Origin: Corynebacterium afermentans subsp. afermentans
GTDB lineage: Bacteria > Actinomycetota > Actinomycetes > Mycobacteriales > Mycobacteriaceae
Length of the DNA: 64,000 nucleotides
Reading direction: 5' to 3'
NCBI RefSeq assembly: GCF_030408355.1
Contig: NZ_CP046606.1
Span: 62,001 to 126,000 of the forward strand
This document shows positions 1 to 64,000 of the stretch, piece after piece. Below the pieces are notes generated by a model that was not told where the DNA came from, did no database searches, and saw only the letters and a program-made list of their open reading frames with translations. A program made the position numbers and the translations under genes. The first letter of the stretch is position 1. Each line of letters opens with the position of its first letter.

Positions 1-2
1 TC

Positions 3-3000
3 CTGGAGCCGGGCGAAGACAAGGCCCAGTACATCGAGATTGAGGTCAACTCGCCGACGGGTCGCCACGTCAACGTGGCGCGCCCGGAGGTCCCCGCGCT
101 GACAACCACCCGTACGGTAGTCAACCCGGTGCCGGGCAGCACTGTCCCGCCGTCAGAGGAAAACGGCACGACCGTTCCAGGAACGACCATCCCGCCGTCA
201 TTTAAGACGGAGACCACGGTCGTTGAGACTGCACCGGTCACCCCGTCGAATACCGCGCACGCGACGCCGACCTCCTCCACGACTCCGGTTGTTCCGGAGC
301 CTGTGAAGCCGCAGTTCTCGGTGGAGAAGCTCGGCAACCAGTCCGGCATCGAACTGAAGCGCAACAAGGATGGCCAGTACGGCTACTCCGCCGAGTACAC
401 CATCCGCGTGCGCAATACCGGCTCGATCGCTGGTAAGCACGCCGACATCTTTGACGTGCCGGTGCGTGGCGTCGGCTTCGACATCACCACCGTCACCGTC
501 GACGGCACCGAGGTCAAGCCGGAAAACAGCCGTTACCTCATCAGTAAGGAAGCTGAGCTCGCCGTCGGTGAGTACAAGGACTTCCAGGTCGTGGTCAACG
601 GCACCGTCTCCGATCAGGCCGCGAACGCGCTGCCGACTGCTGTCGGCCAGTGCGACGCCGTCACCACGCAGAACCCGGGCGCTGGCGCCGGTCTGGTCAA
701 CACCGTCGAGATGGGCGGCGACTCCGACGGCCCGGACAACAACATTGTGTGTGAGCCGGTTGAGCTGCGCCGTCTGAACATTGAGAAGCGCATCGATGGC
801 CGCGAGTCCGCTCCGGTTACCCCGGGCGAGAAGATGGAGATCTGGTACCGCGTCCGCAACACGGGCAACGTCACGCTGTCCGGCATCACGCTGGCGGACC
901 AGATTAAGGAAGACAACCCGGACCTCCAGAAGGAGATCGACGACGAGATCGCCAAGATCGAGGCCTTCGACCTCGAGCCGGGCGAAGTCAAGGACATCAC
1001 GTTCCCGGTCACCGCGTACGCCGGCGAGCACGAGAACGAAGTGCGCGCTGAGGTGCCGGAGACCACCGTGCCGGGCACGACCCGTCCGGAGACCTCCATC
1101 CCGGAGACCACCGTCCCGCCGGTGACCGTCCCGGGTACCACCAACTCGGAGACCACGGTTCCGGAGACCACGATTCCGGGCTCGACCATCCCGGCGACGA
1201 CCATCCCGGGCACCACGATTCCGGATCGTTCGGTCCCGCCGACCACGGTCACCGCGACGGCGCACGCGAACTCGCCGAAGCTGGAGATCAAGAAGTACAT
1301 CAACGGCTACGACGAGGGCACACAGGTTGCGCCGGGCGAGGACATGGAGATCCTCTACCGCGTGGCCAATACGGGTTCCGTGCGTATCGACGGCATCCGC
1401 CTCGACGACGAGGTCACCGAGGCCGCCGACGAGCAGGTGTCCAAGGCGCTGCAGCGCGACATCAACTCCGCGCTGAAGAACAAGGAAGCGTTCTCGCTTG
1501 AGCCGGGTCAGGTCCACGAGGTTCGCATCACGGTGCCGGCGCCGGCGGGCGGTCACGTGAACGTCGCAAAGCCGATCGTTCCGCCGGTGACTGTGCCGGG
1601 CACCACGATTCCGGGCACGACGAACCCGAACACCACGGTGCCGGGCACGACGGTGCCGTCGACGGTGGTCACCGTGACCACCCCGTCGGATGATGCCCGC
1701 TCGGATTCGCCGACGCTGGACATCAAGAAGTACATCAACAACATCGACGACGGCGACATCGTCACCCCGGGCGATGACATGGTGATCACCTACCGTGTGT
1801 TCAACAACGGCAACGTCGACGCCAAGGGTGTCACCATCGCCGATGAGGTCACTGAGGGCTCCGAGGCAACCAAGGCGGACCTGACCGACCAGATCACAAC
1901 GGAGCTGGACAAGATCGAGCCGTTCGACGTTCCGGCCGGCGGCTCCCACGACGTGGAGATCACGGTCAAGGCGCCGGAAGGCGGCCACGTGAACGTGGCG
2001 AAGCCGGTGGTTCCGCCGGTGACGGTGCCTGCGACCACCATCCCGGGTACGACGAACCCGCGCACCACGATTCCGGAGACCACGGTCCCGGAGCGCGTGG
2101 TCACGCAGACGACCACCCCGTCCGACGACGCCCGCTCCGATTCGCTGAAGCTGGAGATCCTCAAGGACATCTTCAGCCTGGAGGACAACGAGTGGCACGC
2201 CGCCGACACCGAGGACGACGCGGCGGTTGTGGACGCGAACGGCAAGATGCGCGTGCGCTACACGGTGACCAACACCGGCTCCGTCACGCTCAGCGGCATC
2301 GACATTGTCGATAACGTCACCCGCCTGGACGAGGGCGACCAGCAGGCGCTCACCGACGCGCTCAACGGCGCGCTCGAGGCTGAGGGCCGCGGCTTCACCC
2401 TGAAGCCGGGCGAGAAGAAGGTCGTCGAGATTACTGTCGACGCACCGAAGGGCTACCACGTCAACGAGGCCATCGCGACGGCCCCGGCGGTGTCCACCAC
2501 CCAGACGCAGGTCTCCTCGGTTCCGGGCACCACCGACGCAACGACGACGGTGCCGGGCTCGCTGACCACCACCGTGGTCACCACCGAGAAGACGCCGAAC
2601 GTGCCGACGAACACCGCACAGGCAACGCCGACCACCTCGGCAACCACCCCGGTGCCGCCGCCGGTCACGACGACTGCGCCGGCGCCTGAGCGGCCGCAGT
2701 TTGCCGTCGAGAAGCTTGGCGCCCGTGCGGGCAACGTCGCGCTGACCCGCAACGAGGAAGGCAGCTACGACTACTCCAACGAGTACGTCATCCGCGTGCG
2801 CAACTCCGGCCTGGTCGACGGCGAACACGCCACCATCTGGGATGTGCCGCTGCGCGGCGCTGGCTTCACGGTCACCGAGGTGGCCGTCGAGGGCGAGGCC
2901 GTGGCAGTGGAGAACGGCCGCTACAAGGTCGCCGACGCTGCAGAGCTGCCGGCCGGCCAGTACAAGGACTACCTGGTCACGGTCACCGGCACGCTGGCTG

Positions 3001-5378
3001 AGGCCGCGGCGGACAACCTGCCGGAGGCTGTCGGCCAGTGCACCGCCGAGGGCGCGAACCCGGGTGCGGATTCCGGCCTGGTCAACGTGGCCAACATGAA
3101 CGGCGACTCGGACGGCCCGGGCAACAACGTTGTCTGCACGCCGGTTGAGCTGCGCCGCCTGAACATTGAAAAGCGCATCAACGGCCGCGAAGACGCCTCC
3201 GTCACTCCGGGCGAGAAGATGGAGATCTGGTACCGCGTTACCAACACCGGCAACGTGGAACTGAACGACATCGCACTCGCGGACCAGATCCGCGAGGACA
3301 ACCCGGAGCTGCAGGAGGAGATCAACGCGGAGCTGGCCGAGAAGGCCAAGCCGTTCAACCTCGCGCCGGGTGCCTTCCAGGACATCCGCATCGAGGTCAC
3401 GGCGCCGGAGGGCGAGCACGTCAACGAGGCTCGCGCCGAGGTGCCGGAGACCCCGGTTCCGGGCACCACCCGCCCGGGCACCACGATTCCGGGCACGACC
3501 GGCCCGTCCACCACGGTGCCGCCGGTGACCATCCCGGAGAGCACCATCCCGGGCACCACTGAGCCGGGCACGACGGTGTCCACCACCGCGCGTGCGAACT
3601 CGCCGCAGCTTGAGGTGAAGAAGTTCATCAACGGCCGCGACGAGCACGCCCTGGTCAACGCCGGCGAGGACATGGAGATCACTTACCGCGTGACCAACAA
3701 TGGCACCCTGCCTATCGACGGCATTCGCCTCACCGACGAGGTGAAGGAGGACAACGCCGAGCTGCAGCAGGCCATCGACGCCCAGCTGGGCAAGGTCGCT
3801 CCGTTCGCGCTCGAGCCGGGCGAGTCCGCTGGTGTGACCGTGACGGTGAAGGCCCCGGCCGGCCGCCACGACAACGAGGTCAACGTCGAGGTGCCGCCGG
3901 TGACCATCCCGGCCACCACGATCCCGGGCACGACGAACCCGCACACGACTGTGCCGGAGACCGTGGTTCCGTCGACAGTGGTGACCGTGACCGCGCCGCC
4001 GGACGACGCCGCCTCCGACTCCCCGCAGCTGGAGATCCTCAAGGAGATCCGCGCCGCGGGCGAGGGCGACGACGCTTGGCGCGACGCCGAGGAAGAGTGG
4101 GACGCGCTGCCGATCGGCGAGGGCGAGACGATGGAGCTGCGCTACACGGTGCGCAACACCGGCTCGGTCGCGCTCGAGGGCGTGGATGTTGTGGACAACG
4201 TCACCCGCCTGGACGAGGGCGACGCCGACGAGTTCACCGCGCTGATCAACGACGAGCTGGAGAAGGCAGGCCGCGGGCTTGCCCTCGAACCGGGCGAGGA
4301 GAAGGTCATCGTCATTGAGGTCTCCGCACCGGCCGGCTACCACGTCAACCAGGCGATCGCGACCGCGCCGCCGGTCACCGCCACCGAGACCGTGGTGTCC
4401 TCGGTGCCGGGCACGACCAATGAGACGACGACGGTTCCGGGCAGCTTTGTCACCGAGACCACGGTGGTGGAGCGCACCCCGAACACGCCGACGAACAAGG
4501 CGCAGTCGACCCCGACCACGGGTGTGGCACCGTGCGACTGCGAGATCAAGACCACCACGATCACCCCGGCACCGGTGACCACCACCGTGTCCGGCGAGGT
4601 CACCACGGTCACGCCGGACCCGGTCACCTCCGAGGTCACCGTGACCACCACCCCGGCGCCGGTTGTCACCACCGTTGAGGGCCCGGCTGTCACGGAGACG
4701 CTGCCGCAGACCACGGTTACCGAGGTGCCGACGACACTGGTCACGACCAAGGCGTCGGTGGACGAGGGCACCGACATCCTCGGCCGCTGTGTCGCCAACG
4801 CGGTGCGCTCGCCGATCCTGTACATGGTGCCGCTGCTGCTGGCGGGCCAGGTGCTTGGTGAGGTCGCAGGCCCGTACGTCAACGCGGTGAACGAGCAGTT
4901 CAACCGCATGTCCGCGGAGATCCAGGAGGAGATCCGCCGCAAGACGCCGAACTTCGGTTCCGGCCGCCGCGGCCAGGAGAACGAGCAGGTCGCCGAGCTG
5001 CGTGCGAAGGCCGAGGCCGCGAACCGCATGCTGCAGGAGCTGGCAATGCGTCCGGACGTGCAGAAGTACGGCCAGTGGGCAGCCATCGCCGCAGGCGTGG
5101 TTGTCGCGGGCTCCGTCCTCTACGACTGGTGCTCCAACGAGGCCGGCGAGGCGTTCACCGCCATCGGCCCGAAGAAGTCGACCTCCATCGATGAGGTGCG
5201 CGTGGGCGGTTCCTCCCTCGGGGGCGACCGCGTGACGACGGTCGTCCCGCCCGTCACCAACACCCCCGGCCGCGACGAAACCGGCGAGGACGCTGGTGAG
5301 GCCGCAGGCGAGGCTGGCTCCGCTGAGGGCTCCTCTGACGGATCCTCCGCGGGTTCCTCGGAGGGCAGCTCGAACTAG
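3..5378 (+). CDS. Giant repetitive cell-surface protein, 5' end outside window
   Basis: The frame is open from base 3, so the true start lies upstream; 1791 residues are visible. The protein alternates ~100-residue beta-sandwich-like domains with Thr/Pro-rich linkers built from PGTT/PETT-like units (for example around nt 1050-1260, 1560-1700, 3430-3600 and 4385-4750). The domains resemble DUF11/Sdr-type conserved repeats (motifs such as YRVxNTGxV and LEPGE). Two cysteine-containing domains recur near nt 306-760 and 2691-3150. The C-terminal part has two hydrophobic segments (about residues 1600-1624 and 1690-1710) separated by a charged, helical stretch, then a Ser/Gly/Glu tail. This is typical of corynebacterial wall-spanning surface proteins anchored through the membrane rather than by sortase. 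Role in adhesion or envelope is inferred. A strong terminator follows at once. Confidence 0.85.
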   Translation: MEPGEDKAQYIEIEVNSPTGRHVNVARPEVPALTTTRTVVNPVPGSTVPPSEENGTTVPGTTIPPSFKTETTVVETAPVTPSNTAHATPTSSTTPVVPEPVKPQFSVEKLGNQSGIELKRNKDGQYGYSAEYTIRVRNTGSIAGKHADIFDVPVRGVGFDITTVTVDGTEVKPENSRYLISKEAELAVGEYKDFQVVVNGTVSDQAANALPTAVGQCDAVTTQNPGAGAGLVNTVEMGGDSDGPDNNIVCEPVELRRLNIEKRIDGRESAPVTPGEKMEIWYRVRNTGNVTLSGITLADQIKEDNPDLQKEIDDEIAKIEAFDLEPGEVKDITFPVTAYAGEHENEVRAEVPETTVPGTTRPETSIPETTVPPVTVPGTTNSETTVPETTIPGSTIPATTIPGTTIPDRSVPPTTVTATAHANSPKLEIKKYINGYDEGTQVAPGEDMEILYRVANTGSVRIDGIRLDDEVTEAADEQVSKALQRDINSALKNKEAFSLEPGQVHEVRITVPAPAGGHVNVAKPIVPPVTVPGTTIPGTTNPNTTVPGTTVPSTVVTVTTPSDDARSDSPTLDIKKYINNIDDGDIVTPGDDMVITYRVFNNGNVDAKGVTIADEVTEGSEATKADLTDQITTELDKIEPFDVPAGGSHDVEITVKAPEGGHVNVAKPVVPPVTVPATTIPGTTNPRTTIPETTVPERVVTQTTTPSDDARSDSLKLEILKDIFSLEDNEWHAADTEDDAAVVDANGKMRVRYTVTNTGSVTLSGIDIVDNVTRLDEGDQQALTDALNGALEAEGRGFTLKPGEKKVVEITVDAPKGYHVNEAIATAPAVSTTQTQVSSVPGTTDATTTVPGSLTTTVVTTEKTPNVPTNTAQATPTTSATTPVPPPVTTTAPAPERPQFAVEKLGARAGNVALTRNEEGSYDYSNEYVIRVRNSGLVDGEHATIWDVPLRGAGFTVTEVAVEGEAVAVENGRYKVADAAELPAGQYKDYLVTVTGTLAEAAADNLPEAVGQCTAEGANPGADSGLVNVANMNGDSDGPGNNVVCTPVELRRLNIEKRINGREDASVTPGEKMEIWYRVTNTGNVELNDIALADQIREDNPELQEEINAELAEKAKPFNLAPGAFQDIRIEVTAPEGEHVNEARAEVPETPVPGTTRPGTTIPGTTGPSTTVPPVTIPESTIPGTTEPGTTVSTTARANSPQLEVKKFINGRDEHALVNAGEDMEITYRVTNNGTLPIDGIRLTDEVKEDNAELQQAIDAQLGKVAPFALEPGESAGVTVTVKAPAGRHDNEVNVEVPPVTIPATTIPGTTNPHTTVPETVVPSTVVTVTAPPDDAASDSPQLEILKEIRAAGEGDDAWRDAEEEWDALPIGEGETMELRYTVRNTGSVALEGVDVVDNVTRLDEGDADEFTALINDELEKAGRGLALEPGEEKVIVIEVSAPAGYHVNQAIATAPPVTATETVVSSVPGTTNETTTVPGSFVTETTVVERTPNTPTNKAQSTPTTGVAPCDCEIKTTTITPAPVTTTVSGEVTTVTPDPVTSEVTVTTTPAPVVTTVEGPAVTETLPQTTVTEVPTTLVTTKASVDEGTDILGRCVANAVRSPILYMVPLLLAGQVLGEVAGPYVNAVNEQFNRMSAEIQEEIRRKTPNFGSGRRGQENEQVAELRAKAEAANRMLQELAMRPDVQKYGQWAAIAAGVVVAGSVLYDWCSNEAGEAFTAIGPKKSTSIDEVRVGGSSLGGDRVTTVVPPVTNTPGRDETGEDAGEAAGEAGSAEGSSDGSSAGSSEGSSN
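306..4500 (+). repeat. Large internal duplication in the surface protein
   Basis: The module beginning PQFSVEKLG near nt 306 recurs as PQFAVEKLG near nt 2691, about 2.39 kb later. The copies keep the same domain order: Cys-containing domain, RRLNIEKRI domain, KKYINGxDE-type domain(s), then an LEILKxI domain ending GYHVNxAIATAP. Copy 1 has two KKYIN-type domains and copy 2 only one, so repeat units have been gained or lost after duplication. Smaller domain repeats and PGTT linkers are nested inside. Confidence 0.85.
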
Positions 5379-5405
5379 CACCCTTCTGAGCTAGGCGCGT
5401 ACAAC

Positions 5406-5441
5406 CCCGGCAGGCTGGACTACCCAGCCCGCCGGGTTTTT
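5406..5441 (+). terminator. Rho-independent terminator of the surface protein gene
   Basis: A 13-bp, near-perfect GC-rich stem (CCCGGCAGGCTGG pairing with CCAGCCCGCCGGG, one mismatch) closes a short ACTAC loop. It is followed by five T residues, 27 bp after the stop codon. Confidence 0.9.
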
Positions 5442-5454
5442 CCACTGCGCGCGG

Positions 5455-5460
5455 TAGAAT
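5455..5460 (+). promoter_or_regulatory. -10 box TAGAAT of a free-standing transcript
   Basis: TAGAAT is a good actinobacterial -10 hexamer lying 14 bp after the terminator T-run. No convincing -35 is seen. The predicted start is near 5467, just before a strongly structured segment with no reading frame. Confidence 0.45.
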
Positions 5461-5466
5461 CATCGA

Positions 5467-5575
5467 TGAGCGGGTGACCTTCTTTCCGAAGTTCGCCCCG
5501 TTGCCGAGACGCTGTCGTCGCGAATACCAGCCCTAGGGCTGAAGCATCGTGCGGGAGCGTCTCACCTTTTGAAGA
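5467..5575 (+). ncRNA. Candidate structured small RNA (~105 nt)
   Basis: The segment folds by eye into two domains. Hairpin 1 pairs GGGTGA (5472-5477) with TCGCCC (5493-5498, one G-U) and CTTC (5479-5482) with GAAG (5488-5491). Hairpin 2 pairs GAGACGCT (5506-5513) perfectly with AGCGTCTC (5556-5563) and encloses a CAGCCC-TA-GGGCTG hairpin (5528-5541). ACCTTTTG follows, a weak terminator-like U-run. It has its own -10 box and sits in a gene-free gap. It matches no riboswitch or housekeeping RNA consensus I can recall (SRP, 6S, tmRNA, 6C, glycine, cobalamin and SAM considered). It could instead be a cis-acting leader for the downstream gene. Confidence 0.4.
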
Positions 5576-5749
5576 CTCGACTGGCGGGCGTCGGGACATA
5601 CCCCGAGTAATAAACCCCTATTAAGGCCCAAAATTGGCCATACTAGGGAGGGCTTACTAGGGGTTTGTGGAGATGGGGGCAGGGAAGGAAAAACCAGCCG
5701 CCCAAACCACACCCGCCCACAACCAGCCACGCGTCGTTAGGGTGGGGGC
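5576..5749. other. Gene-free gap with inverted repeats
   Basis: No convincing coding sequence. A TCGGG/CCCGA hairpin lies at about 5591-5606. AAACCCCTA (5612-5620) is an exact inverted repeat of TAGGGGTTT (5658-5666), flanking an AT-richer centre. The right end holds the -10 box of the next gene. Confidence 0.5.
5738..5743 (+). promoter_or_regulatory. -10 box for leaderless LURP-one gene
   Basis: TAGGGT lies 6 nt before the GTG at 5750. There is no Shine-Dalgarno sequence, so the mRNA probably starts at the GTG. Confidence 0.5.
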
Positions 5750-6301
5750 GTGTTTAGGCAACGTGAGATCGTCGTAAGGCAAACGAAGGCCCTGGGCCGC
5801 GACACGTTCGCGATCGAGGGCCCAGGCGGGGAGCTGCTGGGCACGGCCAGGCAGACGCTGAAGATGAGCGACCTGGTCAAGGCGTCGCGCGGGGTGGAGG
5901 TCTTCGACGCGGCCGGCGCGCACGTGCTGAGCATCGAGGACCCGGTGAACTTCATCCGCGACAAGTACGTCGTGCACCAGGTCAACCCGCCGCTGGAGCT
6001 CGCGCGGCTGACGCAGCGCTTCGCCTGGATCGGCGCGAAGTTCGACGTGGAGGTCGCCGGCTTCCCCAGCGTGGAAATCACGGGCCAGGCGTTCCAGCTG
6101 AATTACACGCTGACCAGCCAGGACCGTCCGCTCGCGACCGTGGACGCGGAGTATTCCGGCATGGGGCGGATGCTGATGGGCAAGTCCAACTACCGCGTGC
6201 GCATCGAGCCCGACCTGGACGAACGCCAGCACGCGGCGGTGATTGGCATCGCGTTGGCCATCGATATGCGCCGCGCCAAGATGCGCAGAAACTCGGGTTA
6301 G
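5750..6301 (+). CDS. LURP-one/Tubby-like (scramblase-type fold) protein
   Basis: The 183-residue protein fits the LURP-one-related family (bacterial YxjI-like, Tubby C-terminal fold). A beta-rich pattern begins RQREIVVRQ, followed by a phrase pairing 'GPGGELLGTARQ' with a later 'VDAEYSGMG' strand. The family's biochemical role in bacteria is not settled; membrane-lipid binding is proposed from the scramblase/Tubby fold. No signal peptide or TM segment is visible, so it is probably cytosolic. The GTG start is chosen because a TAGGGT -10 box sits 6 nt upstream. It stands alone, with a gene-free gap on each side. The closing residues are basic (RRAKMRRNSG). Confidence 0.6.
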   Translation: MFRQREIVVRQTKALGRDTFAIEGPGGELLGTARQTLKMSDLVKASRGVEVFDAAGAHVLSIEDPVNFIRDKYVVHQVNPPLELARLTQRFAWIGAKFDVEVAGFPSVEITGQAFQLNYTLTSQDRPLATVDAEYSGMGRMLMGKSNYRVRIEPDLDERQHAAVIGIALAIDMRRAKMRRNSG

Positions 6302-6721
6302 AGGGGGCTTTTTGCTTTGCGACGGTGCCCTGCCGCCGCAACGGGGGTAAAAAACGGGGGTAGTAGGGTTTTCCGGATTGCTGAACAATCCGCGGATCTT
6401 TGAACAATCCAGGGGGTTTCTGGGGTTCCTGAGAGACAACCCGTCGAAACTAAGAACACATGAATTGTGTAGTCAATCAGAATATGCAGGTAAACGGGAA
6501 ATCGGCCTATACCATCCAGGAATACACCTTAAGGTGCATAAAATGCAGCTGTGGTGGATTGTTCAACCATCTGGCACTGCGCGCGGTTTGATCGTTGAAC
6601 AATGCCGGCGAAACCGGGAAATCGCCACCCGGATTGCTGAACAATCCGCAGGCCACAACGGGTGGAAACGTTGAACAATCCGGAAGGAATGTTCAACGAT
6701 TCAACGGTTTCTTCAGGCTTT
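6302..6721. other. Gene-free, AT-richer gap with repeat cluster
   Basis: About 420 bp without a supported gene and visibly lower in GC than its neighbours. It contains the TGAACAATCC repeat family (listed separately) and an ACACA/TGTGT dyad near 6458. A 98-codon open frame at 6378-6674 is rejected: it is built from the repeats and lacks a ribosome binding site. Confidence 0.6.
6375..6697. repeat. Cluster of TGAACAATCC repeats and dyads
   Basis: Two identical 17-bp dyads GGATTG-CTGAA-CAATCC lie at 6375-6391 and 6631-6647. Further units are TGAACAATCC at 6401-6410 and 6672-6681, its reverse complement at 6556-6565, and TGAACAAT at 6596-6603. Longer inverted pairs are ATTGTTCAAC (6558-6567) with GTTGAACAAT (6594-6603), and GTTGAACA (6670-6677) with TGTTCAAC (6690-6697). 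The spacing is irregular, unlike CRISPR. The cluster ends 35 bp upstream of the metalloprotease promoter, so operators for an unknown regulator, or a small mobile repeat, are both possible. Confidence 0.75.
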
Positions 6722-6731
6722 CCCCGAGCGT

Positions 6732-6760
6732 TTTACCAGCGCATATTCGGTGCATAAACT
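6732..6760 (+). promoter_or_regulatory. Promoter of the secreted metalloprotease
   Basis: -35 TTTACC (6732-6737) and -10 TAAACT (6755-6760) are separated by exactly 17 bp. The predicted start near 6767 leaves a ~37-nt leader containing AAGGAG (6790-6795). This rules out the upstream in-frame ATG at 6750, which overlaps the promoter. Confidence 0.65.
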
Positions 6761-6803
6761 CATGGATGTAACAAAGAGAAAAACGCACCAAGGAGTCACC
6801 GAG

Positions 6804-8096
6804 ATGCGAGCAGCATTCCGAAACACCATCGCCGCAGCAGTTGCCGCCGCCATCGCGGTTTCCGGCGCGAACGTCGCACACGCCGCCGACGAGGTTCAAC
6901 TGGCACCAGTGCGCACCAACACTGCAACGCTGACCGACTCCGATAAAGACGGCCTGCCCGACATCTGGGAAGAAGAAGGCGTCGTGTTAGCCGACGGCAC
7001 GGAAATCCCGCTGCCGGACTGGGGTGCGGACCCTAAGCGTCCGGATGTCTTCCTCCAGCTGAACTGGATGGCCTCCGAATACGACACCCTCGGCTGCGAC
7101 AGCAACGCTGCCCGCGAGTGCGCAAACGCCAACCGCACCTCCTACGCCCCGTCGACGCAGAGCCTGGATGATCTCGTGGACCTGTTTGAGACCCACGGCA
7201 TTACCCTGCACATCGACGCCGGCGAGCACTACACCAACATCGCCAACTACACCGAGCGCTTCGGCGGCGAGAGCCTGGACTACCGCGACGTGTACTTCGA
7301 TCCGAGCCAGCACGAGGCATTCCAGCTCATCGACACCATCAACGAGCTCGGCGAGCGCGCGAACATCTTCCGCCCCGGCGTTCTCGGTGACCGGATGCGT
7401 GCAGACTCCAACGCCACGGGCCTGTCGCTGGTGGGCGATAACTCCTTCTACATCGCAAACCCCGGCGGGCGCGCGAACGAGGAGCAGGTGCGCAACTCCA
7501 TCCTCCACGAGTTCGGCCACACCCTGGGGCTGCGCCACTGGGGCGCCGCCAAGTACGTTAAGGACTTCGCCGAAGGCTCGCCGATGCAGGACGGCTACCA
7601 CTCGGTGATGAACTACAACCACCAGTTCAACTACTTCAACTACTCCGAGCATGCCTACTTCGCCAACACCCCGCAGGGAAGGGTGCTTATCCCGGCCGAC
7701 TGGGACTCCCTGGTGCTCAACAGCCCGCGCATCGGCGCCTACGCCGAATCCATCGGCGCCCGCGCAGACATCGCCGAGGTCGAGGTCGAAGCAATCGAGC
7801 AACCCGAGGAAATCGTCGAGACCACCCAGCCCGAAGCTGTCGAGGTCGCCGAAGAACACCCCATGGTCGCACTCGCCCCGGCCGAGGAAATCAACGACGA
7901 GCCAGGTGAAGTCCCCGCCGAGCAGCCCAAGGCAGAAGCCCAGGCCAAGGTCGAAGACGTCAAGCCCGCCAAGGCCGCCAAGGCTGAGGCCCCGCAGCAG
8001 GCCGACAACCAGGTCAACATCGCAGCCATCATCGGCGGCGTCAGCGCAGCCCTGGCAGCCCTCGGCATCGGCGCAGCATTCCTCGCAATGCGCTAA
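6804..8096 (+). CDS. Secreted, membrane-anchored metzincin-type zinc metalloprotease
   Basis: 430 residues. An N-terminal signal peptide ends AHA-A (about residue 29). The zinc site is HEFGHTLGLRH at residues 235-245 (H235, E236, H239, H245), and SVMNYN downstream fits the metzincin Met-turn. A SDKDGLPDIWE segment near residue 47 resembles a calcium-binding thrombospondin-type-3/EF-like loop. After the catalytic domain comes a ~100-residue Glu/Ala/Pro-rich stalk and a C-terminal TM helix (GVSAALAALGIGAAFLAMR), so the enzyme is likely held on the outer membrane face. The start is fixed by AAGGAG 8 nt upstream and the signal peptide. Substrate unknown. It is monocistronic, with a terminator behind it and the repeat cluster in front. 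Confidence 0.85.
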   Translation: MRAAFRNTIAAAVAAAIAVSGANVAHAADEVQLAPVRTNTATLTDSDKDGLPDIWEEEGVVLADGTEIPLPDWGADPKRPDVFLQLNWMASEYDTLGCDSNAARECANANRTSYAPSTQSLDDLVDLFETHGITLHIDAGEHYTNIANYTERFGGESLDYRDVYFDPSQHEAFQLIDTINELGERANIFRPGVLGDRMRADSNATGLSLVGDNSFYIANPGGRANEEQVRNSILHEFGHTLGLRHWGAAKYVKDFAEGSPMQDGYHSVMNYNHQFNYFNYSEHAYFANTPQGRVLIPADWDSLVLNSPRIGAYAESIGARADIAEVEVEAIEQPEEIVETTQPEAVEVAEEHPMVALAPAEEINDEPGEVPAEQPKAEAQAKVEDVKPAKAAKAEAPQQADNQVNIAAIIGGVSAALAALGIGAAFLAMR

Positions 8097-8111
8097 GAGC
8101 CACAAATACAC

Positions 8112-8144
8112 AGAGTGCGTCCCGCAACCGGGGCGCACTCTTTT
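8112..8144 (+). terminator. Rho-independent terminator of the metalloprotease gene
   Basis: AGAGTGCG (8112-8119) pairs perfectly with CGCACTCT (8134-8141), followed by a short T-run. Confidence 0.85.
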
Positions 8145-8152
8145 GCGCGCGG

Positions 8153-8158
8153 TACCAT
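8153..8158 (+). promoter_or_regulatory. -10 box for leaderless MFS gene
   Basis: TACCAT lies 6 nt before the ATG at 8165, with no Shine-Dalgarno sequence; leaderless start inferred. Confidence 0.45.
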
Positions 8159-8164
8159 CTGCCC

Positions 8165-9517
8165 ATGACTAAGGCGCAGCGCTGGGGATTTTTCGCGGTG
8201 GTTTCGCTCGGGCTGCTCATGATCGGCCTGGACAACTCCATCCTGTACACCGCGCTGCCGGCGCTGGAGCACAGCTTTAACGCCACCCCCGAGCAGGGCC
8301 TGTGGATCATCAACGCCTACCCGCTGGTGCTCTCCGGCCTGCTGCTGGGCACGGGCGCGCTGGGCGACAGGGTGGGCCACCGCCTGATGTTCATCGTGGG
8401 CCTGGCAATCTTCGGCCTCGCGTCGCTGGGTGCGGCGTTCGCGCCCGGCCCGCTGGAGCTGATCCTGGCGCGCGGGATGCTCGGCATGGGGGCGGCGGTG
8501 ATGATGCCGGCCACGCTCGCGCTGATCCGGCTGACGTTTCCGGACGAGCGGGAGCGCAACACCGCCATCGGCATCTGGGGTTCGGTGGCGGTGGCGGGCG
8601 GTGCGCTCGGCCCGGTGGTCGGCGGCGCGCTGATCCAGCATTTCTGGGTCGGGTCCGTCTTCCTCATCAACGTGCCCATCGTGGTGATTGCGCTGGTGCT
8701 CACGGTCGCGCTCGCGCCGGAAAACCTGCCCAACCTGGACAAGCAGTGGGACGTGGTCTCTTCGTTCTACGCCTTGATCGCGTTGTCTGGCCTGACCATG
8801 GCCATCAAGCAGGCCGCCCAAAACCCCGCCACCACTCTCGCCGCCCTGGCCGCTGCCGCCGTCGGTGCATGGTTGTTCGTGCGCCGCCAGCACCGCCTCG
8901 CGGACCCGCTGCTGACCTTCGACATCTTCCGCTCCCGCCTGTTCACCGGCGGCGTCCTCGCCGCAGCCGGCGGCATGTTCGTCCTCGCCGGCGCCGAACT
9001 GATGACCACGCAGAAGCTGCAGCTTGTCGACGCACTCACGCCCCTTGCCGCCGGCGCCACCGTCGCCGTTATGGCCTTATCCGCCATCCCGGCCTCGGTC
9101 CTCGGCGGGGCATATCTGCACAAGATCGGCTTCCTGCCGTTGATCGCGGGTGGATTCTTCGGGGCGGTAGTGGGGGCGGTGGCGTTGGCGACCGGATGGA
9201 CGTCGATAGGCATGGTGCTTTTGGGGCTGTCCGCGGGTTCGGTGATGAGTGTCTCCTCGATCGCGATCATCGGGTCCGCCCCGATGCACCGCTCCGGAAT
9301 GGCCGCGGGTGTGGAGGAGGTGTCCTACGAGCTGGGTACGTTGATTACCGTGGCGCTGACGGGGTCGCTGCTGCAGGCGGCGCTGGACCGCGGTGCGGAC
9401 TACACGGCCGCGTACAACCAGGTGATCGGCGTACTGGCCGCGGGCGCCGCGTGTTTTGCTGTGGCCACCTGGTGGTGTTTCCGCGACAACCCGAAGTCTG
9501 GAGGAGTCGATGCCTGA
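8165..9517 (+). CDS. MFS drug/proton antiporter, DHA2-like
   Basis: 450 residues, almost wholly hydrophobic, with 12-14 predicted helices. LDNSILYTALP (residues 22-32) is the DHA2 family D1 motif in TM1, and GDRVGHR (67-73) is MFS motif A in the TM2-TM3 loop. A GPVVGGAL segment fits motif C of antiporters. Family knowledge: such proteins export cationic dyes, biocides or metabolites using the proton gradient (SmvA/QacA/EmrB type). The substrate cannot be read from sequence. Its stop overlaps the next gene by 8 bp, so the two are translationally coupled. Confidence 0.8.
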   Translation: MTKAQRWGFFAVVSLGLLMIGLDNSILYTALPALEHSFNATPEQGLWIINAYPLVLSGLLLGTGALGDRVGHRLMFIVGLAIFGLASLGAAFAPGPLELILARGMLGMGAAVMMPATLALIRLTFPDERERNTAIGIWGSVAVAGGALGPVVGGALIQHFWVGSVFLINVPIVVIALVLTVALAPENLPNLDKQWDVVSSFYALIALSGLTMAIKQAAQNPATTLAALAAAAVGAWLFVRRQHRLADPLLTFDIFRSRLFTGGVLAAAGGMFVLAGAELMTTQKLQLVDALTPLAAGATVAVMALSAIPASVLGGAYLHKIGFLPLIAGGFFGAVVGAVALATGWTSIGMVLLGLSAGSVMSVSSIAIIGSAPMHRSGMAAGVEEVSYELGTLITVALTGSLLQAALDRGADYTAAYNQVIGVLAAGAACFAVATWWCFRDNPKSGGVDA

Positions 9518-10703
9518 CATGAACCCCCGCGCGTGGCACCGCAAAGCCTCGCGCCCGGTGAGCATCTGGATGGCGGTGTTCATCCTCGTCGGCCTTGCGC
9601 ACCCGTTCATCCGGGACGGGTCGTGGCTGCTCATCCACATTTTCACGCTGGGGATTTTGACCAACTCGATCCTGTTGTGGTCGCAAAACCTCACCGAGCG
9701 CTTCTTGGGGCAAAAGCTTGGCGACGCCTCACGGCCCGCCCAACTCACCCGCACCTACCTCTTCAACGCCGCCACCATCGCCGTGCTGGTGGGGCAGCTT
9801 GCCCGGTGGTACTGGCTGGTGTGGGTTGGTGCTGTGGCGGTGGCAGTCGTGCTGGCCTGGCACGCGGCGGTACTGGTGCGCCAGGTGCGTTCGGCACCGC
9901 GCCAGCACGCTGGGGCGCTGGGCTTTCTCGCCTCCGCGTGCTGCTTGCCGGTGGGTGCCATGTTCGGCGCCGCGCTATCCGCGGGGCTGCAGGGGCAGTG
10001 GCATTCCGCGGTACGCCAGGCGCACATGTTCACCAACGTGGGCGGCTTCGTGGGGTTCGCGGCGATGGGAGCGCTGAGCGTCCTGTTCCCGGCGATGTGG
10101 CGCACCCGTGGCCAGGGGCGCGTCGGCGTGGCGCTGGCCCTTGCCGGTGCGGGCGTGGTGGTGGCGGTGGCGGGCTCGCTGCTGCGCGCGGACGTGGTGG
10201 TGGGCGCGGGCACCGTGGTGATCCTGGCCGGCTGGGTGTGGCTCTACCAGGGGTTCGTGGCCAGCGCGCTGACGGTGCTCAAGGATCCGCGCGACCGTGT
10301 GACCTACCCGGCGCTGTCCGCGCTGTTCGCGGTGACCTGGCTCATCGGCGGGTTGACCTGGTATGCGGTGCGCCTGTTCGGCGGCGCGGGGGAGATCCCC
10401 ACCCTGCCGCTGCTGCTCGGCTTTGCGGGCCAGCTGCTCATTGGCACCATGAGCTACCTCATGCCCACCACCATGGGCGGCGGGCCAGCGGCGGTGAAGG
10501 CGGGTCTGCGGGAGCTCAACCGGGGCGCCTACCTGCGCGCCGGCCTGTTCAATGCCGCGCTTTTGGCGTGGCTCGCGGTGGGCAATTCCTATGCGCGGAT
10601 CGTGCTGTCGTTTGTCGCCTTCGGCGTGCTGGTGGCGTTTCTGCCGCTTATGGCGCGTGCGGTGAAGGCGCAGGTGGCCGTGATTAGATCACGTCGACCT
10701 TAA
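9510..10703 (+). CDS. Polytopic membrane protein resembling the N-terminal part of NirK-like fusions
   Basis: 397 residues, about 10-11 predicted helices. Histidines occur at helix starts (IHIFTLGILTNSILLWSQ; RQAHMFTNVGGFVGFAAMG; GTMSYLMPTTMGGG). As I recall them, large actinobacterial multicopper oxidase/nitrite-reductase-like proteins carry such a membrane region ahead of cupredoxin domains; here it is a separate protein with a small cupredoxin gene facing it. A role in copper, haem or nitric-oxide chemistry is inference. ATG at 9510 is chosen over upstream frames because it has GGAG upstream and overlaps the MFS stop. Its last 20 bp overlap the convergent cupredoxin gene. Confidence 0.55.
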   Translation: MPDMNPRAWHRKASRPVSIWMAVFILVGLAHPFIRDGSWLLIHIFTLGILTNSILLWSQNLTERFLGQKLGDASRPAQLTRTYLFNAATIAVLVGQLARWYWLVWVGAVAVAVVLAWHAAVLVRQVRSAPRQHAGALGFLASACCLPVGAMFGAALSAGLQGQWHSAVRQAHMFTNVGGFVGFAAMGALSVLFPAMWRTRGQGRVGVALALAGAGVVVAVAGSLLRADVVVGAGTVVILAGWVWLYQGFVASALTVLKDPRDRVTYPALSALFAVTWLIGGLTWYAVRLFGGAGEIPTLPLLLGFAGQLLIGTMSYLMPTTMGGGPAAVKAGLRELNRGAYLRAGLFNAALLAWLAVGNSYARIVLSFVAFGVLVAFLPLMARAVKAQVAVIRSRRP

Positions 10704-11067
10704 ACGTCATCCCCATCGTCTTGTGCCCGGCGATGGTGCACCACCCGCGGGTGTCCTTGTTGAACTCGCCGAAATAGGTCGAGCTGGCCTCGCCGGGGGA
10801 GAGCCGGCCGGAGTTGGCCTCCCCGATTTTCAGGTCGTGTTCCTTCTCGCCGTCGTTGACCAGGTTGACCACCAGCTTGGTGCCGCGCGGAACTTCGATC
10901 CGGTCGGGGATGTAGCGCATGCGCTCGATGCGCACGTCGATGGTGATGACGTCGTCGCCGGTGGGCAGTTCGCCCTCCTTGGGCAGCACGAGCGCGGAGG
11001 CGGATGCCACCCCGATAATGCCGGCGGCGACGATCGCCCACGCAGCAGTCTGTGTCCGGCGCGTCAT
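10684..11067 (-). CDS. Membrane-tethered cupredoxin (blue-copper-like) protein
   Basis: 127 residues: an N-terminal hydrophobic segment (residues 8-27, signal anchor) and one cupredoxin domain. Type-1 copper ligands can be placed as H77 (KEHDL), C110, H115 and M120, with the classic C-x4-H-x4-M spacing in WCTIAGHKTMGM. It probably acts as an exported electron-transfer or copper-binding protein. The start at 11067 has AAAGGAG 8 nt upstream and is preferred to an in-frame GTG at 11091. It is convergent with, and overlaps, the membrane protein gene, whose relatives are fused to such a domain in other actinobacteria. Confidence 0.8.
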   Translation of the reverse strand: MTRRTQTAAWAIVAAGIIGVASASALVLPKEGELPTGDDVITIDVRIERMRYIPDRIEVPRGTKLVVNLVNDGEKEHDLKIGEANSGRLSPGEASSTYFGEFNKDTRGWCTIAGHKTMGMTFKVDVI

Positions 11068-11097
11068 GGGCCTCACTCCTTTCCCCTCCACCCTAAG

Positions 11098-11180
11098 CCA
11101 AGCGTTTCCAAGCGTTACTCTTTATGGGCGACACCTGTGGATATGGTGATAGGATTCCCGTGTCTTACCCAGGTTGTCGC
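11098..11180. promoter_or_regulatory. Direct repeats and long dyad upstream of the Hsp70 operon
   Basis: CCAAGCGTT occurs at 11098-11106 and 11108-11116, exactly one helical turn apart on one face. GCGACACCTG (11128-11137) can pair with CAGGTTGTCGC (11170-11180) with one bulge. A -10 candidate TAGGAT lies between them at 11150-11155. The direct repeats could be an operator. No HAIR or CIRCE consensus is recognisable. Confidence 0.4.
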
Positions 11181-11197
11181 AGTGTAGGGAGTAGCAG

Positions 11198-13315
11198 GTG
11201 GCCGGCACTTTCGACCCCAACGGTCTAAAGAAGTACCTCAGCAATTCATCGGTGGCGCAAAAATGGAACAAAGTCGTCGCAGCCGTCGCGCAAGACGATG
11301 AGGCGGCGGTGGATTCCGCGCTGGTAGATGCCGGAATCCACGAGCTGTTCCAATTCGACACCGTCCCCGCCGGGCGCGAGGTGCTGCAGCAGCGTTTCGA
11401 CGAGCTCCGCAACGCCACCACCAAACAGCTGCGCCACGCCCGCCTGGGCAGCAACGCCGAGGCGGTGCGCGCCGGGCTGGAAAAGCTTGCCGCGGCGGGC
11501 ACGAACATCAACCCGACCATGTCCAGCGTGTGGCAGCGCTACTTCCACCGCCTCACTGCGCACGAGGCGGAGAAGATTGAGCGCGTGACTTCCCAGGTGC
11601 TCGCATCCGCAGGCCCGGTTGGCGCGGTGGAGGCGCAGGACCTCACGCGGCGTTTGGACGGCATGCAGCTGAGCGAATCCGGCAAGCAGTCCGTGATTGC
11701 CGCCCTGCAGGACAAGGACGTGCGCGTGGTGGAGGCGCCTGCGCCGGACGTGATGGCGAAAATTGAGCACGCCACCGCGAAAAATATCGTCGCGCTGGTG
11801 CGCCCGCGCCCGTGGCTGGACAACGAGGACCTGGGCTACTCCGCGTTCAAGGCACAGCCGGAGGGCCAGGCGCCGGTCAAGCGCGTGGAGCTGGAAGACG
11901 CGATCTCGTTTTACGATTCACGCAACCAGCAGGCCAACAAGGACGCCGCGATCAAGCTGCTCAGTCTGTGCGACACGGATGCCCAGCTTCACGACGTCAT
12001 CCTGGCCTACCACCTGCACAAAGTGAACCAGGCGCGCCTGACATCCTTCCCGGAGCCGGTGGTGGACCAGTTCGTGCTCAACGGCCTGGACAAGGAGGAA
12101 GGGGACAAGCTGCTTGGCAGCGGCGGCAGCACCGTAGCCGCGCGCGTGGATGAGGAAGCGGAGCGCCGCGCCTCCGCCCACCTGGGACTGGAGGAGCAGG
12201 CGTTCGGCGAAGTCGAGCGCATGATGGAGCGGCGCGAGCTGTACGGCGCTTTTGATCGAATGCAATCTATCAACGGCTGGCAAAACCCGGTCAGCGACCT
12301 TGGTAAAAAGGTCTTGCCTGAGATGAGAAATCGACTGTTCCAGCTGAACACCGCAGTGGACAAAGGTCTAGCGGCCGTGAACAATTGGGACCTGCCCACC
12401 GCCGAGCGCGAACTGGAAAACGCCACAAACCTCTCCTACGATGCACCGCAGTTGCAGGACCTGCAGCAAAAAATGGTGCAGCTGCTGCACAACCCGCAAT
12501 ACATCGACCGGGAACTCTCCCGCGTGGGCCTGGACCCGGAAGGGGAGCGGGCCGATGACAGCAACGGGGTGAATAGTCCGCCGTTTTGGTCCTACGTGCT
12601 CAAGATTATGGGGCCGACCGCTGCGGTGGATTATCTCATGTCCAGCACCAGCGACAAGGGCTTCGGTAATTTCATAACTACGTACCTCGGCATGCTGATT
12701 GCTATGGGTCTGCTGTACTGGGTGGCTCGTGCGGGGCTGAAGCGCGGCACGAAGTGGCCACTCGTTGTGGCGGCGATCGTCGTCTTGATCGCACTGTTCT
12801 GCTCCTCGTTCCGGTTCTCCGGCATCGCCAGCACACTGTTCGACTTCGAGTTCCCGCTCTCCGGCATCGCCAGCGCACTGTTCGACTTCGTGTTCCGGCT
12901 GTTCGACTCCGTGTTCCGGCTGTTCGACTTCACGTTCTGGCTCTCCGGCATCGCTGCCGCGGTGTACGCGTTTCGCATTAACCGCTTCCAGGGCCGCCGC
13001 AACCCCGCTTCCAACGCCGAGCGAAAGTCGTTCATCTTCCGTGCCCGCGACCACTTTGCCAACCAGGGCCTGACCCCGCAGAGCGGGTTGATCGTGCGCT
13101 ACATCGGCGACGGCCGAGGCCAGATCATGCTGCCGCCCACCCCGAACAGCGACTTCACCATCAACGGCAAGGTGGAGTTCGCCGGCGACACCCGCACCCC
13201 GAAGCCGGGCGACCTGTACCTCTTCGACGGCGGCGGCAACATCCAAGCAATAGCGAAGTCCGTCGGCGGCGAAAACTCTCTGCTGACGACTAAACCCAAA
13301 GAGCTGACACAGTAA
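11198..13315 (+). CDS. Paralog A: uncharacterised helical protein with C-terminal membrane domain
   Basis: 705 residues, GTG start after AGGGAG. The N-terminal ~310 residues are helical and clearly paralogous to the gene at 15606 (shared FYDSRNxQxNKDA block and preceding FGPxxY/AW segments), ending in a Gly/Ser linker (LLGSGGS). A second helical region (about 330-460) precedes two TM helices (about 490-512 and 520-540), a phenylalanine-rich repeat (537-590) and a soluble C-terminal tail with a short beta-rich domain. First gene of the rightward operon with GrpE-like and Hsp70-like genes. No family name is recognised; a client, scaffold or membrane platform for the Hsp70 is inferred. Confidence 0.75.
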   Translation: MAGTFDPNGLKKYLSNSSVAQKWNKVVAAVAQDDEAAVDSALVDAGIHELFQFDTVPAGREVLQQRFDELRNATTKQLRHARLGSNAEAVRAGLEKLAAAGTNINPTMSSVWQRYFHRLTAHEAEKIERVTSQVLASAGPVGAVEAQDLTRRLDGMQLSESGKQSVIAALQDKDVRVVEAPAPDVMAKIEHATAKNIVALVRPRPWLDNEDLGYSAFKAQPEGQAPVKRVELEDAISFYDSRNQQANKDAAIKLLSLCDTDAQLHDVILAYHLHKVNQARLTSFPEPVVDQFVLNGLDKEEGDKLLGSGGSTVAARVDEEAERRASAHLGLEEQAFGEVERMMERRELYGAFDRMQSINGWQNPVSDLGKKVLPEMRNRLFQLNTAVDKGLAAVNNWDLPTAERELENATNLSYDAPQLQDLQQKMVQLLHNPQYIDRELSRVGLDPEGERADDSNGVNSPPFWSYVLKIMGPTAAVDYLMSSTSDKGFGNFITTYLGMLIAMGLLYWVARAGLKRGTKWPLVVAAIVVLIALFCSSFRFSGIASTLFDFEFPLSGIASALFDFVFRLFDSVFRLFDFTFWLSGIAAAVYAFRINRFQGRRNPASNAERKSFIFRARDHFANQGLTPQSGLIVRYIGDGRGQIMLPPTPNSDFTINGKVEFAGDTRTPKPGDLYLFDGGGNIQAIAKSVGGENSLLTTKPKELTQ
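12800..12970 (+). repeat. Degenerate tandem repeat encoding SGIAS-LFDF units
   Basis: The DNA repeats CTCCGGCATCGCCAGC and CTGTTCGACTTC-type blocks three to five times. Encoded units read SGIAS-LFDF, SGIAS-LFDF, RLFDS, RLFDF, SGIAA. Unit length varies, consistent with slippage-driven expansion inside a hydrophobic region. Confidence 0.75.
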
Positions 13316-13346
13316 CTACAAAGCAGACTTACGGAAGAACCAAACA

Positions 13347-13949
13347 ATGAGCATTCGTCAGTGGGACAATATCGCGGACACAAACGTCGCAGACGAAGTC
13401 CCGGCCCAACCAGCACCCCCTGAGCCGACAGCACCGGCCGCACCCGAGAACCCCAGCACCGAGCTGCGTGAGGTTCGCGAGTCCTTGGACGCCCTGCAAG
13501 CCATGATGGTGCCCAAGCGCCTCATGCAAGACGTCATGGAAGGCCTCGGCGCGCTGAGCGCCCAGGTGGAAAACCAGCAGGCGGAGCGCGCCCAGCTGCA
13601 CGGGGATTTGCAGGAGGCGCGCCGGGACCAGGTGGCGTTGCTCCTGAACCCGGGCGTGAAGCGTCTTTTAGCATTGCAGGCGTTTCTCAACGACCTGCCG
13701 CAAACCCCGGAGCTCGAACACGCAGGCGAGTTGCTCGTGGATGCGATCGAGGCCTTCGGCTACGAGCCCGTCGAGGCCGATCCGGGCACGGACTTTGACA
13801 AGAAAGTGCACAACAGCGTGGGTGTTGAGGAAACTGACGACGAAGCGCTGGACGGCAAAGTAGTCCGTGAGGTCAGTCCCGGCTACATCTACGCCAACGC
13901 GAAGCGGGCAGCGTTTCCCGCTCGTGTCGTAGTGCACAAGTACGTTTAG
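13347..13949 (+). CDS. GrpE-like nucleotide-exchange factor
   Basis: 200 residues. A Pro/Ala-rich N-terminus is followed by a long amphipathic helix (about 35-95) and a C-terminal beta domain. The end carries the GrpE-like pattern: G-Y-x-P-V, DPGTDFDKKVHNSVG, VxREVxPGYIY, then a final hydrophobic strand (PARVVVHKYV). GrpE dimers release ADP from Hsp70; here the partner is surely the Hsp70 encoded 30 bp downstream. It differs from housekeeping GrpE in its N-terminus and in sitting before dnaK with no dnaJ. ATG chosen at 13347; the ribosome binding site is weak (GGAAG). Confidence 0.75.
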   Translation: MSIRQWDNIADTNVADEVPAQPAPPEPTAPAAPENPSTELREVRESLDALQAMMVPKRLMQDVMEGLGALSAQVENQQAERAQLHGDLQEARRDQVALLLNPGVKRLLALQAFLNDLPQTPELEHAGELLVDAIEAFGYEPVEADPGTDFDKKVHNSVGVEETDDEALDGKVVREVSPGYIYANAKRAAFPARVVVHKYV

Positions 13950-13979
13950 TGGTTGGTTTAGCCAAGGGGAAGGAAGAGC

Positions 13980-15602
13980 ATGGCTGACAAGAAGAAAGTC
14001 TTCGGCATCGATCTGGGCACCACCTACTCGGCTGTCGCCCACGTGGACGAGTACGGCGTAGCGCAAGTCATTGAAAACGAGGACGGCCAGCCCACCACGC
14101 CGTCTGTGGTCTACTTCGAGGACGACAGCAGCTTCGTCGTGGGCCAGGAGGCCAAGAACGGCCAGAAGCTGTACCCGGACGACACGGTCTCGTTGATCAA
14201 GCGCAACATGGGCGACCGCATCACCCTGAACTTCCACGGCAACGACTACACCCCGGAATCCATCTCCGCGCTGATCCTGCGCCAGCTGGTTGAGGTGGCG
14301 CAGGAGATGGAAGACGAGGACACCAACGCGGTTGTCATCACCGTCCCGGCGTACTTCGGCACCGTGCAGAAGCAGGCCACTAAGGACGCCGGCGAGATTG
14401 CGGGCCTGGATGTGCGCGGCATCATCGCCGAGCCGGTGGCCGCCGCCCTTTCCGCAGGTTTCGAGCCGGGCGAGCACCAGACCATCTTCGTCTACGACTT
14501 AGGCGGCGGCACCATGGACTGCACCGTCATGGAACTCAACGAAAACGGTGTAGAAGTCCTGGCCACGGACGGCGACCGCAGGCTCGGCGGCGCGGACTGG
14601 GACGCGGAGCTTTTAAACATGGTGGCGGCGAAGTTCATGCTGGAGACCGGCCTGACCGAGGACCCCACCTTCGACGACGAGTTTTACCAAGACCTGCTTT
14701 CCAACGTGGAGCAGGCGAAGATTTCCCTGTCGCGCAAGAAGAAGGTGAAGATCCGCTGCTCCTACCGCAACGAGGCTTCCGCCATGATTGAGGTCACCCG
14801 CGAGGAGTTCGAGGAACGCACCCGCGACAAGGTGGAGCAGACCCTGCGCATCGTGGACCGCACTCTGGAGAAGGCCCGAGAGAAGCGCCCGAACCTGGAG
14901 ATTGAGAAGTACCTGCTGGTCGGCGGTTCCTCGAAGATGCCGATGATCCCGGCGGCGCTGGAGGAGCGCTACGGCTGGGAGCTCACGCCCACCGAGTACG
15001 ACCTTGCCGTGGCCAAGGGGGCGGCGATCTACGGCCAGGGCGAGATGGATTTCGCCGTGGACAACGAGGAGGGTACTGACAGCACCGACGCCGCCCCGGA
15101 GCAGAGCTCGAAGCACTTCGTGCTCGGCGGCAGCGCGGGCGGCGCTGCCACCACCCAGACCATCACCAATGTGCTGCCGAAGTCTGTCGGCGTGCTGTTT
15201 TTCGACCCGGAGCGCCAGGAAGAGTACGTCGGCCACATTCTGCACGCGGGCGAGTCTTTGCCTGCCGAGGGCACCACGCAGGCGAGGACGGTGCAGGACG
15301 GGACGACGTCGTTACGCTTCCGCATCTTCGAGCAGCTGGGTGAGGTGGAGTCCCGCGACCTTGAGGCAAACGAGGAGATCTCGCCCGAGGGCGGCGCGCT
15401 GCTGGATAACCTGCCGCACTTGCCCGCGCATTCCGAGGTGAACCTGATCATGTCCGTGGACGCGGACGGCATTGTCACCCTGCAGGGCCACGAGCCGAAG
15501 TCCAACCAGTTCTTCCGCCTGGAGGCGCAGGTCTCCGCGCTGGACAAGGAAGAGGTCGCCGCCGCGAAGCAGCAGGTTGTCCTCATGATGCGCGGGGACT
15601 AG
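13980..15602 (+). CDS. Hsp70-family ATPase lacking the C-terminal lid
   Basis: 540 residues against about 610-640 for DnaK. The nucleotide-binding domain is intact: GIDLGTTYSAV (phosphate 1, residues 9-19), DLGGGTMDCTV (phosphate 2, near 175), VGGSSKMPMI (adenosine loop, near 315). After an acidic linker (~360-380) comes a recognisable substrate-binding beta domain (TNVLPKSVGV, GESLPAEGT). The alpha-helical lid is missing: the protein stops ~25 residues after the beta domain. Strong RBS (GGGGAAGGA). It is therefore an HscC-like or accessory Hsp70 dedicated to this locus rather than the housekeeping DnaK. Confidence 0.9.
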   Translation: MADKKKVFGIDLGTTYSAVAHVDEYGVAQVIENEDGQPTTPSVVYFEDDSSFVVGQEAKNGQKLYPDDTVSLIKRNMGDRITLNFHGNDYTPESISALILRQLVEVAQEMEDEDTNAVVITVPAYFGTVQKQATKDAGEIAGLDVRGIIAEPVAAALSAGFEPGEHQTIFVYDLGGGTMDCTVMELNENGVEVLATDGDRRLGGADWDAELLNMVAAKFMLETGLTEDPTFDDEFYQDLLSNVEQAKISLSRKKKVKIRCSYRNEASAMIEVTREEFEERTRDKVEQTLRIVDRTLEKAREKRPNLEIEKYLLVGGSSKMPMIPAALEERYGWELTPTEYDLAVAKGAAIYGQGEMDFAVDNEEGTDSTDAAPEQSSKHFVLGGSAGGAATTQTITNVLPKSVGVLFFDPERQEEYVGHILHAGESLPAEGTTQARTVQDGTTSLRFRIFEQLGEVESRDLEANEEISPEGGALLDNLPHLPAHSEVNLIMSVDADGIVTLQGHEPKSNQFFRLEAQVSALDKEEVAAAKQQVVLMMRGD

Positions 15603-15605
15603 GAA

Positions 15606-17795
15606 ATGTCGCTCGCCCCCTTCGACCAAAGCCGAATTGCCAGCTACGCCTCGCGCCCCGACATCGCGCGGATGTGGGACGGAATCCAGCGCGTCCAGGG
15701 TAGCGAGTTGGAGCGATTGCTTATCGACGCCCACCTGCACGACCTGCTCCAAATCACCGCAATGCCGGCGAACTCCGCCGAGGTGGGCGAGCGTGTCCGC
15801 GAAGTGGCGAATGTGCTGGCCAAGCGTCGCAACCGCCAGCCTTTCGACGCCATCCGCGCCGGCCTCGAGCGCCTGGACCGCGAGACGATGCAGTTCAACC
15901 CCTCTAACCTGTCCTTTTGGGGCTGGTACCTGCCGCTGCAGGCGGAGCAGGCGAAGCAGCGCAACGCCGGCATCGTCGACGCGATCGTGGCGCACGCGGG
16001 TGCCCGTGGCGCGATCACGGACGCTGAGCTGCGCAAACGCCTGACGCGCTACCGCCTCACGGACGCTGAGCTGGACCAGGTGGCGCAGGAACTTGCCGGT
16101 AGCGGTATTGACGTGGTGCGTGAGCTGCGCAGCGACGTCACCCGGCTGATCGACACCGCCACCGCTCCCAACCTCATCGCCCTGTTACAGCCCAAGGCGT
16201 GGCAGGACGGCGCCGAATACTCGGCTTACGACGCCGCAATCACCGGCCGTGTCCCCGTCACCTTGGCGGATGCGGAGCAGGCGATCGCGTTTTACGACTC
16301 GCGCAACGACCAGCGAAACAAAGACGCCGTGGTCAAAGTCGCCGCGGCCGCCCAGTCTGACCAGGAGCTTCGCGACCTTGTGCTGGCTTACCACTTAGAG
16401 CGGATGACCAGCGAGGAGCACATCCCCGCCGAGGTCGCCCGCGGCTTCGTCAACGCGGGCCTTAGTCCCGCCGAGGCGACGAAGCTGCAAGGCGGTGGCG
16501 GTGGTTCCAGCGTCCAGGTCTCTGGGGGCGCTGTTGCTGGTTCCGAGCGCGAACACAAGATCTACCAGGATATTGAGTCCTTGCTGGAGGAAGGCCAGCT
16601 TCGCGCCGCGCTGGTCGAGCATGATCGGGTTGTTGCCACTGTGGGCAAGCCTAATGGTGACTATGCCAAGGATGTCGTGTTACTTCTCCTTGGAAAAACG
16701 CGTCGTTTCGAGGATCTTGTCGCTGAGACAAGGAGCCACCTGAAGGAGAAGAACCTTTCTGCGGCACAGGTAAGTCTTCAAGCGGCGGAAAACATTGGGG
16801 CGGACAGGCCCGAGCTGAGGTCGTTGCGTGAAACCGTCGGACGTGGCATGCGTGCGTTGGAATTCGATCGAGCAGACCAGGATTATTACAGTCCGGCGCT
16901 CGACGCAATTAATAACAAGGACCTGTCAAAGGCACGCAACATACTCGAAGTAGCGAAAACCAACGGTGCTCCCTCTACTTCTTTGGGTGGCACAGTCCTT
17001 GATTATTATCAGACCGCAAGCAGAGACGCAGCCGAAGCGCACGCGCGGATCCTTGACGGCTTACAGAAGCGCGACTTTTGGCGTGCTTTTGATGGGGTCG
17101 AAATGCTGGAAGCAGTCGATCTCACCAGCACTGACTTGGCAGGACTAAGAGGTCGTGTTGACGACTTGGGACGTGATGAAGACGTCATCCGGGATGCGAT
17201 TTTCGATCAAGGTCTGGGAGAACGCACAGTTGCAGTTCGAGCTCAGGCATTAGCTCCCGCAGAGGCCGGCCCTTTACTCTATTTATTGACGTTTTTCCCT
17301 CTGGGATTGCTGGTAGACCTTTGGCGCACCGAAAGCTTCAGCAGTCCACTTGCCCCCGCAATCGCGGCCGTGGGGGTTTGGTTCGTGCAAGCCTTAGTGG
17401 CGTGGAATCTTTCTACTCGCGGCATCGCAATATCTATTCTGGCGTTCTTAATTAGTTTGGTGCTTTGGATTGGGCTTGCGCTTGATGGGTTCTACTTCAC
17501 GGCAATTGCCACAGTACTCCTATACGCGAGCGGCGCTGCAATGAGAGAGAACCACGATACCGCCAATGAACTGGAAGACTTCGTTGCGGGCCGTGAATCT
17601 CTCGTACAACAACTACGCAATGATGGCCTAGCTGGCACCACACTAGAGCTACGAGGAGAATCATTCCGACTGGGTAAATCGGAGGGCCCGGACCTCGACA
17701 GCGTCGCGGGCCGGGTAATCGTTCGAAATGCTCAGGGGAAACGAGTAAGCACTATTGACCTTGCCTCCGCCAAGGGACAGGGGGCGCAAAAATGA
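15606..17795 (+). CDS. Paralog B: uncharacterised helical protein with C-terminal membrane domain
   Basis: 729 residues, starting 3 bp after the Hsp70 stop. Residues 1-300 match paralog A at 11198 (same order of motifs, YDSRNDQRNKDA), then a Gly-rich linker (QGGGGGSSVQVSGG), a coiled/TPR-like helical region (~325-540), three or four TM helices (~555-645) and a soluble tail (~650-729). Base composition drops from GC-rich to near 55% within the gene after about nt 16,600, with rarer codons. The second half therefore looks older or foreign relative to the first. Function unknown; it probably forms a membrane-bound partner with paralog A. Confidence 0.75.
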   Translation: MSLAPFDQSRIASYASRPDIARMWDGIQRVQGSELERLLIDAHLHDLLQITAMPANSAEVGERVREVANVLAKRRNRQPFDAIRAGLERLDRETMQFNPSNLSFWGWYLPLQAEQAKQRNAGIVDAIVAHAGARGAITDAELRKRLTRYRLTDAELDQVAQELAGSGIDVVRELRSDVTRLIDTATAPNLIALLQPKAWQDGAEYSAYDAAITGRVPVTLADAEQAIAFYDSRNDQRNKDAVVKVAAAAQSDQELRDLVLAYHLERMTSEEHIPAEVARGFVNAGLSPAEATKLQGGGGGSSVQVSGGAVAGSEREHKIYQDIESLLEEGQLRAALVEHDRVVATVGKPNGDYAKDVVLLLLGKTRRFEDLVAETRSHLKEKNLSAAQVSLQAAENIGADRPELRSLRETVGRGMRALEFDRADQDYYSPALDAINNKDLSKARNILEVAKTNGAPSTSLGGTVLDYYQTASRDAAEAHARILDGLQKRDFWRAFDGVEMLEAVDLTSTDLAGLRGRVDDLGRDEDVIRDAIFDQGLGERTVAVRAQALAPAEAGPLLYLLTFFPLGLLVDLWRTESFSSPLAPAIAAVGVWFVQALVAWNLSTRGIAISILAFLISLVLWIGLALDGFYFTAIATVLLYASGAAMRENHDTANELEDFVAGRESLVQQLRNDGLAGTTLELRGESFRLGKSEGPDLDSVAGRVIVRNAQGKRVSTIDLASAKGQGAQK

Positions 17796-18556
17796 GAAAG
17801 TGGAACGCTTACATTCGAGCGGTTCTCGCTATAGCTATAGCGGCCTGTGTGCTGAATTCAGCCGTCATTTTCGGCGAGGAGGATTTGGAGCAGGGCGGGC
17901 CACTCGAGCGAGCAATCTTGAGCGGGGACAATTCCCTTGTGGAATATGGTAATCCTCCATATACACCGTGGGAGCTTGAAAGCGGCGAATTTCGCATCGT
18001 GCCGGGCACCGAAGGGATTGCTGCAGATCCGACTTGTGAGGATCGTATCGCCGTTGGCACTCACGTGTCGACGGAAGCTTTTGCTCAACGAGTTAGTCGG
18101 ATAACCGACTCGGAGAGTCTTGTTATGCCCGAACTGGACGGCATGCTCTCAATAGGCATATTAGCGTCACCAGAGGCGGGGTCCAGTAACCCAATTGGTT
18201 CGTACCTCAGCGGGTTAGGTCATGCCTGCAAGGGAGTGGTGATGAACCCTGGCAGTGAAACGCCTTTTACCGGCCTAGCTGTGAGCGAGCACGAGTTTGG
18301 GACAGTGGCGCACACGGAGGCGGGCGATATAGCCGATTATTACTCCGCTTATGCGGTACCGGGCTACATCGTTCTGGTGTACGGCTTTAATACGTCGCTC
18401 GAGTATGTCCGCGAGGTTTCGGCAGCGCAGAGTAAGGCGGTTGAGGAGTCGATTTGGCTCACTCCAGAGGGGCAGACCAGCCCGTGGACCTTTGGAATCG
18501 TGAGCTGGCTGCGTCACTTCATGGGTGACAGGGCGAGCGAAACCGCCTCCGCCTAA
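17792..18556 (+). CDS. Uncharacterised exported or membrane-anchored protein
   Basis: 254 residues. The start overlaps the previous stop (ATGA). A basic N-terminus (MRKWNAYIRA) and a hydrophobic stretch (about 9-30) suggest a signal anchor. The rest is soluble, with four cysteines (C19, C77, C138 approximately) and no recognised domain; a closing amphipathic segment is present. Like the end of paralog B it has unusually low GC for this window. It is the last gene of the rightward operon, overlapping by 4 bp the last gene of the leftward operon. Confidence 0.65.
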   Translation: MRKWNAYIRAVLAIAIAACVLNSAVIFGEEDLEQGGPLERAILSGDNSLVEYGNPPYTPWELESGEFRIVPGTEGIAADPTCEDRIAVGTHVSTEAFAQRVSRITDSESLVMPELDGMLSIGILASPEAGSSNPIGSYLSGLGHACKGVVMNPGSETPFTGLAVSEHEFGTVAHTEAGDIADYYSAYAVPGYIVLVYGFNTSLEYVREVSAAQSKAVEESIWLTPEGQTSPWTFGIVSWLRHFMGDRASETASA

Positions 18557-18864
18557 ACGGCCGGCTCGCCCTCCGCCGGGGCGTCCACGGTGGTGGTCTC
18601 GTCCACGATGCTGGTGGCCACCGTCGTCTCGGGGGCCGTGGTGCCTTCCGGGATGTCCGGCACGGTGTTCCACGGGGCGCTGGTCCACAGCCAGATCATG
18701 CCGGCGACCACCGCGGCGATAGCCAGGATGATGGTCACAATGCCGGTGATGATCGCGGTGCGGCGCTTCTTCGCCCGGCGCTCGCGCTCAGCCAGCGCCT
18801 CCTGCTCGCGCTGGACGTGATCCTGGGAGACCTGCTGCTGCGGGTCAACAAAAGGTGAAGCCAT
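18553..18864 (-). CDS. Small single-TM protein with Thr-rich tail
   Basis: 103 residues: a charged, helical N-terminus (Q/E/R-rich, ending AKKRR), one TM helix (about 37-60), then an extracytoplasmic Pro/Thr/Glu-rich tail. Positive-inside rule gives N-in/C-out. Last gene of the leftward operon, 20 bp behind the GTPase gene. No family recognised; a membrane adaptor for the GTPase is possible. Confidence 0.65.
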   Translation of the reverse strand: MASPFVDPQQQVSQDHVQREQEALAERERRAKKRRTAIITGIVTIILAIAAVVAGMIWLWTSAPWNTVPDIPEGTTAPETTVATSIVDETTTVDAPAEGEPAV

Positions 18865-18884
18865 GATTTCAGTCCTTAATCTTC

Positions 18885-19961
18885 CTAGAACAAGCCGTAG
18901 TTGTTGAATACCCGGCGCATCGGGTCGAGTACGCGGAACGGGGCAATGCCGTAGTCGCTGATGGAATCGCCAGAAGGCGGCGCACCTAGCGACGACACCA
19001 CGTGGCAGTGGTAATTGTGCGGCGGGCCGAGCGGCTGCTCCAGCGCGTTGAACATCTCCTGGGCGCCCAGGCTGTGCAGCATCGAGCGGGTTTCCTCGTG
19101 CACGAGCTCGGAATCAGCGCGGTCGAAGGGGCGGGACGCGCCCGAGCCGGCACGTCGAAAAGCAGCGCCCAAGTTGTTCATCACCTCAGGCCAGGAGGTG
19201 GAGCCGGAGCCGGTGGCGGCAAACCCGCCGGTCTCCAGCCGGTCGATCTCCTGCAGGATGTCGAACTTCGCCAGCGTCAAAGAGATGTCCGGACGGGCAG
19301 GGCCGAGGACTTCGATGACGTTCTTCAGCACGTCGGCAGGCGAGGCTTCCGAACGCGAATCGGTGGGTACCAACCCCTCCACCAGCGAACGGATCTGGGA
19401 CACCGCTAGCGGGTCGTACAGGTAGATCACCGAGTCCGCGTGCTGCAAAAAGTCCAGGTGCTCGGACTTGGCGCGGATGTCGCGGGCCTCCAGGTCCTCG
19501 CCGGCGATGTCGCGGAACACCACGAAAATTTGCTGCGGGTTGGGCTGGTTAAAACGCTTCGGGCGGCCCAGGCGGTAAATCAGCGGCCGACGTTGGTAGG
19601 CGTCCGGGTTATCAATCGGAGCGGTCGGGCTGAGCACGCGCGGGTGGGATTCGTCATTGCCGAACAGGGGCACTTCGTAGTTTTCCCGGAACGAGTTCTC
19701 GGTGAACTCGTCCGCCGGGTCGAACGTGCCGCCGAAGTTGATGGTCAGCTGCTCCAGCAGCTTGATCGCCATGGCGATGTAGATGCTCTTGCCCGAGGTG
19801 CGCGCGCCAGCGAGGGCGAACGTGATCACGCCGGAATTCTGCCAGCCGGCGGGCAGTTCGGCACCGGGCGGGGCGAACTCCGAGTGCTGCTGGTCCGGGT
19901 CCATCTGCCGGAAGCTGTACGGGCACTTCGTGGGAATCATCGGGTAATTCGGTTGCGTCAT
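18885..19961 (-). CDS. Double-GTPase-2-like P-loop NTPase
   Basis: 358 residues. Walker A is GARTSGKS (residues 52-59); DIAGE (151-155) fits the DxxG switch II element; AKFD (231-234) fits the (N/T)KxD base-recognition loop. The layout resembles the DO-GTPase2 family of TRAFAC-like GTPases known from bacterial NTP-dependent regulatory and conflict loci together with GAP1 proteins, and a GAP1-like protein is encoded two genes upstream. N-terminal CPYSF near residue 13 may be a degenerate zinc ribbon. No TM segment. A GTP-driven switch for the complex is inferred. Confidence 0.7.
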   Translation of the reverse strand: MTQPNYPMIPTKCPYSFRQMDPDQQHSEFAPPGAELPAGWQNSGVITFALAGARTSGKSIYIAMAIKLLEQLTINFGGTFDPADEFTENSFRENYEVPLFGNDESHPRVLSPTAPIDNPDAYQRRPLIYRLGRPKRFNQPNPQQIFVVFRDIAGEDLEARDIRAKSEHLDFLQHADSVIYLYDPLAVSQIRSLVEGLVPTDSRSEASPADVLKNVIEVLGPARPDISLTLAKFDILQEIDRLETGGFAATGSGSTSWPEVMNNLGAAFRRAGSGASRPFDRADSELVHEETRSMLHSLGAQEMFNALEQPLGPPHNYHCHVVSSLGAPPSGDSISDYGIAPFRVLDPMRRVFNNYGLF

Positions 19962-19970
19962 CGTATTCTC

Positions 19971-20939
19971 CTAGCCGCGCGCCGTCAGTGCGTTGTACAT
20001 GGACTCGGTGGCCCTGCGCAGCTGCGTGCCGTCGCCACGCAGAACCTCGCTCACGAATGCCTCGTTGAACTCGGTGAAGCTGACGTTGTCCGGCAGCGGG
20101 CCGGCCGGCTCACGCGTGGCCAAGATGTGCATCGGGCGCGGAAGCTGCGCCAGCTGGCCGGGCAGATCGTCGGAGACGACCAGCACGGCGTTGGCGGCGG
20201 CGAGGCCGTCCGAAATCAGCTGGTCAGTGGTGCGGGTCCAGTCCACCTCGGCGAGCTGAGCGGCGCTTTCAAGCGCGGCCGCGAAATCCTCTGCGCTGGT
20301 GAATTTCTTCACCTGGCTGCCTGCAGAGGTGCCCACGATGCGTGTTTCAAACTGCGAGTTGCTGAACAGTCCGGCCGCCACTTGTGCGATTGCGTTGCGC
20401 TGCTGCTCGGTGAGCTTGCGCTGGAAGGACGCGGAGTGGTCCACAACCACCACCACCTTGCGCGGGCCCTCCTCCTGCGCGGTCGGGGCGGCGGACTTCT
20501 GCAGCGACTTGGTTACCGAGTGCACCGTCGAAGACGCGCCGTCAAGGTGTTCACTGCCGGTCGCCTCCGGGGCGACGACGCGTACGGATGCCCCTTCGGG
20601 CTGCAGCCGCAACACCGCAGCATTAGGCTGCTCACCAACCGCCAGCGGCGGCAGGGTAATCTGCTTGCCGGTGTCCTTCGACACCACCGTGGCGTACACC
20701 AATGCGCCGGAAGGGAACCGCTCCTGGCCCTTGGGCGCAACGCTGATCTCGGCGGCGTCGCTCACGTCGCGGACGAGCACCGTGCCCTGGAAGACGCGCA
20801 TCTTGGCGCCCGTCAGCTTCTTCTCCGGGTCCAGGTCCCATGTGCAATTGGGGCGGAACTGCAGCTGGACCTGCAGGTCTAGGCCGTCTTTGGCGAGGTC
20901 ATGGCCCTCGCCAGGTGCCAGGCTGATCTGTTGGCTCAT
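19971..20939 (-). CDS. Cytosolic vWA-domain protein, possible TerD-like N-terminus
   Basis: 322 residues without signal or TM. Residues ~1-120 are beta-rich and open with ISLAPGEGHDL, faintly like TerD-family proteins. A Ser/Ala linker precedes a vWA domain (160-322) with the MIDAS signature DHSAS (D167, S169, S171) and a downstream VVSDD that could supply the third metal ligand. vWA domains bind partners through a coordinated Mg2+ ion. It sits 3 bp after the GAP1-like gene and 9 bp before the GTPase gene. The TerD suggestion is weak; the vWA call is firm. Confidence 0.75.
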   Translation of the reverse strand: MSQQISLAPGEGHDLAKDGLDLQVQLQFRPNCTWDLDPEKKLTGAKMRVFQGTVLVRDVSDAAEISVAPKGQERFPSGALVYATVVSKDTGKQITLPPLAVGEQPNAAVLRLQPEGASVRVVAPEATGSEHLDGASSTVHSVTKSLQKSAAPTAQEEGPRKVVVVVDHSASFQRKLTEQQRNAIAQVAAGLFSNSQFETRIVGTSAGSQVKKFTSAEDFAAALESAAQLAEVDWTRTTDQLISDGLAAANAVLVVSDDLPGQLAQLPRPMHILATREPAGPLPDNVSFTEFNEAFVSEVLRGDGTQLRRATESMYNALTARG

Positions 20940-20942
20940 GAC

Positions 20943-22553
20943 TTAAACATTCCTTTGCTGGTTGTGGGGGTAGTCGGGTAGGGGCTGAGTGGGGTAGCCA
21001 AGCACGTTGAATACGCGCTGCGCCCGCGGAAATTCGTGCGGCCAGCCGGACAACGAGCGGATGCGCGACTGAGCGACCTCATCGGTGGCAAAATCGGCCG
21101 GCACCCGCGCTTCCAAGGGTGTGCATCCGGCCTCCTCTTCAAGGGCGAGCAGCGCCTCCAGCACCGACAGTAAGCTCTTCGGCGCTACGCAGCGCACGTG
21201 CATCATTAGATCGAGCACGCGTCTCGACGCCTTCTGCAACACCGCCGCATCCGCAAACATCTCGTGGAAGTAGTCAGTGTCCAGGATGTCTGCGGTCGGC
21301 ATTGCGGGTGCTCTGCGGTTCAGGAGTTTGGGAAACCCGGACGGGTTGTTCAGCACCAGAAGGTAGGAGAACATGTTCTGGTGCACGCGCGCCTCGAAGC
21401 ACTGGCGCTGCAACTCTGGGTGGCGCGGAGCCCAGCCCTGCCGCAGCGTATCTGCAAACGCGCGGTTGGGAAGCCCGTTGGCTTGCAGGGTGTAGCGCTC
21501 CACGACCTGTAAGTCGCCTGCGCTGGCTTCGTTGGTGATCGCCTGCGCGTCGATACGACGCAGGTCCGCCTGGAGGTCGGTGGACTGGCGCAAGATCCCC
21601 GCGACCTCATCTGCGAACGGCGCGGCGGCCTGTTCGCTGGGCAGCGGCAGGTCCAACTCCGGGCTGATCAGCCCGCCGAGTTCCTGCTCATCTGTGCCTT
21701 CCTCGATGAGCTGTGCGGTGCGTACCGCCCACCACGACTGGGGGCCTTCCGCGGCCGGCTCGGCCGGGTCCACCACGCACCCCGCGAACTGGGCGGGGAC
21801 TTCGGCGCGCTGGTCCTTCGGCATCGCCACCACCGTGCACACCTCGCCGATGGGAAACGCCTCGAGCTCGGCGGCGCGCAAGTAGGTGGAAAACTGCAGC
21901 GACGTGGCAGCCTGCTCGCGCGACATGGTGGACGACAGGGCGGCGATCCACCGGGCGGCGTCATCCGTGACGTCCACAAGCAAAATTGCCAAGCGGGGCG
22001 GTGCGGACAACAGATCCTGGACCCGCAGCAGAACGTCAAGCTTGTCGCGGTCGTCCTCGCCGCCGCTCATGCCGCGCACCATCATCCAGGCGACAAACAG
22101 CTCTCCGTACTGGTTCGGCTTCGGCTCCGCCAGCCCCGCGGGCAACGACGAATCATTCACCGCCCGGTGGCCAAACGGCTGCAGCAGGTCGTCCGAGCGG
22201 TACCACTGAATCGGGTGCGCCTCGGCCGGTTCGGTCGGGGAGTGGTCGATGACAACGTGCGAAAACACGTTGCCCGGGCGCTTCGTGGCATCACGGCCGG
22301 AAGGCATCGCCTGCACGAACACGCCGCAGCCACTGTCAAGCACATAGTCGCAGCGACGCGGCAGATTGTTGATCTTCTGCGCGGAAAGAAACACGTCAAT
22401 TTCTTGAGGCGTAACAAGACGAGTAACCGCATACTGCTTCGTCATCTCGCGGTCTTTCTGGGACGCATGCAGCGCATCGCCCACCTGCCAGCCGCCACCC
22501 GAAGCCGCCTGGAAGGACGAGTAGGTCAGGTGCGCCCAACGGTTATCGGTCAT
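20943..22553 (-). CDS. GAP1-like GTPase-associated protein
   Basis: 536 residues. The start at 22553 (MTDNRWAHLTYSS) is chosen because the longer frame only adds an out-of-frame shadow of the preceding gene. The N-terminal domain has the GAP1-N pattern: a YSSF start, GGGWQV, a long run to RPGNVFSHVVID (about residue 115), as in proteins genomically tied to double-GTPases. A middle region (AILLVDVTDDAARWIAALSS, FSTYLRAAEL) fits GAP1-M-like sequence, followed by an all-helical C-terminus. It probably scaffolds or regulates the GTPase encoded downstream. Gap to the upstream gene is 7 bp. Confidence 0.65.
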   Translation of the reverse strand: MTDNRWAHLTYSSFQAASGGGWQVGDALHASQKDREMTKQYAVTRLVTPQEIDVFLSAQKINNLPRRCDYVLDSGCGVFVQAMPSGRDATKRPGNVFSHVVIDHSPTEPAEAHPIQWYRSDDLLQPFGHRAVNDSSLPAGLAEPKPNQYGELFVAWMMVRGMSGGEDDRDKLDVLLRVQDLLSAPPRLAILLVDVTDDAARWIAALSSTMSREQAATSLQFSTYLRAAELEAFPIGEVCTVVAMPKDQRAEVPAQFAGCVVDPAEPAAEGPQSWWAVRTAQLIEEGTDEQELGGLISPELDLPLPSEQAAAPFADEVAGILRQSTDLQADLRRIDAQAITNEASAGDLQVVERYTLQANGLPNRAFADTLRQGWAPRHPELQRQCFEARVHQNMFSYLLVLNNPSGFPKLLNRRAPAMPTADILDTDYFHEMFADAAVLQKASRRVLDLMMHVRCVAPKSLLSVLEALLALEEEAGCTPLEARVPADFATDEVAQSRIRSLSGWPHEFPRAQRVFNVLGYPTQPLPDYPHNQQRNV

Positions 22554-22560
22554 GCCCCCA

Positions 22561-24723
22561 TCACTTCCCAAACATTCTCTTGAACAGGCTCTTCTTCTCC
22601 GGCTCCGGTTGTGGGGCCGGGGTCGGTTCAGGCTGCGGCTGGTTTTGCGGGAGGAACTCCACCAAGGACAACTTCCTCGGGTGCGGATCCAGCAGAGCGC
22701 GACGCGGCATGTGCTCCGGACGGTGTTCCTGCTGCAGGAACAGGCGGATGAAGTCCTCATGGAACGTGAAACGCTGCCAGAGGGAAGGATCCAGCTTGTA
22801 CCACTGGGAATTGCCGCTTTCGTCGAAACGCGGGGAGATACTCGTTTCGCCCTCCGACGCACCAACTGGCTGGTTCGGATCCATCCGCATAGTCAGCGAC
22901 ACAAACTGGCCGTCGGACTGGGAAAGCGGCAGGCGGCCGGAACAGTGCACGAGCACGAAGTGCGGGTTGTTCTCTTGGAACGCGTCGTGTGGCTGGTGCG
23001 AATGAATCTGCAGGAAAATCTCGCCTCTGTCCAGAGCCAGGTCATAGGAGTATTTCTCCAACCCGGGGTAATCCACAACCGCGGGATCACCGACGATCGC
23101 CTTGCCCTCTTGCATCCGCTGCGGGTACAGGGCGAGCGACGCTGCCCCGGCCTGCGTCTGCGTGCGATGCAGGTTTAACGGCAGGTTGCCTGTCTTCTTA
23201 AAGTCCTCGGCCGAAATCACCGTCTTGCTTGCGGTGGGCTGGTACTGCGTCTCGTGCGCGCCGTTGGGCTCGCCGATGAACACGTGAACTGAGCTGGCGT
23301 GCTTGGGCCAGCCGAAACTGAGCACCTGCTCGTCCACCCGCTCCAGCAGGCGCGGGTTCTCAATCTCGCCCACGCGTGTAAATGGCACCGAATTGCCGAT
23401 GCGGGCGTGGCCGCCGACCACACTCACCGCAGTGATGTGCATCGTGTACCAGTCATCCGGCCACGTCACATCAAACTCGTTTTTATCGGTGCTGGTGCTG
23501 TTCACCCACGCCTGCTCCGGCAGGCCGTACTGGTCTAGAAGCTCCAGGTCCAGGGTGCGCTGTTTGTCCGCGCCGTCCTCGATGCGGGAATCGGTGCGGT
23601 AAATACGCACCGTTCCGGAAAGCGGCGCCGGCCAGCTCACGTGAACTGTGCGCGGGGAGGTCTGCTCCGTCGTGGCAAAAATATCCTCGAGCTCCGCACC
23701 GACTTCCACGGTAGCTTCTTCGGACAGGGCAGAGCCGACCAGGTTGCCGTCCACAAGCACAAAGCGCTTCGCAGCGATGCGGTAGGTGTAACCGCGCTCC
23801 TGCGGCACGAAGCGCACACCGGAACGGTTGCCCTCCTGATTCACCACATTCGCGGAGACATCGAGCTTGCCACGCGGCTTGATGGAGCGATACACCTCCA
23901 CCTTTTCTGTGCCATCCAGCCCGGACCACTGTGCAGAGATGTGGGCGCCATCGTAGACCGGGTTTTTAATCTCCACCGGCTCAATGAAGTAGGTCTGGCC
24001 CAGCAGCCGCGGTTGGGTCTGCTTCGCCTCCTCCTCCGTCGCGCCCGTGTGCACCCAGACCTGGTAGAAGCGGGCTGCGGTGTACAGTGGCTCGTCGTCC
24101 ACGAACGAGGTGCCCGTGGTGATCTCACGCAGCGCATCCGGGTCCAGAATGTCCGGCCACGGCGTCTCCGAGCTGTATATGCGGTAGATACGTGCGCCGC
24201 CGCGCGGCATGGACCACTGCACGTTCAGCTGCTCACCGTCCTGCGTGACGCGGATCTCGCCGCACGGCTCTTCGCTGTCGATGCTCCAGGGGTCAATCTC
24301 CACCAGCTGGTCTGCGGTGAAGGAGCGTGCTGCTTGGCGACGCACCTCCGGCCGCTCCGGTTCTGGCTTCGGCTCCTGTTCCGGTTCGGTGCGGCGCGTC
24401 GGCTTGGACTTGCGGCGCAGCTTCATTGCGTCGCTGAGAGGCTTTTTCTCTTCTTTCTCTGGGGCGGGCTTGGCGGAGGCGTCGAAGTGCGCGTCGGTAA
24501 ACGTTTGGCCGGGGCGCAGCTCGCCCGCCTCGTACAGGGAACGGATGTGGCGCAGCACCGGCGCCCACTCAACCAAGCCCGGGTAGTTGGAGTCGGTGTC
24601 TAAATCCGGGTTGGTCACGTACTGGGCAAGCTGGATCGGCTCCGGCACCGGGCGGTCCGGGAAGCGGGTGCGGGCGTCCGTAGTCCAGTCAAAAAAGATC
24701 TGGTAGAGCTCTTTTTTGTTCAT
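22561..24723 (-). CDS. FN3-like multi-domain cytosolic protein
   Basis: 720 residues without signal peptide. An N-terminal helical domain (1-80) is followed by a Lys/Pro/Glu linker (~85-130), then three or four fibronectin-type-III-like beta sandwiches (about 150-480), recognised by repeating patterns such as VQWSMPRGGARIYRIY, AQWSGLDGTEKVEVYR and VSWPAPLSGTVRIYR. A further beta-rich domain (~480-640) and a Pro/Gln-rich tail ending in basic KKSLFKRMFGK follow. The basic end could touch membrane. Intracellular FN3 arrays are unusual and suggest a scaffold. Its ATG shares an A with the stop of the gene before it (TAATG). Confidence 0.7.
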   Translation of the reverse strand: MNKKELYQIFFDWTTDARTRFPDRPVPEPIQLAQYVTNPDLDTDSNYPGLVEWAPVLRHIRSLYEAGELRPGQTFTDAHFDASAKPAPEKEEKKPLSDAMKLRRKSKPTRRTEPEQEPKPEPERPEVRRQAARSFTADQLVEIDPWSIDSEEPCGEIRVTQDGEQLNVQWSMPRGGARIYRIYSSETPWPDILDPDALREITTGTSFVDDEPLYTAARFYQVWVHTGATEEEAKQTQPRLLGQTYFIEPVEIKNPVYDGAHISAQWSGLDGTEKVEVYRSIKPRGKLDVSANVVNQEGNRSGVRFVPQERGYTYRIAAKRFVLVDGNLVGSALSEEATVEVGAELEDIFATTEQTSPRTVHVSWPAPLSGTVRIYRTDSRIEDGADKQRTLDLELLDQYGLPEQAWVNSTSTDKNEFDVTWPDDWYTMHITAVSVVGGHARIGNSVPFTRVGEIENPRLLERVDEQVLSFGWPKHASSVHVFIGEPNGAHETQYQPTASKTVISAEDFKKTGNLPLNLHRTQTQAGAASLALYPQRMQEGKAIVGDPAVVDYPGLEKYSYDLALDRGEIFLQIHSHQPHDAFQENNPHFVLVHCSGRLPLSQSDGQFVSLTMRMDPNQPVGASEGETSISPRFDESGNSQWYKLDPSLWQRFTFHEDFIRLFLQQEHRPEHMPRRALLDPHPRKLSLVEFLPQNQPQPEPTPAPQPEPEKKSLFKRMFGK

Positions 24724-27323
24724 TAGAAGTCCCCGCCTTCGTAGAATTCAGACAGCTTCTCGGCTGCGCTGGAGGCCGTCGGCTGCGCGGCAGTGGGGGC
24801 GCTGGAGACGAGCTTGATGTCTTCCAGTGACGCACCCGGGCTGCCGGCGTGCAGGGTGATGGAGCTGCTGCTCAGATCCCGGCCGCGGGCAGATTCCGCT
24901 TGCACGGTGGTGTTTTCCACCACGTCGTGCAGGCTCCGGTTCACACCCAGCGGGGTGAGGATGTCCTGGCGGAAGTAGCCCGGGGACTGCAGCTTGTGTC
25001 GCGGCTGCAGCTTGGCCATCACCGTGTCGTCCCCGCGCAGCGCATCCACGACCTCAGCCCAGGTGCGGGTGGAACGGTCCTGGTTGAGGAAGCTCTCGTC
25101 AGACACGCGCGAGGCCAGGTGCGACAGGCTCGACGGGCTACCCAGCACGTTGTCCAGGTCGATCTGCAGCGGGTTAACTGGATCGTTGGCGATGTCGCGC
25201 GCGGCCTGCTCCAGGGTTGTACGCAGCTGCTCGGTGAGCCAACCTTCGTCGAAGAAGCGGCGGCGGTATACAGAGGCGGTGTGGTCGATGTCCTGCTTGT
25301 CCACCTCAACCTCGCCCAGGTTGATCGCCTCAGGCAGCGCGTTGGTGGGCTGCAGCGTCTGGGCGGCTACGTTGGAGATATCGCCGAACGGCTTCTCTAG
25401 CAGCGCACCGTAGAGGTCGGAGACCTTGATGAACTGCGGGTAAGCAACCTCGATGCATCGCAGCGCCACCCGCGCCTCCGCAACGGCGCGCTCGGCGTTC
25501 TCAATCTTCTTCACCTGGTCCAGCCGCACCTTCTGCGTATGGATGGAATGCAACGTGGAAATCAGGATCTGCACCATGTAGAAGATCAGCCACAGGGCGA
25601 ACCAGATGCCGAACATCCAGCCGTAGGTCTTGCTGGAGGCGTTGTTGAGGTTTTCCACCCACTGCCAACGCGGCGCCGCATCACCGGAGTTGCCGATCCA
25701 CCAAGCAATGAGGAACACGGCCAGCGACCAGAACGTCACCCAGCCCAACCAGCGCAAAATGCCGTGCCACGGGGACATCTGGCTCGCCTTGTGTTCTTGC
25801 GCCCGGAGGTGGTTCAGCTCCGCCTGTTTCTGATTGAGAATTGTCTGCTGCTCGTCGTACAGGCCACGCAAACCAGCGCCGACGTTTGCAGCAAACGAGT
25901 GCTGGTGCTTGCGCTGCCAGCGTTCGAAGTTCGCTTTCGCGGTCATGAACTCCGGGTCTGCGGCCTTGGCGTTCAAGTCGCGGTAGACCTCACCCTGACG
26001 CTCTACGTCGTAGGGCGCGACGTTCTCGCTGCCCAGGACCTGACGCACCTTGAGCGTCTCTTGCGGGCCGAATTTCTCGCTCGGGCCCGGGATGGAATCG
26101 CTGGGAGACTGCACGATTGTGAGCCCATCCTGCTTCTGCATCGCGTTGGGGCGCTCACCGCTGGTGCGGTACGGCTTCGCGTCCACCAGACCGGAGGCGA
26201 TACCGGCGTAGTCGCGCCACAGCGGGCGCAGTCCAGCGGTCAGTTCATCGTCGGACTTGCGTACCACGGTGACAGCTTTTTGGCCCTGGTCCTGGGCTAC
26301 GTTGACGCGGCCCACGGTCACGCTGGAGTCGTTGCCGTAAATGCTGGATTGTACTGCGGCGTCTGCAGACGTGGCCAGGTCGGAGCCCAGCTCGGACCAG
26401 AACTCGCCCATCCTGCCAAACAGGTTTTTGGCCCACTGGCCGAAGGCATTGCCCAACGCCTGGCCGCGGGTCTGGCGCTCGTTGCGCTGGACCATGGTCT
26501 CGCGTGGCTTGGTAATCAGGTGGTCGCGCGCATGGGTCTCAATGAACTCCTGCGCCGCGCGCTGCGGCAGCGTGCCTCGCTGCGCGTCGCGGGAGACGTT
26601 CACCGGAGTCTTATTCACCACCACTTGCGGCAGAGGAGTGGTGGACAGATCGAAGATGGCGTTCTGCAGCTCCTGCTGGAACTTCTCACCGGACACGCGC
26701 TGGGTGTAGCAGCGCACCAGGCGTGCAGACGAGTTCGGCTCCAGCTGTGCAACCGGGGCTGCGTCGAAGCCGACCCACAGGCCCGACAGGCTGGCAATGG
26801 AGGTTGCCACCCACAGGGAAAAGGATGGGCCAGCGTTCGTGGAATCGTCCGCCTGGAAGATCGTCGCGCCCGAGTCCGGGGACTTCGAATCCTCCGGCGC
26901 CACCAGCAGGTTGCGGTAGCCGTTGAAGGTCGGCAGCGACTCCTCGTCGAAAGACGCGTTGACCTCCGTGAACATGAGGTTATTGGCGGTGCCCGCGAAG
27001 TCCGCATTCACCGCGCGGAGGCGCTCAGTTACCTCGTTGACGTTCCTGCGGGTAAGCAAGCCAGACTGCTCGCTTTCGCCAATGATGTTGATGCCGTGCA
27101 GCTGCACCGCAGCGCCCTCACGCGCACCAACCGCCTGCTCAAGGCGCATCTGCTGCGGTGCTTCACCACGGCGCACCACCGTGGCCTTCGGGTCGGAGCC
27201 GCTCAAGCCGTCAACGTCGATCCAGATGAAGTCGCGCAACAGGTTCAGCGCGGCCAGGTCTTCGAGCGCCTGGCGTGCCATGCGCGCGTTCGTGCCGCGC
27301 GCCGCAAAAATCGGAAAATCCAT
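24723..27323 (-). CDS. Large membrane protein with two central TM helices
   Basis: 866 residues. The N-terminal ~480 residues are soluble and contain regular alpha/beta-looking segments (MDFPIFAARGTNARMARQAL, FIWIDVDGL); a helical, coiled-coil-like stretch (~440-510) leads into two TM helices (about 520-545 and 565-588), then a second helical stretch and a soluble C-terminal domain. The TM pair suggests both large domains face the cytosol. It follows the tubulin-like gene by 18 bp; the N-terminal domain could be a divergent partner of it. No named family recognised. Confidence 0.7.
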   Translation of the reverse strand: MDFPIFAARGTNARMARQALEDLAALNLLRDFIWIDVDGLSGSDPKATVVRRGEAPQQMRLEQAVGAREGAAVQLHGINIIGESEQSGLLTRRNVNEVTERLRAVNADFAGTANNLMFTEVNASFDEESLPTFNGYRNLLVAPEDSKSPDSGATIFQADDSTNAGPSFSLWVATSIASLSGLWVGFDAAPVAQLEPNSSARLVRCYTQRVSGEKFQQELQNAIFDLSTTPLPQVVVNKTPVNVSRDAQRGTLPQRAAQEFIETHARDHLITKPRETMVQRNERQTRGQALGNAFGQWAKNLFGRMGEFWSELGSDLATSADAAVQSSIYGNDSSVTVGRVNVAQDQGQKAVTVVRKSDDELTAGLRPLWRDYAGIASGLVDAKPYRTSGERPNAMQKQDGLTIVQSPSDSIPGPSEKFGPQETLKVRQVLGSENVAPYDVERQGEVYRDLNAKAADPEFMTAKANFERWQRKHQHSFAANVGAGLRGLYDEQQTILNQKQAELNHLRAQEHKASQMSPWHGILRWLGWVTFWSLAVFLIAWWIGNSGDAAPRWQWVENLNNASSKTYGWMFGIWFALWLIFYMVQILISTLHSIHTQKVRLDQVKKIENAERAVAEARVALRCIEVAYPQFIKVSDLYGALLEKPFGDISNVAAQTLQPTNALPEAINLGEVEVDKQDIDHTASVYRRRFFDEGWLTEQLRTTLEQAARDIANDPVNPLQIDLDNVLGSPSSLSHLASRVSDESFLNQDRSTRTWAEVVDALRGDDTVMAKLQPRHKLQSPGYFRQDILTPLGVNRSLHDVVENTTVQAESARGRDLSSSSITLHAGSPGASLEDIKLVSSAPTAAQPTASSAAEKLSEFYEGGDF

Positions 27324-27341
27324 GGTGTCCTCGCTTGCCTT

Positions 27342-30300
27342 TTAGAAGCCGCCGAAGATGTCGTTGATCTGGCCGTTTGCGGAGCTGGAGCCGCTGGTGT
27401 CGTTAGAATCCAGGTAGTCCAGACCGGTCTCGCCGTACACGGTGTCCTGCTCCGGCGGGCCAGCCTCGTAGGCCTCGCGGATCGCACCGATCAAGTCCTC
27501 GGCCATCTTGAGCACGCCGTTCGCGATGTCGATCATCAGCGGCACACGCATAGCCACGTTGCGGTCGGAGATGTCCGCCAGTTCGCGCTGTTGGCCACCC
27601 GGAGGGGTGGTGGAGGGCAGCCGCTTCGTCGGTACCAGCTGCAGGGCGCGCTTGCCTTCCGCCTGCAGCCACGCAATTGCAGCGTCTCGACGTGCCTCCG
27701 GCGAGACCTCGGGCCCAGTGCCCTGCACGAGCGTGTGCTGGGCCTGTTCGCCGCCGATGCGGATGCCGTCGAAAAGCCACTTGCGCAATAGGTCGTAGCC
27801 GCGCGTAGCGTTGCGGGCAGTCGCGGGCGCGCTTTCGGTAGCGTCCCAGTTGTGGCGCAGCGCGCGGTAGGGGTTCAGCGAGGACAACGCGGGCGACTCG
27901 TCCGCCTTTGCCCACGCCATGGGCAGTGACTCCAGGATGGCCGGCAGCCAGTCGTAGTTCGTGCGCATCTTCGACGGCGGGGTGAGTAGCGGAGTATCGA
28001 AGTCCTCCCAGCTCTGCGTCACCGGATCGAACACGTGGATGCCGTCCTGGCCGGTCGCGCGATTCTTGTCGCCCGGGAAGATAGTGGTGCCGATCAGGCG
28101 GCCCACGTACCAGCCGTTAATCATGGCCTGGCGTTCCGCGTCAGTCAGCGGGGTCGCCGCGTTGATCGGGCGGGCGCGGCGCATCTGCCAGAAGGCCGTG
28201 CGCGCGTTCGGCAGGGTCAGCTTGTCCCACTGGCGCGCTGCGGACGGCAGGATCGAGTCGAATACCACCGGCAGGTAGTTCGGGTAGGAGCCGTAGATGC
28301 TGATCTCGCGCTGTTCACCATTGGTTTGCAGTGCGCCACCGAGCGGGTTTTTCGCGTCGTACTCCGCGTTGGGGTAGCTGCTCTCCACCTTCGTGAGTTT
28401 TTCTGCCATCGCGCTATCGCCCGCGAACGGCACGGTGGAGAAGTTGAACTTGTATTTCGCGTTCGAGTCGTCTGGATACAGTTCCTGCAGCAGGCTGGAG
28501 TTAATCTGTGCCAGCGGCAGCGCCTTCGTCATCGCCTGGGCGAACTTGCCGGCGATATCCTCGCGGCGGGCCGCGCGGGTCGGCTCATCCGGCGCGTCCA
28601 GGATGTAGGAGCGCAGCGAAGTCTCAATGAAGCGGGAGAAGGAGAACCCGGCGCGGCCCACGAATTTGCGGGAGCGGTCCAGCACGTGCTCCGAGCGGAC
28701 CTTCAGTTCCACTTTGCCGTTGGTCTCATTGCGCAGGTCTGCAGAGTCCGGCACGGAGGTCAGTGCACGCGGCACCCACGGCTGCACCAGGGTGAGCAGA
28801 TCACGCGGGGCGTCGTCCGCGTCCGCGTCGGAGCGCCAGTCGCCGGCCACAATCTGGCGGGCGGCTTCCACCAGTGCGTCGTCGAAACGCAGCTGCCGGT
28901 TCTCGTCGGTGATCACGGACTGGATCACGTCTTCCTCGAACTGGCCCGGGTAGTGTTCCGGCTCGGTGATCATGACCTCGTTGGCCGCGTTGCTGAAACG
29001 GTCCGGCACCACGTCGACCTCTTCGCTCGGCCACAGGCGCGGCACGTTCGTCTTCATCTGCGCCACGCCCAAGCTCGGGTCGTTGTCCAAGGTCAGGTCG
29101 TGGTTGAGCTCGCGGTGCGCCGCCTGGATCTCCGAGTCGAAGTCCGCCAGGAAGTAGCGGGCGAAATCCTCCAGCACGTTGCCGGCCAGGCGCATCATGT
29201 TGCCCATGGCGATGTACCAGAGCTGGTCGCGCACGCTGCCGTAGATGCGGTCGAGGTAGCCGTCGCCGACGATCTTGCCGCGCTGGCCGCGGATCTCCGC
29301 GCCGAGCTGGCTGTCTAGGAACAGGCCCTCAGACAGCTGGGTCTGGCGCAGACGCGCCGCGGCGTCGGAGACGTGCTGGCGGATGGTCTTGAGCAGCTTG
29401 GAGCCGAACGCCACGCCGTAGCGGCCGATCTCCACGGAGAGCACCTCGAGCACCTCGCGCTGCAGCTCATCCGCACCAGCCCATTGGTACACGGCGCGGT
29501 AGAGCGGGCCGCTGCCGTTGGTGACACCCTGCACGTCATCTGCCACCAGCTGGCGGTTGCGGTATGCGCTGGACAGGCTGGCCTCCACGTCGTTTGCCCA
29601 CTCCGCGCCCTTGCGGCTTTCCGGAGCCGGGACAACGTTGCTGCTCTTCATCATGTCCACGCGGCTTTGCGCCCACGCCACGGCAGTGTCGCTGAAGCGG
29701 TTGGACGCCCAGGCCTGGTCTGTCTCCGCGGCGTTGGCTGCGGTCTGGCGCTCGTCCGCCGGCAGCGGCAGCGTGTTGGCCAGGCGGCGCTGGATGTTCT
29801 GCCAGGACTTTTCCAGACGCTGGTCCAGCTGGTCGTCGTCGGAATCGACGCTGCCGGTGAACTTGAAACCGTTCTTCAGGGTGTTCACGGCGGAGGACGC
29901 CAAGCGCTGCGCGGCGTACTCGCCGTAGCGGTCGCGTCCCATGGCAAGACGGCCGTAACCGAAGGTGCCCCACGGCACGGAGTCGGAGCTAGCGCCGCCC
30001 AGCCCCCAGCCGTAGTAGTCATGGTCGTAGGACAGGCCACCAGGGTTACCCAGCTGGTACTGAACGAAGTTCTCCATCATGGTGGTGTCGGTGGTCAGGG
30101 CAGCCAGGCCGCGGCCGAGCGCGCGGTACACCGTGGACGGTCCCGCACCTTCAGCGATCGGGACGGCGTTCACGCCGGCGGAGATGCCCACCGGGAATAC
30201 GCGGGACACGAGCGTGTCGTCCAGGTTGCCCTGGTAACCCAAGGCCTCGTACAGCAGCTCGTCGGACTTAGTGCCCTCGCCGAACTGGCCCGCGGCGAGC

Positions 30301-31043
30301 TCGCCGAACATGGCCAGCGCGTTCGGGCTGGTGCCCACAAAGGAATCCGCGGAACCGGCGGTCTTGAACACGTCAGGGGTGACCATAAACAACGAGGAAC
30401 GGCCCTGGTAGTTGCTCAGTTCCAGGCCGGACAGCAGACGGCACACATCCAGCGCCATCGACGCGCCAGCGCCACCGGCCATGGAGGACACCACGAACAC
30501 GATCGGGTCTGCCGCCAGCTCGCCGGTCGCTTCGCCCTGGCCCATTTCGCTGCGGATCGCGTCCAGCTGGGTGGCGGACCGCGGGCTGTACAGGCGATCC
30601 TTCGCCTGCTTGAGCTGGTCTTCCACGTCCGTGAGCTTGTTCAGGATCAGCATGCGGCCCACGCCTCGATACTGGCCCGCACCGGCGTCCACCGGCACAG
30701 TGACTTCCTCCGGGTTCGGGTAGGACCAGGTAGCGATGGAACCCAGCGCGTTGTTGCGGCTGAGCTGCACGGACACCGCGCGGTCCACGAAGGAGTAGTT
30801 AGAAGACGCTCCGGTGGAAATGTACTGGCCGCCTGCGTTGGGGACGTTCGGGATCGCCTTGACCCTCTCCGGCTCGGTGGGCACGTCGATGGAGACGAAC
30901 TGCCACGCGTCCGGCAGTTTGCGGCCGTTGCCCTCAAACCAGACCGGAGCGTTCTCCGCGAGCGTGGTCTTGAGCTGGTCCATCATGTAGGACAGCGACT
31001 TAGCGCCAGATCCGCCACAACCGACAACGAGAACTTTGAACAT
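27342..31043 (-). CDS. Tubulin/FtsZ-superfamily protein (Tubulin_2-like)
   Basis: 1233 residues. It opens with MFKVLVVGCGGSGAKSL, the first Rossmann loop of tubulin-like GTPases, and has VVSSMAGGAGASM at residues 184-196, matching in place and pattern the glycine-rich tubulin signature loop. The remaining ~1000 residues are mostly helical/mixed with no TM segment, far longer than FtsZ (~400). The Tubulin_2 family is known from actinobacteria and cyanobacteria, usually beside vWA proteins, but its function is unknown. Filament formation and GTP hydrolysis are inferred from the fold. It sits between the vWA membrane protein and the two-TM protein in one operon. Confidence 0.8.
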   Translation of the reverse strand: MFKVLVVGCGGSGAKSLSYMMDQLKTTLAENAPVWFEGNGRKLPDAWQFVSIDVPTEPERVKAIPNVPNAGGQYISTGASSNYSFVDRAVSVQLSRNNALGSIATWSYPNPEEVTVPVDAGAGQYRGVGRMLILNKLTDVEDQLKQAKDRLYSPRSATQLDAIRSEMGQGEATGELAADPIVFVVSSMAGGAGASMALDVCRLLSGLELSNYQGRSSLFMVTPDVFKTAGSADSFVGTSPNALAMFGELAAGQFGEGTKSDELLYEALGYQGNLDDTLVSRVFPVGISAGVNAVPIAEGAGPSTVYRALGRGLAALTTDTTMMENFVQYQLGNPGGLSYDHDYYGWGLGGASSDSVPWGTFGYGRLAMGRDRYGEYAAQRLASSAVNTLKNGFKFTGSVDSDDDQLDQRLEKSWQNIQRRLANTLPLPADERQTAANAAETDQAWASNRFSDTAVAWAQSRVDMMKSSNVVPAPESRKGAEWANDVEASLSSAYRNRQLVADDVQGVTNGSGPLYRAVYQWAGADELQREVLEVLSVEIGRYGVAFGSKLLKTIRQHVSDAAARLRQTQLSEGLFLDSQLGAEIRGQRGKIVGDGYLDRIYGSVRDQLWYIAMGNMMRLAGNVLEDFARYFLADFDSEIQAAHRELNHDLTLDNDPSLGVAQMKTNVPRLWPSEEVDVVPDRFSNAANEVMITEPEHYPGQFEEDVIQSVITDENRQLRFDDALVEAARQIVAGDWRSDADADDAPRDLLTLVQPWVPRALTSVPDSADLRNETNGKVELKVRSEHVLDRSRKFVGRAGFSFSRFIETSLRSYILDAPDEPTRAARREDIAGKFAQAMTKALPLAQINSSLLQELYPDDSNAKYKFNFSTVPFAGDSAMAEKLTKVESSYPNAEYDAKNPLGGALQTNGEQREISIYGSYPNYLPVVFDSILPSAARQWDKLTLPNARTAFWQMRRARPINAATPLTDAERQAMINGWYVGRLIGTTIFPGDKNRATGQDGIHVFDPVTQSWEDFDTPLLTPPSKMRTNYDWLPAILESLPMAWAKADESPALSSLNPYRALRHNWDATESAPATARNATRGYDLLRKWLFDGIRIGGEQAQHTLVQGTGPEVSPEARRDAAIAWLQAEGKRALQLVPTKRLPSTTPPGGQQRELADISDRNVAMRVPLMIDIANGVLKMAEDLIGAIREAYEAGPPEQDTVYGETGLDYLDSNDTSGSSSANGQINDIFGGF

Positions 31044-31070
31044 GAGCTTGCTTCCTTTGCGTGGTGGGAG

Positions 31071-33617
31071 TTACTTATCGCTAAACGGGCTGTTACCAGG
31101 CCCGAAGGGGGAATTGGTGTTACCGGGACCGAAGTTCGGGCCGAAGCCCTGCGGCTGCTCCGGCGCTGAAGGTCCAGCAGGCTCAGCAGGTTCAGGCGCT
31201 GCAGGCGCTGCCGGTTCCAGGGACTTCAGCTTTTCAATGCGGCTGAGCATCTCGGTGGAGATCTCGCCTTCCAGGCGGGTCTTCTCCTCCTCGCTCATGG
31301 GCAGGCGCGGCAGCGCGATGACCTCGTAGCGGTCGCCGCCGAGGCCTGCGACCATCCACTCGCCCTGCACCGCCAGCGGCAGCTTCGCCTTGCCCTTGAT
31401 GTGGGCGCCGTCGCCACCGCTTACAGACGGCACGACGTCCGCCACCACCGGCGACGCCGCCAGCGGGTTGGGGTTGCCGTTGCGCACGCTGAACTGGCGG
31501 CCGCCGGCGTTGAAGGAGCGGGTCGGCTCCGGAATCGAGTTGGAGTTGACGTCCAGGATGTTGATGTTCGGCTGCGGTGCGCCGTCGTAGGTGAGGCGAC
31601 CGTTGTGGTCGTCCACCACCATGCGGTAGTAGCCGAAGCGCTGGCGCGGGATGGTACTGGTGATCCAGCGGATCGCGTACAGGATCGCAAGCGGGATCAC
31701 CAGCGCGCCCAAAAGCGCCAGGATGAAGCCGAGGGCGAAGCCGCCCTTGCTCAGCGGCACGGTGTAGGACCCCTCCACCGGCACCGCCACCGACGCCTCG
31801 TCCGCACCGTCCAGGGCTGAGATGCTCAGCGGCACGGAACCGTTGACCAGGCCGTCTGACAGCTCGTTGATAGACAGCGTCACCGGCAGGGTCTTCTCCT
31901 CGCCGGCCTGCACCTCAAGGGCGTTGTCCGGGGAGTTGTGGTCCGAGGCCACCTGCACGGTGCCGATGTTCTCCGGCAACTGCTCAGCGGCGACGGTGGA
32001 GCCTTCCGGCAGCCACACCTTGCCCGGGCCCTTCACCGGGATCTCCGTGGTCACGGTGGTCTCTTCCGCGTTGTAGGCAATGCCGCCGTTGATCTTGGGC
32101 AGGTTCTGCAGGCCCACCGACAGGGCGGAGGCGTTGAGGAACGGGGTGAGCTTGGTGCCCGGCTCGCCCTTCGTGGTCACCGCAGTTTCCACCTCGAGGC
32201 GGCCGAACGCCGGCAGCTTCGCGATCTTCGCGGCCGGGATCGCCGCGGAGCCGGAGGAAAGATCCAGGTTCTCCTCCAGCACCTGCGGCTCCCCGTTCTC
32301 AGGGTGGAACGTCACGCGCGAATTTGCGGTGCCCTGCATGGGGCGGGGGTTTCCGGAGGCGTCTATAAGCTGCAGCTCAATGTCTTGCTCATTGTTGCGC
32401 TCGACGGTGCCTTCCTCGCCACCGCCGACGCGTACCGCAAGGCCCGGCTGCAGTTCAGCGACGGTAAACACGTCCTGACCAGCGGCGTTCGGGTCGATGT
32501 CCGCGAACTTCAGGGCCCAATTGCCGGCCCAAGACTGGCCGTCCGCGAGCGTCATGCGCGCGTTGGTTTTCAGCACCGGATCAGTGATGGTTTCCCACTC
32601 CACCTCGGCGCCCTGGAGGGTGGCGGAGCCGGACTCGCCCAGCTTTAGCTCCTCGCCGTTCGGGGCGGTAAGGGTGAGCACCGCGTTGTCGCCCAGATCC
32701 TCCTGCTCGATTGCGGCGAAGCGCAGCTGGCTGATGGAATCGTCGAGAGCGATGTTGAATGCGTCGTCCGCCTTGGACATCGTGCTCACAGCGTTGCCGG
32801 TGGAAAGGGCGCTGTGGAACGCGGCGAACAGGCCGCCGACATTGGAGGCTTCGAAGAACGCACCGTTCGGTGCTGCGGTGCCGCACGGGCCGCCACCCTG
32901 GGTCAGGGAGCGAAACAGCGAGAAATCGCTGGGCAGGTGGGGCGCGGAAAGGCCAATGCCCACGTTGGTCACTCCGGCGGCGCGGAGGCGGTCCGTCACA
33001 CCGCCGGGACGGCACAGCTCCTCCTCGGCGCCGTCGCGGCCGTCCGCCGCGGTGAGGTCGCCGTCGGTGAATGTGACCACCATGCGGCACGGGTCCTGGC
33101 TGCCGGAGCGGGTCAGGTCCTGGTACGCACCGGACAGGGCGTTGGTGTAGTTGGTGTAGTCCTCGCCCGTGCGTTCTTTGAACGCGGCGATCTCGTCCTT
33201 CGCCTTGGAGGCACTGCCACCGTCCAGGTTGATCCACTCGCCGTACTCGCCGGGAAGGGTGGCGCCGGACTTGTAGTCCTGGCCGAAGCCGGCGATGCGC
33301 ACGTTCACGTCCACGCCGGTGTCTTCCTGGCGAGTGACCAGCTCGTCGATAAAGCTTTGCGCGGCGTCCACGCGGTTGCCCTCAACGTCGGTGCCCGGCT
33401 TGTTCTTGTCCACCTGGCCGTCTTTGGCCTCGTACTCCAGGCTGCCGGATTCGTCCATGAGCAGCACGATGTCGAGGGTGTTCTTCTGCGCCAGGCAGGA
33501 TCCGAGCTGCGGTAGCGAGCTCTCCTGCGCTGGGGCCTGCGCGGTGGCGCCGAGCATGCTCGTGCCCGCCACCAGGGCTGCGGTGGCCGAGGCGGCAAGG
33601 ATGCGGTTGATCTGCAT
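31071..33617 (-). CDS. Exported vWA-domain protein with TM helix and cytosolic tail
   Basis: 848 residues. A Sec signal peptide (1-27, TAQA cleavage region) leads to a vWA domain with an intact MIDAS: DESGS (D55, S57, S59), later FTDGD. Beta-rich domains fill ~300-610, one TM helix lies at about 622-648, and a ~200-residue cytosolic part ends in a Pro/Ala tail with SPFG-SPFS repeats. The topology puts a metal-dependent adhesion-type sensor outside and a signalling tail inside. Clear link between the envelope and the cytosolic tubulin-like/GTPase proteins. 27 bp precede the tubulin-like gene. Confidence 0.85.
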   Translation of the reverse strand: MQINRILAASATAALVAGTSMLGATAQAPAQESSLPQLGSCLAQKNTLDIVLLMDESGSLEYEAKDGQVDKNKPGTDVEGNRVDAAQSFIDELVTRQEDTGVDVNVRIAGFGQDYKSGATLPGEYGEWINLDGGSASKAKDEIAAFKERTGEDYTNYTNALSGAYQDLTRSGSQDPCRMVVTFTDGDLTAADGRDGAEEELCRPGGVTDRLRAAGVTNVGIGLSAPHLPSDFSLFRSLTQGGGPCGTAAPNGAFFEASNVGGLFAAFHSALSTGNAVSTMSKADDAFNIALDDSISQLRFAAIEQEDLGDNAVLTLTAPNGEELKLGESGSATLQGAEVEWETITDPVLKTNARMTLADGQSWAGNWALKFADIDPNAAGQDVFTVAELQPGLAVRVGGGEEGTVERNNEQDIELQLIDASGNPRPMQGTANSRVTFHPENGEPQVLEENLDLSSGSAAIPAAKIAKLPAFGRLEVETAVTTKGEPGTKLTPFLNASALSVGLQNLPKINGGIAYNAEETTVTTEIPVKGPGKVWLPEGSTVAAEQLPENIGTVQVASDHNSPDNALEVQAGEEKTLPVTLSINELSDGLVNGSVPLSISALDGADEASVAVPVEGSYTVPLSKGGFALGFILALLGALVIPLAILYAIRWITSTIPRQRFGYYRMVVDDHNGRLTYDGAPQPNINILDVNSNSIPEPTRSFNAGGRQFSVRNGNPNPLAASPVVADVVPSVSGGDGAHIKGKAKLPLAVQGEWMVAGLGGDRYEVIALPRLPMSEEEKTRLEGEISTEMLSRIEKLKSLEPAAPAAPEPAEPAGPSAPEQPQGFGPNFGPGNTNSPFGPGNSPFSDK

Positions 33618-33635
33618 AGTTATTCTCCCGCTCTC

Positions 33636-34052
33636 CTAGAAGTTCTTGCCCACGTACAGGCCAGCGTGGATGGCGGAGAGCAGCACACCCAAGCCAAGCA
33701 CCACGATGGTGGCCCAGTACAGCGCTTCTTTCCACCCGACGGAGACGAACATGCCGCTCGCGCGGGCGTCGGCGTCACCTTTGAAGTACACGCCGAGTGC
33801 GCCGATGCCCAGCACGCCGGCGAGCACCCAGGCAACCAGCGTCAGTGGCAGGTAGGACGAGTCCGTGGCCGTAGTGGAGGAGAGGAACAAAAAGACGGAG
33901 AGCACAACGCTGATAACCCCCATGACTAGGCTTGGCACCAGGCGGGCAACGGGCGCGGACGTAATGGCCAGCGCCGTCGTGCCGGCTTCGGGGCCGGTGG
34001 GTGCAGGGGGTGCGAAGGGGGACTGTGTGCCGCCGAAAGGTGATTGGGTCAT
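33636..34052 (-). CDS. Small polytopic membrane protein with SPFG N-terminus
   Basis: 138 residues. A cytosolic Pro-rich start with two SPFG-like repeats (QSPFGGTQSPF) is followed by three or four TM helices (about 33-56, 68-90, 108-132). The SPF repeats echo those at the C-terminus of the next protein (SPFGPGNSPFS), so the two may share a binding partner. First gene of the leftward operon; ATG at 34052. Confidence 0.7.
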   Translation of the reverse strand: MTQSPFGGTQSPFAPPAPTGPEAGTTALAITSAPVARLVPSLVMGVISVVLSVFLFLSSTTATDSSYLPLTLVAWVLAGVLGIGALGVYFKGDADARASGMFVSVGWKEALYWATIVVLGLGVLLSAIHAGLYVGKNF

Positions 34053-34099
34053 GAGTCGATCTATCTTCTGTAGCTGGTAGGGGGCCTTTAGCCGCTATT

Positions 34100-34105
34100 A
34101 CTGTA
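34100..34105 (-). promoter_or_regulatory. Probable -10 box of the leftward operon
   Basis: TACAGT on the minus strand, about 48 nt before the first ATG, with a run of AAGAT before the start codon as a weak ribosome binding site. No clear -35. Confidence 0.35.
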
Positions 34106-34208
34106 TCGTCTCGCGCGACATCCGTCTCCGAATGCTGTGAAATACCTGGTATTAGCCGGAATTGATGTGTTGCAGCAGCGTGTTGAGGTCAGTTTCGTCG
34201 TTTCCAAG

Positions 34209-34237
34209 TTGTCAAGCCTTTAAAGCTGGAATATAAT
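34209..34237 (+). promoter_or_regulatory. Strong sigma-A promoter of the HTH regulator
   Basis: TTGTCA (34209-34214), 17-bp spacer, TATAAT (34232-34237). The spacer contains the palindrome CTTTAAAG, a possible self-operator. AGGAG at 34261-34265 lies 7 nt before the ATG. Confidence 0.8.
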
Positions 34238-34272
34238 CCTGATGTAACCAAGACACTTCCAGGAGAACGCGT

Positions 34273-34959
34273 ATGGAACGCCCTCACGCGCCCCGTCCCG
34301 CCGGTGATTTGCTCAACGCGGTCGGCCACCTCAGCGTAAAGCAGCTCGAGGTGTTTCACGTGATCCAGGAAAACCCGGACGGCATCCAGGTCGCCGAAAT
34401 AGGCAAAGCCCTCGGCATGCACCCGAACACCGTGCGCGGCCACCTGGAGGAGCTCCTGTCCGCGGGAGTGGTCTCCCGCCGCGTCGCCCCCGGCACCGGC
34501 CGCGGCCGCCCCTCGCACGTCTATACCGCCCGCGTGGCGCGCACGAACCTGGCCTCACACTCCATGATTGCCTTGGTGGAGGTGCTGGCCAACACCCTGG
34601 CCGACCAGGACACCGACAGCGCGAGGCGCCTCGGCCGCCAGTGGGCTGAGCGGGTGAACACCCGCCGCCACGAAAACCTGCGGGTGGACCTGGACACCGC
34701 GGAGCGCCACACGTGCCAGACCCTGCGCGAGATGGGCTTCGACCCGGCGCCGCGCCCAGACGCCGCCAGCGCCAAGGTGCGCGAGATCGGCCTCAACGCC
34801 TGCCCCTTCATTGCCGAAGAGGGTACCCGCCCCGCCCCGGTGGTCTGCGCGCTGCACGAGGGCTTTTTGGACCGGGGCGCCGGCGACGTGGAGGTGCAGC
34901 TTATCCCGCACGACCGCCCCGGCCAGTGCGGCACCCGCCTGACCAAACGGGAGGTTTAG
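34273..34959 (+). CDS. HTH regulator with four C-terminal cysteines (putative Fe-S sensor)
   Basis: 228 residues of the COG2345-like/SufR-like group. A winged HTH occupies about 18-85 (GIQVAEIGKALGMHPNTVR, recognition helix then GRGRPSHVY wing). The C-terminal domain has four cysteines (HTCQ, NACPF, VVCALH, GQCGT) spaced as would suit an iron-sulphur cluster. Fe-S regulators of this class (SufR; ArnR in C. glutamicum) respond to nitric oxide or redox state, and ArnR controls hmp. The convergent hmp gene, overlapping by 4 bp, supports a role in nitrosative stress. DNA target unknown; the spacer palindrome of its own promoter is a candidate. Confidence 0.7.
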   Translation: MERPHAPRPAGDLLNAVGHLSVKQLEVFHVIQENPDGIQVAEIGKALGMHPNTVRGHLEELLSAGVVSRRVAPGTGRGRPSHVYTARVARTNLASHSMIALVEVLANTLADQDTDSARRLGRQWAERVNTRRHENLRVDLDTAERHTCQTLREMGFDPAPRPDAASAKVREIGLNACPFIAEEGTRPAPVVCALHEGFLDRGAGDVEVQLIPHDRPGQCGTRLTKREV

Positions 34960-36128
34960 GCCACCAACCAGTCGTTCGGGCTGAACAGCTCGTAGTACAC
35001 GTTGGCGGGGGCCTTGTCGGCGGGCAGCTGCTTCAGGTCCTCGCGCAGCGACTGGAGGAAGCCGGTGCCGCCGCAGAGGTACACGTCCGCGCCGGCGACG
35101 TCGAGCGCGTCCACGTCGACGCGCTCAGCGTCGCCGCGGAAGTAGGTCTGCAGCGACCCATCCTTCAGCTCATCCACCAGCTCGCGGGTTTCCTGCGCCT
35201 GCGCCCAGGATTCCTCGGAGTCGTCGGAATGCACGTACGTCACCCGGCGCGGGTCACCGCTTTGCGCCAGGTGGCGGAGGATGCCGGTCAACGGAGTGGA
35301 ACCGATGCCGGAGGAGATCAGCACGACTGGGCGCTCGCCCGGCTGCAGTACCAGGTCACCGGCGGCCAGTGTCACGTCCACGGCATCGCCGACATTGACA
35401 CGCTCCATCAGAAACGTGGAGACCTCGCCGTCTTTCTGCACCGCGATGCGGTAGCGCGCCGGGCTGCCTTCGATGATGGAGTATTGGCGCAGCTGACGTG
35501 CGCCGTCGTCAAGCTTGACGCCTATAGACGTGTACTGGCCCGGCTTCGGCTGCGTAAAGTCGCCCTCCACGGTGAACGCGGTCACGGTGCTCGAAAGTTC
35601 GGTCTTTTCCACCACCGTGCCGCGGCGGAACACGTCGCCATCGGCGACCCCGTCGGAGGCGTAGAGGTCCTTCTCGGCCTTGATCAGCACGTCTGCCATG
35701 AGCCAGTACACCGCGCTCCAGGCCTCCGCCACCTCGGGCGTGACGGCGTCGCCGAGCACTTCTGCGATCGCGGCCATCAAGTTCTCGTACACGATCTGGT
35801 ACTGCGACTCGGTCACGCCGAGGGAGACGTGCTTGTGCGCGATGCGGTTGAGCATGACCACCGGGTCCGGCGCGGAGTCGTCCACAAGATGCGACGCGAA
35901 CTTCACCACCGACGCCGCGAGCGCCTTCTGCTGCGCCTGCTGCTTCTGGTTGCCGCGGTTGAACAGGTCGGAGATGAGCTCGGGGTGGGCCGCGAACATC
36001 TTGGAGTAGAAGGTGTTCGCGATGGTCTGGATGTTTTCGCCCACCGGTTGGAGCGTCGCCTTGACGGTGTCGGCGTGCTCCTGGGAGAGGTGTGCGTGGG
36101 TTGAGTCTGGGAGTGTGTCGTTGTACAT
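34956..36128 (-). CDS. hmp: Flavohaemoprotein, nitric oxide dioxygenase
   Basis: 390 residues from the ATG at 36128. Globin domain (1-150) with TyrB10-equivalent Y41 (FYSKMF) and proximal His H100 (AHKHVSL); FAD domain (~150-260) with RQYSI; NAD(P)-binding domain with SSGIGSTPL and LCGGTGF; the C-terminus FSPNDW fits the family. It converts NO and O2 to nitrate with NAD(P)H. The start at 36128 is preferred to a GTG two codons upstream because a perfect TATAAT ends 7 nt before the ATG, giving a leaderless message. It is head-to-head with glsA and tail-to-tail with the Fe-S-type regulator. Confidence 0.93.
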   Translation of the reverse strand: MYNDTLPDSTHAHLSQEHADTVKATLQPVGENIQTIANTFYSKMFAAHPELISDLFNRGNQKQQAQQKALAASVVKFASHLVDDSAPDPVVMLNRIAHKHVSLGVTESQYQIVYENLMAAIAEVLGDAVTPEVAEAWSAVYWLMADVLIKAEKDLYASDGVADGDVFRRGTVVEKTELSSTVTAFTVEGDFTQPKPGQYTSIGVKLDDGARQLRQYSIIEGSPARYRIAVQKDGEVSTFLMERVNVGDAVDVTLAAGDLVLQPGERPVVLISSGIGSTPLTGILRHLAQSGDPRRVTYVHSDDSEESWAQAQETRELVDELKDGSLQTYFRGDAERVDVDALDVAGADVYLCGGTGFLQSLREDLKQLPADKAPANVYYELFSPNDWLVA

Positions 36129-36135
36129 AAACACG

Positions 36136-36141
36136 ATTATA
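36136..36141 (-). promoter_or_regulatory. -10 box of hmp
   Basis: Consensus TATAAT on the minus strand, 7 nt before the hmp ATG. No good -35 consensus at 17 bp, which may mean activator dependence or relief of repression. Confidence 0.65.
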
Positions 36142-36173
36142 TCCGTTTCAAATGGCTTCGCAGGGCAGACCTC

Positions 36174-36179
36174 TACACT
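36174..36179 (+). promoter_or_regulatory. -10 box of leaderless glsA
   Basis: TACACT, 6 nt before the ATG at 36186; no Shine-Dalgarno sequence. Confidence 0.5.
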
Positions 36180-36185
36180 TGCCCT

Positions 36186-37805
36186 ATGCTCTCGTCAGTC
36201 AACGACCACCTCCAGGCCATTGTGGACAACGTCCGCGACCAAGACAGCGGCGAACTCGCCGACTACATCGACGTACTCAAAAACGCCGATCCGGACAAAC
36301 TCGCCCTGGCCATGTGCACCACGGACGGACACCTCTACGCCATCGGCGATGCGGACTACGAATTTTCCATCCAGTCCATCTCCAAACCCTTCGTCTACGC
36401 GCTCGCACTGGACAAGTACGGCGCCGACGAGGTGGACAAGCATGTGGGCGTGGAGCCTTCTGGCGAGGCGTTCAACGCACTTTCGCTTGACGACGACGGC
36501 CGCCCCGCCAACCCCCTCATCAACGCCGGCGCCATCACCGTCAACCAACTCATCGGCGGCCCCGACATCTCGGTGGAGCAGCGCAGCGAGAAACTGCGCG
36601 CCTACTTCTCCCGTCTGGCCGGCCGCGAGCTGACCATTGACCAGCGCGTGCTCGACTCCGAGCTGGAAACAGCCGAGCGCAACAAGGCGTTCGCCCACAT
36701 GCTTCGCGACGGTGGCATGATCACCGACGACGCCCACGACGCCGTGGCCAGCTACATCGCCCAGTGCGCAGTGCTGGTCACCGTCGGCGACCTCGCCACC
36801 ATGGCCGCCACGCTGGCCAACGGCGGCACCCAACCCGTCACCGGCGAGAAGGTGCTCTCCGCGGAGGCCGCCCGCATCGCGCAGGCCGTGATGGTCTCCT
36901 CCGGCATGTACGACGCCTCCGGCCAGTGGATGGTCAACGTGGGCATCCCCGCCAAATCCGGTGTGGCCGGCGGTTTGATCGGTACGCTGCCCGGGCAGCT
37001 CGGGATCGCGTCGCTCAGCCCGCGGCTGAACAAACAAGGCAACTCCGTGCGCGGCGTGAAAATCTTCCGCGAACTATCCAACTCCATGGGGCTGAACCTG
37101 CTGTCCTCCAACTTCTACCTCGCGCCGGGCATCAAGTCCGTGGAGCGCCGCGAGGGCGCCGACATCGTGGAACTGCAAGGCATGATCAACTTCACCGCCG
37201 CCGAGAAGATCTTGCGCGGCCTGGCGCAGCGCCGACTCCACGGCGAGAAGCTGATCTTCGACGTCTCCGGCGTCACCGGCTTCAACAAAGCCGGCCGCGA
37301 CCTAATCAAAGACGGGCTGATGAAATACAAGGACAACGGTTTCGAGGTGGCCATCTACGACCCAGACCACACCCTGTCCGACTGGACCTTCGCCGACGGC
37401 ACCACCGCCCAAGCCATCCGCGATTTCACCGCCTCCTTTTCCGTGCCCGCCACCCGCGAGGAGGTCTACCGCGCGATCACCAAACCCAACAGCTGGTGGG
37501 ACCAGAAGGTCGAGGGCGAGGCCGGCGTGAAAGGCGGCGAGTTCCACGCCGAGGAGGGCGACTTCTCCGTGCAAGAAGCCGACGACGGCAAACGCGTGGT
37601 CTGGAACGTCGAACCCACCGAAGGCGAGTGGGACGACACCTCGCTCATCTTCGACATCGAGGAAGATGAGGGCAAAACCAAGGTCAATTTCACCCACCGC
37701 GGTATCCGCCCGCACGACCGCGGGTACGACGAAATTGCCAAGACCTGGAAGGACCGCATTGCCAAGGGCCTGCAGCCTTTGATCAACCGGGAGGAAAATT
37801 CGTAG
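36186..37805 (+). CDS. glsA: Glutaminase A fused to STAS and SRPBCC domains
   Basis: 539 residues. Residues 1-305 form a serine-dependent glutaminase of the beta-lactamase fold: SISK (S64-x-x-K67), NAGAI near 117, and a SGMYD/GIPAKSGVAGG segment near 240-260. It hydrolyses L-glutamine to glutamate and ammonia. About 310-410 is a STAS-like domain (IVELQGMINFTAAE, LIFDVSGVTGFNKAG), known as a partner of glutaminases. About 412-539 is an SRPBCC/AHSA1-like domain (FSVPATREEVYRAIT, NSWWDQ, TWKDRIAKGL). The third domain is unusual and could bind a hydrophobic regulator. Typical GlsA is ~310 residues or ~420 with STAS. Confidence 0.88.
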   Translation: MLSSVNDHLQAIVDNVRDQDSGELADYIDVLKNADPDKLALAMCTTDGHLYAIGDADYEFSIQSISKPFVYALALDKYGADEVDKHVGVEPSGEAFNALSLDDDGRPANPLINAGAITVNQLIGGPDISVEQRSEKLRAYFSRLAGRELTIDQRVLDSELETAERNKAFAHMLRDGGMITDDAHDAVASYIAQCAVLVTVGDLATMAATLANGGTQPVTGEKVLSAEAARIAQAVMVSSGMYDASGQWMVNVGIPAKSGVAGGLIGTLPGQLGIASLSPRLNKQGNSVRGVKIFRELSNSMGLNLLSSNFYLAPGIKSVERREGADIVELQGMINFTAAEKILRGLAQRRLHGEKLIFDVSGVTGFNKAGRDLIKDGLMKYKDNGFEVAIYDPDHTLSDWTFADGTTAQAIRDFTASFSVPATREEVYRAITKPNSWWDQKVEGEAGVKGGEFHAEEGDFSVQEADDGKRVVWNVEPTEGEWDDTSLIFDIEEDEGKTKVNFTHRGIRPHDRGYDEIAKTWKDRIAKGLQPLINREENS

Positions 37806-37825
37806 CGTAGGAGACGGAAAATTAG

Positions 37826-37831
37826 TAGTGT
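37826..37831 (+). promoter_or_regulatory. -10 box of leaderless DUF4143 ATPase gene
   Basis: TAGTGT, 8 nt before the ATG at 37840; no ribosome binding site. Confidence 0.4.
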
Positions 37832-37839
37832 AGGGCGCT

Positions 37840-39084
37840 ATGAGTTACCTTCCGCGAGCCGTCGACGCCCAGCTTGACCAGCTCATTTCGCACGCTGCGG
37901 CAATTTCGCTGGAAGGGCCTAAAGCAGTAGGAAAAACCGAAACCGCACGTCGCCGCGCCTCCACCGTTATGCGGCTGGACACGCAGGAGGGCGCTGGAGT
38001 GCTCGCCGCCGACCCCACCTTCAGCGCAGAAAAATCCGGCACAATCCTCATCGATGAGTGGCAACGCCACCCCGAGTCCTGGGACTATGTGCGCCGCGCT
38101 GTCGACGAGGGCGCCGCGCCCGGCCGTTTCCTCCTCACCGGGTCAGCCACACCGGCGGCGGGCACGGACACACACAGCGGGGCCGGTCGAATCCTGTCCT
38201 TACGAATGCGGCCGTTGGCGCTGTTTGAACGGGCGGGGGCGGAGCCGTCGATAAGCATGGGCGAGCTGTTCCAGGGCGGGGCGGCAATCGCAGGTGAGAC
38301 CGACAAAACGCTCAAGCACTACATCGACGCCATCGCATCCGGCGGCTTCCCCGGGTTCTATGAGGCGCCCCCGGCGCTGCGCAACCAGCAGCTCGACTCG
38401 TACCTTGCACGCGTGGTGGACCGTGACCTGCCGGAGCAGGGCTACACCGCGCGCAACCCGGCGGCGCTGATGAACTGGCTGGCGGCGTACGCGGCGGCGA
38501 GCTCGACCACCACGAGCTACCAGGAGATCCTCGACGCCGCGACGCCCGGGGAGTCCAACAAGCCCGCCAAAACCACAACCATGGTGTATCGCGAGAAACT
38601 CGCCGAGGTGTGGATGCTGGACCCGGTGCCGGCGTGGGACATGCGGCGGTCCCCGTTCGCGGGCCTGGCAAAGGCGCCGAAGCACCAGCTCGCGGATCCC
38701 GCGTTTGTGCTCCGGCTTTTGGACATTCCCGCCGCGAAGCTGACCGGCCGGTTCAACTACCTGCTTGGCCCGCTCTTCGAGTCCCTGGCCACGTTGTCGG
38801 TGCGAGTGGCGGCGCAGGCGACCTTCGGCAACGTCGGCCATTTCCGCACCGTGAAGGGCGACCGTGAAGTGGACCTGATCGCGCAGGATCAAGACGGCGC
38901 CATCGTGGCGTTTGAGGTCAAACTCGCCGCGAACATCAGTGACGACGACGTGAAGCACCTGCTGTGGCTGCGGGAGAAGTTGCCCGACGATGTGGTCGAC
39001 ACCGTCATTCTCACCACCGGCACCCGCGCCTACCGCCGCCCGGATGGTGTCGCGGTCGTGCCCTTGGCGTTGCTCGGTGCGTAG
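37840..39084 (+). CDS. AAA-type ATPase with DUF4143 C-terminus
   Basis: 414 residues. Walker A GPKAVGKT (26-33), Walker B ILIDEW (69-74) and sensor LLTGSA (near 101) belong to the AAA_14 group. The C-terminal DUF4143 region carries REVDLIAQDQ...AFEVK, matching the PD-(D/E)xK-like core seen in these proteins. Members are widespread, often horizontally transferred, with no agreed function. No toxin or antitoxin partner is seen alongside. Its TAG stop doubles as the start of the next gene's -10 box. Confidence 0.85.
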   Translation: MSYLPRAVDAQLDQLISHAAAISLEGPKAVGKTETARRRASTVMRLDTQEGAGVLAADPTFSAEKSGTILIDEWQRHPESWDYVRRAVDEGAAPGRFLLTGSATPAAGTDTHSGAGRILSLRMRPLALFERAGAEPSISMGELFQGGAAIAGETDKTLKHYIDAIASGGFPGFYEAPPALRNQQLDSYLARVVDRDLPEQGYTARNPAALMNWLAAYAAASSTTTSYQEILDAATPGESNKPAKTTTMVYREKLAEVWMLDPVPAWDMRRSPFAGLAKAPKHQLADPAFVLRLLDIPAAKLTGRFNYLLGPLFESLATLSVRVAAQATFGNVGHFRTVKGDREVDLIAQDQDGAIVAFEVKLAANISDDDVKHLLWLREKLPDDVVDTVILTTGTRAYRRPDGVAVVPLALLGA

Positions 39085-39087
39085 GCT
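39082..39087 (+). promoter_or_regulatory. -10 box overlapping a stop codon
   Basis: TAGGCT begins with the TAG stop of the ATPase gene and lies 7 nt before the ATG at 39095, giving a probable leaderless promoter for the GH13 gene. Confidence 0.5.
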
Positions 39088-39094
39088 CGAGCCC

Positions 39095-40252
39095 ATGCTG
39101 GACCGCACAATCTGGTGGCACGTCTACCCGCTGGCCGCCCTCGGCGCACCGATCCGCGAGGAGCACGACACCGCCCCCCGCCTCCGCGCCCTCGAGCCGT
39201 GGCTGGACTACCTGGTGGAACTCGGCTGCAACGGCCTTTTGCTCGGCCCCATCTTCGCCTCCGCCACCCACGGCTACGACACCCTCGACCACTTCCGCAT
39301 CGACCCCCGCCTCGGCGATGAGGAGGACTTCGCCTGGCTTATCGACGAATGCCGTGCCCGCGGCATCCACATCATGTTGGACGGAGTGTTCAACCACGTC
39401 GCCCGCACGCACCCGTGGGTTGAGCAGGGCCTGGCCGGCGACACGGACTGGGAGGGCCACGGCGAGCTGGCCACCCTGCACCATGGTGAAGATGCTGTGC
39501 GCGACGCCGTGGCGGAGATCATGCTGCACTGGCTGCGCCGCGGCATCGCAGGCTGGCGCCTCGACGTCGCGTACGCCGTGCCCGCCGACTTCTGGGCCGA
39601 CGTGCTTGCCCGGGTGCGTAAAGAGTTTCCCGACGCGATGTTTTTGGGGGAGGTCATCCACGGGGACTACTCGTCGATAGGCAAGGCTGGCTTCCTGGAC
39701 GCCGTGACCCAGTACGAGCTGTGGAAGGCGACCTGGTCCTCGATTGTGGACACGAACTTCTGGGAGCTCGCCCACGCACTCGAGCGCCATCCAACTGATA
39801 TTTTGCCCAACACGTTTGTGGGCAACCACGACGTGGACCGCATCGCCTCCAAGGTGGGGGAGGACAAGGCCGTGCTGGCCGCGGCGGTGCTGATGACGGT
39901 GCCCGGCATGCCGTCCATTTACTACGGCGACGAGCAGGGCTTTACCGGCGTGCGCGGTGAAAGCTGGTCCGCCGACGACGCAGTGCGCCCCGTTCTGCCC
40001 GCTTCACCCGCAGATTTGTCCCCGCTCGGCGGCTGGTTGTTCACCGAGTACCAGCGGCTGATCGGGGTGCGCCGCCGCAACGCGTGGCTCACCCGCGCGT
40101 CGGTGGAGGTGCTGGACAAGACCAACGAGACTATCTCGTTCCGGGCCTTCGACGGCGAGCACTCCCTGCAGACGGACCTGTGGCTCACGCCCACCCCCGG
40201 CGTGCGGGTGCACTCAGGCGGCGACGAGCTTTACACCTGGATGTTGAAGTAA
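39095..40252 (+). CDS. GH13 alpha-amylase-family glycoside hydrolase
   Basis: 385 residues without signal peptide, so cytosolic. (beta/alpha)8-barrel motifs in order: DGVFNHV (region I, near 95), GWRLDVAY (region II with nucleophile Asp, near 155), LGEV (acid/base Glu, near 185), FVGNHDVDR (region IV, near 243). Short for the family and without an obvious C-terminal starch-binding domain. Probably acts on maltodextrin, trehalose-type or other alpha-glucosides; exact substrate not readable. The start at 39095 is chosen for the full barrel beginning IWWHVYPL. Its 3' end overlaps the convergent secreted-protein gene by 22 bp. Confidence 0.85.
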   Translation: MLDRTIWWHVYPLAALGAPIREEHDTAPRLRALEPWLDYLVELGCNGLLLGPIFASATHGYDTLDHFRIDPRLGDEEDFAWLIDECRARGIHIMLDGVFNHVARTHPWVEQGLAGDTDWEGHGELATLHHGEDAVRDAVAEIMLHWLRRGIAGWRLDVAYAVPADFWADVLARVRKEFPDAMFLGEVIHGDYSSIGKAGFLDAVTQYELWKATWSSIVDTNFWELAHALERHPTDILPNTFVGNHDVDRIASKVGEDKAVLAAAVLMTVPGMPSIYYGDEQGFTGVRGESWSADDAVRPVLPASPADLSPLGGWLFTEYQRLIGVRRRNAWLTRASVEVLDKTNETISFRAFDGEHSLQTDLWLTPTPGVRVHSGGDELYTWMLK

Positions 40253-40791
40253 GCCAGGATCTGCGCCAGCGCCTGCTGAATGATCTTGATGATGTCCGGC
40301 AGCTGCAGCGTGACCACATTCGCCACCGGAACCTCAACGGTGGGCACGCCCGCCGGCGCGAGGTTGATCAGCTGCGGGCTGACGTTCAGGTTCTGGGGGT
40401 TCTGGGTCTGCTGCTGCTTCGGTTGGGCTTGCTGAGGCTGCTGCTGGGGCTGCTTCGGCTGGGTGTTCTGCTGGTTGCTCTGGTTGCTCTGCTTCGGCTG
40501 AGCCGGCTTTGCACCGCCCTTGAGGCCGCAGCGGTTCGCGGCTTCGTCGACACGCGAGAGTGCGTCGAGGATCTGCGGGCCGCGACGGTCGAACGCGGCG
40601 ACCGCCCGGGCCTGGCGGACTTTCTGCTGGTAGTCGGCGTCGTTGGTCCAGTAGCGGGAGGCCTGGTCGCAGGAGATCGGGCCGGACGGCATCTTGGCCA
40701 GGGCGTCGTCGATGGCGTCGGCGCCGGCGGTCGGCGCGAGTGCGACGGTGCCGGCGAGGGTGGCGGTCATTGCAAGGGTGCGGATCTTCAT
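40231..40791 (-). CDS. Secreted Gln/Pro-rich protein
   Basis: 186 residues. Signal peptide 1-24 (cleavage after TAGA). A helical segment with two cysteines (about C41 and C88) may be disulphide linked. Then a low-complexity Gln/Pro/Asn/Lys stretch (~95-135) and a hydrophobic C-terminal part (LQLPDIIKIIQQALAQILAY) that may associate with membrane. Leaderless start likely from CATACT 7 nt upstream. No family recognised; probably an envelope protein. Confidence 0.75.
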   Translation of the reverse strand: MKIRTLAMTATLAGTVALAPTAGADAIDDALAKMPSGPISCDQASRYWTNDADYQQKVRQARAVAAFDRRGPQILDALSRVDEAANRCGLKGGAKPAQPKQSNQSNQQNTQPKQPQQQPQQAQPKQQQTQNPQNLNVSPQLINLAPAGVPTVEVPVANVVTLQLPDIIKIIQQALAQILAYFNIQV

Positions 40792-40798
40792 GCAGGCC

Positions 40799-40804
40799 AG
40801 TATG
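40799..40804 (-). promoter_or_regulatory. -10 box of the secreted Gln-rich protein gene
   Basis: CATACT on the minus strand, 7 nt before the ATG at 40791. Confidence 0.4.
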
Positions 40805-40847
40805 TCACGGATGGGGCCAATGTGGTAGGAGTGACAGCCCCTGGAGA

Positions 40848-40918
40848 CAGACCCTGTCCGCTAAACCCTGGGTTCGCGCAAAAATCGCCCGATGACAGGC
40901 TTTGGATCCCAGGGTCTG
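40848..40918. repeat. Nested, competing inverted repeats
   Basis: CAGACCCTG (40848-40856) is an exact inverted repeat of CAGGGTCTG (40910-40918). ACCCTGGG (40865-40872) pairs exactly with CCCAGGGT (40908-40915), using much of the same right arm. GACAG-ACC-CTGTC is a third local hairpin on the left. The structures exclude one another. The element lies between two genes on the minus strand, as a terminator for the upstream gene or a leader-like region. Confidence 0.65.
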
Positions 40919-40929
40919 TGCAAGGAAGC

Positions 40930-42240
40930 CTAGGCCCCGACGAAGCGGCGGATTAGGGAGCGGTACGCCCGCACGGTCAGGTCCACGTCCTCCACGGAGA
41001 CGGATTCGTCGTGGCTGTGCAGCTGGCCCAGCACGGAACCCAGCGTCTCCTCGCGGGCGTGCAGGGCGAACCCGTATCCGACGCCGCCCTTCCGACGGGC
41101 AAAGCGCAGGTCCGACCCGCCGGCCGCGATCGTGGGCACGACTGGCACGCCGGGGAAGAATTCGTCGAAGGTCTGGCAGATGGCCTCAAAGAGCGGGCCG
41201 GAGGTGGGGGAGACGGTCCCGTCTTCTGTGATGAGGTGGGTGATCTCCACTTCGTCGGCGAGCTCGCCCAAGGCAGAACGCAGCAACGAGTCGATCTCCT
41301 CCTGCGTCTGGCCGGGCAGGGGGCGGATGTCCAGTTCCAGCCACGCCTCGGACGGCAGGACGTTGATGCCGTTGCCGGCGCGCAGCACGGTCGGGGAGAT
41401 GGTCAGGTGGCTCATGGCGTGGGAGTAGCTCTCCAGCTGGCCGAATGCCTCGTAGCCTTCTCCACGCATCAGCGCCGCCTCGGTCGCGGGGTCGAACTTC
41501 CAGGCGCGGACGTAGCCCTCCCAGATCTCGTCGGCGCGCACCTCGGGTGCAAGAGCAGAGACGCGCCGGGCCACCTCGGCGATCTTCGCCACCGCTAGGT
41601 CTCGGCCATAGGGCGCGGAGCCGTGGCCGGCGTCGCCGTGGACGGTCAGGCGACGCTGGCCGGCGCCCTTCTCGCCGACGACGACCGCCAGCGCGTCGGA
41701 GCCGTCGGCAGCGGGAATGTGTGAGCCGCCCTCCTCGGACAGGCAGTTCTTCCAGGAAAACTTCCCGTTCTGGGCAAGCCACTTCGCGCCGAGCCCGCCG
41801 CGGGCCTCCTCGTCGGCGCAGCCCACGAAGGTCAGGGTGCCGCGCGGCCTCTCCCCGCGGGCCACGTCGCGCACACACGCCGCCATCGCCGCGGTGATGT
41901 AGAGCATGTCGGTGGCACCCCTACCAAAAACGCGCCCGTCGATGATCTCGCCGCTGAACGGGTTGGTGGTCCACTTGTCCTCGTCCACGGGCACGACGTC
42001 GGTGTGGCCGAGGAGCGTCAGCGGCTCGGCGTCGGGGTCTGTGCCCTCCACAGTGAAGCTGATGGACACGCGTCCAGGGTGTGGCTCGTAGCGTTCCACA
42101 CTTACGTCGGTACCTGCGAAGAAGGCTTCCAACGTGTCGGCGTTTCTTTCCTCTTGTCCAGAATCTGCTGAGAAATAGTTGACGCATCCATTCCGAATGA
42201 GGTTTTGCAAGAGTTTTAAGGTGTCATCAGTTAGGCTCAT
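40930..42240 (-). CDS. M20-family metallopeptidase
   Basis: 436 residues from ATG 42240. Zinc ligands and catalytic residues of the M20 family are visible: GHTDVVP (His, then catalytic Asp), GRGATDM (bridging Asp), DEEARGG (catalytic Glu pair), and GSDLRFA/LHSHDESV near the end for the last His. The dimerisation domain lies in the middle (HGDAGHGSAP). Substrates are likely dipeptides, N-acyl amino acids or similar; the M20 subgroup near dapE/acy1-like peptidases cannot be refined. Leaderless promoter TAGGCT 8 nt upstream. Divergent from tetR. Confidence 0.88.
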   Translation of the reverse strand: MSLTDDTLKLLQNLIRNGCVNYFSADSGQEERNADTLEAFFAGTDVSVERYEPHPGRVSISFTVEGTDPDAEPLTLLGHTDVVPVDEDKWTTNPFSGEIIDGRVFGRGATDMLYITAAMAACVRDVARGERPRGTLTFVGCADEEARGGLGAKWLAQNGKFSWKNCLSEEGGSHIPAADGSDALAVVVGEKGAGQRRLTVHGDAGHGSAPYGRDLAVAKIAEVARRVSALAPEVRADEIWEGYVRAWKFDPATEAALMRGEGYEAFGQLESYSHAMSHLTISPTVLRAGNGINVLPSEAWLELDIRPLPGQTQEEIDSLLRSALGELADEVEITHLITEDGTVSPTSGPLFEAICQTFDEFFPGVPVVPTIAAGGSDLRFARRKGGVGYGFALHAREETLGSVLGQLHSHDESVSVEDVDLTVRAYRSLIRRFVGA

Positions 42241-42248
42241 AGCACAAA

Positions 42249-42254
42249 AGCCTA
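42249..42254 (-). promoter_or_regulatory. -10 box of leaderless M20 peptidase gene
   Basis: TAGGCT on the minus strand, 8 nt before the ATG at 42240, in a 41-bp divergent gap shared with tetR. The regulator could bind here to control both genes. Confidence 0.5.
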
Positions 42255-42281
42255 ACGTCCAAAGTATCTGGAGAGCCCAGG

Positions 42282-42869
42282 ATGAAATACGACCTGCCTG
42301 GTCGCCGGTCTGACAGCACGGACCCGCGCGCCCTTCGTACCCGCAAGGCACTTGTCGACGCGGTGCTTCGCCTCCTCAACGACCATGATGTGGCCGACCT
42401 CAATGTTTCGCAGATTGTGAAAGAAGCCGGCGTGAGCCGCCAGGTGTTCTACCAGCACTTCGCCGACCGCGACGCGCTCATCCTCGCCACCGCAGCAGAC
42501 TGGGTGCTGGCCGCCTACGAGCGCTTCGCGGAGCGTTTCGCGATCGACCATAACTTCGAGGCGTCAGTCGTCGAACTGGTCAGTGTCGTCGACGGGAGGA
42601 ACAAAGCCGCTGTGCGCCTGATCGATTCCCCGGTGCACACCGTGTTGGACGACGAGGTGCAGCGCGTCATGCAGGACACGATGCGCGAGCAGCTGCTTCC
42701 GCGCTCGAGGGAGTGGGGGGATGCGGATGCGCAGCTTGTGGATGACATGTCCCGCGTCTACGTCGCCGGCATGCAGCGCCTCATTGAGCAGTGCGTCCGC
42801 GAAGGTTGCTCTTCAGAGGAGATCGGCCGTCGCGCCGAAGCCGTGCGCCGTGTGCTCATTCGTGAGTAG
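42282..42869 (+). CDS. TetR/AcrR-family regulator
   Basis: 195 residues. N-terminal HTH (about 20-65) with the family pattern LNVSQIVKEAGVSRQVFYQHFADRDAL; the C-terminal helical ligand domain is divergent. GGAGAG 6 nt before the ATG. It shares a divergent gap with the M20 peptidase gene, its most likely target besides itself. Its TAG stop forms the first half of the -10 box of the AMP nucleosidase gene 9 bp on. Confidence 0.85.
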   Translation: MKYDLPGRRSDSTDPRALRTRKALVDAVLRLLNDHDVADLNVSQIVKEAGVSRQVFYQHFADRDALILATAADWVLAAYERFAERFAIDHNFEASVVELVSVVDGRNKAAVRLIDSPVHTVLDDEVQRVMQDTMREQLLPRSREWGDADAQLVDDMSRVYVAGMQRLIEQCVREGCSSEEIGRRAEAVRRVLIRE

Positions 42870-42872
42870 CCT
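42867..42872 (+). promoter_or_regulatory. -10 box overlapping the tetR stop codon
   Basis: TAGCCT includes the TAG stop of tetR and lies 6 nt before the ATG at 42879; leaderless start inferred for AMP nucleosidase. Confidence 0.5.
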
Positions 42873-42878
42873 GGCTGC

Positions 42879-44237
42879 ATGTGTGAGGTACCGGAGGTCG
42901 TCGCAAAGCTAAAAGCCCTCTACGAGAAGTCGTGTGAAATCGCGCGCTCGGGGGAGTTCGACCGCTACGGGGAGGTGCGGTACCCCAAACTCACGGTGGA
43001 GGTGGAGCGGTGGCGGCCGATCGACCGGTCTGAGCCCTTCGGCTACGTCGACGAGGCCGGCACCTACTCCGCAGTCATCTCGCGCCCGGACCTCATGGAG
43101 CCGTACCTGACGGCCCAGCTTGAGGCGCTGACCTCCAACTATCCATGTTCGGTGGAGGTCGGGTACTCCGATGTGGCGATCCCGCCCGCCTACATCAAAG
43201 GCATGCCGCCTATCGACGAAACCGCAAACCTGCCGCGCCCCACCCTGGATGAGGTGCACGACGCGATTGTCGACGGCCACTGGGACGCCTTCAACGGCGC
43301 CGAGAAACCGCTGTTCCACTTCGGGCCGCAGCGCTTCGACCTCGCACTGGCAAGGTTAGAGCACTACACCGGCATCGAAGCCGACTCGCTGCAGCGCTTC
43401 ATCCTGTTCACGAACTACGCCATGCACGTGACCGAGTTTGTGAAGTTCGGGCTGCGCGAGCTGTCTCATCCTGACTCGCGCTACACGCGCCTGGTGCTGC
43501 CGAGCGGGGAGACCGTGTCCGACACCGTGGCGCTGGAGGACCTGGAGCTGGAGTCGAAATTCCAGATGCCGCGCTACGACCTGGTCACCGAAAACGGCGA
43601 CGGCATCACCATGATCAACATCGGTGTCGGGCCGTCGAACGCGAAGACCATCACCGACTCGCTTGCGGTGCTGCGGCCTGAGGCGTGGATCATGATCGGC
43701 CACTGCGCCGGCCTGGACGCCCGCATGCGCATCGGTGATCTGATTTTGGGCAACGCGTACGAGCGCCACGACCACGTGCTCGACGACTACCTGCGCCGCG
43801 AACTGCCCATTCCCGCCGTGCCGGAGATCCAGCGCACGCTGGAAAAGGCGGTGTCCAAGGTCTACGGATCGGACGCGTCGCTCATGCGCACCGGCACAGT
43901 GTTGAGCACCGGCGATCGGAACTGGGAGTGGAAGGACCCGCGCGACCTGTGGGAATGGCTGCGCGGCTCCACCGCGGCGGCCGTGGACATGGAGTCGTGC
44001 ACCATCGCCGCGAACGGGTACCGCTACCGCGTGCCCTACGGCACCCTGCTGGCGGTGTCCGACCTGCCGCTGCACGCCGTGCCGAAGCTGCCCGCCGGCG
44101 CCCAGGCGTTCTACTCCAACTCGAAGGAAGCGCACGTCATGTGCGCCGTCCGGGCCGTGGAGAAGCTCGCGCGGCATCCGGAGCGGCTGCGCACGCGCAA
44201 ACTGCGCCGCGCGATCGGCGAGGTGCCGTTTAGGTAG
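42879..44237 (+). CDS. amn: AMP nucleosidase
   Basis: 452 residues, near the usual ~480. The N-terminal domain (~1-180) matches the Amn-specific region (RYPKLTVEV, SRPDLMEPYL). The C-terminal domain has the nucleoside-phosphorylase fold: INIGVGPSNAKTITD, MIGHCAGLD, and AVDMESCTIAANGYR with the family Met-Glu pair that binds ribose. It splits AMP to adenine and ribose 5-phosphate, tuning purine pools. It ends 3 bp from the convergent transporter gene, with a short GGTAGG/CCTACC palindrome between. Confidence 0.92.
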   Translation: MCEVPEVVAKLKALYEKSCEIARSGEFDRYGEVRYPKLTVEVERWRPIDRSEPFGYVDEAGTYSAVISRPDLMEPYLTAQLEALTSNYPCSVEVGYSDVAIPPAYIKGMPPIDETANLPRPTLDEVHDAIVDGHWDAFNGAEKPLFHFGPQRFDLALARLEHYTGIEADSLQRFILFTNYAMHVTEFVKFGLRELSHPDSRYTRLVLPSGETVSDTVALEDLELESKFQMPRYDLVTENGDGITMINIGVGPSNAKTITDSLAVLRPEAWIMIGHCAGLDARMRIGDLILGNAYERHDHVLDDYLRRELPIPAVPEIQRTLEKAVSKVYGSDASLMRTGTVLSTGDRNWEWKDPRDLWEWLRGSTAAAVDMESCTIAANGYRYRVPYGTLLAVSDLPLHAVPKLPAGAQAFYSNSKEAHVMCAVRAVEKLARHPERLRTRKLRRAIGEVPFR

Positions 44238-44240
44238 GGC

Positions 44241-45470
44241 CTACCAGCGGGATTCGTCGAGGATCTTCTCGCGCTTCGCCACCACCGTCGCCACCACGGA
44301 CTGGCCGGTGACGTTGACTGCGGTGCGGCCCATGTCCACGATCGGGTCCACCGCCAGCAGCAGGCCCACGCCGGCGAGCGGCAGGCCCAGGGTGGACAGG
44401 GTCAGGGTGAGCATGACGGTTGCGCCGGTGGTGCCGGCGGTGGCCGCGGACCCCAGCACGGACACGATCACGATGAGCACGTAGTCCGAGATGGACAGGT
44501 CGATGCCGTAGAACTGCGCCACGAACAGGGCGGCGATGGCGGGGTAGATGGAGGCGCAGCCGTCCATCTTGGTGGTTGCGCCGAGCGGGATGGCAAAGGA
44601 GGCGTACTCGCTGGGCACGCCCATAGCTTCCTCGGTGGTGCGCTGGGTCACCGGCATCACGCCCATAGAAGAACGCGTGGCGAAGCCCAGCGTGGTCACG
44701 GGCCACACGCGGCGGAAGAACTCCAGCACCGGGATGCGGTGCGCGGCCAAAACAACGGGGTAGAGCACGAAGATCACCAGCGCCAGGCCGATGTAGATGG
44801 CCAGCACGAACTTGCCCAGCGAGCCGAGCGCGTCCCAGCCGTAGGACGCCACCGCGTTGCCGATCAGGGCGGCGGTGCCGATCGGGGCGAGGCGGATGAT
44901 CCACCACAGCACCTCCTGGACCACCTTGAGCAGGGAGCCGGAGAACTCGATGAACGGCTCGGCGGCCTTGCCCACGCGCACCGCGGCGATGCCGAGCAGC
45001 AGCGAGACCACCAGGATCTGCAGGACGTTGAACTTCACGGACTCGCCGGACACACCCAGGCCGAGGATGTTGGAGGGCACCACGGAGTTCAAAAAGCCCA
45101 TCCACGAGCCTGTCGACGTCGGCTCCGCCGCCGTGCCCGCATCCACCGAGGTGTTCGCGCCGGGCTTGATCACCAGGCCGACGAGGATGCCGATGACCAC
45201 GGAGAAGAACGCGGTAATGGCGAACCACACCAGGGTCTGCACGGCCAGGCGCGCGGCGTTGGTGACCTGGCGCAGGTTGGCAATGGAAGTGACCACCGCG
45301 GTGAACACGAGCGGCGGGATCAGCAGTTTCAGTAGCTGGACGTAGGTTGATCCGACCCAGTCCAGGGTGTCGGCCAGCGGCTGGATGTCCACGGCGATGA
45401 AGCCGAGGATGAGGCCGATGATCAGGCCGTAGATAACTTGTGCGCCGAAGCTAGTTGCCCACTTAGGCAC
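44241..45470 (-). CDS. Dicarboxylate/amino-acid:cation symporter (DAACS)
   Basis: 409 residues, about eight TM helices plus re-entrant loops. Family signatures: PLGATTKMDG (usually TINMDG) in TM7, and DPIVDMGRTAVNVTGQ in TM8 (usually ending NVxGD or NVxGN). The Asn-to-Lys and Asp/Asn-to-Gln changes touch the cation and substrate sites, so substrate preference may differ from glutamate or succinate. The GTG start has AGAAGGAGCC 5-8 nt upstream. It is divergent from the sirtuin gene with a 136-bp gap. Confidence 0.88.
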   Translation of the reverse strand: MPKWATSFGAQVIYGLIIGLILGFIAVDIQPLADTLDWVGSTYVQLLKLLIPPLVFTAVVTSIANLRQVTNAARLAVQTLVWFAITAFFSVVIGILVGLVIKPGANTSVDAGTAAEPTSTGSWMGFLNSVVPSNILGLGVSGESVKFNVLQILVVSLLLGIAAVRVGKAAEPFIEFSGSLLKVVQEVLWWIIRLAPIGTAALIGNAVASYGWDALGSLGKFVLAIYIGLALVIFVLYPVVLAAHRIPVLEFFRRVWPVTTLGFATRSSMGVMPVTQRTTEEAMGVPSEYASFAIPLGATTKMDGCASIYPAIAALFVAQFYGIDLSISDYVLIVIVSVLGSAATAGTTGATVMLTLTLSTLGLPLAGVGLLLAVDPIVDMGRTAVNVTGQSVVATVVAKREKILDESRW

Positions 45471-45591
45471 GAGCGGCTCCTTCTAGACAGAATTGTTCAT
45501 TTATGTGATAAAGACGTGGATAAACTACTCCTTCAGTCCGAAAATGTAAACCACACAAATAGACAACACGGTCTGTTCCGGGCCCAGGGGA

Positions 45592-45597
45592 TAGACT
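45592..45597 (+). promoter_or_regulatory. -10 box of leaderless sirtuin gene
   Basis: TAGACT, 9 nt before ATG 45607; no Shine-Dalgarno sequence. Confidence 0.5.
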
Positions 45598-45606
45598 CCC
45601 CAGACG

Positions 45607-46539
45607 ATGGACCCCCACTTCGACGACCCAGCTATCGCCATGGCGCACCGCTCCGCCGTGCGCTCCATCGAGCGGGTCGTCACCGAAACCACCGCGCCCA
45701 CCCCGAACGCCAAAGCCAAGATCCTCGACCAACTAGCAAACCCAAAAACCCTGGTCATCACCGGCGCTGGCATCTCCACCGATTCGGGGATTCCCGATTA
45801 CCGCAGCAAGAACGGGCGCCTGACCAAGTCCCGCCCGATGACGTTCCAGGAGTTCGCGCACTCGCCGACCCAGGTGCACCGCTACTGGGCCCGCGCGTTC
45901 GTGGGTATGCGCTACATGCGCCAGGCCCGCCCCAACCGCGCGCACTTTGCCCTCGTTGAGCTGGAGAAGGCGGGGCTGATCCGCGGCATCATCACCCAAA
46001 ACGTCGACGGGCTGCATACTCAGGCGGGCTCCGACAACGTCATCGCGCTGCACGGGGACATGGAGCACGTCGTCTGCCTCGACTGCACAACGCTGCACGA
46101 GCGCTCGCTTATCGACGCCCTGCTCACCGCCGCCAACCCCACCTACTTCGACTCGGTCGAGGTGGAGGGCTCCATGCTTAACCCGGACGGCGATGTGGAG
46201 CTCAGGCAATCCGACGTTGAGCGCTTCCGCATGATCGCCTGCCCGACCTGCGGCAGCCACAGGCTCAAGCCGCATGTGGTGTACTTCGGGGAGGGCGTGC
46301 CGAGGGAGCGTCGACAGGCTGCAGATGCCTGGCTTAAGGAATCCACAGGCGTGATCGCAATCGGCACCTCGTTGGCGGTGATGAGCGGCTACAAGTTCAT
46401 CCTCGACGCGAAAAAGCAGGGCAAACCCACCGCCGTGATTAATGGTGGGCCGGGCCGCGCCGACGCGAAAGTGGACACGCTGTGGAGGGTCAACATCGCC
46501 GACGCGCTCGACGACATCCTGGACGGTCTCGACCTGTGA
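45607..46539 (+). CDS. Sir2-family NAD-dependent deacetylase
   Basis: 310 residues. ITGAGISTDSGIPDYR (NAD loop, near 52-66), ITQNVDGLH (near 130-138), the catalytic His in LHGDMEHVVC (near 148), zinc ligands CLDC and CPTC, and IGTSLAVMSG near the end give a complete sirtuin. It removes acyl groups from lysines using NAD. A longer-than-usual insert (~180-205) separates the zinc cysteine pairs. Its stop overlaps the GTG of the mannosyltransferase gene (GTGA), giving translational coupling. Confidence 0.92.
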   Translation: MDPHFDDPAIAMAHRSAVRSIERVVTETTAPTPNAKAKILDQLANPKTLVITGAGISTDSGIPDYRSKNGRLTKSRPMTFQEFAHSPTQVHRYWARAFVGMRYMRQARPNRAHFALVELEKAGLIRGIITQNVDGLHTQAGSDNVIALHGDMEHVVCLDCTTLHERSLIDALLTAANPTYFDSVEVEGSMLNPDGDVELRQSDVERFRMIACPTCGSHRLKPHVVYFGEGVPRERRQAADAWLKESTGVIAIGTSLAVMSGYKFILDAKKQGKPTAVINGGPGRADAKVDTLWRVNIADALDDILDGLDL

Positions 46540-47612
46540 TCGGCCTTCTTCTCCTGCTGGCGTTCGCAAGCTGGCGCTACATCGATACCGGCCTGCCCAA
46601 CGCGTTCACCACCGAGTTCCCCAGCGACCTCAAGGTCTATCTCCTCGGCGGCGAGAAGGTCACCGGACACCAGCCGCTCTACGCAACCGACCTGCTTCCC
46701 GGCCTGCCGTTTACCTACCCGCCGTTCGCGGGCGTGGTGTTTTCGTGGCTGACGGAAAGCACAGCGCTCGGTGTCGCGTGGAAAGCGTTATCCGTGCTGG
46801 TGGTTCTGCTCGTGGCGCGGGCGTCTACAAGCAAACACGCCCTATTGCTTACCGCGGTGTTCGTGCTGTGTCTCTCCCCGGTGCAGGGCACCCTGTTTTT
46901 CGGCCAGGTCAACCTGCTGCTCATGGGCTTGGTGTGCCTGGATTTCCTTCCCCGTTACAGGCTTCCCGGCATCGGTGTCGGGCTCGCCGCGGGGTTGAAG
47001 CTCACGCCGGCGTTTTTCATCCTCCTGCTCATTCAGCAGCGCCGGTGGGGTGCGGTGTTCATTGCCGCGTTCACGTTTCTGTGCACCGTGGCCACCGGAT
47101 TTTCTGAGGTCACAGACGCGAAGACCTTCTGGACCGACGCCATTTTCCGCACCACCCGCATCGGCGCCGACGACAATCCGGGCGCGCAGTCCATCCGCCA
47201 GGTCCTCGCTCGCGCCGGCTACGACGAGCTGTGGCTCTGGCTTGTCCTTAGCGCGCTGGTCACAGCGCTTGGGCTTTTTGCTTCTCGACGAGCCCCCGCC
47301 CCCCTCGCCGTCTCCTTCATCGGTATGACGGCCTGCCTGGTCAGCCCGTTTTCCTGGTACCACCACTGGGTGTGGATCCTGCCGATGCTGGCCTACGTTT
47401 ACAACCGCTGGGGTGCGATCGTGCTCGCGCTGTTTATGGTGCCATTTGCGTCGGTGAACGTGCTCCACGCCCCGCAGCTGCTGTTCACGCTTGCCCCAGT
47501 CGGCTTTATGCTCTGGTACACGCTACTCTCAGATTATGCGCGCCGGGGGAGAACCTGCACTCCACCGCCAGCATGGACAAAGCGATGCAGGGCTGGGGCT
47601 ACGGCGAGGTAG
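46536..47612 (+). CDS. GT87-like polyprenyl-phosphate mannosyltransferase, altered 3' end
   Basis: 358 residues with about nine TM helices. DLKVYLLGGEKVTGHQPLY and the LPFTYPPFAGV segment match the DUF2029/GT87 signature near the first extracytoplasmic loop; GQVNLLLMGLV and GLKLTPAFFIL are typical further on. GT87 enzymes use polyprenyl-phosphomannose to extend lipomannan or related glycans outside the membrane. The GTG start overlaps the sirtuin stop. The last ~22 residues (after LLSDYA) are Arg/Cys-rich, unlike family ends, and are translated from a different frame of CAP-domain DNA. The native C-terminus has thus probably been replaced. Confidence 0.78.
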   Translation: MIGLLLLLAFASWRYIDTGLPNAFTTEFPSDLKVYLLGGEKVTGHQPLYATDLLPGLPFTYPPFAGVVFSWLTESTALGVAWKALSVLVVLLVARASTSKHALLLTAVFVLCLSPVQGTLFFGQVNLLLMGLVCLDFLPRYRLPGIGVGLAAGLKLTPAFFILLLIQQRRWGAVFIAAFTFLCTVATGFSEVTDAKTFWTDAIFRTTRIGADDNPGAQSIRQVLARAGYDELWLWLVLSALVTALGLFASRRAPAPLAVSFIGMTACLVSPFSWYHHWVWILPMLAYVYNRWGAIVLALFMVPFASVNVLHAPQLLFTLAPVGFMLWYTLLSDYARRGRTCTPPPAWTKRCRAGATAR

Positions 47613-47992
47613 ACGACCTCATCCGTGCGAACGGCCACTTCAACAACGGCAACGGCCACCTGCACAACCTGCTGGACCCGAGGATGCGCTCCTACGGCTT
47701 CGCCAGCGTGGTCACCGCAGAAGGCGAGGCTTCCGTGACCTCCACCTGTAGTATCGGCGCAGGTAACGAGGGCATCGAGGGCGAGCAGAACACCGTCCTG
47801 CACCGCCCGGCCAACGGCAGCGAAAAGCCCAGCTCCACCCCGAAGAAGCTCGTCTTCGGCGGTGCCGGCTCATCCTCGTCGCCCAGGGAGATCATCAGCA
47901 TCATCGCCGCTGTGCTGACGGTGCTGTCGGTGCTGCAGGCCCTCTTCAAGTTCGTCGAGCCGCAGCTGCAACAGTTCCGCCACCTTGTCTAG
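47546..47992 (+). pseudogene. Truncated CAP/SCP-domain gene remnant
   Basis: From nt 47546 the frame reads GENLHSTASMDKAMQGWGYGE, then GHLHNLLDPRMRSYGFASV: the second half of a CAP (SCP/PR-1) domain, with the GENL and H-x-x-NLLDP motifs. It is followed by a Ser/Pro linker and a C-terminal TM helix (IISIIAAVLTVLSVLQALF). The first half of the domain and any signal peptide are missing; the upstream DNA is the GT87 gene. An in-frame ATG exists at 47573 but would give a broken domain. A GGGGG run at the junction also shifts the frame of MRAG-ENL. Deletion joining two envelope genes is the likely origin. Confidence 0.65.
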
Positions 47993-48712
47993 GGCGTCCA
48001 TGGTGTCGTCGTAGCTGCCGTCCTCGCTGCGCGCGCCGATGGCTACCCCGTAGCCGTCGAACCAGCCGAACTGGCGGGTGTGCCAGGACCCGTCGGTCTC
48101 GTCGTCGGACCAGCCTCCCTTGAACGGCACGGTCTCTAGCGTGCCCAGCCCGTAGGACTGGTCTTCGGCGATGTGGTGCATCTCCATGATCACCGGGTCG
48201 TCCTCGTCCTGCTGGCTGAGGTAGAACGCGTAGCGCGCCTGCCCGGGAAACGACCAGCTGGTGGTGCCGAAGGCGCCTTCCACCTGCACCTTGGAGCCGG
48301 ACTTGGCAATCTCGTCGCGGACCTTCTCCCCGGCTTCCTTGTCGCTGCCCATGCAGTCCCACAGGGTGCGCGCGGAGTCGTTGTCGGACCACTTGATCGA
48401 GGCTTCGGTGAGTTCCTCGACGTACTCTTCGCCGTAGTCGCAGTGCTCCACCGCGGCGCGGGCGATGGGGATCTTGATGGTGGACCAGGACGGTAGTGCG
48501 TAGAGGGATCCTGTTTGCGTCATCTCGGAGCCGTCGAAAAGCGCGACGCCCACCTCAGTGCCCGTTTCCTTCTCAATTGCGGCCACCTCTTTGTCCAGGC
48601 CCTCGAAGGGATCCGGTGCGGGTTGGGTGGTCACCTCAGTGTGCAACGGCTCGGCCTCCTGGGCGGCACAACCGGCCAGGAGCAGCACGCAAGCCCAAGC
48701 GGCGCGCTTCAT
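47870..48712 (-). CDS. Lipoprotein with serine beta-lactamase/transpeptidase-like fold
   Basis: 280 residues. Lipobox LLAGC (C15). SxxK is S77-T-I-K80 (SWSTIK), SDN occurs in KWSDNDSA, and KGG (PFKGGWSDD) takes the place of the KTG triad. This is the order and spacing of the penicillin-recognising serine enzyme fold. No Glu166-type general base is obvious, so hydrolysis of beta-lactams is not claimed. The last ~40 residues overlap the CAP remnant on the other strand and end in a low-complexity RQHRQHSGDDADD stretch, which may be read-through past an original stop. Its ATG follows the ROK stop without a gap. Confidence 0.7.
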   Translation of the reverse strand: MKRAAWACVLLLAGCAAQEAEPLHTEVTTQPAPDPFEGLDKEVAAIEKETGTEVGVALFDGSEMTQTGSLYALPSWSTIKIPIARAAVEHCDYGEEYVEELTEASIKWSDNDSARTLWDCMGSDKEAGEKVRDEIAKSGSKVQVEGAFGTTSWSFPGQARYAFYLSQQDEDDPVIMEMHHIAEDQSYGLGTLETVPFKGGWSDDETDGSWHTRQFGWFDGYGVAIGARSEDGSYDDTMDALDKVAELLQLRLDELEEGLQHRQHRQHSGDDADDLPGRRG

Positions 48713-49768
48713 CTACGCCCCCGCCACCTTCAGTGGCTCGCGCAGCACGTAGTCCAGCGCCACGGCGCGGGCGATGTCGCGCACGACCTCGCGGTGGGTG
48801 GGGATCAGGCGCAGCTCCGGGCGGCAGTTCGCCTCCGAGCGAACGGTGCGGGCGAACGGGGCGGCAGCCAGCGGGTCGTCGATAAACGCGCTGCCCGCCA
48901 CCACCACCGTCGCGGGGGAGTAGGTACTGCACAGCCCCGCCACCAGCGAACCTAAGCCCCGCGCGCGGCGGTCCAGCGCGTAGCGGGTGTCCTCGCGCGA
49001 GTCGGTCACCGCGTCTTTGAGCGTGCGGATATCCTCCTCGCCGATGGCGTCGATCAGGCCCCGGGTGGTCAGCTCCCCTTGCCCCACCTCGATCGGCTCC
49101 ACGCCGTCCGGGTGGGAGATGGCGCAGGCGATGGAGTCGTCAGCGAACAGCGCCATCACCGACGGGATGTTCAGCGAGGCGGTGGAGTGCATCTCCGAGC
49201 CGACAATCGCGCTGGAGATGGAGGAAACCTCCACCGGCACCGAGAACTGCTCGCGCAGCTGGTCGCCGATGTCCACGCCGTCCCAGCCCAGGTTCGGCGC
49301 GAAGACCTTGCCGCCTTTGCGCACCGTGCCGGAGGTGGTCACGCCCACGGTGCGGATGGGGCGCTCCAGCTTGGTGGTCATCTGGTTCAGCTCCGCCATC
49401 ATGGACTGGATGAAGTCGTCCTCGCTGACGTTTTTCACCGTGATGTCCATGTCGCGGCACAGCAGCGTGCGGCCCTTCAGGTCGAACAGGGCCACGTAGG
49501 TGGATTCGGTGCCCACCGACACGCCCGCGTGCACGCCGGGGGTGTCCGCCAGCTCCAGCGGGATGGTGGGGCGGCCGCGCCCCTTGGACTGGGTCAGGTC
49601 GTTGCGCTCGGTGACGTAACCTGCGTCCACCAGCGCGGAGATCGCGCGTGTGACGGTTGGCTGCGACAGGCCGGTTGCTTTCACAAGATCGCTTCTCGAC
49701 GTCGTCTCGTGCAGCCGAATAAGGTGCAGACACTTAGCTGCTGGCGTTCGCGGGCGTGAGAAGGGCAT
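48713..49768 (-). CDS. ROK-family transcriptional regulator
   Basis: 351 residues from ATG 49768. N-terminal winged HTH (about 10-75: TSRSDLVKATGLSQPTVTRAI) and a C-terminal ROK domain (GVSVGTEST, GVTTSGTV, LGWDG). The Cys cluster (CxCGxxGCxE) that binds zinc in sugar kinases and NagC is absent, so it is a degenerate, non-kinase sensor. Sugars or amino sugars are typical ligands. The downstream lipoprotein ATG follows immediately (TAGATG), so the two are one operon. Confidence 0.85.
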   Translation of the reverse strand: MPFSRPRTPAAKCLHLIRLHETTSRSDLVKATGLSQPTVTRAISALVDAGYVTERNDLTQSKGRGRPTIPLELADTPGVHAGVSVGTESTYVALFDLKGRTLLCRDMDITVKNVSEDDFIQSMMAELNQMTTKLERPIRTVGVTTSGTVRKGGKVFAPNLGWDGVDIGDQLREQFSVPVEVSSISSAIVGSEMHSTASLNIPSVMALFADDSIACAISHPDGVEPIEVGQGELTTRGLIDAIGEEDIRTLKDAVTDSREDTRYALDRRARGLGSLVAGLCSTYSPATVVVAGSAFIDDPLAAAPFARTVRSEANCRPELRLIPTHREVVRDIARAVALDYVLREPLKVAGA

Positions 49769-49798
49769 ATGAATATATTTACCTGGCCCCTGACGTAA

Positions 49799-49826
49799 TT
49801 GTCCATTTGGCCAGCTCCGATACAAT
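49799..49826 (+). promoter_or_regulatory. Promoter of leaderless DUF885 gene
   Basis: TTGTCC (49799-49804), 16-bp spacer, TACAAT (49821-49826), 8 nt before the ATG at 49835. No Shine-Dalgarno sequence. Confidence 0.65.
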
Positions 49827-49834
49827 CGCTCGGC

Positions 49835-51478
49835 ATGACCAACGAAAGCTGGCGCGAGCCGTCCTTATTGGACGCCACTTGTGAGGACTTCGTCTACGAC
49901 CTCGCCGAGATCAGCCCCACCCTTGCCACCCAGATCGGCATCGACGGCCACGACGGGGAGCTGCAGGACTTTTCCCCGGACTACTGGGGGCGCCTGGCCG
50001 ACAGGATGCGCGACCTTGTCGCGGACGTGGACGCGCTCAACGACTCCACGGACGCCTCCGACGACGAGGACGACTTCGACGACGTGGACAACCTCACCGC
50101 CGCGATCCTCCGCGACCGAATGAGCGCGGAGCTGGAGTTCCACCACCGCGGCGAGCTGTTGTGCCGGCTGAACAACATCGACTCGCCGGTGCAGACCATC
50201 CGCGACTCCTTCGCCCTGATGCCGAAGGTGACAGAGGAGGACTTCGACAACATCGCCTCGCGCATGTCGCGGATTCCGAGTGCGTTGGCGGGCTACCGCG
50301 AGTCTCTGAGCGAAGCGGCGTCGACAGGCGATGTTGCTTCCCACCGCCAGATCGACGCAGTGATCAACCAGTGCGAGCTTTTGGGCGACACCGAATCCCA
50401 GCTGGACCACCTGGGCTTGTCGCCCGATTCGCATGTGGTGGGGCACGCCAAGGAGGCATTCCTGGAGATGGCGGACTGGCTGTCCACAGAGCTGTCGCCG
50501 CAGGCATCCCACAACGACGGCGTGGGCCGCGAGCGGTACCAGCTGTTTGCCGAGTTTTTCCACGGCCGCGAGGTGGACTTGGACACCAGCTACGACTGGG
50601 CGCAGGAAGAACTGGCGAAGACCGTGGAGGAGCAGCGCGCCATCGCGCACGAGCTCTACGGCGACGTCTCCGTGGCAGGCGCTTACCGCAACCTGAACCA
50701 GGACGAGCGCTATATCCTCCGCGGCACGGACGCGCTGATTGAGTGGATGTCCGAGCTCAACGACAAAGCCGCCGACGCCTTCCACGTGCCCGAGGGCTTG
50801 CACACGGTGGAGTGCGGCATCGACCGCGCCGGCTCCGGCGGCATCTTCTACACCCCGCCCAGCGACGACATGATCCGCCCCGGCACCATGTGGTGGTCTG
50901 TGCCGGAAGGCCAGGAGACGTTCCACACCTGGCAGGAGATGTCCACCGTCTTCCACGAGGGCGTGCCGGGCCACCACCTGCAGCACGGCTACGCCTTGCT
51001 CAACCGCAACGAACTGAATCTGTGGCGCCGCTCCGTGTGCTGGAACTCCGCCCACGGCGAGGGCTGGGCGCTCTACGCCGAGCACCTCATGGAGGACCAC
51101 GGCTTCTTCGAGGACCCCGGCTACCGCATGGGCCTGCTTGACTCCAGGCGCCTGCGCCTCGCCCGAGTGATGGTGGACATCGGCGTCCACCTGGGCAAGT
51201 GCACCCCGGAGGGCACCGGCACCTGGGACGCCCAATACGCGAAGGCATTCCTGCGCGACAACACCGCGATGCCGGAGGCGAACCTGGCCTTCGAGCTGGA
51301 CCGCTACATGGGCTGGCCAGGCCAGGCGCCGTCGTACGCGCTGGGCTACAAGGACTGGGTGGATCTGCGCCGCCAGGCAATGGCCCAGGGGATGACTGAG
51401 CACGAGTTTCACGTCAAGGCGCTGAAGCTCGGCTCCATGCCCATGGACATGCTCACGAACGAGGTTCTCCACCACTAA
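49835..51478 (+). CDS. DUF885-family metallohydrolase-like protein
   Basis: 547 residues, cytosolic. The family signature is VFHEGVPGHHLQ (near 373-384), an HExxPGHH zinc-binding helix related to peptidase motifs. Helical, acidic N-terminus. DUF885 proteins are predicted metallopeptidases of unknown substrate, often lipid- or surface-related in name only. The start at 49835 is chosen over an in-frame ATG at 49799 because the latter lies inside the promoter. The 3' end overlaps the AbrB-like gene on the other strand by 26 bp. Confidence 0.82.
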   Translation: MTNESWREPSLLDATCEDFVYDLAEISPTLATQIGIDGHDGELQDFSPDYWGRLADRMRDLVADVDALNDSTDASDDEDDFDDVDNLTAAILRDRMSAELEFHHRGELLCRLNNIDSPVQTIRDSFALMPKVTEEDFDNIASRMSRIPSALAGYRESLSEAASTGDVASHRQIDAVINQCELLGDTESQLDHLGLSPDSHVVGHAKEAFLEMADWLSTELSPQASHNDGVGRERYQLFAEFFHGREVDLDTSYDWAQEELAKTVEEQRAIAHELYGDVSVAGAYRNLNQDERYILRGTDALIEWMSELNDKAADAFHVPEGLHTVECGIDRAGSGGIFYTPPSDDMIRPGTMWWSVPEGQETFHTWQEMSTVFHEGVPGHHLQHGYALLNRNELNLWRRSVCWNSAHGEGWALYAEHLMEDHGFFEDPGYRMGLLDSRRLRLARVMVDIGVHLGKCTPEGTGTWDAQYAKAFLRDNTAMPEANLAFELDRYMGWPGQAPSYALGYKDWVDLRRQAMAQGMTEHEFHVKALKLGSMPMDMLTNEVLHH

Positions 51479-52442
51479 GGATCTTGGGCAGCCACCCGGC
51501 GATGAGGATCACCATGATCAGCCGGATCACCTGCAGCGCCACCACGGCCGGGCTGGTGGCCAGCACCAGCACCGTCTCCAGCGCGCCGGGGCTGGTGGCC
51601 AGGTAGCCCTCGTAGAAACTCAGGCCCAGCCACTTGGACATCAGCCACCCCATGCCGGCGCATGCGAGCATCAGCCCGGCGATGTAGGCCAGCGTGGCGG
51701 GCAGCAGGCGGGAGAACCGGCGCAGTGCGGGCACGGACAGCCCGCCACCGCACATCCAGCCGATGGCCAAAAAGCCCACGATGGAAAGCAGCTGGGGCGG
51801 CACGATGGTCACGTCTATAAGCGCGCCCACCAGCACCGTTAGCACCATCGGGCCGAAGACTGAGGGGTTGGGAAACCGCAGCAGCTTGCCCGCGAACAAC
51901 CCGCAGACGATCAGCGCCGGGACCAGCAGCCACATCCACCAGTAGGGCTCGAGTTCGGTCTGGGTGGCGGGAGAAAACTGCGAGGCGACCAGCGGCAGCG
52001 ACACGGACACGATGAGCAGGCGCAGGTACTGGCTGAGGCTGACGTAACGAATGTCCGCGCCCACGTCGCGCGCGATCGCCGGCATCAGCGACGCCCCGCC
52101 GGGCAAAAGTGAAAGCACGCCCGTTTCCCGTGAAACGCCGTGGTTGGCCAAAACCAAACCACCGGCAAAGCCCATGGCAATCACCACCGCGCCCGCAACC
52201 ACGCCCGGCAGCAGGTAGGGCAGCGGGTTCATCCCCACCAGCGGCAGCGCCGCAAACACACCGACGGTGCCGCGGGCGAAGGTGAACAGGTGCTCGTTGA
52301 CGGGCAGGTCGTCCTGCGTCACCAGCGCCACCGATCCGGCCCCCAGAATCCCGGCGAGGATCCACGCTGCTGGGACCCCCAAAAACCCAAACAGCAGCCC
52401 GAGCGCCGCCGACAACGGAGCAGCCACAAGCCAACGGTTCAT
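51453..52442 (-). CDS. AbrB-family membrane protein
   Basis: 329 residues, about ten TM helices, with the two-fold internal repeat typical of the AbrB/COG3180 family (once annotated as ammonia monooxygenase), including LLPGGASLMPAIARDVGAD near 115 and TSPGALETVLVLAT near 285. Transport function unproven. ATG 52442 is preferred to the ATG three codons upstream, because TACTAT overlaps that codon and leaves a 7-nt leaderless spacing to 52442. Tail overlaps the DUF885 gene. Confidence 0.78.
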   Translation of the reverse strand: MNRWLVAAPLSAALGLLFGFLGVPAAWILAGILGAGSVALVTQDDLPVNEHLFTFARGTVGVFAALPLVGMNPLPYLLPGVVAGAVVIAMGFAGGLVLANHGVSRETGVLSLLPGGASLMPAIARDVGADIRYVSLSQYLRLLIVSVSLPLVASQFSPATQTELEPYWWMWLLVPALIVCGLFAGKLLRFPNPSVFGPMVLTVLVGALIDVTIVPPQLLSIVGFLAIGWMCGGGLSVPALRRFSRLLPATLAYIAGLMLACAGMGWLMSKWLGLSFYEGYLATSPGALETVLVLATSPAVVALQVIRLIMVILIAGWLPKILSGGEPRS

Positions 52443-52448
52443 GTGGGG

Positions 52449-52455
52449 CATAGTA
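52449..52455. promoter_or_regulatory. Overlapping back-to-back -10 boxes, AbrB/TSUP
   Basis: Minus strand TACTAT (52455-52450) is 7 nt from the AbrB ATG. Plus strand CATAGT (52449-52454) is 6 nt from the TSUP GTG at 52461. Both use the same 5 bp. Confidence 0.5.
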
Positions 52456-52460
52456 GTCCC

Positions 52461-53210
52461 GTGATCGTTTTCCTCCTCGCCGCGTCCGCGTTCGCCGGTT
52501 GGATCGACGCCGTGATCGGCGGCGGCGGTCTCGTGCTCATCCCGGTGCTGATGTCGGCCACGTCCATGCCGGCGGCGTCTGTGCTGGCCACGAACAAGGT
52601 CGCGGCAATCTCGGGCACCGCGTCCGCCGCCGCCACCCTCGTGCGCCGGGTCGGGGTCCCCAGGGCGACCTGGGTCTACGCGTTTATCGCGGGTGTGATG
52701 GCTGCGCTCGGCGCCAGGGCGGTTTCGCTTATCGACGACTCCGTGGCCACCCCAATCATCCTCGTCCTGCTTATCGGAGTGGGCGTCTTTGTGGCGCTGA
52801 ACCCGAAGTTCGGGCAGGAGGGCGCCGGCATCTTTTCCGGCAAACGTCTCGGGCTCGCCGCGCTCGCTGTGGCGCTGATCGGTGGCTACGACGGCGTGTT
52901 CGGCCCCGGCACCGGCATGTTCCTCATCATGGCGTTTACTGCCGTGTTCACCCAGGGCTTTGTGCGTTCGGCGGCGATGGCGAAGGTGGTCAACACCGCA
53001 ACGAACCTGGGCGCGTTATTGGTGTTCGGGCTCGGCGGCTTCATCAACTGGAAGCTCGCCCTCGCCCTTGCCGCGGCTAACGTGGCGGGCGCGCAGCTGG
53101 GGGCGCGCACGGTGCTCAAGGGCGGGTCGGCGCTGGTGCGCGTGGCGCTCCTTGGGCTCGTTGTCACGCTATGTGCGAAGTTGGGCTGGGACCTACTCCA
53201 ACACCAGTGA
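52461..53210 (+). CDS. TSUP/TauE-SafE-family membrane protein
   Basis: 249 residues, about seven or eight TM helices. Signature GWIDAVIGGGGLVLIP in TM1 and GGYDGVFGPGTGMFL in the second half are the paired TauE/SafE motifs. Family members move sulphite, sulphoacetate, taurine or other organic anions out of or into the cell. GTG start at 52461; no Shine-Dalgarno. The last 18 bp overlap the APC permease gene on the other strand. Confidence 0.83.
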   Translation: MIVFLLAASAFAGWIDAVIGGGGLVLIPVLMSATSMPAASVLATNKVAAISGTASAAATLVRRVGVPRATWVYAFIAGVMAALGARAVSLIDDSVATPIILVLLIGVGVFVALNPKFGQEGAGIFSGKRLGLAALAVALIGGYDGVFGPGTGMFLIMAFTAVFTQGFVRSAAMAKVVNTATNLGALLVFGLGGFINWKLALALAAANVAGAQLGARTVLKGGSALVRVALLGLVVTLCAKLGWDLLQHQ

Positions 53211-54644
53211 CCCGTTCACCAGCCCGACCACTGCGATCACTGCCGCGACCAGCACCACCGCGACAACGACCTTTTCGAAGGCGTTGAAGAGTGTGTCGCC
53301 GTGCTTGCGGCGCGTCCAGATGTAGGGGACCAGGCCCGGCACCACGGCGAGCGCGCCGAGCAGCACGTACACCGGGTCCGCGGCGTAGATCAGCCAGAGT
53401 GAGTACACGGAGCCGATCAGGCCCACGATAAGGTGCCTGCGGTTGTCGCGGCGGGACACTTCTGGCCCGGAGTCGTCGAAACGCGTGCCGGCGTGCGGGT
53501 GGGTCAGCCCCTTGCCTCTGATGGTTAAGAGCACCAGGTAGATGGATGAGAAGATGTACGGCAGCAGGTACATGATGGTGGCCAGCTGCACCATGGCGTT
53601 GTAGGACGCCGAGGAGAGGAAGAACACCACCACGAAGAACTGGATCGCCAGCGTGGACAGCAGCTGCGCGCGTACTGGGGAACCGTTGGAATTGTGGCTG
53701 CCCATGGAGCGGGGCAAAAGGCCGTCGAGAGCCATGAGCACGATCGGCTCGGCGCACAGCATCTGCCACGACACGTACGCGCCCAGCACCGACAGGCACA
53801 GACCGATGGAGATCAGGGCGCCGCCCCACGGGCCCACCACCTGCTCGAGCACCGCACCCATGGAATTGTCCGGCAGCGCCGCCAGCTCTTCCTGGCTGAG
53901 CACGCCGTAGGAGAGGGTGGACACCGCCACCAGGAGGCCCAAAACGGACAGGAAGCCGATGATGGTGGCCTTGCCCACGTCGCTACGCACACGCGCCTGC
54001 TTCGAGTACACCGAGGCGCCCTCGATGCCGATGAAGACCCAGACGGTGTAGAGCATGATCCCCTTGAGCTGGTCAGTGAAGGGGATGTGTGAACCCCAGA
54101 AATCCATGGTGAAGCGGTCCCAGGAGAAGCCGAGGAACGCCACCAGCACAATGAAGGCGAGGATGGGCAGCAGTTTTGCCACGGTCGTCACCGCATTCAT
54201 CACTGCCGCCTGCCTCAAGCCGCGTGTCAGGCCGTAGAAGATCAGCCAGCTCATTGCACTCACTGAGAGGGCCAGCACCCAGCGGTTGGAGAAGGCCGGG
54301 AAGTAGTAACCGAGTGTGTTAAAGAACAGTGTGGCGTAACCCACCTGGGCCATCACGGAGCCGAGCCAGTAGCCCATGCCGGAGGTAAACCCGATGAAAT
54401 CGCCCAGCCCCGCCCGCACGTAGGAATAGACGCCGGAGTCCAGGTGCGGCTTCCTCACCGCGAGGATTTGGAAAACGAAGGCGATGGAAAGCATTCCCAC
54501 GCCCGCGATAGCCCAGCCGGTGAGCATGGCGCCCGGGCTGGCTACTGAACCAATGTTTTGGGGCAGCGCGAAAATGCCGGACCCGATGGTGGATCCGATA
54601 ATGAGTGAGACCAAGGTCCACACGGAAACAGTGCGCTTTGACAT
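53193..54644 (-). CDS. APC-superfamily amino acid permease or antiporter
   Basis: 483 residues with about 12-13 TM helices. The TM1 motif GSTIGSGIFALPQNIG is diagnostic of the basic amino acid/polyamine antiporter (APA) group, which includes ArcD-type arginine:ornithine exchangers and LysI. A TM6 IGIEGASVYSKQAR segment supports this. No arginine deiminase genes are alongside, so the substrate is uncertain (lysine or arginine likeliest). Monocistronic; an 88-bp gap separates it from the YPDG gene. Confidence 0.83.
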   Translation of the reverse strand: MSKRTVSVWTLVSLIIGSTIGSGIFALPQNIGSVASPGAMLTGWAIAGVGMLSIAFVFQILAVRKPHLDSGVYSYVRAGLGDFIGFTSGMGYWLGSVMAQVGYATLFFNTLGYYFPAFSNRWVLALSVSAMSWLIFYGLTRGLRQAAVMNAVTTVAKLLPILAFIVLVAFLGFSWDRFTMDFWGSHIPFTDQLKGIMLYTVWVFIGIEGASVYSKQARVRSDVGKATIIGFLSVLGLLVAVSTLSYGVLSQEELAALPDNSMGAVLEQVVGPWGGALISIGLCLSVLGAYVSWQMLCAEPIVLMALDGLLPRSMGSHNSNGSPVRAQLLSTLAIQFFVVVFFLSSASYNAMVQLATIMYLLPYIFSSIYLVLLTIRGKGLTHPHAGTRFDDSGPEVSRRDNRRHLIVGLIGSVYSLWLIYAADPVYVLLGALAVVPGLVPYIWTRRKHGDTLFNAFEKVVVAVVLVAAVIAVVGLVNGSLVLE

Positions 54645-54732
54645 GGCGAGTAAGACTACATCAGGACTTGTCGACTACAATCATTCCATATTCAAAGCCG
54701 TATAAACATTTACAACTGAGGAAACCTTAGAA

Positions 54733-55377
54733 ATGCGCACCAAACTTATCGCCTTCACGAGCGCCATCGCGCTCGCCTGCGCGTCCGTTTCCCCAGCTCA
54801 TGCCGAAGATGGGTACGATCCCACCAACGTGGTTCCGGGCCTTACAGCCACCGTAGAACCCCCGCTGCCACTCGGTGCAGCATGGTACGAAGCGAACTCC
54901 ATGCCTAGCTGGGCGACGATCACGCCAGACGGCACCATCCGCCTCGAACCGGGGGAGGACATCACCCCCGGTGTGTACACGTGGACCGTGACCGCGACGT
55001 TCGCGGACGACACCACCCAGGACTTCCCGGTCCGCGTCACTGTGGGCGACGAGACTGAGGATGAGGCGTCCCAGGAGGGCGCCGTCATCGACGCGTTTGT
55101 TCAGTACGCCCCGGAGGTCTCGCACCGCTGCGCCGCCACAGCCCTCGGCGTCGGCCTGCCGCTGCTTGTGTTGCTGCCCCTCGGGTTCGCGTCCCAGCTG
55201 AGCATCCCGTTCGTGGCGCGCCAGGATCACCTGCAGCTGCAGGTGGACGACCTACCGTTGCAGTTGGACGTGAAGCTTCGCGACCTCAACTCCAGGGACG
55301 TGGACATGGGCATCGCCGCCATCCTCGCCGCCGCGGGCCTCGCCGGCGCCGGCGCCATCATTTCCCAGTGCCAGTAG
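54733..55377 (+). CDS. Secreted YPDG/Rib-like envelope protein with TM segments
   Basis: 214 residues. Signal peptide 1-24 (PAHA cleavage). One domain (about 30-110) fits the YPDG/Rib-like fold (TITPDGTIRLEPGEDITPGVYTW, then DFPVRVTVGDE), a common repeat in corynebacterial surface proteins, here in a single copy. Then C132 (HRCAAT), a hydrophobic segment (~135-158), a charged loop, and a final hydrophobic segment near 190-210 ending SQCQ. GAGGAAA provides a ribosome binding site. The 3' end overlaps hrpB by 20 bp. Confidence 0.8.
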   Translation: MRTKLIAFTSAIALACASVSPAHAEDGYDPTNVVPGLTATVEPPLPLGAAWYEANSMPSWATITPDGTIRLEPGEDITPGVYTWTVTATFADDTTQDFPVRVTVGDETEDEASQEGAVIDAFVQYAPEVSHRCAATALGVGLPLLVLLPLGFASQLSIPFVARQDHLQLQVDDLPLQLDVKLRDLNSRDVDMGIAAILAAAGLAGAGAIISQCQ

Positions 55378-57460
55378 GGTCCTCAGGCCACGCGTGTTTG
55401 GGGTAGCGGCCCCGCATCTCCTTGCGCACCTGCTGGTACGGCCCCTCCCAGAAGCTGTCTAGGTCGTCCGTCACCGCGAGCGGGCGCCCGGCGGGGGAGA
55501 GCAGGTGGTACAGCACCTTCACGCCTGAGACCGTCTGTCCCTTTTGACCAAACATGTGCTGCAGCTTCACGCGCTTGACCGGCCTGCCGCTGCCGTACTG
55601 GTATTCATTCGGCGCCGCCGCATCCAGCACCGCCACCTGCCGCCAATCCAGTTGGCGCAGCATCGCTTGCCGCATGTCGCAGCTGCCTATCGACGCACCT
55701 TCGGCCACCCCACGTACCTCGACCGAATAATCGCCCTGGCTGACATCCGGCCAGCCCAGCGTCTCGTGCAGGAAGTCCAGCCGCTCCTTCAAGTGCTGCT
55801 CCTCCTTGGTGAGCGGGAAGCTGGCGAAATCTAGCCCGGTGAGCGCCTCCGCCGCCTCATCCGGCGTGAGCTTCACCGGTGTGGAGCTGAGCTCGATCGC
55901 GCCGATCCTGGCCACCTTCCGGCCCCGGACCTTGCCGTCTTCCAGGTAGGCCACCTTTTCTTCCACCACGCGGTGCTCCGGAAACGCGATCGGCTCCGCC
56001 TCCCGGATGACCGCGCCGTTGTGAGTCCGTTGCACCTCCGCGGCGGCGATCCACTCTGCATTGGAGTTGAACTTCGCTCGTGTTCCGGACGCCAGCTGGT
56101 AGTCCTCGCCCACCTTCTTGGCTATCCACTGCGGGAAGGCAGACGCAATGACTTCGCCCGGGTCCACCGGGCCCTTGTCTTCCACCAGCCTGCGCAGCCG
56201 CTTCGGGTCCGCCTCGCCTGCAAGTCTCGCCACCGTCGGCGCCGCCTGCGCGCCCCACTCCAGCAGCGCCGCGCCGAGTCTCGGGTCCACGGGCATACTC
56301 GCGAGCTTCCTACCAAAGGCGGTGATCTTGCCGTTATGTGTCGCCCCGAGCTGTTCGAGGTTGGATGCGGCTTCGGAGAGGTCCTTTGGTTCGTCGATAA
56401 GCGGTAAGTCCGGCGACCCCCAAGCCTTCATGGTCAAAAGCGCGCCGGTGAGGTCCGCGGTGAGGATTTCCGGGGTGATGTCCGGCTGCATCTTTGCGTA
56501 CTCGTCGCGGGTGAAGATGCGCACCACCTCGCCGGGTCCCTCACGTCCCGCGCGGCCCGCCCGCTGGTCAGCGCTGGTTTTCGCCTCCGACACCGTGACC
56601 AGGCCCGTCATGCCCCTGGCGTCGCGCTTGGGCACCCTGGACAGCCCGGCGTCCACCACCTTGCGCACCCCCGGCACAGTTATCGACGACTCCGCCACCG
56701 ACGTCGCCACCACCACCCTGTTGGCGCCGCGCAGCGCCTCGTCCTGCTCCTTGCTGGTCTGGCGGCCGTGGAGGGGCTTCGCGTCGTCGAGGAACCCGCA
56801 CACCAGGTCCACCTCGCGCACGCCCGGCACAAACACGAGCGTCCGGTGCTCACTCTGGGCGTGGGCGGCGACGTGACGATAAAACTCCTTTGTCCCCCGG
56901 ATCCTTTCTGCATGCGGCGCGTACTGGATGTCCAGCGGGTGCGTCACCGCCTCCGTGGACAGAATCCGCGCGCCCATGTGGTCTGCGAACTTCTGAGCGT
57001 CGAGGGTGGCGGACATGGCGGCCAGGTACAGGTCATCGCGCAGGAGCGCGACCTCCATGCACATCGCCAACACCAGGTCGGTGTCTAGTTGGCGCTCGTG
57101 CACCTCGTCGATCACCACGGCGTTGACGCCCTCGAGGCCCGGGTCCTCGAGCAGGCGGTTCAGTAGCACGCCCGGCGTGACAAATTGGACCAACGAGCCG
57201 TCCTTGTGTTCGCCGCGGATGCTGTAGCCGACCTTTTCGCTGTCGCTGAGCTGCGCGAGCCTGTGCGCCGCGGACCGCACCGCCACCCTCCTGGGCGCTG
57301 TGACCAGCGTTTTTCCCACCTTGTTCGCGATCGCCGGCGGCACCAGTGTGGTCTTGCCCGTGCCGGGCGGCGCCTCCACCAACAGTGGGCCTTTGTCCGG
57401 CAACTGGTCGATGACGCGCGACACGGGCAAATCCCGTCCGATTTTCGCGAGGTCAAACAT
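55358..57460 (-). CDS. hrpB: ATP-dependent RNA helicase HrpB-like
   Basis: 700 residues from ATG 57460. Walker A APPGTGKT (30-37), DEVH box (VVIDEVHER, near 120), motif III SATLD, motif VI DQRAGRAGREGPG, then the HrpB-specific C-terminus (EYQYGSGRPVKRVKLQHMFGQKG and LLSPAGRPLAVTDDL). Slightly short for HrpB (~800). DEAH-family activity on RNA is established for relatives; cell role is unclear. Upstream in-frame codons are ignored because they overlap thpR and the shared promoter. Confidence 0.9.
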   Translation of the reverse strand: MFDLAKIGRDLPVSRVIDQLPDKGPLLVEAPPGTGKTTLVPPAIANKVGKTLVTAPRRVAVRSAAHRLAQLSDSEKVGYSIRGEHKDGSLVQFVTPGVLLNRLLEDPGLEGVNAVVIDEVHERQLDTDLVLAMCMEVALLRDDLYLAAMSATLDAQKFADHMGARILSTEAVTHPLDIQYAPHAERIRGTKEFYRHVAAHAQSEHRTLVFVPGVREVDLVCGFLDDAKPLHGRQTSKEQDEALRGANRVVVATSVAESSITVPGVRKVVDAGLSRVPKRDARGMTGLVTVSEAKTSADQRAGRAGREGPGEVVRIFTRDEYAKMQPDITPEILTADLTGALLTMKAWGSPDLPLIDEPKDLSEAASNLEQLGATHNGKITAFGRKLASMPVDPRLGAALLEWGAQAAPTVARLAGEADPKRLRRLVEDKGPVDPGEVIASAFPQWIAKKVGEDYQLASGTRAKFNSNAEWIAAAEVQRTHNGAVIREAEPIAFPEHRVVEEKVAYLEDGKVRGRKVARIGAIELSSTPVKLTPDEAAEALTGLDFASFPLTKEEQHLKERLDFLHETLGWPDVSQGDYSVEVRGVAEGASIGSCDMRQAMLRQLDWRQVAVLDAAAPNEYQYGSGRPVKRVKLQHMFGQKGQTVSGVKVLYHLLSPAGRPLAVTDDLDSFWEGPYQQVRKEMRGRYPKHAWPEDPTGTGK

Positions 57461-57468
57461 GGCAATAA

Positions 57469-57478
57469 AGGGTAGCGT
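57469..57478. promoter_or_regulatory. Overlapping back-to-back -10 boxes, hrpB/thpR
   Basis: Minus strand TACCCT (57474-57469) is 8 nt before the hrpB ATG. Plus strand TAGCGT (57473-57478) is 7 nt before the thpR ATG. They share 2 bp; the start codons are 25 bp apart. Confidence 0.55.
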
Positions 57479-57485
57479 GTGGGCC

Positions 57486-58028
57486 ATGAGACGCCTCTTC
57501 GCAGCGATCGTCCCTCCGGCCGATGTTCGCGAACACCTCATCACCGCCCTGCGGCCCATCCGCGACTTCTCGGGCACAGAAGTGCGGTGGGCCGACCCCG
57601 ACAACTGGCACATCACGGTCGCCTTCTACGGGTCACAGCCGAACGACGCCGCCGCGGTCACCGACCACCTGGCCCAAGCCACCGCCTTCACCCGGCCCTT
57701 GAGGTTGCACCTCCGAGGGGCCGGGTGTTTTGATCGGCGCACCATGTGGATCGGCGTCGGCGGCGACAAGGCACCGCTGAAAGACCTGATGGCGGACTGC
57801 CAGCTCGACCCGGACATGCGCCGACGCCAGCGCGCGCACCTGACCGTCGCGCGGACCGGAACAAGAACCAGGGATCCATGGCTTCTCGACGACCACGCCC
57901 ACGCCCTCGCCATCTACACCGGCCCCGAATTCGCCGCCGATGAAGTGCTGCTGTTGGAGTCACACCTAGGCAGGGGCCGAAGCGGCGGCCCAAAGTACGA
58001 GGTGGTGGATAAGTTCTACCTGCGTTAG
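57486..58028 (+). CDS. thpR: RNA 2',3'-cyclic phosphodiesterase
   Basis: 180 residues. The two catalytic HxTx motifs of the 2H phosphoesterase family are HITV (H42-T44) and HLTV (H118-T120). ThpR/LigT opens 2',3'-cyclic phosphates, giving 2'-phosphate ends. The ATG at 57486 matches the expected start (MRRLFAAIVPP) and a leaderless promoter. Pairing head-to-head with an RNA helicase suggests shared RNA-processing control. The last 4 bp overlap the HNH gene. Confidence 0.9.
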   Translation: MRRLFAAIVPPADVREHLITALRPIRDFSGTEVRWADPDNWHITVAFYGSQPNDAAAVTDHLAQATAFTRPLRLHLRGAGCFDRRTMWIGVGGDKAPLKDLMADCQLDPDMRRRQRAHLTVARTGTRTRDPWLLDDHAHALAIYTGPEFAADEVLLLESHLGRGRSGGPKYEVVDKFYLR

Positions 58029-59446
58029 TGCTCCTCTTCCGGGTCGGGGAACGGGGCCTCAACCGGTTCTTCGGGTAAGGGTTCCACGTACGGCATCTCC
58101 GGGGTGAACCCGAATTTCATGCCGTACTCCTGCTCCAGGTCCTGGATCGCGGCAGTCGCCTGCTCGAGGTCGAGGTCCTGGTCGAAGGTGTCCAGGATCT
58201 TGTGGCCTTTGGCGAAAAACTCCGCGACCCGGGCGCGATTCTTGCGCACGGCGGACATGCTGGACTGCCACCTAGGATTGTGCGGCGTGAACTGGTCGCG
58301 CAGGAGACCATCTTCCACGGTGACCACGTAGGAGCCGTCGGCGAACAGCCAAATGATGTCCCCCGTGTACGGGTCCGGGATGTAGAACGCCGTCCGGTCG
58401 GTCTTCATGTTGTGGTGCCGCTGGCACAGGGGGAACAGGTTGTCCGCCTCGGTTGGGCCGCCCTCGTCGTACGGAATGCGGTGGTCCAGCTGACACTGCT
58501 CGGCGGGGCGGTTGCACTCCGGGTAGATGCAGGTGCGGTTGCGGGCGTACACGGCGTGGCGCATTCCCTCGCTGGGGACGTAGCCCCGCAGGCTTTTCTT
58601 CAGCTCAGCGTCGAGGTCACGTTCGTCTAAGAATGTGTCGGCGATCCAGCGCTCGAAAGCGGTCGCGGCCTCCGGCTCGGTCCACCCGCGGCCGGAAATG
58701 AATACCGGGTCGCCATTGCCGCGGTTCTTTGGGCTGTACACGTGCAGTACCGGCGAGACCTCAATGCCGAGGGCTTCTCCGCTGAGCAGTTTGATGGCCG
58801 CGTCGGCCGCGCTGATGCCGAGCTTGCGCGCCACCTCGACGACATTGGCCTGGATCCTCCGACCGTCCAGAGAATTCGTGTCCAGCTGCACGATCGCACG
58901 GTCGCGGTACTCGTGGACGCCGAACTTCTCTGAGTTGTCCTGCTCGCGGTTTTCGCGCTTGCGCTTGTCGTAGGCGCGGCCTCTATCCATGCGCTTGATC
59001 GCGGCCCGGATGCGGTCCGTAACCGTCTTGCGCTGGGGAACGGCCTGGTCGTGGCGGGTGGGGGTGAAGGTGTCGAACAGGATGCCGTCGATAAGCATGA
59101 GTGCTTCCTCGTCCACATCCGGTCCGAGCTCCTCGATCGCGGTGTAGACCGCGGTGAGGTGCCCCACGTCCATCAGGCGCGTTTCCTGCTGCAGTTCGCG
59201 CAGGCGCGGGAGGTCCTGCAGCGCGGCGTGCCCCAGGATCGCGTTTTTGACAAACCCCTTGTGCCAACCGGTGGCGAGTTGTAGCTGGGTCACTGTGGCG
59301 TCGAAATCTTCGACGTCGAAACCGGGGTACGCGTAGTGCCCAAACATCGTCCAATACGTGTCCCGGATGGCCTGGGCACATTCGCTATCCGGGTCGTGTT
59401 CTCGCTGGTTACGGAATTTTTTCGGTGCTGTGGTCGCGGTTGTCAC
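58025..59446 (-). CDS. DUF222-HNH endonuclease-domain protein
   Basis: 473 residues. The N-terminal DUF222-like region (residues ~30-300) is helical, and the C-terminal HNH motif (near 335-380) has zinc cysteines CIYPEC, LDHRIPYDEGGPT and NLFPLCQRHHNMKT. This architecture is abundant and multi-copy in corynebacteria and mycobacteria and often linked to mobile or intein-like spread; no target is known. GTG 59446 is chosen because GAGAGG lies 8 nt upstream. The earlier ATG (59476) falls within the -10 box of a strong promoter. Acidic tail. Confidence 0.85.
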   Translation of the reverse strand: MTTATTAPKKFRNQREHDPDSECAQAIRDTYWTMFGHYAYPGFDVEDFDATVTQLQLATGWHKGFVKNAILGHAALQDLPRLRELQQETRLMDVGHLTAVYTAIEELGPDVDEEALMLIDGILFDTFTPTRHDQAVPQRKTVTDRIRAAIKRMDRGRAYDKRKRENREQDNSEKFGVHEYRDRAIVQLDTNSLDGRRIQANVVEVARKLGISAADAAIKLLSGEALGIEVSPVLHVYSPKNRGNGDPVFISGRGWTEPEAATAFERWIADTFLDERDLDAELKKSLRGYVPSEGMRHAVYARNRTCIYPECNRPAEQCQLDHRIPYDEGGPTEADNLFPLCQRHHNMKTDRTAFYIPDPYTGDIIWLFADGSYVVTVEDGLLRDQFTPHNPRWQSSMSAVRKNRARVAEFFAKGHKILDTFDQDLDLEQATAAIQDLEQEYGMKFGFTPEMPYVEPLPEEPVEAPFPDPEEEH

Positions 59447-59474
59447 GGTCGCCCCTCTCGTCGTGGCACCTTCC

Positions 59475-59503
59475 ATAATATAGAACACAGAACCGATTGT
59501 CAA
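59475..59503 (-). promoter_or_regulatory. Strong sigma-A promoter of the HNH gene
   Basis: TTGACA (59503-59498), 17-bp spacer, TATTAT (59480-59475). Predicted start near 59468 leaves a ~20-nt leader with GAGAGG before GTG 59446. Confidence 0.8.
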
Positions 59504-59561
59504 CGGATATGCCAGGAAAAAGAACAAATAAACCACTCACACATTCGACACCGACGAGAGG

Positions 59562-60206
59562 GTGCGCTACATTAATCCCGTGCTCGTCATTCCGCGGCCA
59601 CCCGCCCGCATCATCCCTGGTGCGGTTCATTTGCCTGCCTTTTTCACGCCCACTGAGCAGGAGGAACTGGTCAATCAGGCGCGCGAGCTGGCACAGAAAG
59701 CGGCGGGGACGCCGGTTGCTATGCGACGTCCAAAGGTCGGCCACGGCCAAATGGATGCCTGGCTGCTCTCGCTAGGCTGGTTCTGGGCGACGAACCCGTA
59801 CCGCATTGTCAGGGAGGTCGACGGCCACCCGGTGCCGCCGATCCCGGAGAACTTCCAAGCCATCGCGGACAACGTCATGACGAAGGCGCGGGAAATAGAC
59901 CCGCTTGTCGGCCCGACCCCAACAATCGAAACTGCGCTAGTGAACTTCTACCCGCCGGGCAAGGGCATGGGGCAGCACGTGGACGCGGAGGAGGAATCGG
60001 ACAACGCGGTGGTCAGCCTGTCGTTCGGCCAAGACACGATCTTCCGCATCGCAGGACGCGATACGCTGCTCCTATCGGGCGACGTCGTCGTCTTTGGCGG
60101 GCCCGCCAGAAGGGCGAAACACGGCGTGCTCGGCGCGAGAAAAGGGACGTCCGACCTGCTTGACGGCCGGTTGAACATCACGATGAGACAGATGGAGGGC
60201 TCATGA
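59562..60206 (+). CDS. alkB: AlkB-like Fe(II)/2-oxoglutarate-dependent dioxygenase
   Basis: 214 residues. Iron ligands H139-x-D141 (QHVDAEE) and the later His in KHGVLG, with the 2-oxoglutarate arginine in RLNITMRQ. NFYPPGKGMGQH is the family lead-in. It repairs alkylated bases by oxidative demethylation. Start uncertain: the GTG at 59562 has GAGAG close by, while TACATT (59568-59573) could drive a leaderless start at GTG 59580. The stop overlaps the SDR start (ATGA). Confidence 0.88.
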   Translation: MRYINPVLVIPRPPARIIPGAVHLPAFFTPTEQEELVNQARELAQKAAGTPVAMRRPKVGHGQMDAWLLSLGWFWATNPYRIVREVDGHPVPPIPENFQAIADNVMTKAREIDPLVGPTPTIETALVNFYPPGKGMGQHVDAEEESDNAVVSLSFGQDTIFRIAGRDTLLLSGDVVVFGGPARRAKHGVLGARKGTSDLLDGRLNITMRQMEGS

Positions 60207-60913
60207 GCGAGCAGAAGGTAGCAGTAGTCACTGGCGGATCGGCAGGCATCGGGGAGGCCACCTGCAGGGCGCTGGCCAAGGACGGCTGGAAGGTCGTCGT
60301 GGCGGCGCGGCGCCTGGAGAAGTGCCAGCAGATCGCAGACGAAATCGGCGGGGTAGCGATGGAGTTGGACGTGGTGGACCGGGGGAGCGTCGAGAAGCTT
60401 GCGCAGCTTGAACGCGTGGACCTGCTGGTTAACAACGCCGGCGGCGCGAAGGAGCTGGATTACCTACGCGACGCGGACGACGCGGACTGGGAGTGGATGT
60501 TCCAGACCAACGTGATGGGCACCATGCGGGTGACCCGCGCGCTGTACCCGCAGCTCAAGGCCGCCAAAGGCCTGGTGGTGAACATCGGATCGGTGGCTGG
60601 CACGGACGCGTACAAGGGCGGCTCCGGCTACAACGCCGCAAAGCACGGGTTACGCGGCGTAACCAGGGCGTTTCGGCGCGAGGAGGCGGAAAACGACATC
60701 CGCGTGTGCGAGATCGATCCCGGCAGGGTGAAAACCGACTTCGCGCTGAACCGCTTCGGCGGCGACGAGGAGCGCGCAAACAAGGTCTATGAGGGCAAAC
60801 AAAACCTCACCGCGGACGACATCGCCGAGGCCGTCCGCTGGGTGGCCAGCCTCCCGGCGCACGTGAACATCGACACGATGAGCATCATGCCGGTGGACCA
60901 GGCGGAACGCTAG
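60203..60913 (+). CDS. Short-chain dehydrogenase/reductase, YdfG-like
   Basis: 236 residues. TGGSAGIGEA nucleotide loop (10-19), NNAGGA, catalytic Ser in GSVAG and YNAAK (Tyr-x-x-x-Lys). DPGRVKTDF is typical of the YdfG 3-hydroxy acid dehydrogenase group (NADP-dependent oxidation of serine or 3-hydroxypropionate-like substrates). Coupled to alkB by a 4-bp overlap; the functional link is unclear. Its 3' end overlaps the capA-like gene by 4 bp. Confidence 0.88.
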   Translation: MSEQKVAVVTGGSAGIGEATCRALAKDGWKVVVAARRLEKCQQIADEIGGVAMELDVVDRGSVEKLAQLERVDLLVNNAGGAKELDYLRDADDADWEWMFQTNVMGTMRVTRALYPQLKAAKGLVVNIGSVAGTDAYKGGSGYNAAKHGLRGVTRAFRREEAENDIRVCEIDPGRVKTDFALNRFGGDEERANKVYEGKQNLTADDIAEAVRWVASLPAHVNIDTMSIMPVDQAER

Positions 60914-61953
60914 AGGTAATCCACCACCTCCACGTTGAGGCGCTCCCGCAGGTCCGTCATCCATTTTTGAACGTCCACGTAGTCGCCGGCCTCGACGAGG
61001 GGGAGCACATGGTGGTCGTAGCTGATCGGCGGGCCGACGGTATAGGTGGGCATGAACCGTGCGCCGGTAAACGACACCTCATCGCCGCGCTCGGTAAACG
61101 TGAACTCGCCGATGCCGCCGATCTTGGTCGGCTCCTCCAACTGGCCGTGGAGGAAGTTGCCGTGGGAGTACCAGACGGGCCCGTCGAACGGCTCGACCAC
61201 GTGCGGGTGCCCGCCGAGCACCAAGTCAGCGCCCGCTTCCAGGGCAGCCGCGGCGGTCTCCTCCTGGAACTCGTTTTGCAGCGGGGCGTACTCATCGCCC
61301 ATGTGCAGCATCACGACGGTGACGTCTACCTCGGAGTCCAGGGTGGTGATGCGGTCCGTGAGGTTGTCGTCGATAAGCGATGCAAAATGCTCCTCCTCCA
61401 CAGGCAGGCCGTTGGTGCCGTACGTGGAGCCGAGGAAACCGACGGTGATGCCGTTCGCCTCGATGATGCGCGGGGTGGCGGCGTCGGCGGCGCTGGAGAA
61501 GCTGCCCGCGTAGAGCATCCCCCGGTCGCGCATGTGGCCGGTAGAGGCGATCACGCCCTCGCCGCCACGGTCCATGGAGTGGTTGGTGGCGTTGTTCACG
61601 ATGTCCACGCCAGAACTTTTCAGTGCATCGATGATCTCGGACGGGGAGTTGAACTGCGGGTACCCGGACAGGCCGAACGCCTCGCCGGCGACGGGGACCT
61701 CCATGTTGGCGGTGGTGATGTCGGCGTCCGCCATGTACTGTCTGACCGGGTCGAACATGCGCGTAAAGTCGAAGCCGGTGTCCGTGCGTGCGGTGGTGTA
61801 CACGTCGGAGTGGACGAGGATGTCGCCGACGGAGCGGATGGTCACGGTGGAGACGGCCTCTTCGACCTCTTCAACGACCTCGGGCTCCTCTGGTGTGTCT
61901 GGTGTGCATCCCGCGAGCAGGAGCGTGAGGGCCAGCGCCCAGATTCTTCGCAT
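60910..61953 (-). CDS. CapA-family lipoprotein
   Basis: 347 residues. Lipobox LLLAGC (C16) followed by a Glu/Val-rich linker and a metallophosphatase-like CapA domain: VGDILVHSDV, NMEVPVAG, NNATNHSMDRG, GGHPHVVEP, WYSHGNFLHGQ. CapA/PgsA proteins are tied to poly-gamma-glutamate capsule synthesis, but isolated lipoprotein copies occur widely and may act on other envelope phosphoesters. No capBC neighbours. Divergent from the S4 gene by 17 bp. Confidence 0.88.
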   Translation of the reverse strand: MRRIWALALTLLLAGCTPDTPEEPEVVEEVEEAVSTVTIRSVGDILVHSDVYTTARTDTGFDFTRMFDPVRQYMADADITTANMEVPVAGEAFGLSGYPQFNSPSEIIDALKSSGVDIVNNATNHSMDRGGEGVIASTGHMRDRGMLYAGSFSSAADAATPRIIEANGITVGFLGSTYGTNGLPVEEEHFASLIDDNLTDRITTLDSEVDVTVVMLHMGDEYAPLQNEFQEETAAAALEAGADLVLGGHPHVVEPFDGPVWYSHGNFLHGQLEEPTKIGGIGEFTFTERGDEVSFTGARFMPTYTVGPPISYDHHVLPLVEAGDYVDVQKWMTDLRERLNVEVVDYL

Positions 61954-61957
61954 GCCT

Positions 61958-61964
61958 TAGACTA
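61958..61964. promoter_or_regulatory. Near-palindromic shared -10 box, CapA/S4
   Basis: TAGACTA reads as TAGACT on the plus strand (61958-61963), 7 nt before the S4 ATG, and as TAGTCT on the minus strand (61964-61959), 5 nt before the CapA ATG. Confidence 0.55.
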
Positions 61965-61970
61965 ACCTGC

Positions 61971-62258
61971 ATGCATATCGACGTGCCCATTTCCGGCGAC
62001 ACGATCAAACTCGGACAATTTCTCAAGCTCGCTAACCTCGTCGAATCCGGCGGCCACGCGAAGGAGGCCATCAGCGCCGGCGAGGTCACCGTCAACAACG
62101 AGGTGGTCACCTCCAGGGGGCATTCGCTTATCGACGGCGATACCGTCGGCCTCGGAGAAGATTCAGCCACGGTAGTAGTTGACGGAGACGACGGCGACTA
62201 CTTCGACGAACGCACCGCCAACGACGATTTCGACCCCGAGAAGTGGAGGAACCTCTAA
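61971..62258 (+). CDS. S4-domain RNA-binding protein (YbcJ/YlmH-like small form)
   Basis: 95 residues. TIKLGQFLKLANLVESGGHAKEAISAGEVTVN is an S4 alpha-L RNA-binding motif (about 10-45), with a Asp-rich tail. COG2501-type proteins are thought to act on ribosomal or structured RNA. ATG 61971 with a TAGACT -10 box upstream; the stop TAA shares its A with the next ATG (TAATG). Confidence 0.85.
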   Translation: MHIDVPISGDTIKLGQFLKLANLVESGGHAKEAISAGEVTVNNEVVTSRGHSLIDGDTVGLGEDSATVVVDGDDGDYFDERTANDDFDPEKWRNL

Positions 62259-62941
62259 TGCCCGCATTTGAAGGCAAAGACGGCATGCCGTTCTGGCAGG
62301 ACCTGGTCACCCAGAACCAGCTCAAGTCCACCCACTTCTACTCCGATCTGCTGGGCTGGGAGATTGTGGACGGCACCGCCCGCAAAGAGGGCCTGCCGGT
62401 GGCGGGCATCGTGCCGGCGCAGATGGACATGTGGGTCACGTCGTTTATCGGCAGCCCGGACAACGTGGAGAAGCTGGGCGGCAAGGTGCTCAGCTCCGAC
62501 GATTCCGTGGTGCTGTGCCAGGACCCCGCCGGCGGCCTGTTCGGGCTGAAGGAGCCGGAGGAGCGCTTCTTCGCCGCAGGTGAGCCGGGCGTTCCGGCGT
62601 GGTACGAGTACTCGGCTCCGAGCATGGACGCCATCGACTTCTACGGCGAACTGTTCGACTGGGAGATCCGCGAGGAAGACGGCTACTTCATCGCGCTGGA
62701 AGAAGGCGCGCCGTTTTTGGGCATGTTCGTCGGCGAGCACGCCCAGTGGTTCAGCTACTTCGGCGTGCGCGACGTGGACGCGGCCTGCCGGCAGGTGGAA
62801 AACCTCGGCGGTGGGGTGGAGTTCGGCCCCGAAAATGGCACCGCAGGCGTGCACGACGCTAACGGCGCCCAGTTCTTCCTCTCCGAGGTCGACGAGCCCA
62901 CCTTCGACGAGGTGGACGAAGCAGAGTCCGTCCTGGGCTAG
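62258..62941 (+). CDS. VOC-family (glyoxalase-like) protein
   Basis: 227 residues with two tandem betaalphabetabetabeta modules (about 10-110 and 120-225). FYSDLLGWEI and FYGELFDWEI mark equivalent helices in the two halves. Metal ligands are not clearly kept. Similar proteins are annotated as glyoxalase/bleomycin-resistance-like; substrate unknown. GGAGG 8-13 nt upstream within the S4 gene; translationally coupled by TAATG. Confidence 0.85.
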   Translation: MPAFEGKDGMPFWQDLVTQNQLKSTHFYSDLLGWEIVDGTARKEGLPVAGIVPAQMDMWVTSFIGSPDNVEKLGGKVLSSDDSVVLCQDPAGGLFGLKEPEERFFAAGEPGVPAWYEYSAPSMDAIDFYGELFDWEIREEDGYFIALEEGAPFLGMFVGEHAQWFSYFGVRDVDAACRQVENLGGGVEFGPENGTAGVHDANGAQFFLSEVDEPTFDEVDEAESVLG

Positions 62942-63585
62942 AGCGCCTCAGCGGCGTCTGCGACCCGGCGGCGAATCTCCGCCGGCGTGGAGATGAACCC
63001 GTCGGCGTAGTACTCGGTGCCCTCGAGGCCGGATCCCTTCCGCACCTGCACGAACGCAGGTTTGGTTGGCTGCGCGGTGGGGAAGGTGGCGATGTAGCGG
63101 GGGGCTGGCGGGAGCGAAACATCCCCCAACGCCCACACCACCTCGGCGCCGACCAGGTCCACTGCTTCCGCTGCATCTGCCACCGAGTCCACATCCAGGA
63201 TCGTGGTGCCGGACAGCTCCGCGGCGGCGGCTACGTCCGGGCGCCAGAGCATTTCCTTGGCGTTGGCGGGGCCGTCCCAAAGCGAGACTGCCCACCGGCC
63301 GTTCGGCTCCGACGGGCGGAACACCGCGCCCAGCTCGTGGGGCTCCACCGCGACCCCGCCGGCCCACTTCGTGGCGGGCAGCGCATGGTCGACGGCGGTG
63401 CCGAGCATGAGCATCGCGGCGTGGGTGATGCGGTCCGGCAGCAGGGCCAGGTAGTTCGGCCCGTCCTCGTAGGTTGCGTGAATGTAGGACGCAAGCTGCT
63501 TCAGCTGCAGCTCCGGCGGCATGTCTCTTTTCACGCCGCCGACGTTGAAGTCCGGGTCGCCCTGTTCGTTGATGTGCTCTACCAA
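62938..63585 (-). CDS. Uncharacterised protein coupled to the M13 peptidase
   Basis: About 215 residues. The stop overlaps the VOC gene by 4 bp. The start is doubtful: TTG 63585 overlaps the M13 stop (with a GAGGACAGGG upstream), whereas the first in-frame ATG in the body is near 63523 (MPPELQL). No TM or signal. The sequence (ASYIHATYEDGPNYLALLPDRI, HALPATKWAGGVAVEPHELGAVFR) matches no family I know. The overlap suggests it is co-translated with the peptidase. Confidence 0.6.
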   Translation of the reverse strand: MVEHINEQGDPDFNVGGVKRDMPPELQLKQLASYIHATYEDGPNYLALLPDRITHAAMLMLGTAVDHALPATKWAGGVAVEPHELGAVFRPSEPNGRWAVSLWDGPANAKEMLWRPDVAAAAELSGTTILDVDSVADAAEAVDLVGAEVVWALGDVSLPPAPRYIATFPTAQPTKPAFVQVRKGSGLEGTEYYADGFISTPAEIRRRVADAAEAL

Positions 63586-64000
63586 ATCGTCACCCTGTCC
63601 TCGGGATCGATCCACATCGTGGACCCCTGTTCCACTTCGAACGCCTCGTAGAATTCGGCGATGTTCGCGGCAATCACGTTGCAGCGGAACTCGTTCGGCG
63701 CGTGCGGGTCGATGGCCAACAGCTGCGCGGCCATCTCCGGGCGCGCCTTGGAGCGCCACACCCGCGCCCACGCCAGAAACAGGCGCTGGAAGCCGGTGTA
63801 CTCGCCCTCAAGGTCGCCAAACTTCTGCGGCTGAACATCCTCGAGGCTGTTGTCATCCAGGTACTTCTTGTACGCCACCACGGCGATGCCCAGGCCGCCG
63901 AGGTCGCCAATGTTCTCGCCGAGGGTGAACTCGCCGTTGACGCCCTTCGTTTTCGTGCCCTCCAGCACGGACGGCACCAGGCCGTTGAACTGGCCGACCA
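63579..64000 (-). CDS. M13 (neprilysin-like) metallopeptidase, C-terminal part
   Basis: Partial: only the 3' end lies in the window. GEFTLGENIGDLGGL is the conserved M13 segment downstream of the HExxH helix carrying the ExxxD zinc-ligand region; the end (CNVIAANIAEFYEAFEVEQGS...MWIDPEDRVTIW) fits the family, whose proteins close with a CxxW-like tail. M13 enzymes cleave small peptides; in actinobacteria they are cytosolic or membrane linked. Frame remains open to base 64000. Confidence 0.9.
   Translation of the reverse strand, partial: VGQFNGLVPSVLEGTKTKGVNGEFTLGENIGDLGGLGIAVVAYKKYLDDNSLEDVQPQKFGDLEGEYTGFQRLFLAWARVWRSKARPEMAAQLLAIDPHAPNEFRCNVIAANIAEFYEAFEVEQGSTMWIDPEDRVTIW

Follow-up and report, generated by a model that had tools for sequence, protein, structure and literature searches.

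A tubulin-theme GAP1-N2/DO-GTPase operon and an Hsp70/GrpE module converge in a Corynebacterium locus

GAP1-N2 systems of actinobacteria have been described in a tubulin theme and in an Hsp70/GrpE theme, and the passages of that work drawn on here argue for a role in conflict from domain networks (Kaur et al. 2020; PMC7159879). Operons that combine FtsZl1, vWA and GTPase genes are proposed, in the relevant part of Makarova & Koonin 2010 (PMC2875224), to act in membrane remodelling. Our search covered the open-access literature and found no experiments on any GAP1-N2 system; as far as these sources go, GAP1-N2/DO-GTPase systems are known from comparative genomics alone, and the roles of tubulin and Hsp70 in them are predicted only. 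Here, we show by sequence comparison that one stretch of Corynebacterium DNA (the window, 64,000 nucleotides in full) carries an actinobacterial tubulin-theme GAP1-N2/DO-GTPase system, a kind already described, in its minus-strand operon, facing a plus-strand module of Hsp70 and GrpE genes with relatives in the other, Hsp70-theme, group of GAP1-N2 systems.

Composition of the two operons

Fourteen genes occupy positions 11198-34052, A to E on the plus strand and N-F-G-H-I-J-K-L-M on the minus strand; E and N converge, and their stops share a 4-bp overlap. Hydrophobic TM or signal segments were computed for A, D, E, J, L and M and judged by eye for N.

11198..13315, plus: A, membrane-anchored helical protein, paralogue of D (two hydrophobic segments)
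13347..13949, plus: B, GrpE-like nucleotide-exchange factor (Pfam GrpE 1.9e-7, 31.3 bits, cut-off 25.8)
13980..15602, plus: C, specialised Hsp70, 540 aa (Pfam Hsp70 1.6e-87)
15606..17795, plus: D, predicted TPR-like helical repeat protein with three hydrophobic segments (AlphaFold2, Foldseek)
17792..18556, plus: E, N-terminal TM or signal segment (hydrophobic 6-32) and predicted outside domain
18553..18864, minus: N, small single-TM protein with motif LWTxxPW
18885..19961, minus: F, DO-GTPase2-type GTPase (Pfam 6.8e-6, 26.3 bits, cut-off 27)
19971..20939, minus: G, cytosolic vWA-like protein (Pfam VWA 0.034, below cut-off)
20943..22559, minus: H, GAP1-N2/GAP1-M protein, partner of F (Pfam 4.5e-11 and 3e-7)
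22561..24723, minus: I, cytosolic FNIII-like scaffold (profile match to the C-half of a C. gallinarum fn3 protein)
24723..27323, minus: J, membrane-anchored predicted pseudo-tubulin, a coiled coil and TM hairpin inserted in the fold (hydrophobic segments)
27342..31043, minus: K, GTP-binding Tubulin_2 protein whose C-terminal region is long (Pfam 1.6e-44, residues 5-386)
31071..33617, minus: L, predicted exported, membrane-anchored vWA protein (hydrophobic 6-25, 620-657)
33636..34052, minus: M, small protein that opens the minus operon and has three hydrophobic segments

These coordinates agree with the two convergent operons of five and nine genes proposed in the initial annotation, N completing the nine, and Pfam bears out its Hsp70 with its own GrpE, its tubulin-superfamily protein (K) and its GAP1-like protein (H). 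The DO-GTPase2-like NTPase and the two vWA proteins that it named also hold, at scores below the Pfam cut-offs. For F the shortfall is slight, and a genome search with PF19993 at E<=0.001 did not pick it up in the window genome; its P-loop GARxSGKS, DxAGED and KFD motifs are invariant in 13/13 homologues, and the conserved Glu in the Walker B motif DxAGED (13/13) is that of TRAFAC GTPases. L matches VWA_2 at 0.002 and contains DESGS, while the metal-site motif DxSxS of G is invariant in all eight of its homologues, four of which match VWA_2 at E<=0.1. The GAP1 protein H is encoded near F with G between them; judged by homologue starts, it begins at 22559 (538 aa) and not at the listed 22865. 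The motifs GCGGSGA and SMxGGxGASM of K are invariant (13/13), and homologues of M stand at the equivalent place in most of the relatives examined, a set outside which genome G068 falls. The motif of N was found downstream of F in two of the 60 loci examined, both bearing the Hsp70 module, and also in G068; N was seen only in Hsp70-bearing loci. The reading of I as FN3-like stood in part: Pfam fn3 matches two of 15 homologues and is silent on the window copy, and the support comes from the profile match to an fn3-bearing protein (E 1.1e-8).

With the tubulin theme as set out in the cited passages of PMC7159879, the minus operon shares a DO-GTPase, GAP1-N2/M, a single recognisable Tubulin_2 protein with a C-terminal extension (K), a membrane vWA protein (L) and a putative FNIII-type scaffold, all in one operon. 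In that theme FNIII is fused to HRDC, whereas no HRDC match was found among 15 members of the I family at E<=0.1. The window further differs by the added Hsp70/GrpE/A-D module and by an apparent second tubulin fold in J, where those passages list a single tubulin for actinobacteria. With the FtsZl1 operons the locus shares tubulin-superfamily, vWA and divergent GTPase genes and many TM proteins, a likeness drawn by description in which PF13809 = FtsZl1 is a candidate equation; Hsp70 has no occurrence in the main text of PMC2875224, and a second tubulin fold was not seen in the passages of it drawn on here.

In the plus operon, the ATPase motifs of Hsp70 are in place in C, and the C-terminal part is divergent and shortened. 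C has 540 aa against ~616 for host DnaK counted from the aligned start, its best PDB match spans residues 5-352 and the PDB matches shown stop at residue 351-375. The substrate part thus seems divergent, and a full lid is unlikely given this short length and the point where the PDB matches end. A and D are 32% identical across D residues 5-411, and A has homologues in all four other genomes with the module. The predicted structure of D consists of helical repeats with TM helices after them (AlphaFold2 mean pLDDT 71.9; residues 361-530 at 86-94 per block); its TPR label is a reading of helix pairs and Foldseek rows at an overall pTM of just 0.41. Foldseek gave no match for D at E<=0.001; the rows beyond that threshold include the TPR proteins Ctr9, Naa15, BamD and P58IPK. 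A/D as a degenerate DnaJ-TPR protein was rejected on a negative profile comparison, and the protein database returned the same 13 relatives of A/D with a single sequence or an alignment. By Pfam, no DO-GTPase or GAP1 occurs among A-E.

Protein J as a candidate second tubulin

The model of J has a pLDDT of 80.8, and fold comparison gave tubulins throughout the matches listed, a list in which the absence of other folds carries no weight as evidence. An earlier profile comparison of J with K had found no relation, and the fold comparison pointed the opposite way; by sequence profile against PDB, J gave one row, at E 0.53. A Foldseek search was weak, its first matches being helical pore-forming-toxin subunits (E 0.0098), which we read as a generic coiled coil and set aside. 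Inspection by eye did not reveal the glycine-rich GTP signature (GGxGxS in K) near the N-terminus of the J consensus; the C-terminal part holds a GxGSGS stretch, which reads LGSPSS in the window copy. The model leads us to predict a second tubulin fold in J, anchored in the membrane and apparently lacking the glycine-rich GTP signature. Compared with the tubulin heterodimer BtubA/B of Prosthecobacter, J shows 11% identity and differs by its membrane coiled-coil insertion. If the prediction is true, J would represent an unrecognised tubulin-fold family throughout actinobacterial tubulin-theme operons. A membrane-anchored pseudo-tubulin would also explain how a cytosolic tubulin works with an exported vWA protein, a combination that a reviewer's comment printed with PMC2875224 names as a problem for the model of that paper.

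Linkage, distribution and history of the operons

What connects the two operons? The canonical Hsp70/GrpE-theme loci (Kaur et al. 2020) of G109 (C. gallinarum), G289 and G333 encode a specialised Hsp70 48-52% identical to C, and the window module shares with them GrpE (found in G109 and G289) and a helical part homologous to A/D. In the canonical loci, however, a single protein joins the A/D part to FNIII, and two GTPases and a GAP1 accompany it, none of which the window module has; the theme as published fuses FNIII to DnaJ or TPR, and the window holds no such fusion. A/D lack the FNIII half, and that half matches the separate gene I in the other operon. Likewise, the Hsp70 theme carries its own GAP1-N2, whereas in the window the tubulin operon supplies the only one.

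The order in G109 is GrpE, Hsp70, a 914-aa fn3 protein, DO-GTPase, GAP1-N2 and a second DO-GTPase. The A/D profile matches residues 259-423 of the 914-aa protein (score 62.6, E 5.9e-7) and the I profile residues 509-807 (76.4, E 1.1e-8). In 40 shuffles for each profile the scores stayed at or below 28.9 and 21.8; the reversed sequence gave 23.8 and 18.0, and none of four control proteins exceeded 21.8. The fusion proteins of G289 and G333 match A/D at E 2e-12 and 1.4e-9 and I at E 1.6e-8 and 1e-5, so that in all three canonical loci examined the A/D profile falls in the N-half and the I profile in the C-half of a single protein; in G289 and G333 only the Hsp70 and I matches are independent, because both loci were found via the A/D profile. 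These two lack Tubulin_2, and GAP1-N2 and two DO-GTPase matches, one per pair below cut-off, adjoin the fusion. Gene calling recovered GrpE in G289 but missed it in G333, where an antisense frame was kept. Searching the protein database with the G109 fusion protein returned itself alone, and a relation of I to A/D was rejected, since profile comparison found none. By the usual fusion argument, A/D and I, which form one polypeptide in the canonical Hsp70 theme, should act together, which would link the two operons.

The tubulin operon is common and the Hsp70 operon is a rare, optional add-on. Tubulin_2 and GAP1-N2 were each found in 73 of 242 genomes of the genus, the same ones when the lists were compared by eye, and the F-H-I-J-K operon recurs in Corynebacterium, Rhodococcus, Gordonia, Nocardia, Microlunatus and others. 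The GTPase profile retrieved 73 named loci, of which 73 carry F, 72 H, 71 I, 68 J and 66 K; all five genes occur together in 66 (54/55 of the loci >20 kb). The Hsp70 module is present in two of these 73, some of which have short flanks on the module side, and in five of the 242 genomes: the window genome (G000; 2.375 Mb, single contig), G139, G154, G183 and G068. The co-occurrence on which the initial annotation made its reading depend is thus seen for the minus operon and not for the Hsp70 operon. The five module Hsp70s, which are also rows of the scoring profile, score >1000 bits with it, followed by C. gallinarum at 619; genes read as host DnaK reach at most 284 bits, over residues 5-352, a few to 414. 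At E<=1e-100 this profile found the window alone among 198 genomes of the phylum. The A/D profile matched five of 249 genomes of the order: G000 and G154 (module), G289 and G333 (canonical loci) and G274 (a 54-residue match). A sixth candidate among the 242, G202, was dropped (102 residues, E 1.7e-4, no other module gene in the stretch covered around it), and Hsp70 loci ~11 kb from the tubulin operon in G034 and G064 were set aside, as G063 and G132, two genomes without Tubulin_2, carry them too.

In all five genomes the module converges on the tubulin operon within ~3 kb, and each has one GAP1-N2, in the tubulin operon. The five blocks lie in three chromosomal settings within the flanks covered, which exclude the far side of the tubulin operon in G068 and include 2 kb of it in G183: several flanking genes are common to the window and G139 and three others to G068 and G183, with G154 having none in common. 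The nearest named record to the window is Corynebacterium haemomassiliense, where F is 99% identical. Apart from N, which is 100% identical, the 13 remaining genes have 89-99% identity in G139 (98% for E); G183 has a protein similar in size to E at the equivalent place, and G154 lacks D, E and N. For the most distant two blocks, identity is still ~23-29% across the fastest genes and 54-57% for Hsp70.

In a tree of 15 tubulins sampled from the 73, the five module-associated tubulins form one clade (100/99). G183 pairs with G068 both there (100/100) and in the module Hsp70 tree (96/94), whereas the DnaK tree of 20 genomes places G183 with G000, G139 and G129 (99/94) and G068 outside (98/93). As tubulin and module Hsp70 agree on a pairing that DnaK does not recover, the two operons seem to share a history unlike that of the host, as represented by one marker, DnaK. 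Monophyly of the five genomes is also rejected on the DnaK tree (AU 6e-47), as G129, G020 and G162, which lack the locus, fall among them; loss of the locus would explain this. Module and canonical Hsp70s form one clade of eight (100/99), in which the canonical proteins, once added, fall between two module subgroups. A single origin of the module, suggested by the tubulin and Hsp70 trees and weakened after this addition, is not rejected (AU 0.08, 0.15); two origins are possible.

Possible mechanism and alternatives

How might such a locus work? The account that we favour, by a modest balance of probability, is that the linked operons form an accessory device in which J tethers K and the Hsp70 acts via A/D and I. 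L, the exported vWA protein, may act with the small TM proteins as a sensor of the envelope or of a ligand, and the couple of GTPase F and GAP1 protein H may set a threshold that gates assembly. At the inner membrane, polymers of K would be tethered or seeded by J, and I would serve as the scaffold for the cytosolic components. Together with exchange factor B and the membrane TPR-like adaptors A/D, Hsp70 C would dock on I and load, reset or take apart the K/J assembly. The patchy distribution favours an accessory role, and the block may be an envelope-stress or anti-invader device and not a housekeeping one. The narrower proposal of a membrane-tethered pair of inactive J and active K, gated by GTPase and GAP1 and turned over by the dedicated, shortened Hsp70, is more doubtful. 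If true, a bacterial tubulin would be handled by a purpose-built Hsp70, and two GAP1-N2 themes would be merged around one switch; such a merged locus would tie tubulin and Hsp70 to a single switch and a single scaffold, and it predicts interactions of A/D with I, J with K and C with A/D. As for the envelope-associated, nucleotide-driven machine of the initial annotation, the TM and signal segments and the P-loop, tubulin and Hsp70 motifs support it, but the 14 genes do not make up one standard system, and the role in defence, stress or surface assembly that the annotation names is putative.

The two operons could instead be independent neighbours, an ordinary tubulin-theme operon beside a remnant Hsp70-theme locus that has lost its GTPase and GAP1. 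Sixty-eight of the 73 tubulin-positive genomes lack the module, C. gallinarum has both themes on separate contigs, and D, E and N were lost or never present in G154. We nonetheless consider this rather improbable, and the least probable of the rival readings weighed here: the convergent pair is kept in five genomes and three settings down to the low identities given above, and a decaying remnant should not retain three to five intact genes, nor have gene N beside it.

Alternatively, the block may be a membrane-remodelling or cell-envelope machine with Hsp70 as an assembly factor and no conflict role, a reading that deserves some, if minority, credence. Many parts are TM or exported, and tubulin/vWA/GTPase operons are so interpreted in the cited part of PMC2875224, but Tubulin_2 was not found in 169 of the 242 genomes of the genus and is therefore dispensable, and the block and the DnaK tree disagree in branching order. 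That same order and the patchy distribution would suit an anti-phage or containment system, in which a sensed invader triggers GTPase-gated tubulin/Hsp70 assemblies, as would the domain-network argument in the cited passages of PMC7159879. This seems unlikely on present evidence, though slightly less so than mere neighbourhood, as Pfam recognised no effector enzyme in the locus, PADLOC matched none of nine proteins at E<=0.001, and the open-access literature covered here yielded no phage experiment on such systems.

Finally, the window contains no RNA family at gathering scores and no tRNA, and no promoter or terminator consensus was seen at 10600-11300 or 18500-18950. Control of the Hsp70 by a HAIR box was rejected (a single match with three mismatches, at 972, which is chance level), as was control by a CIRCE box (zero matches). 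A plasmid location was rejected too, the plasmid collection having no near DNA match. Separately, a 33% identical tubulin is found on two Rhodococcus plasmids.

Hsp70 loci beside and apart from the module

In two of the five genomes that carry the module, the rare operon encoding a GrpE-like protein and a specialised Hsp70, the module starts about 4 kb (G068, locus L074) and about 10 kb (G183, locus L076) from the host dnaK gene. Four Corynebacterium genomes contain an Hsp70 locus distinct from the module (L184, L185, L187 and L188), in which a gene weakly similar to the module's GrpE-like gene B is found with genes for an Hsp70, a TM-like protein and a Ser/Thr kinase; Pfam assignments for this locus type are those of the L184 copies only. 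Tubulin_2 is absent from two of these four genomes. In three further loci, each in a Corynebacterium genome (L191, L193 and L194), a DnaJ-TPR-type protein is paired with an Hsp70 that represents a further Hsp70 sub-family, the Pfam assignment of the pair being that of the L194 copy only.

Tubulin-like proteins

Loci L098 and L099 stand in records that bear the titles C. vitaeruminis 1285_CVIT and C. amycolatum SK46. Their tubulins are nearly identical, with end branches of 0.004 and 0.009 in the tubulin tree, and one of the two titles may therefore be in error. The family consensus of J, the membrane-anchored predicted pseudo-tubulin (24723-27323, minus strand), contains a GxGSGSxLD stretch in its C-terminal part, where the window copy reads LGSPSSLS.

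Flanks of the locus in the window

The flanks hold the following genes, of which the first, for a large surface-type protein, also carries long repeat arrays of 15-nt period:

75-5378, plus strand: surface-type protein of 1767 aa with DUF7507, DUF11 and Ig-like domains
34956-36134: globin/NAD-binding gene, adjoining the next ORF
36186-37805, plus strand: single ORF combining glutaminase, STAS and AHSA1 (Hsp90-activator-like) domains
42879-46539: AMP nucleosidase-type gene and Sir2-family gene
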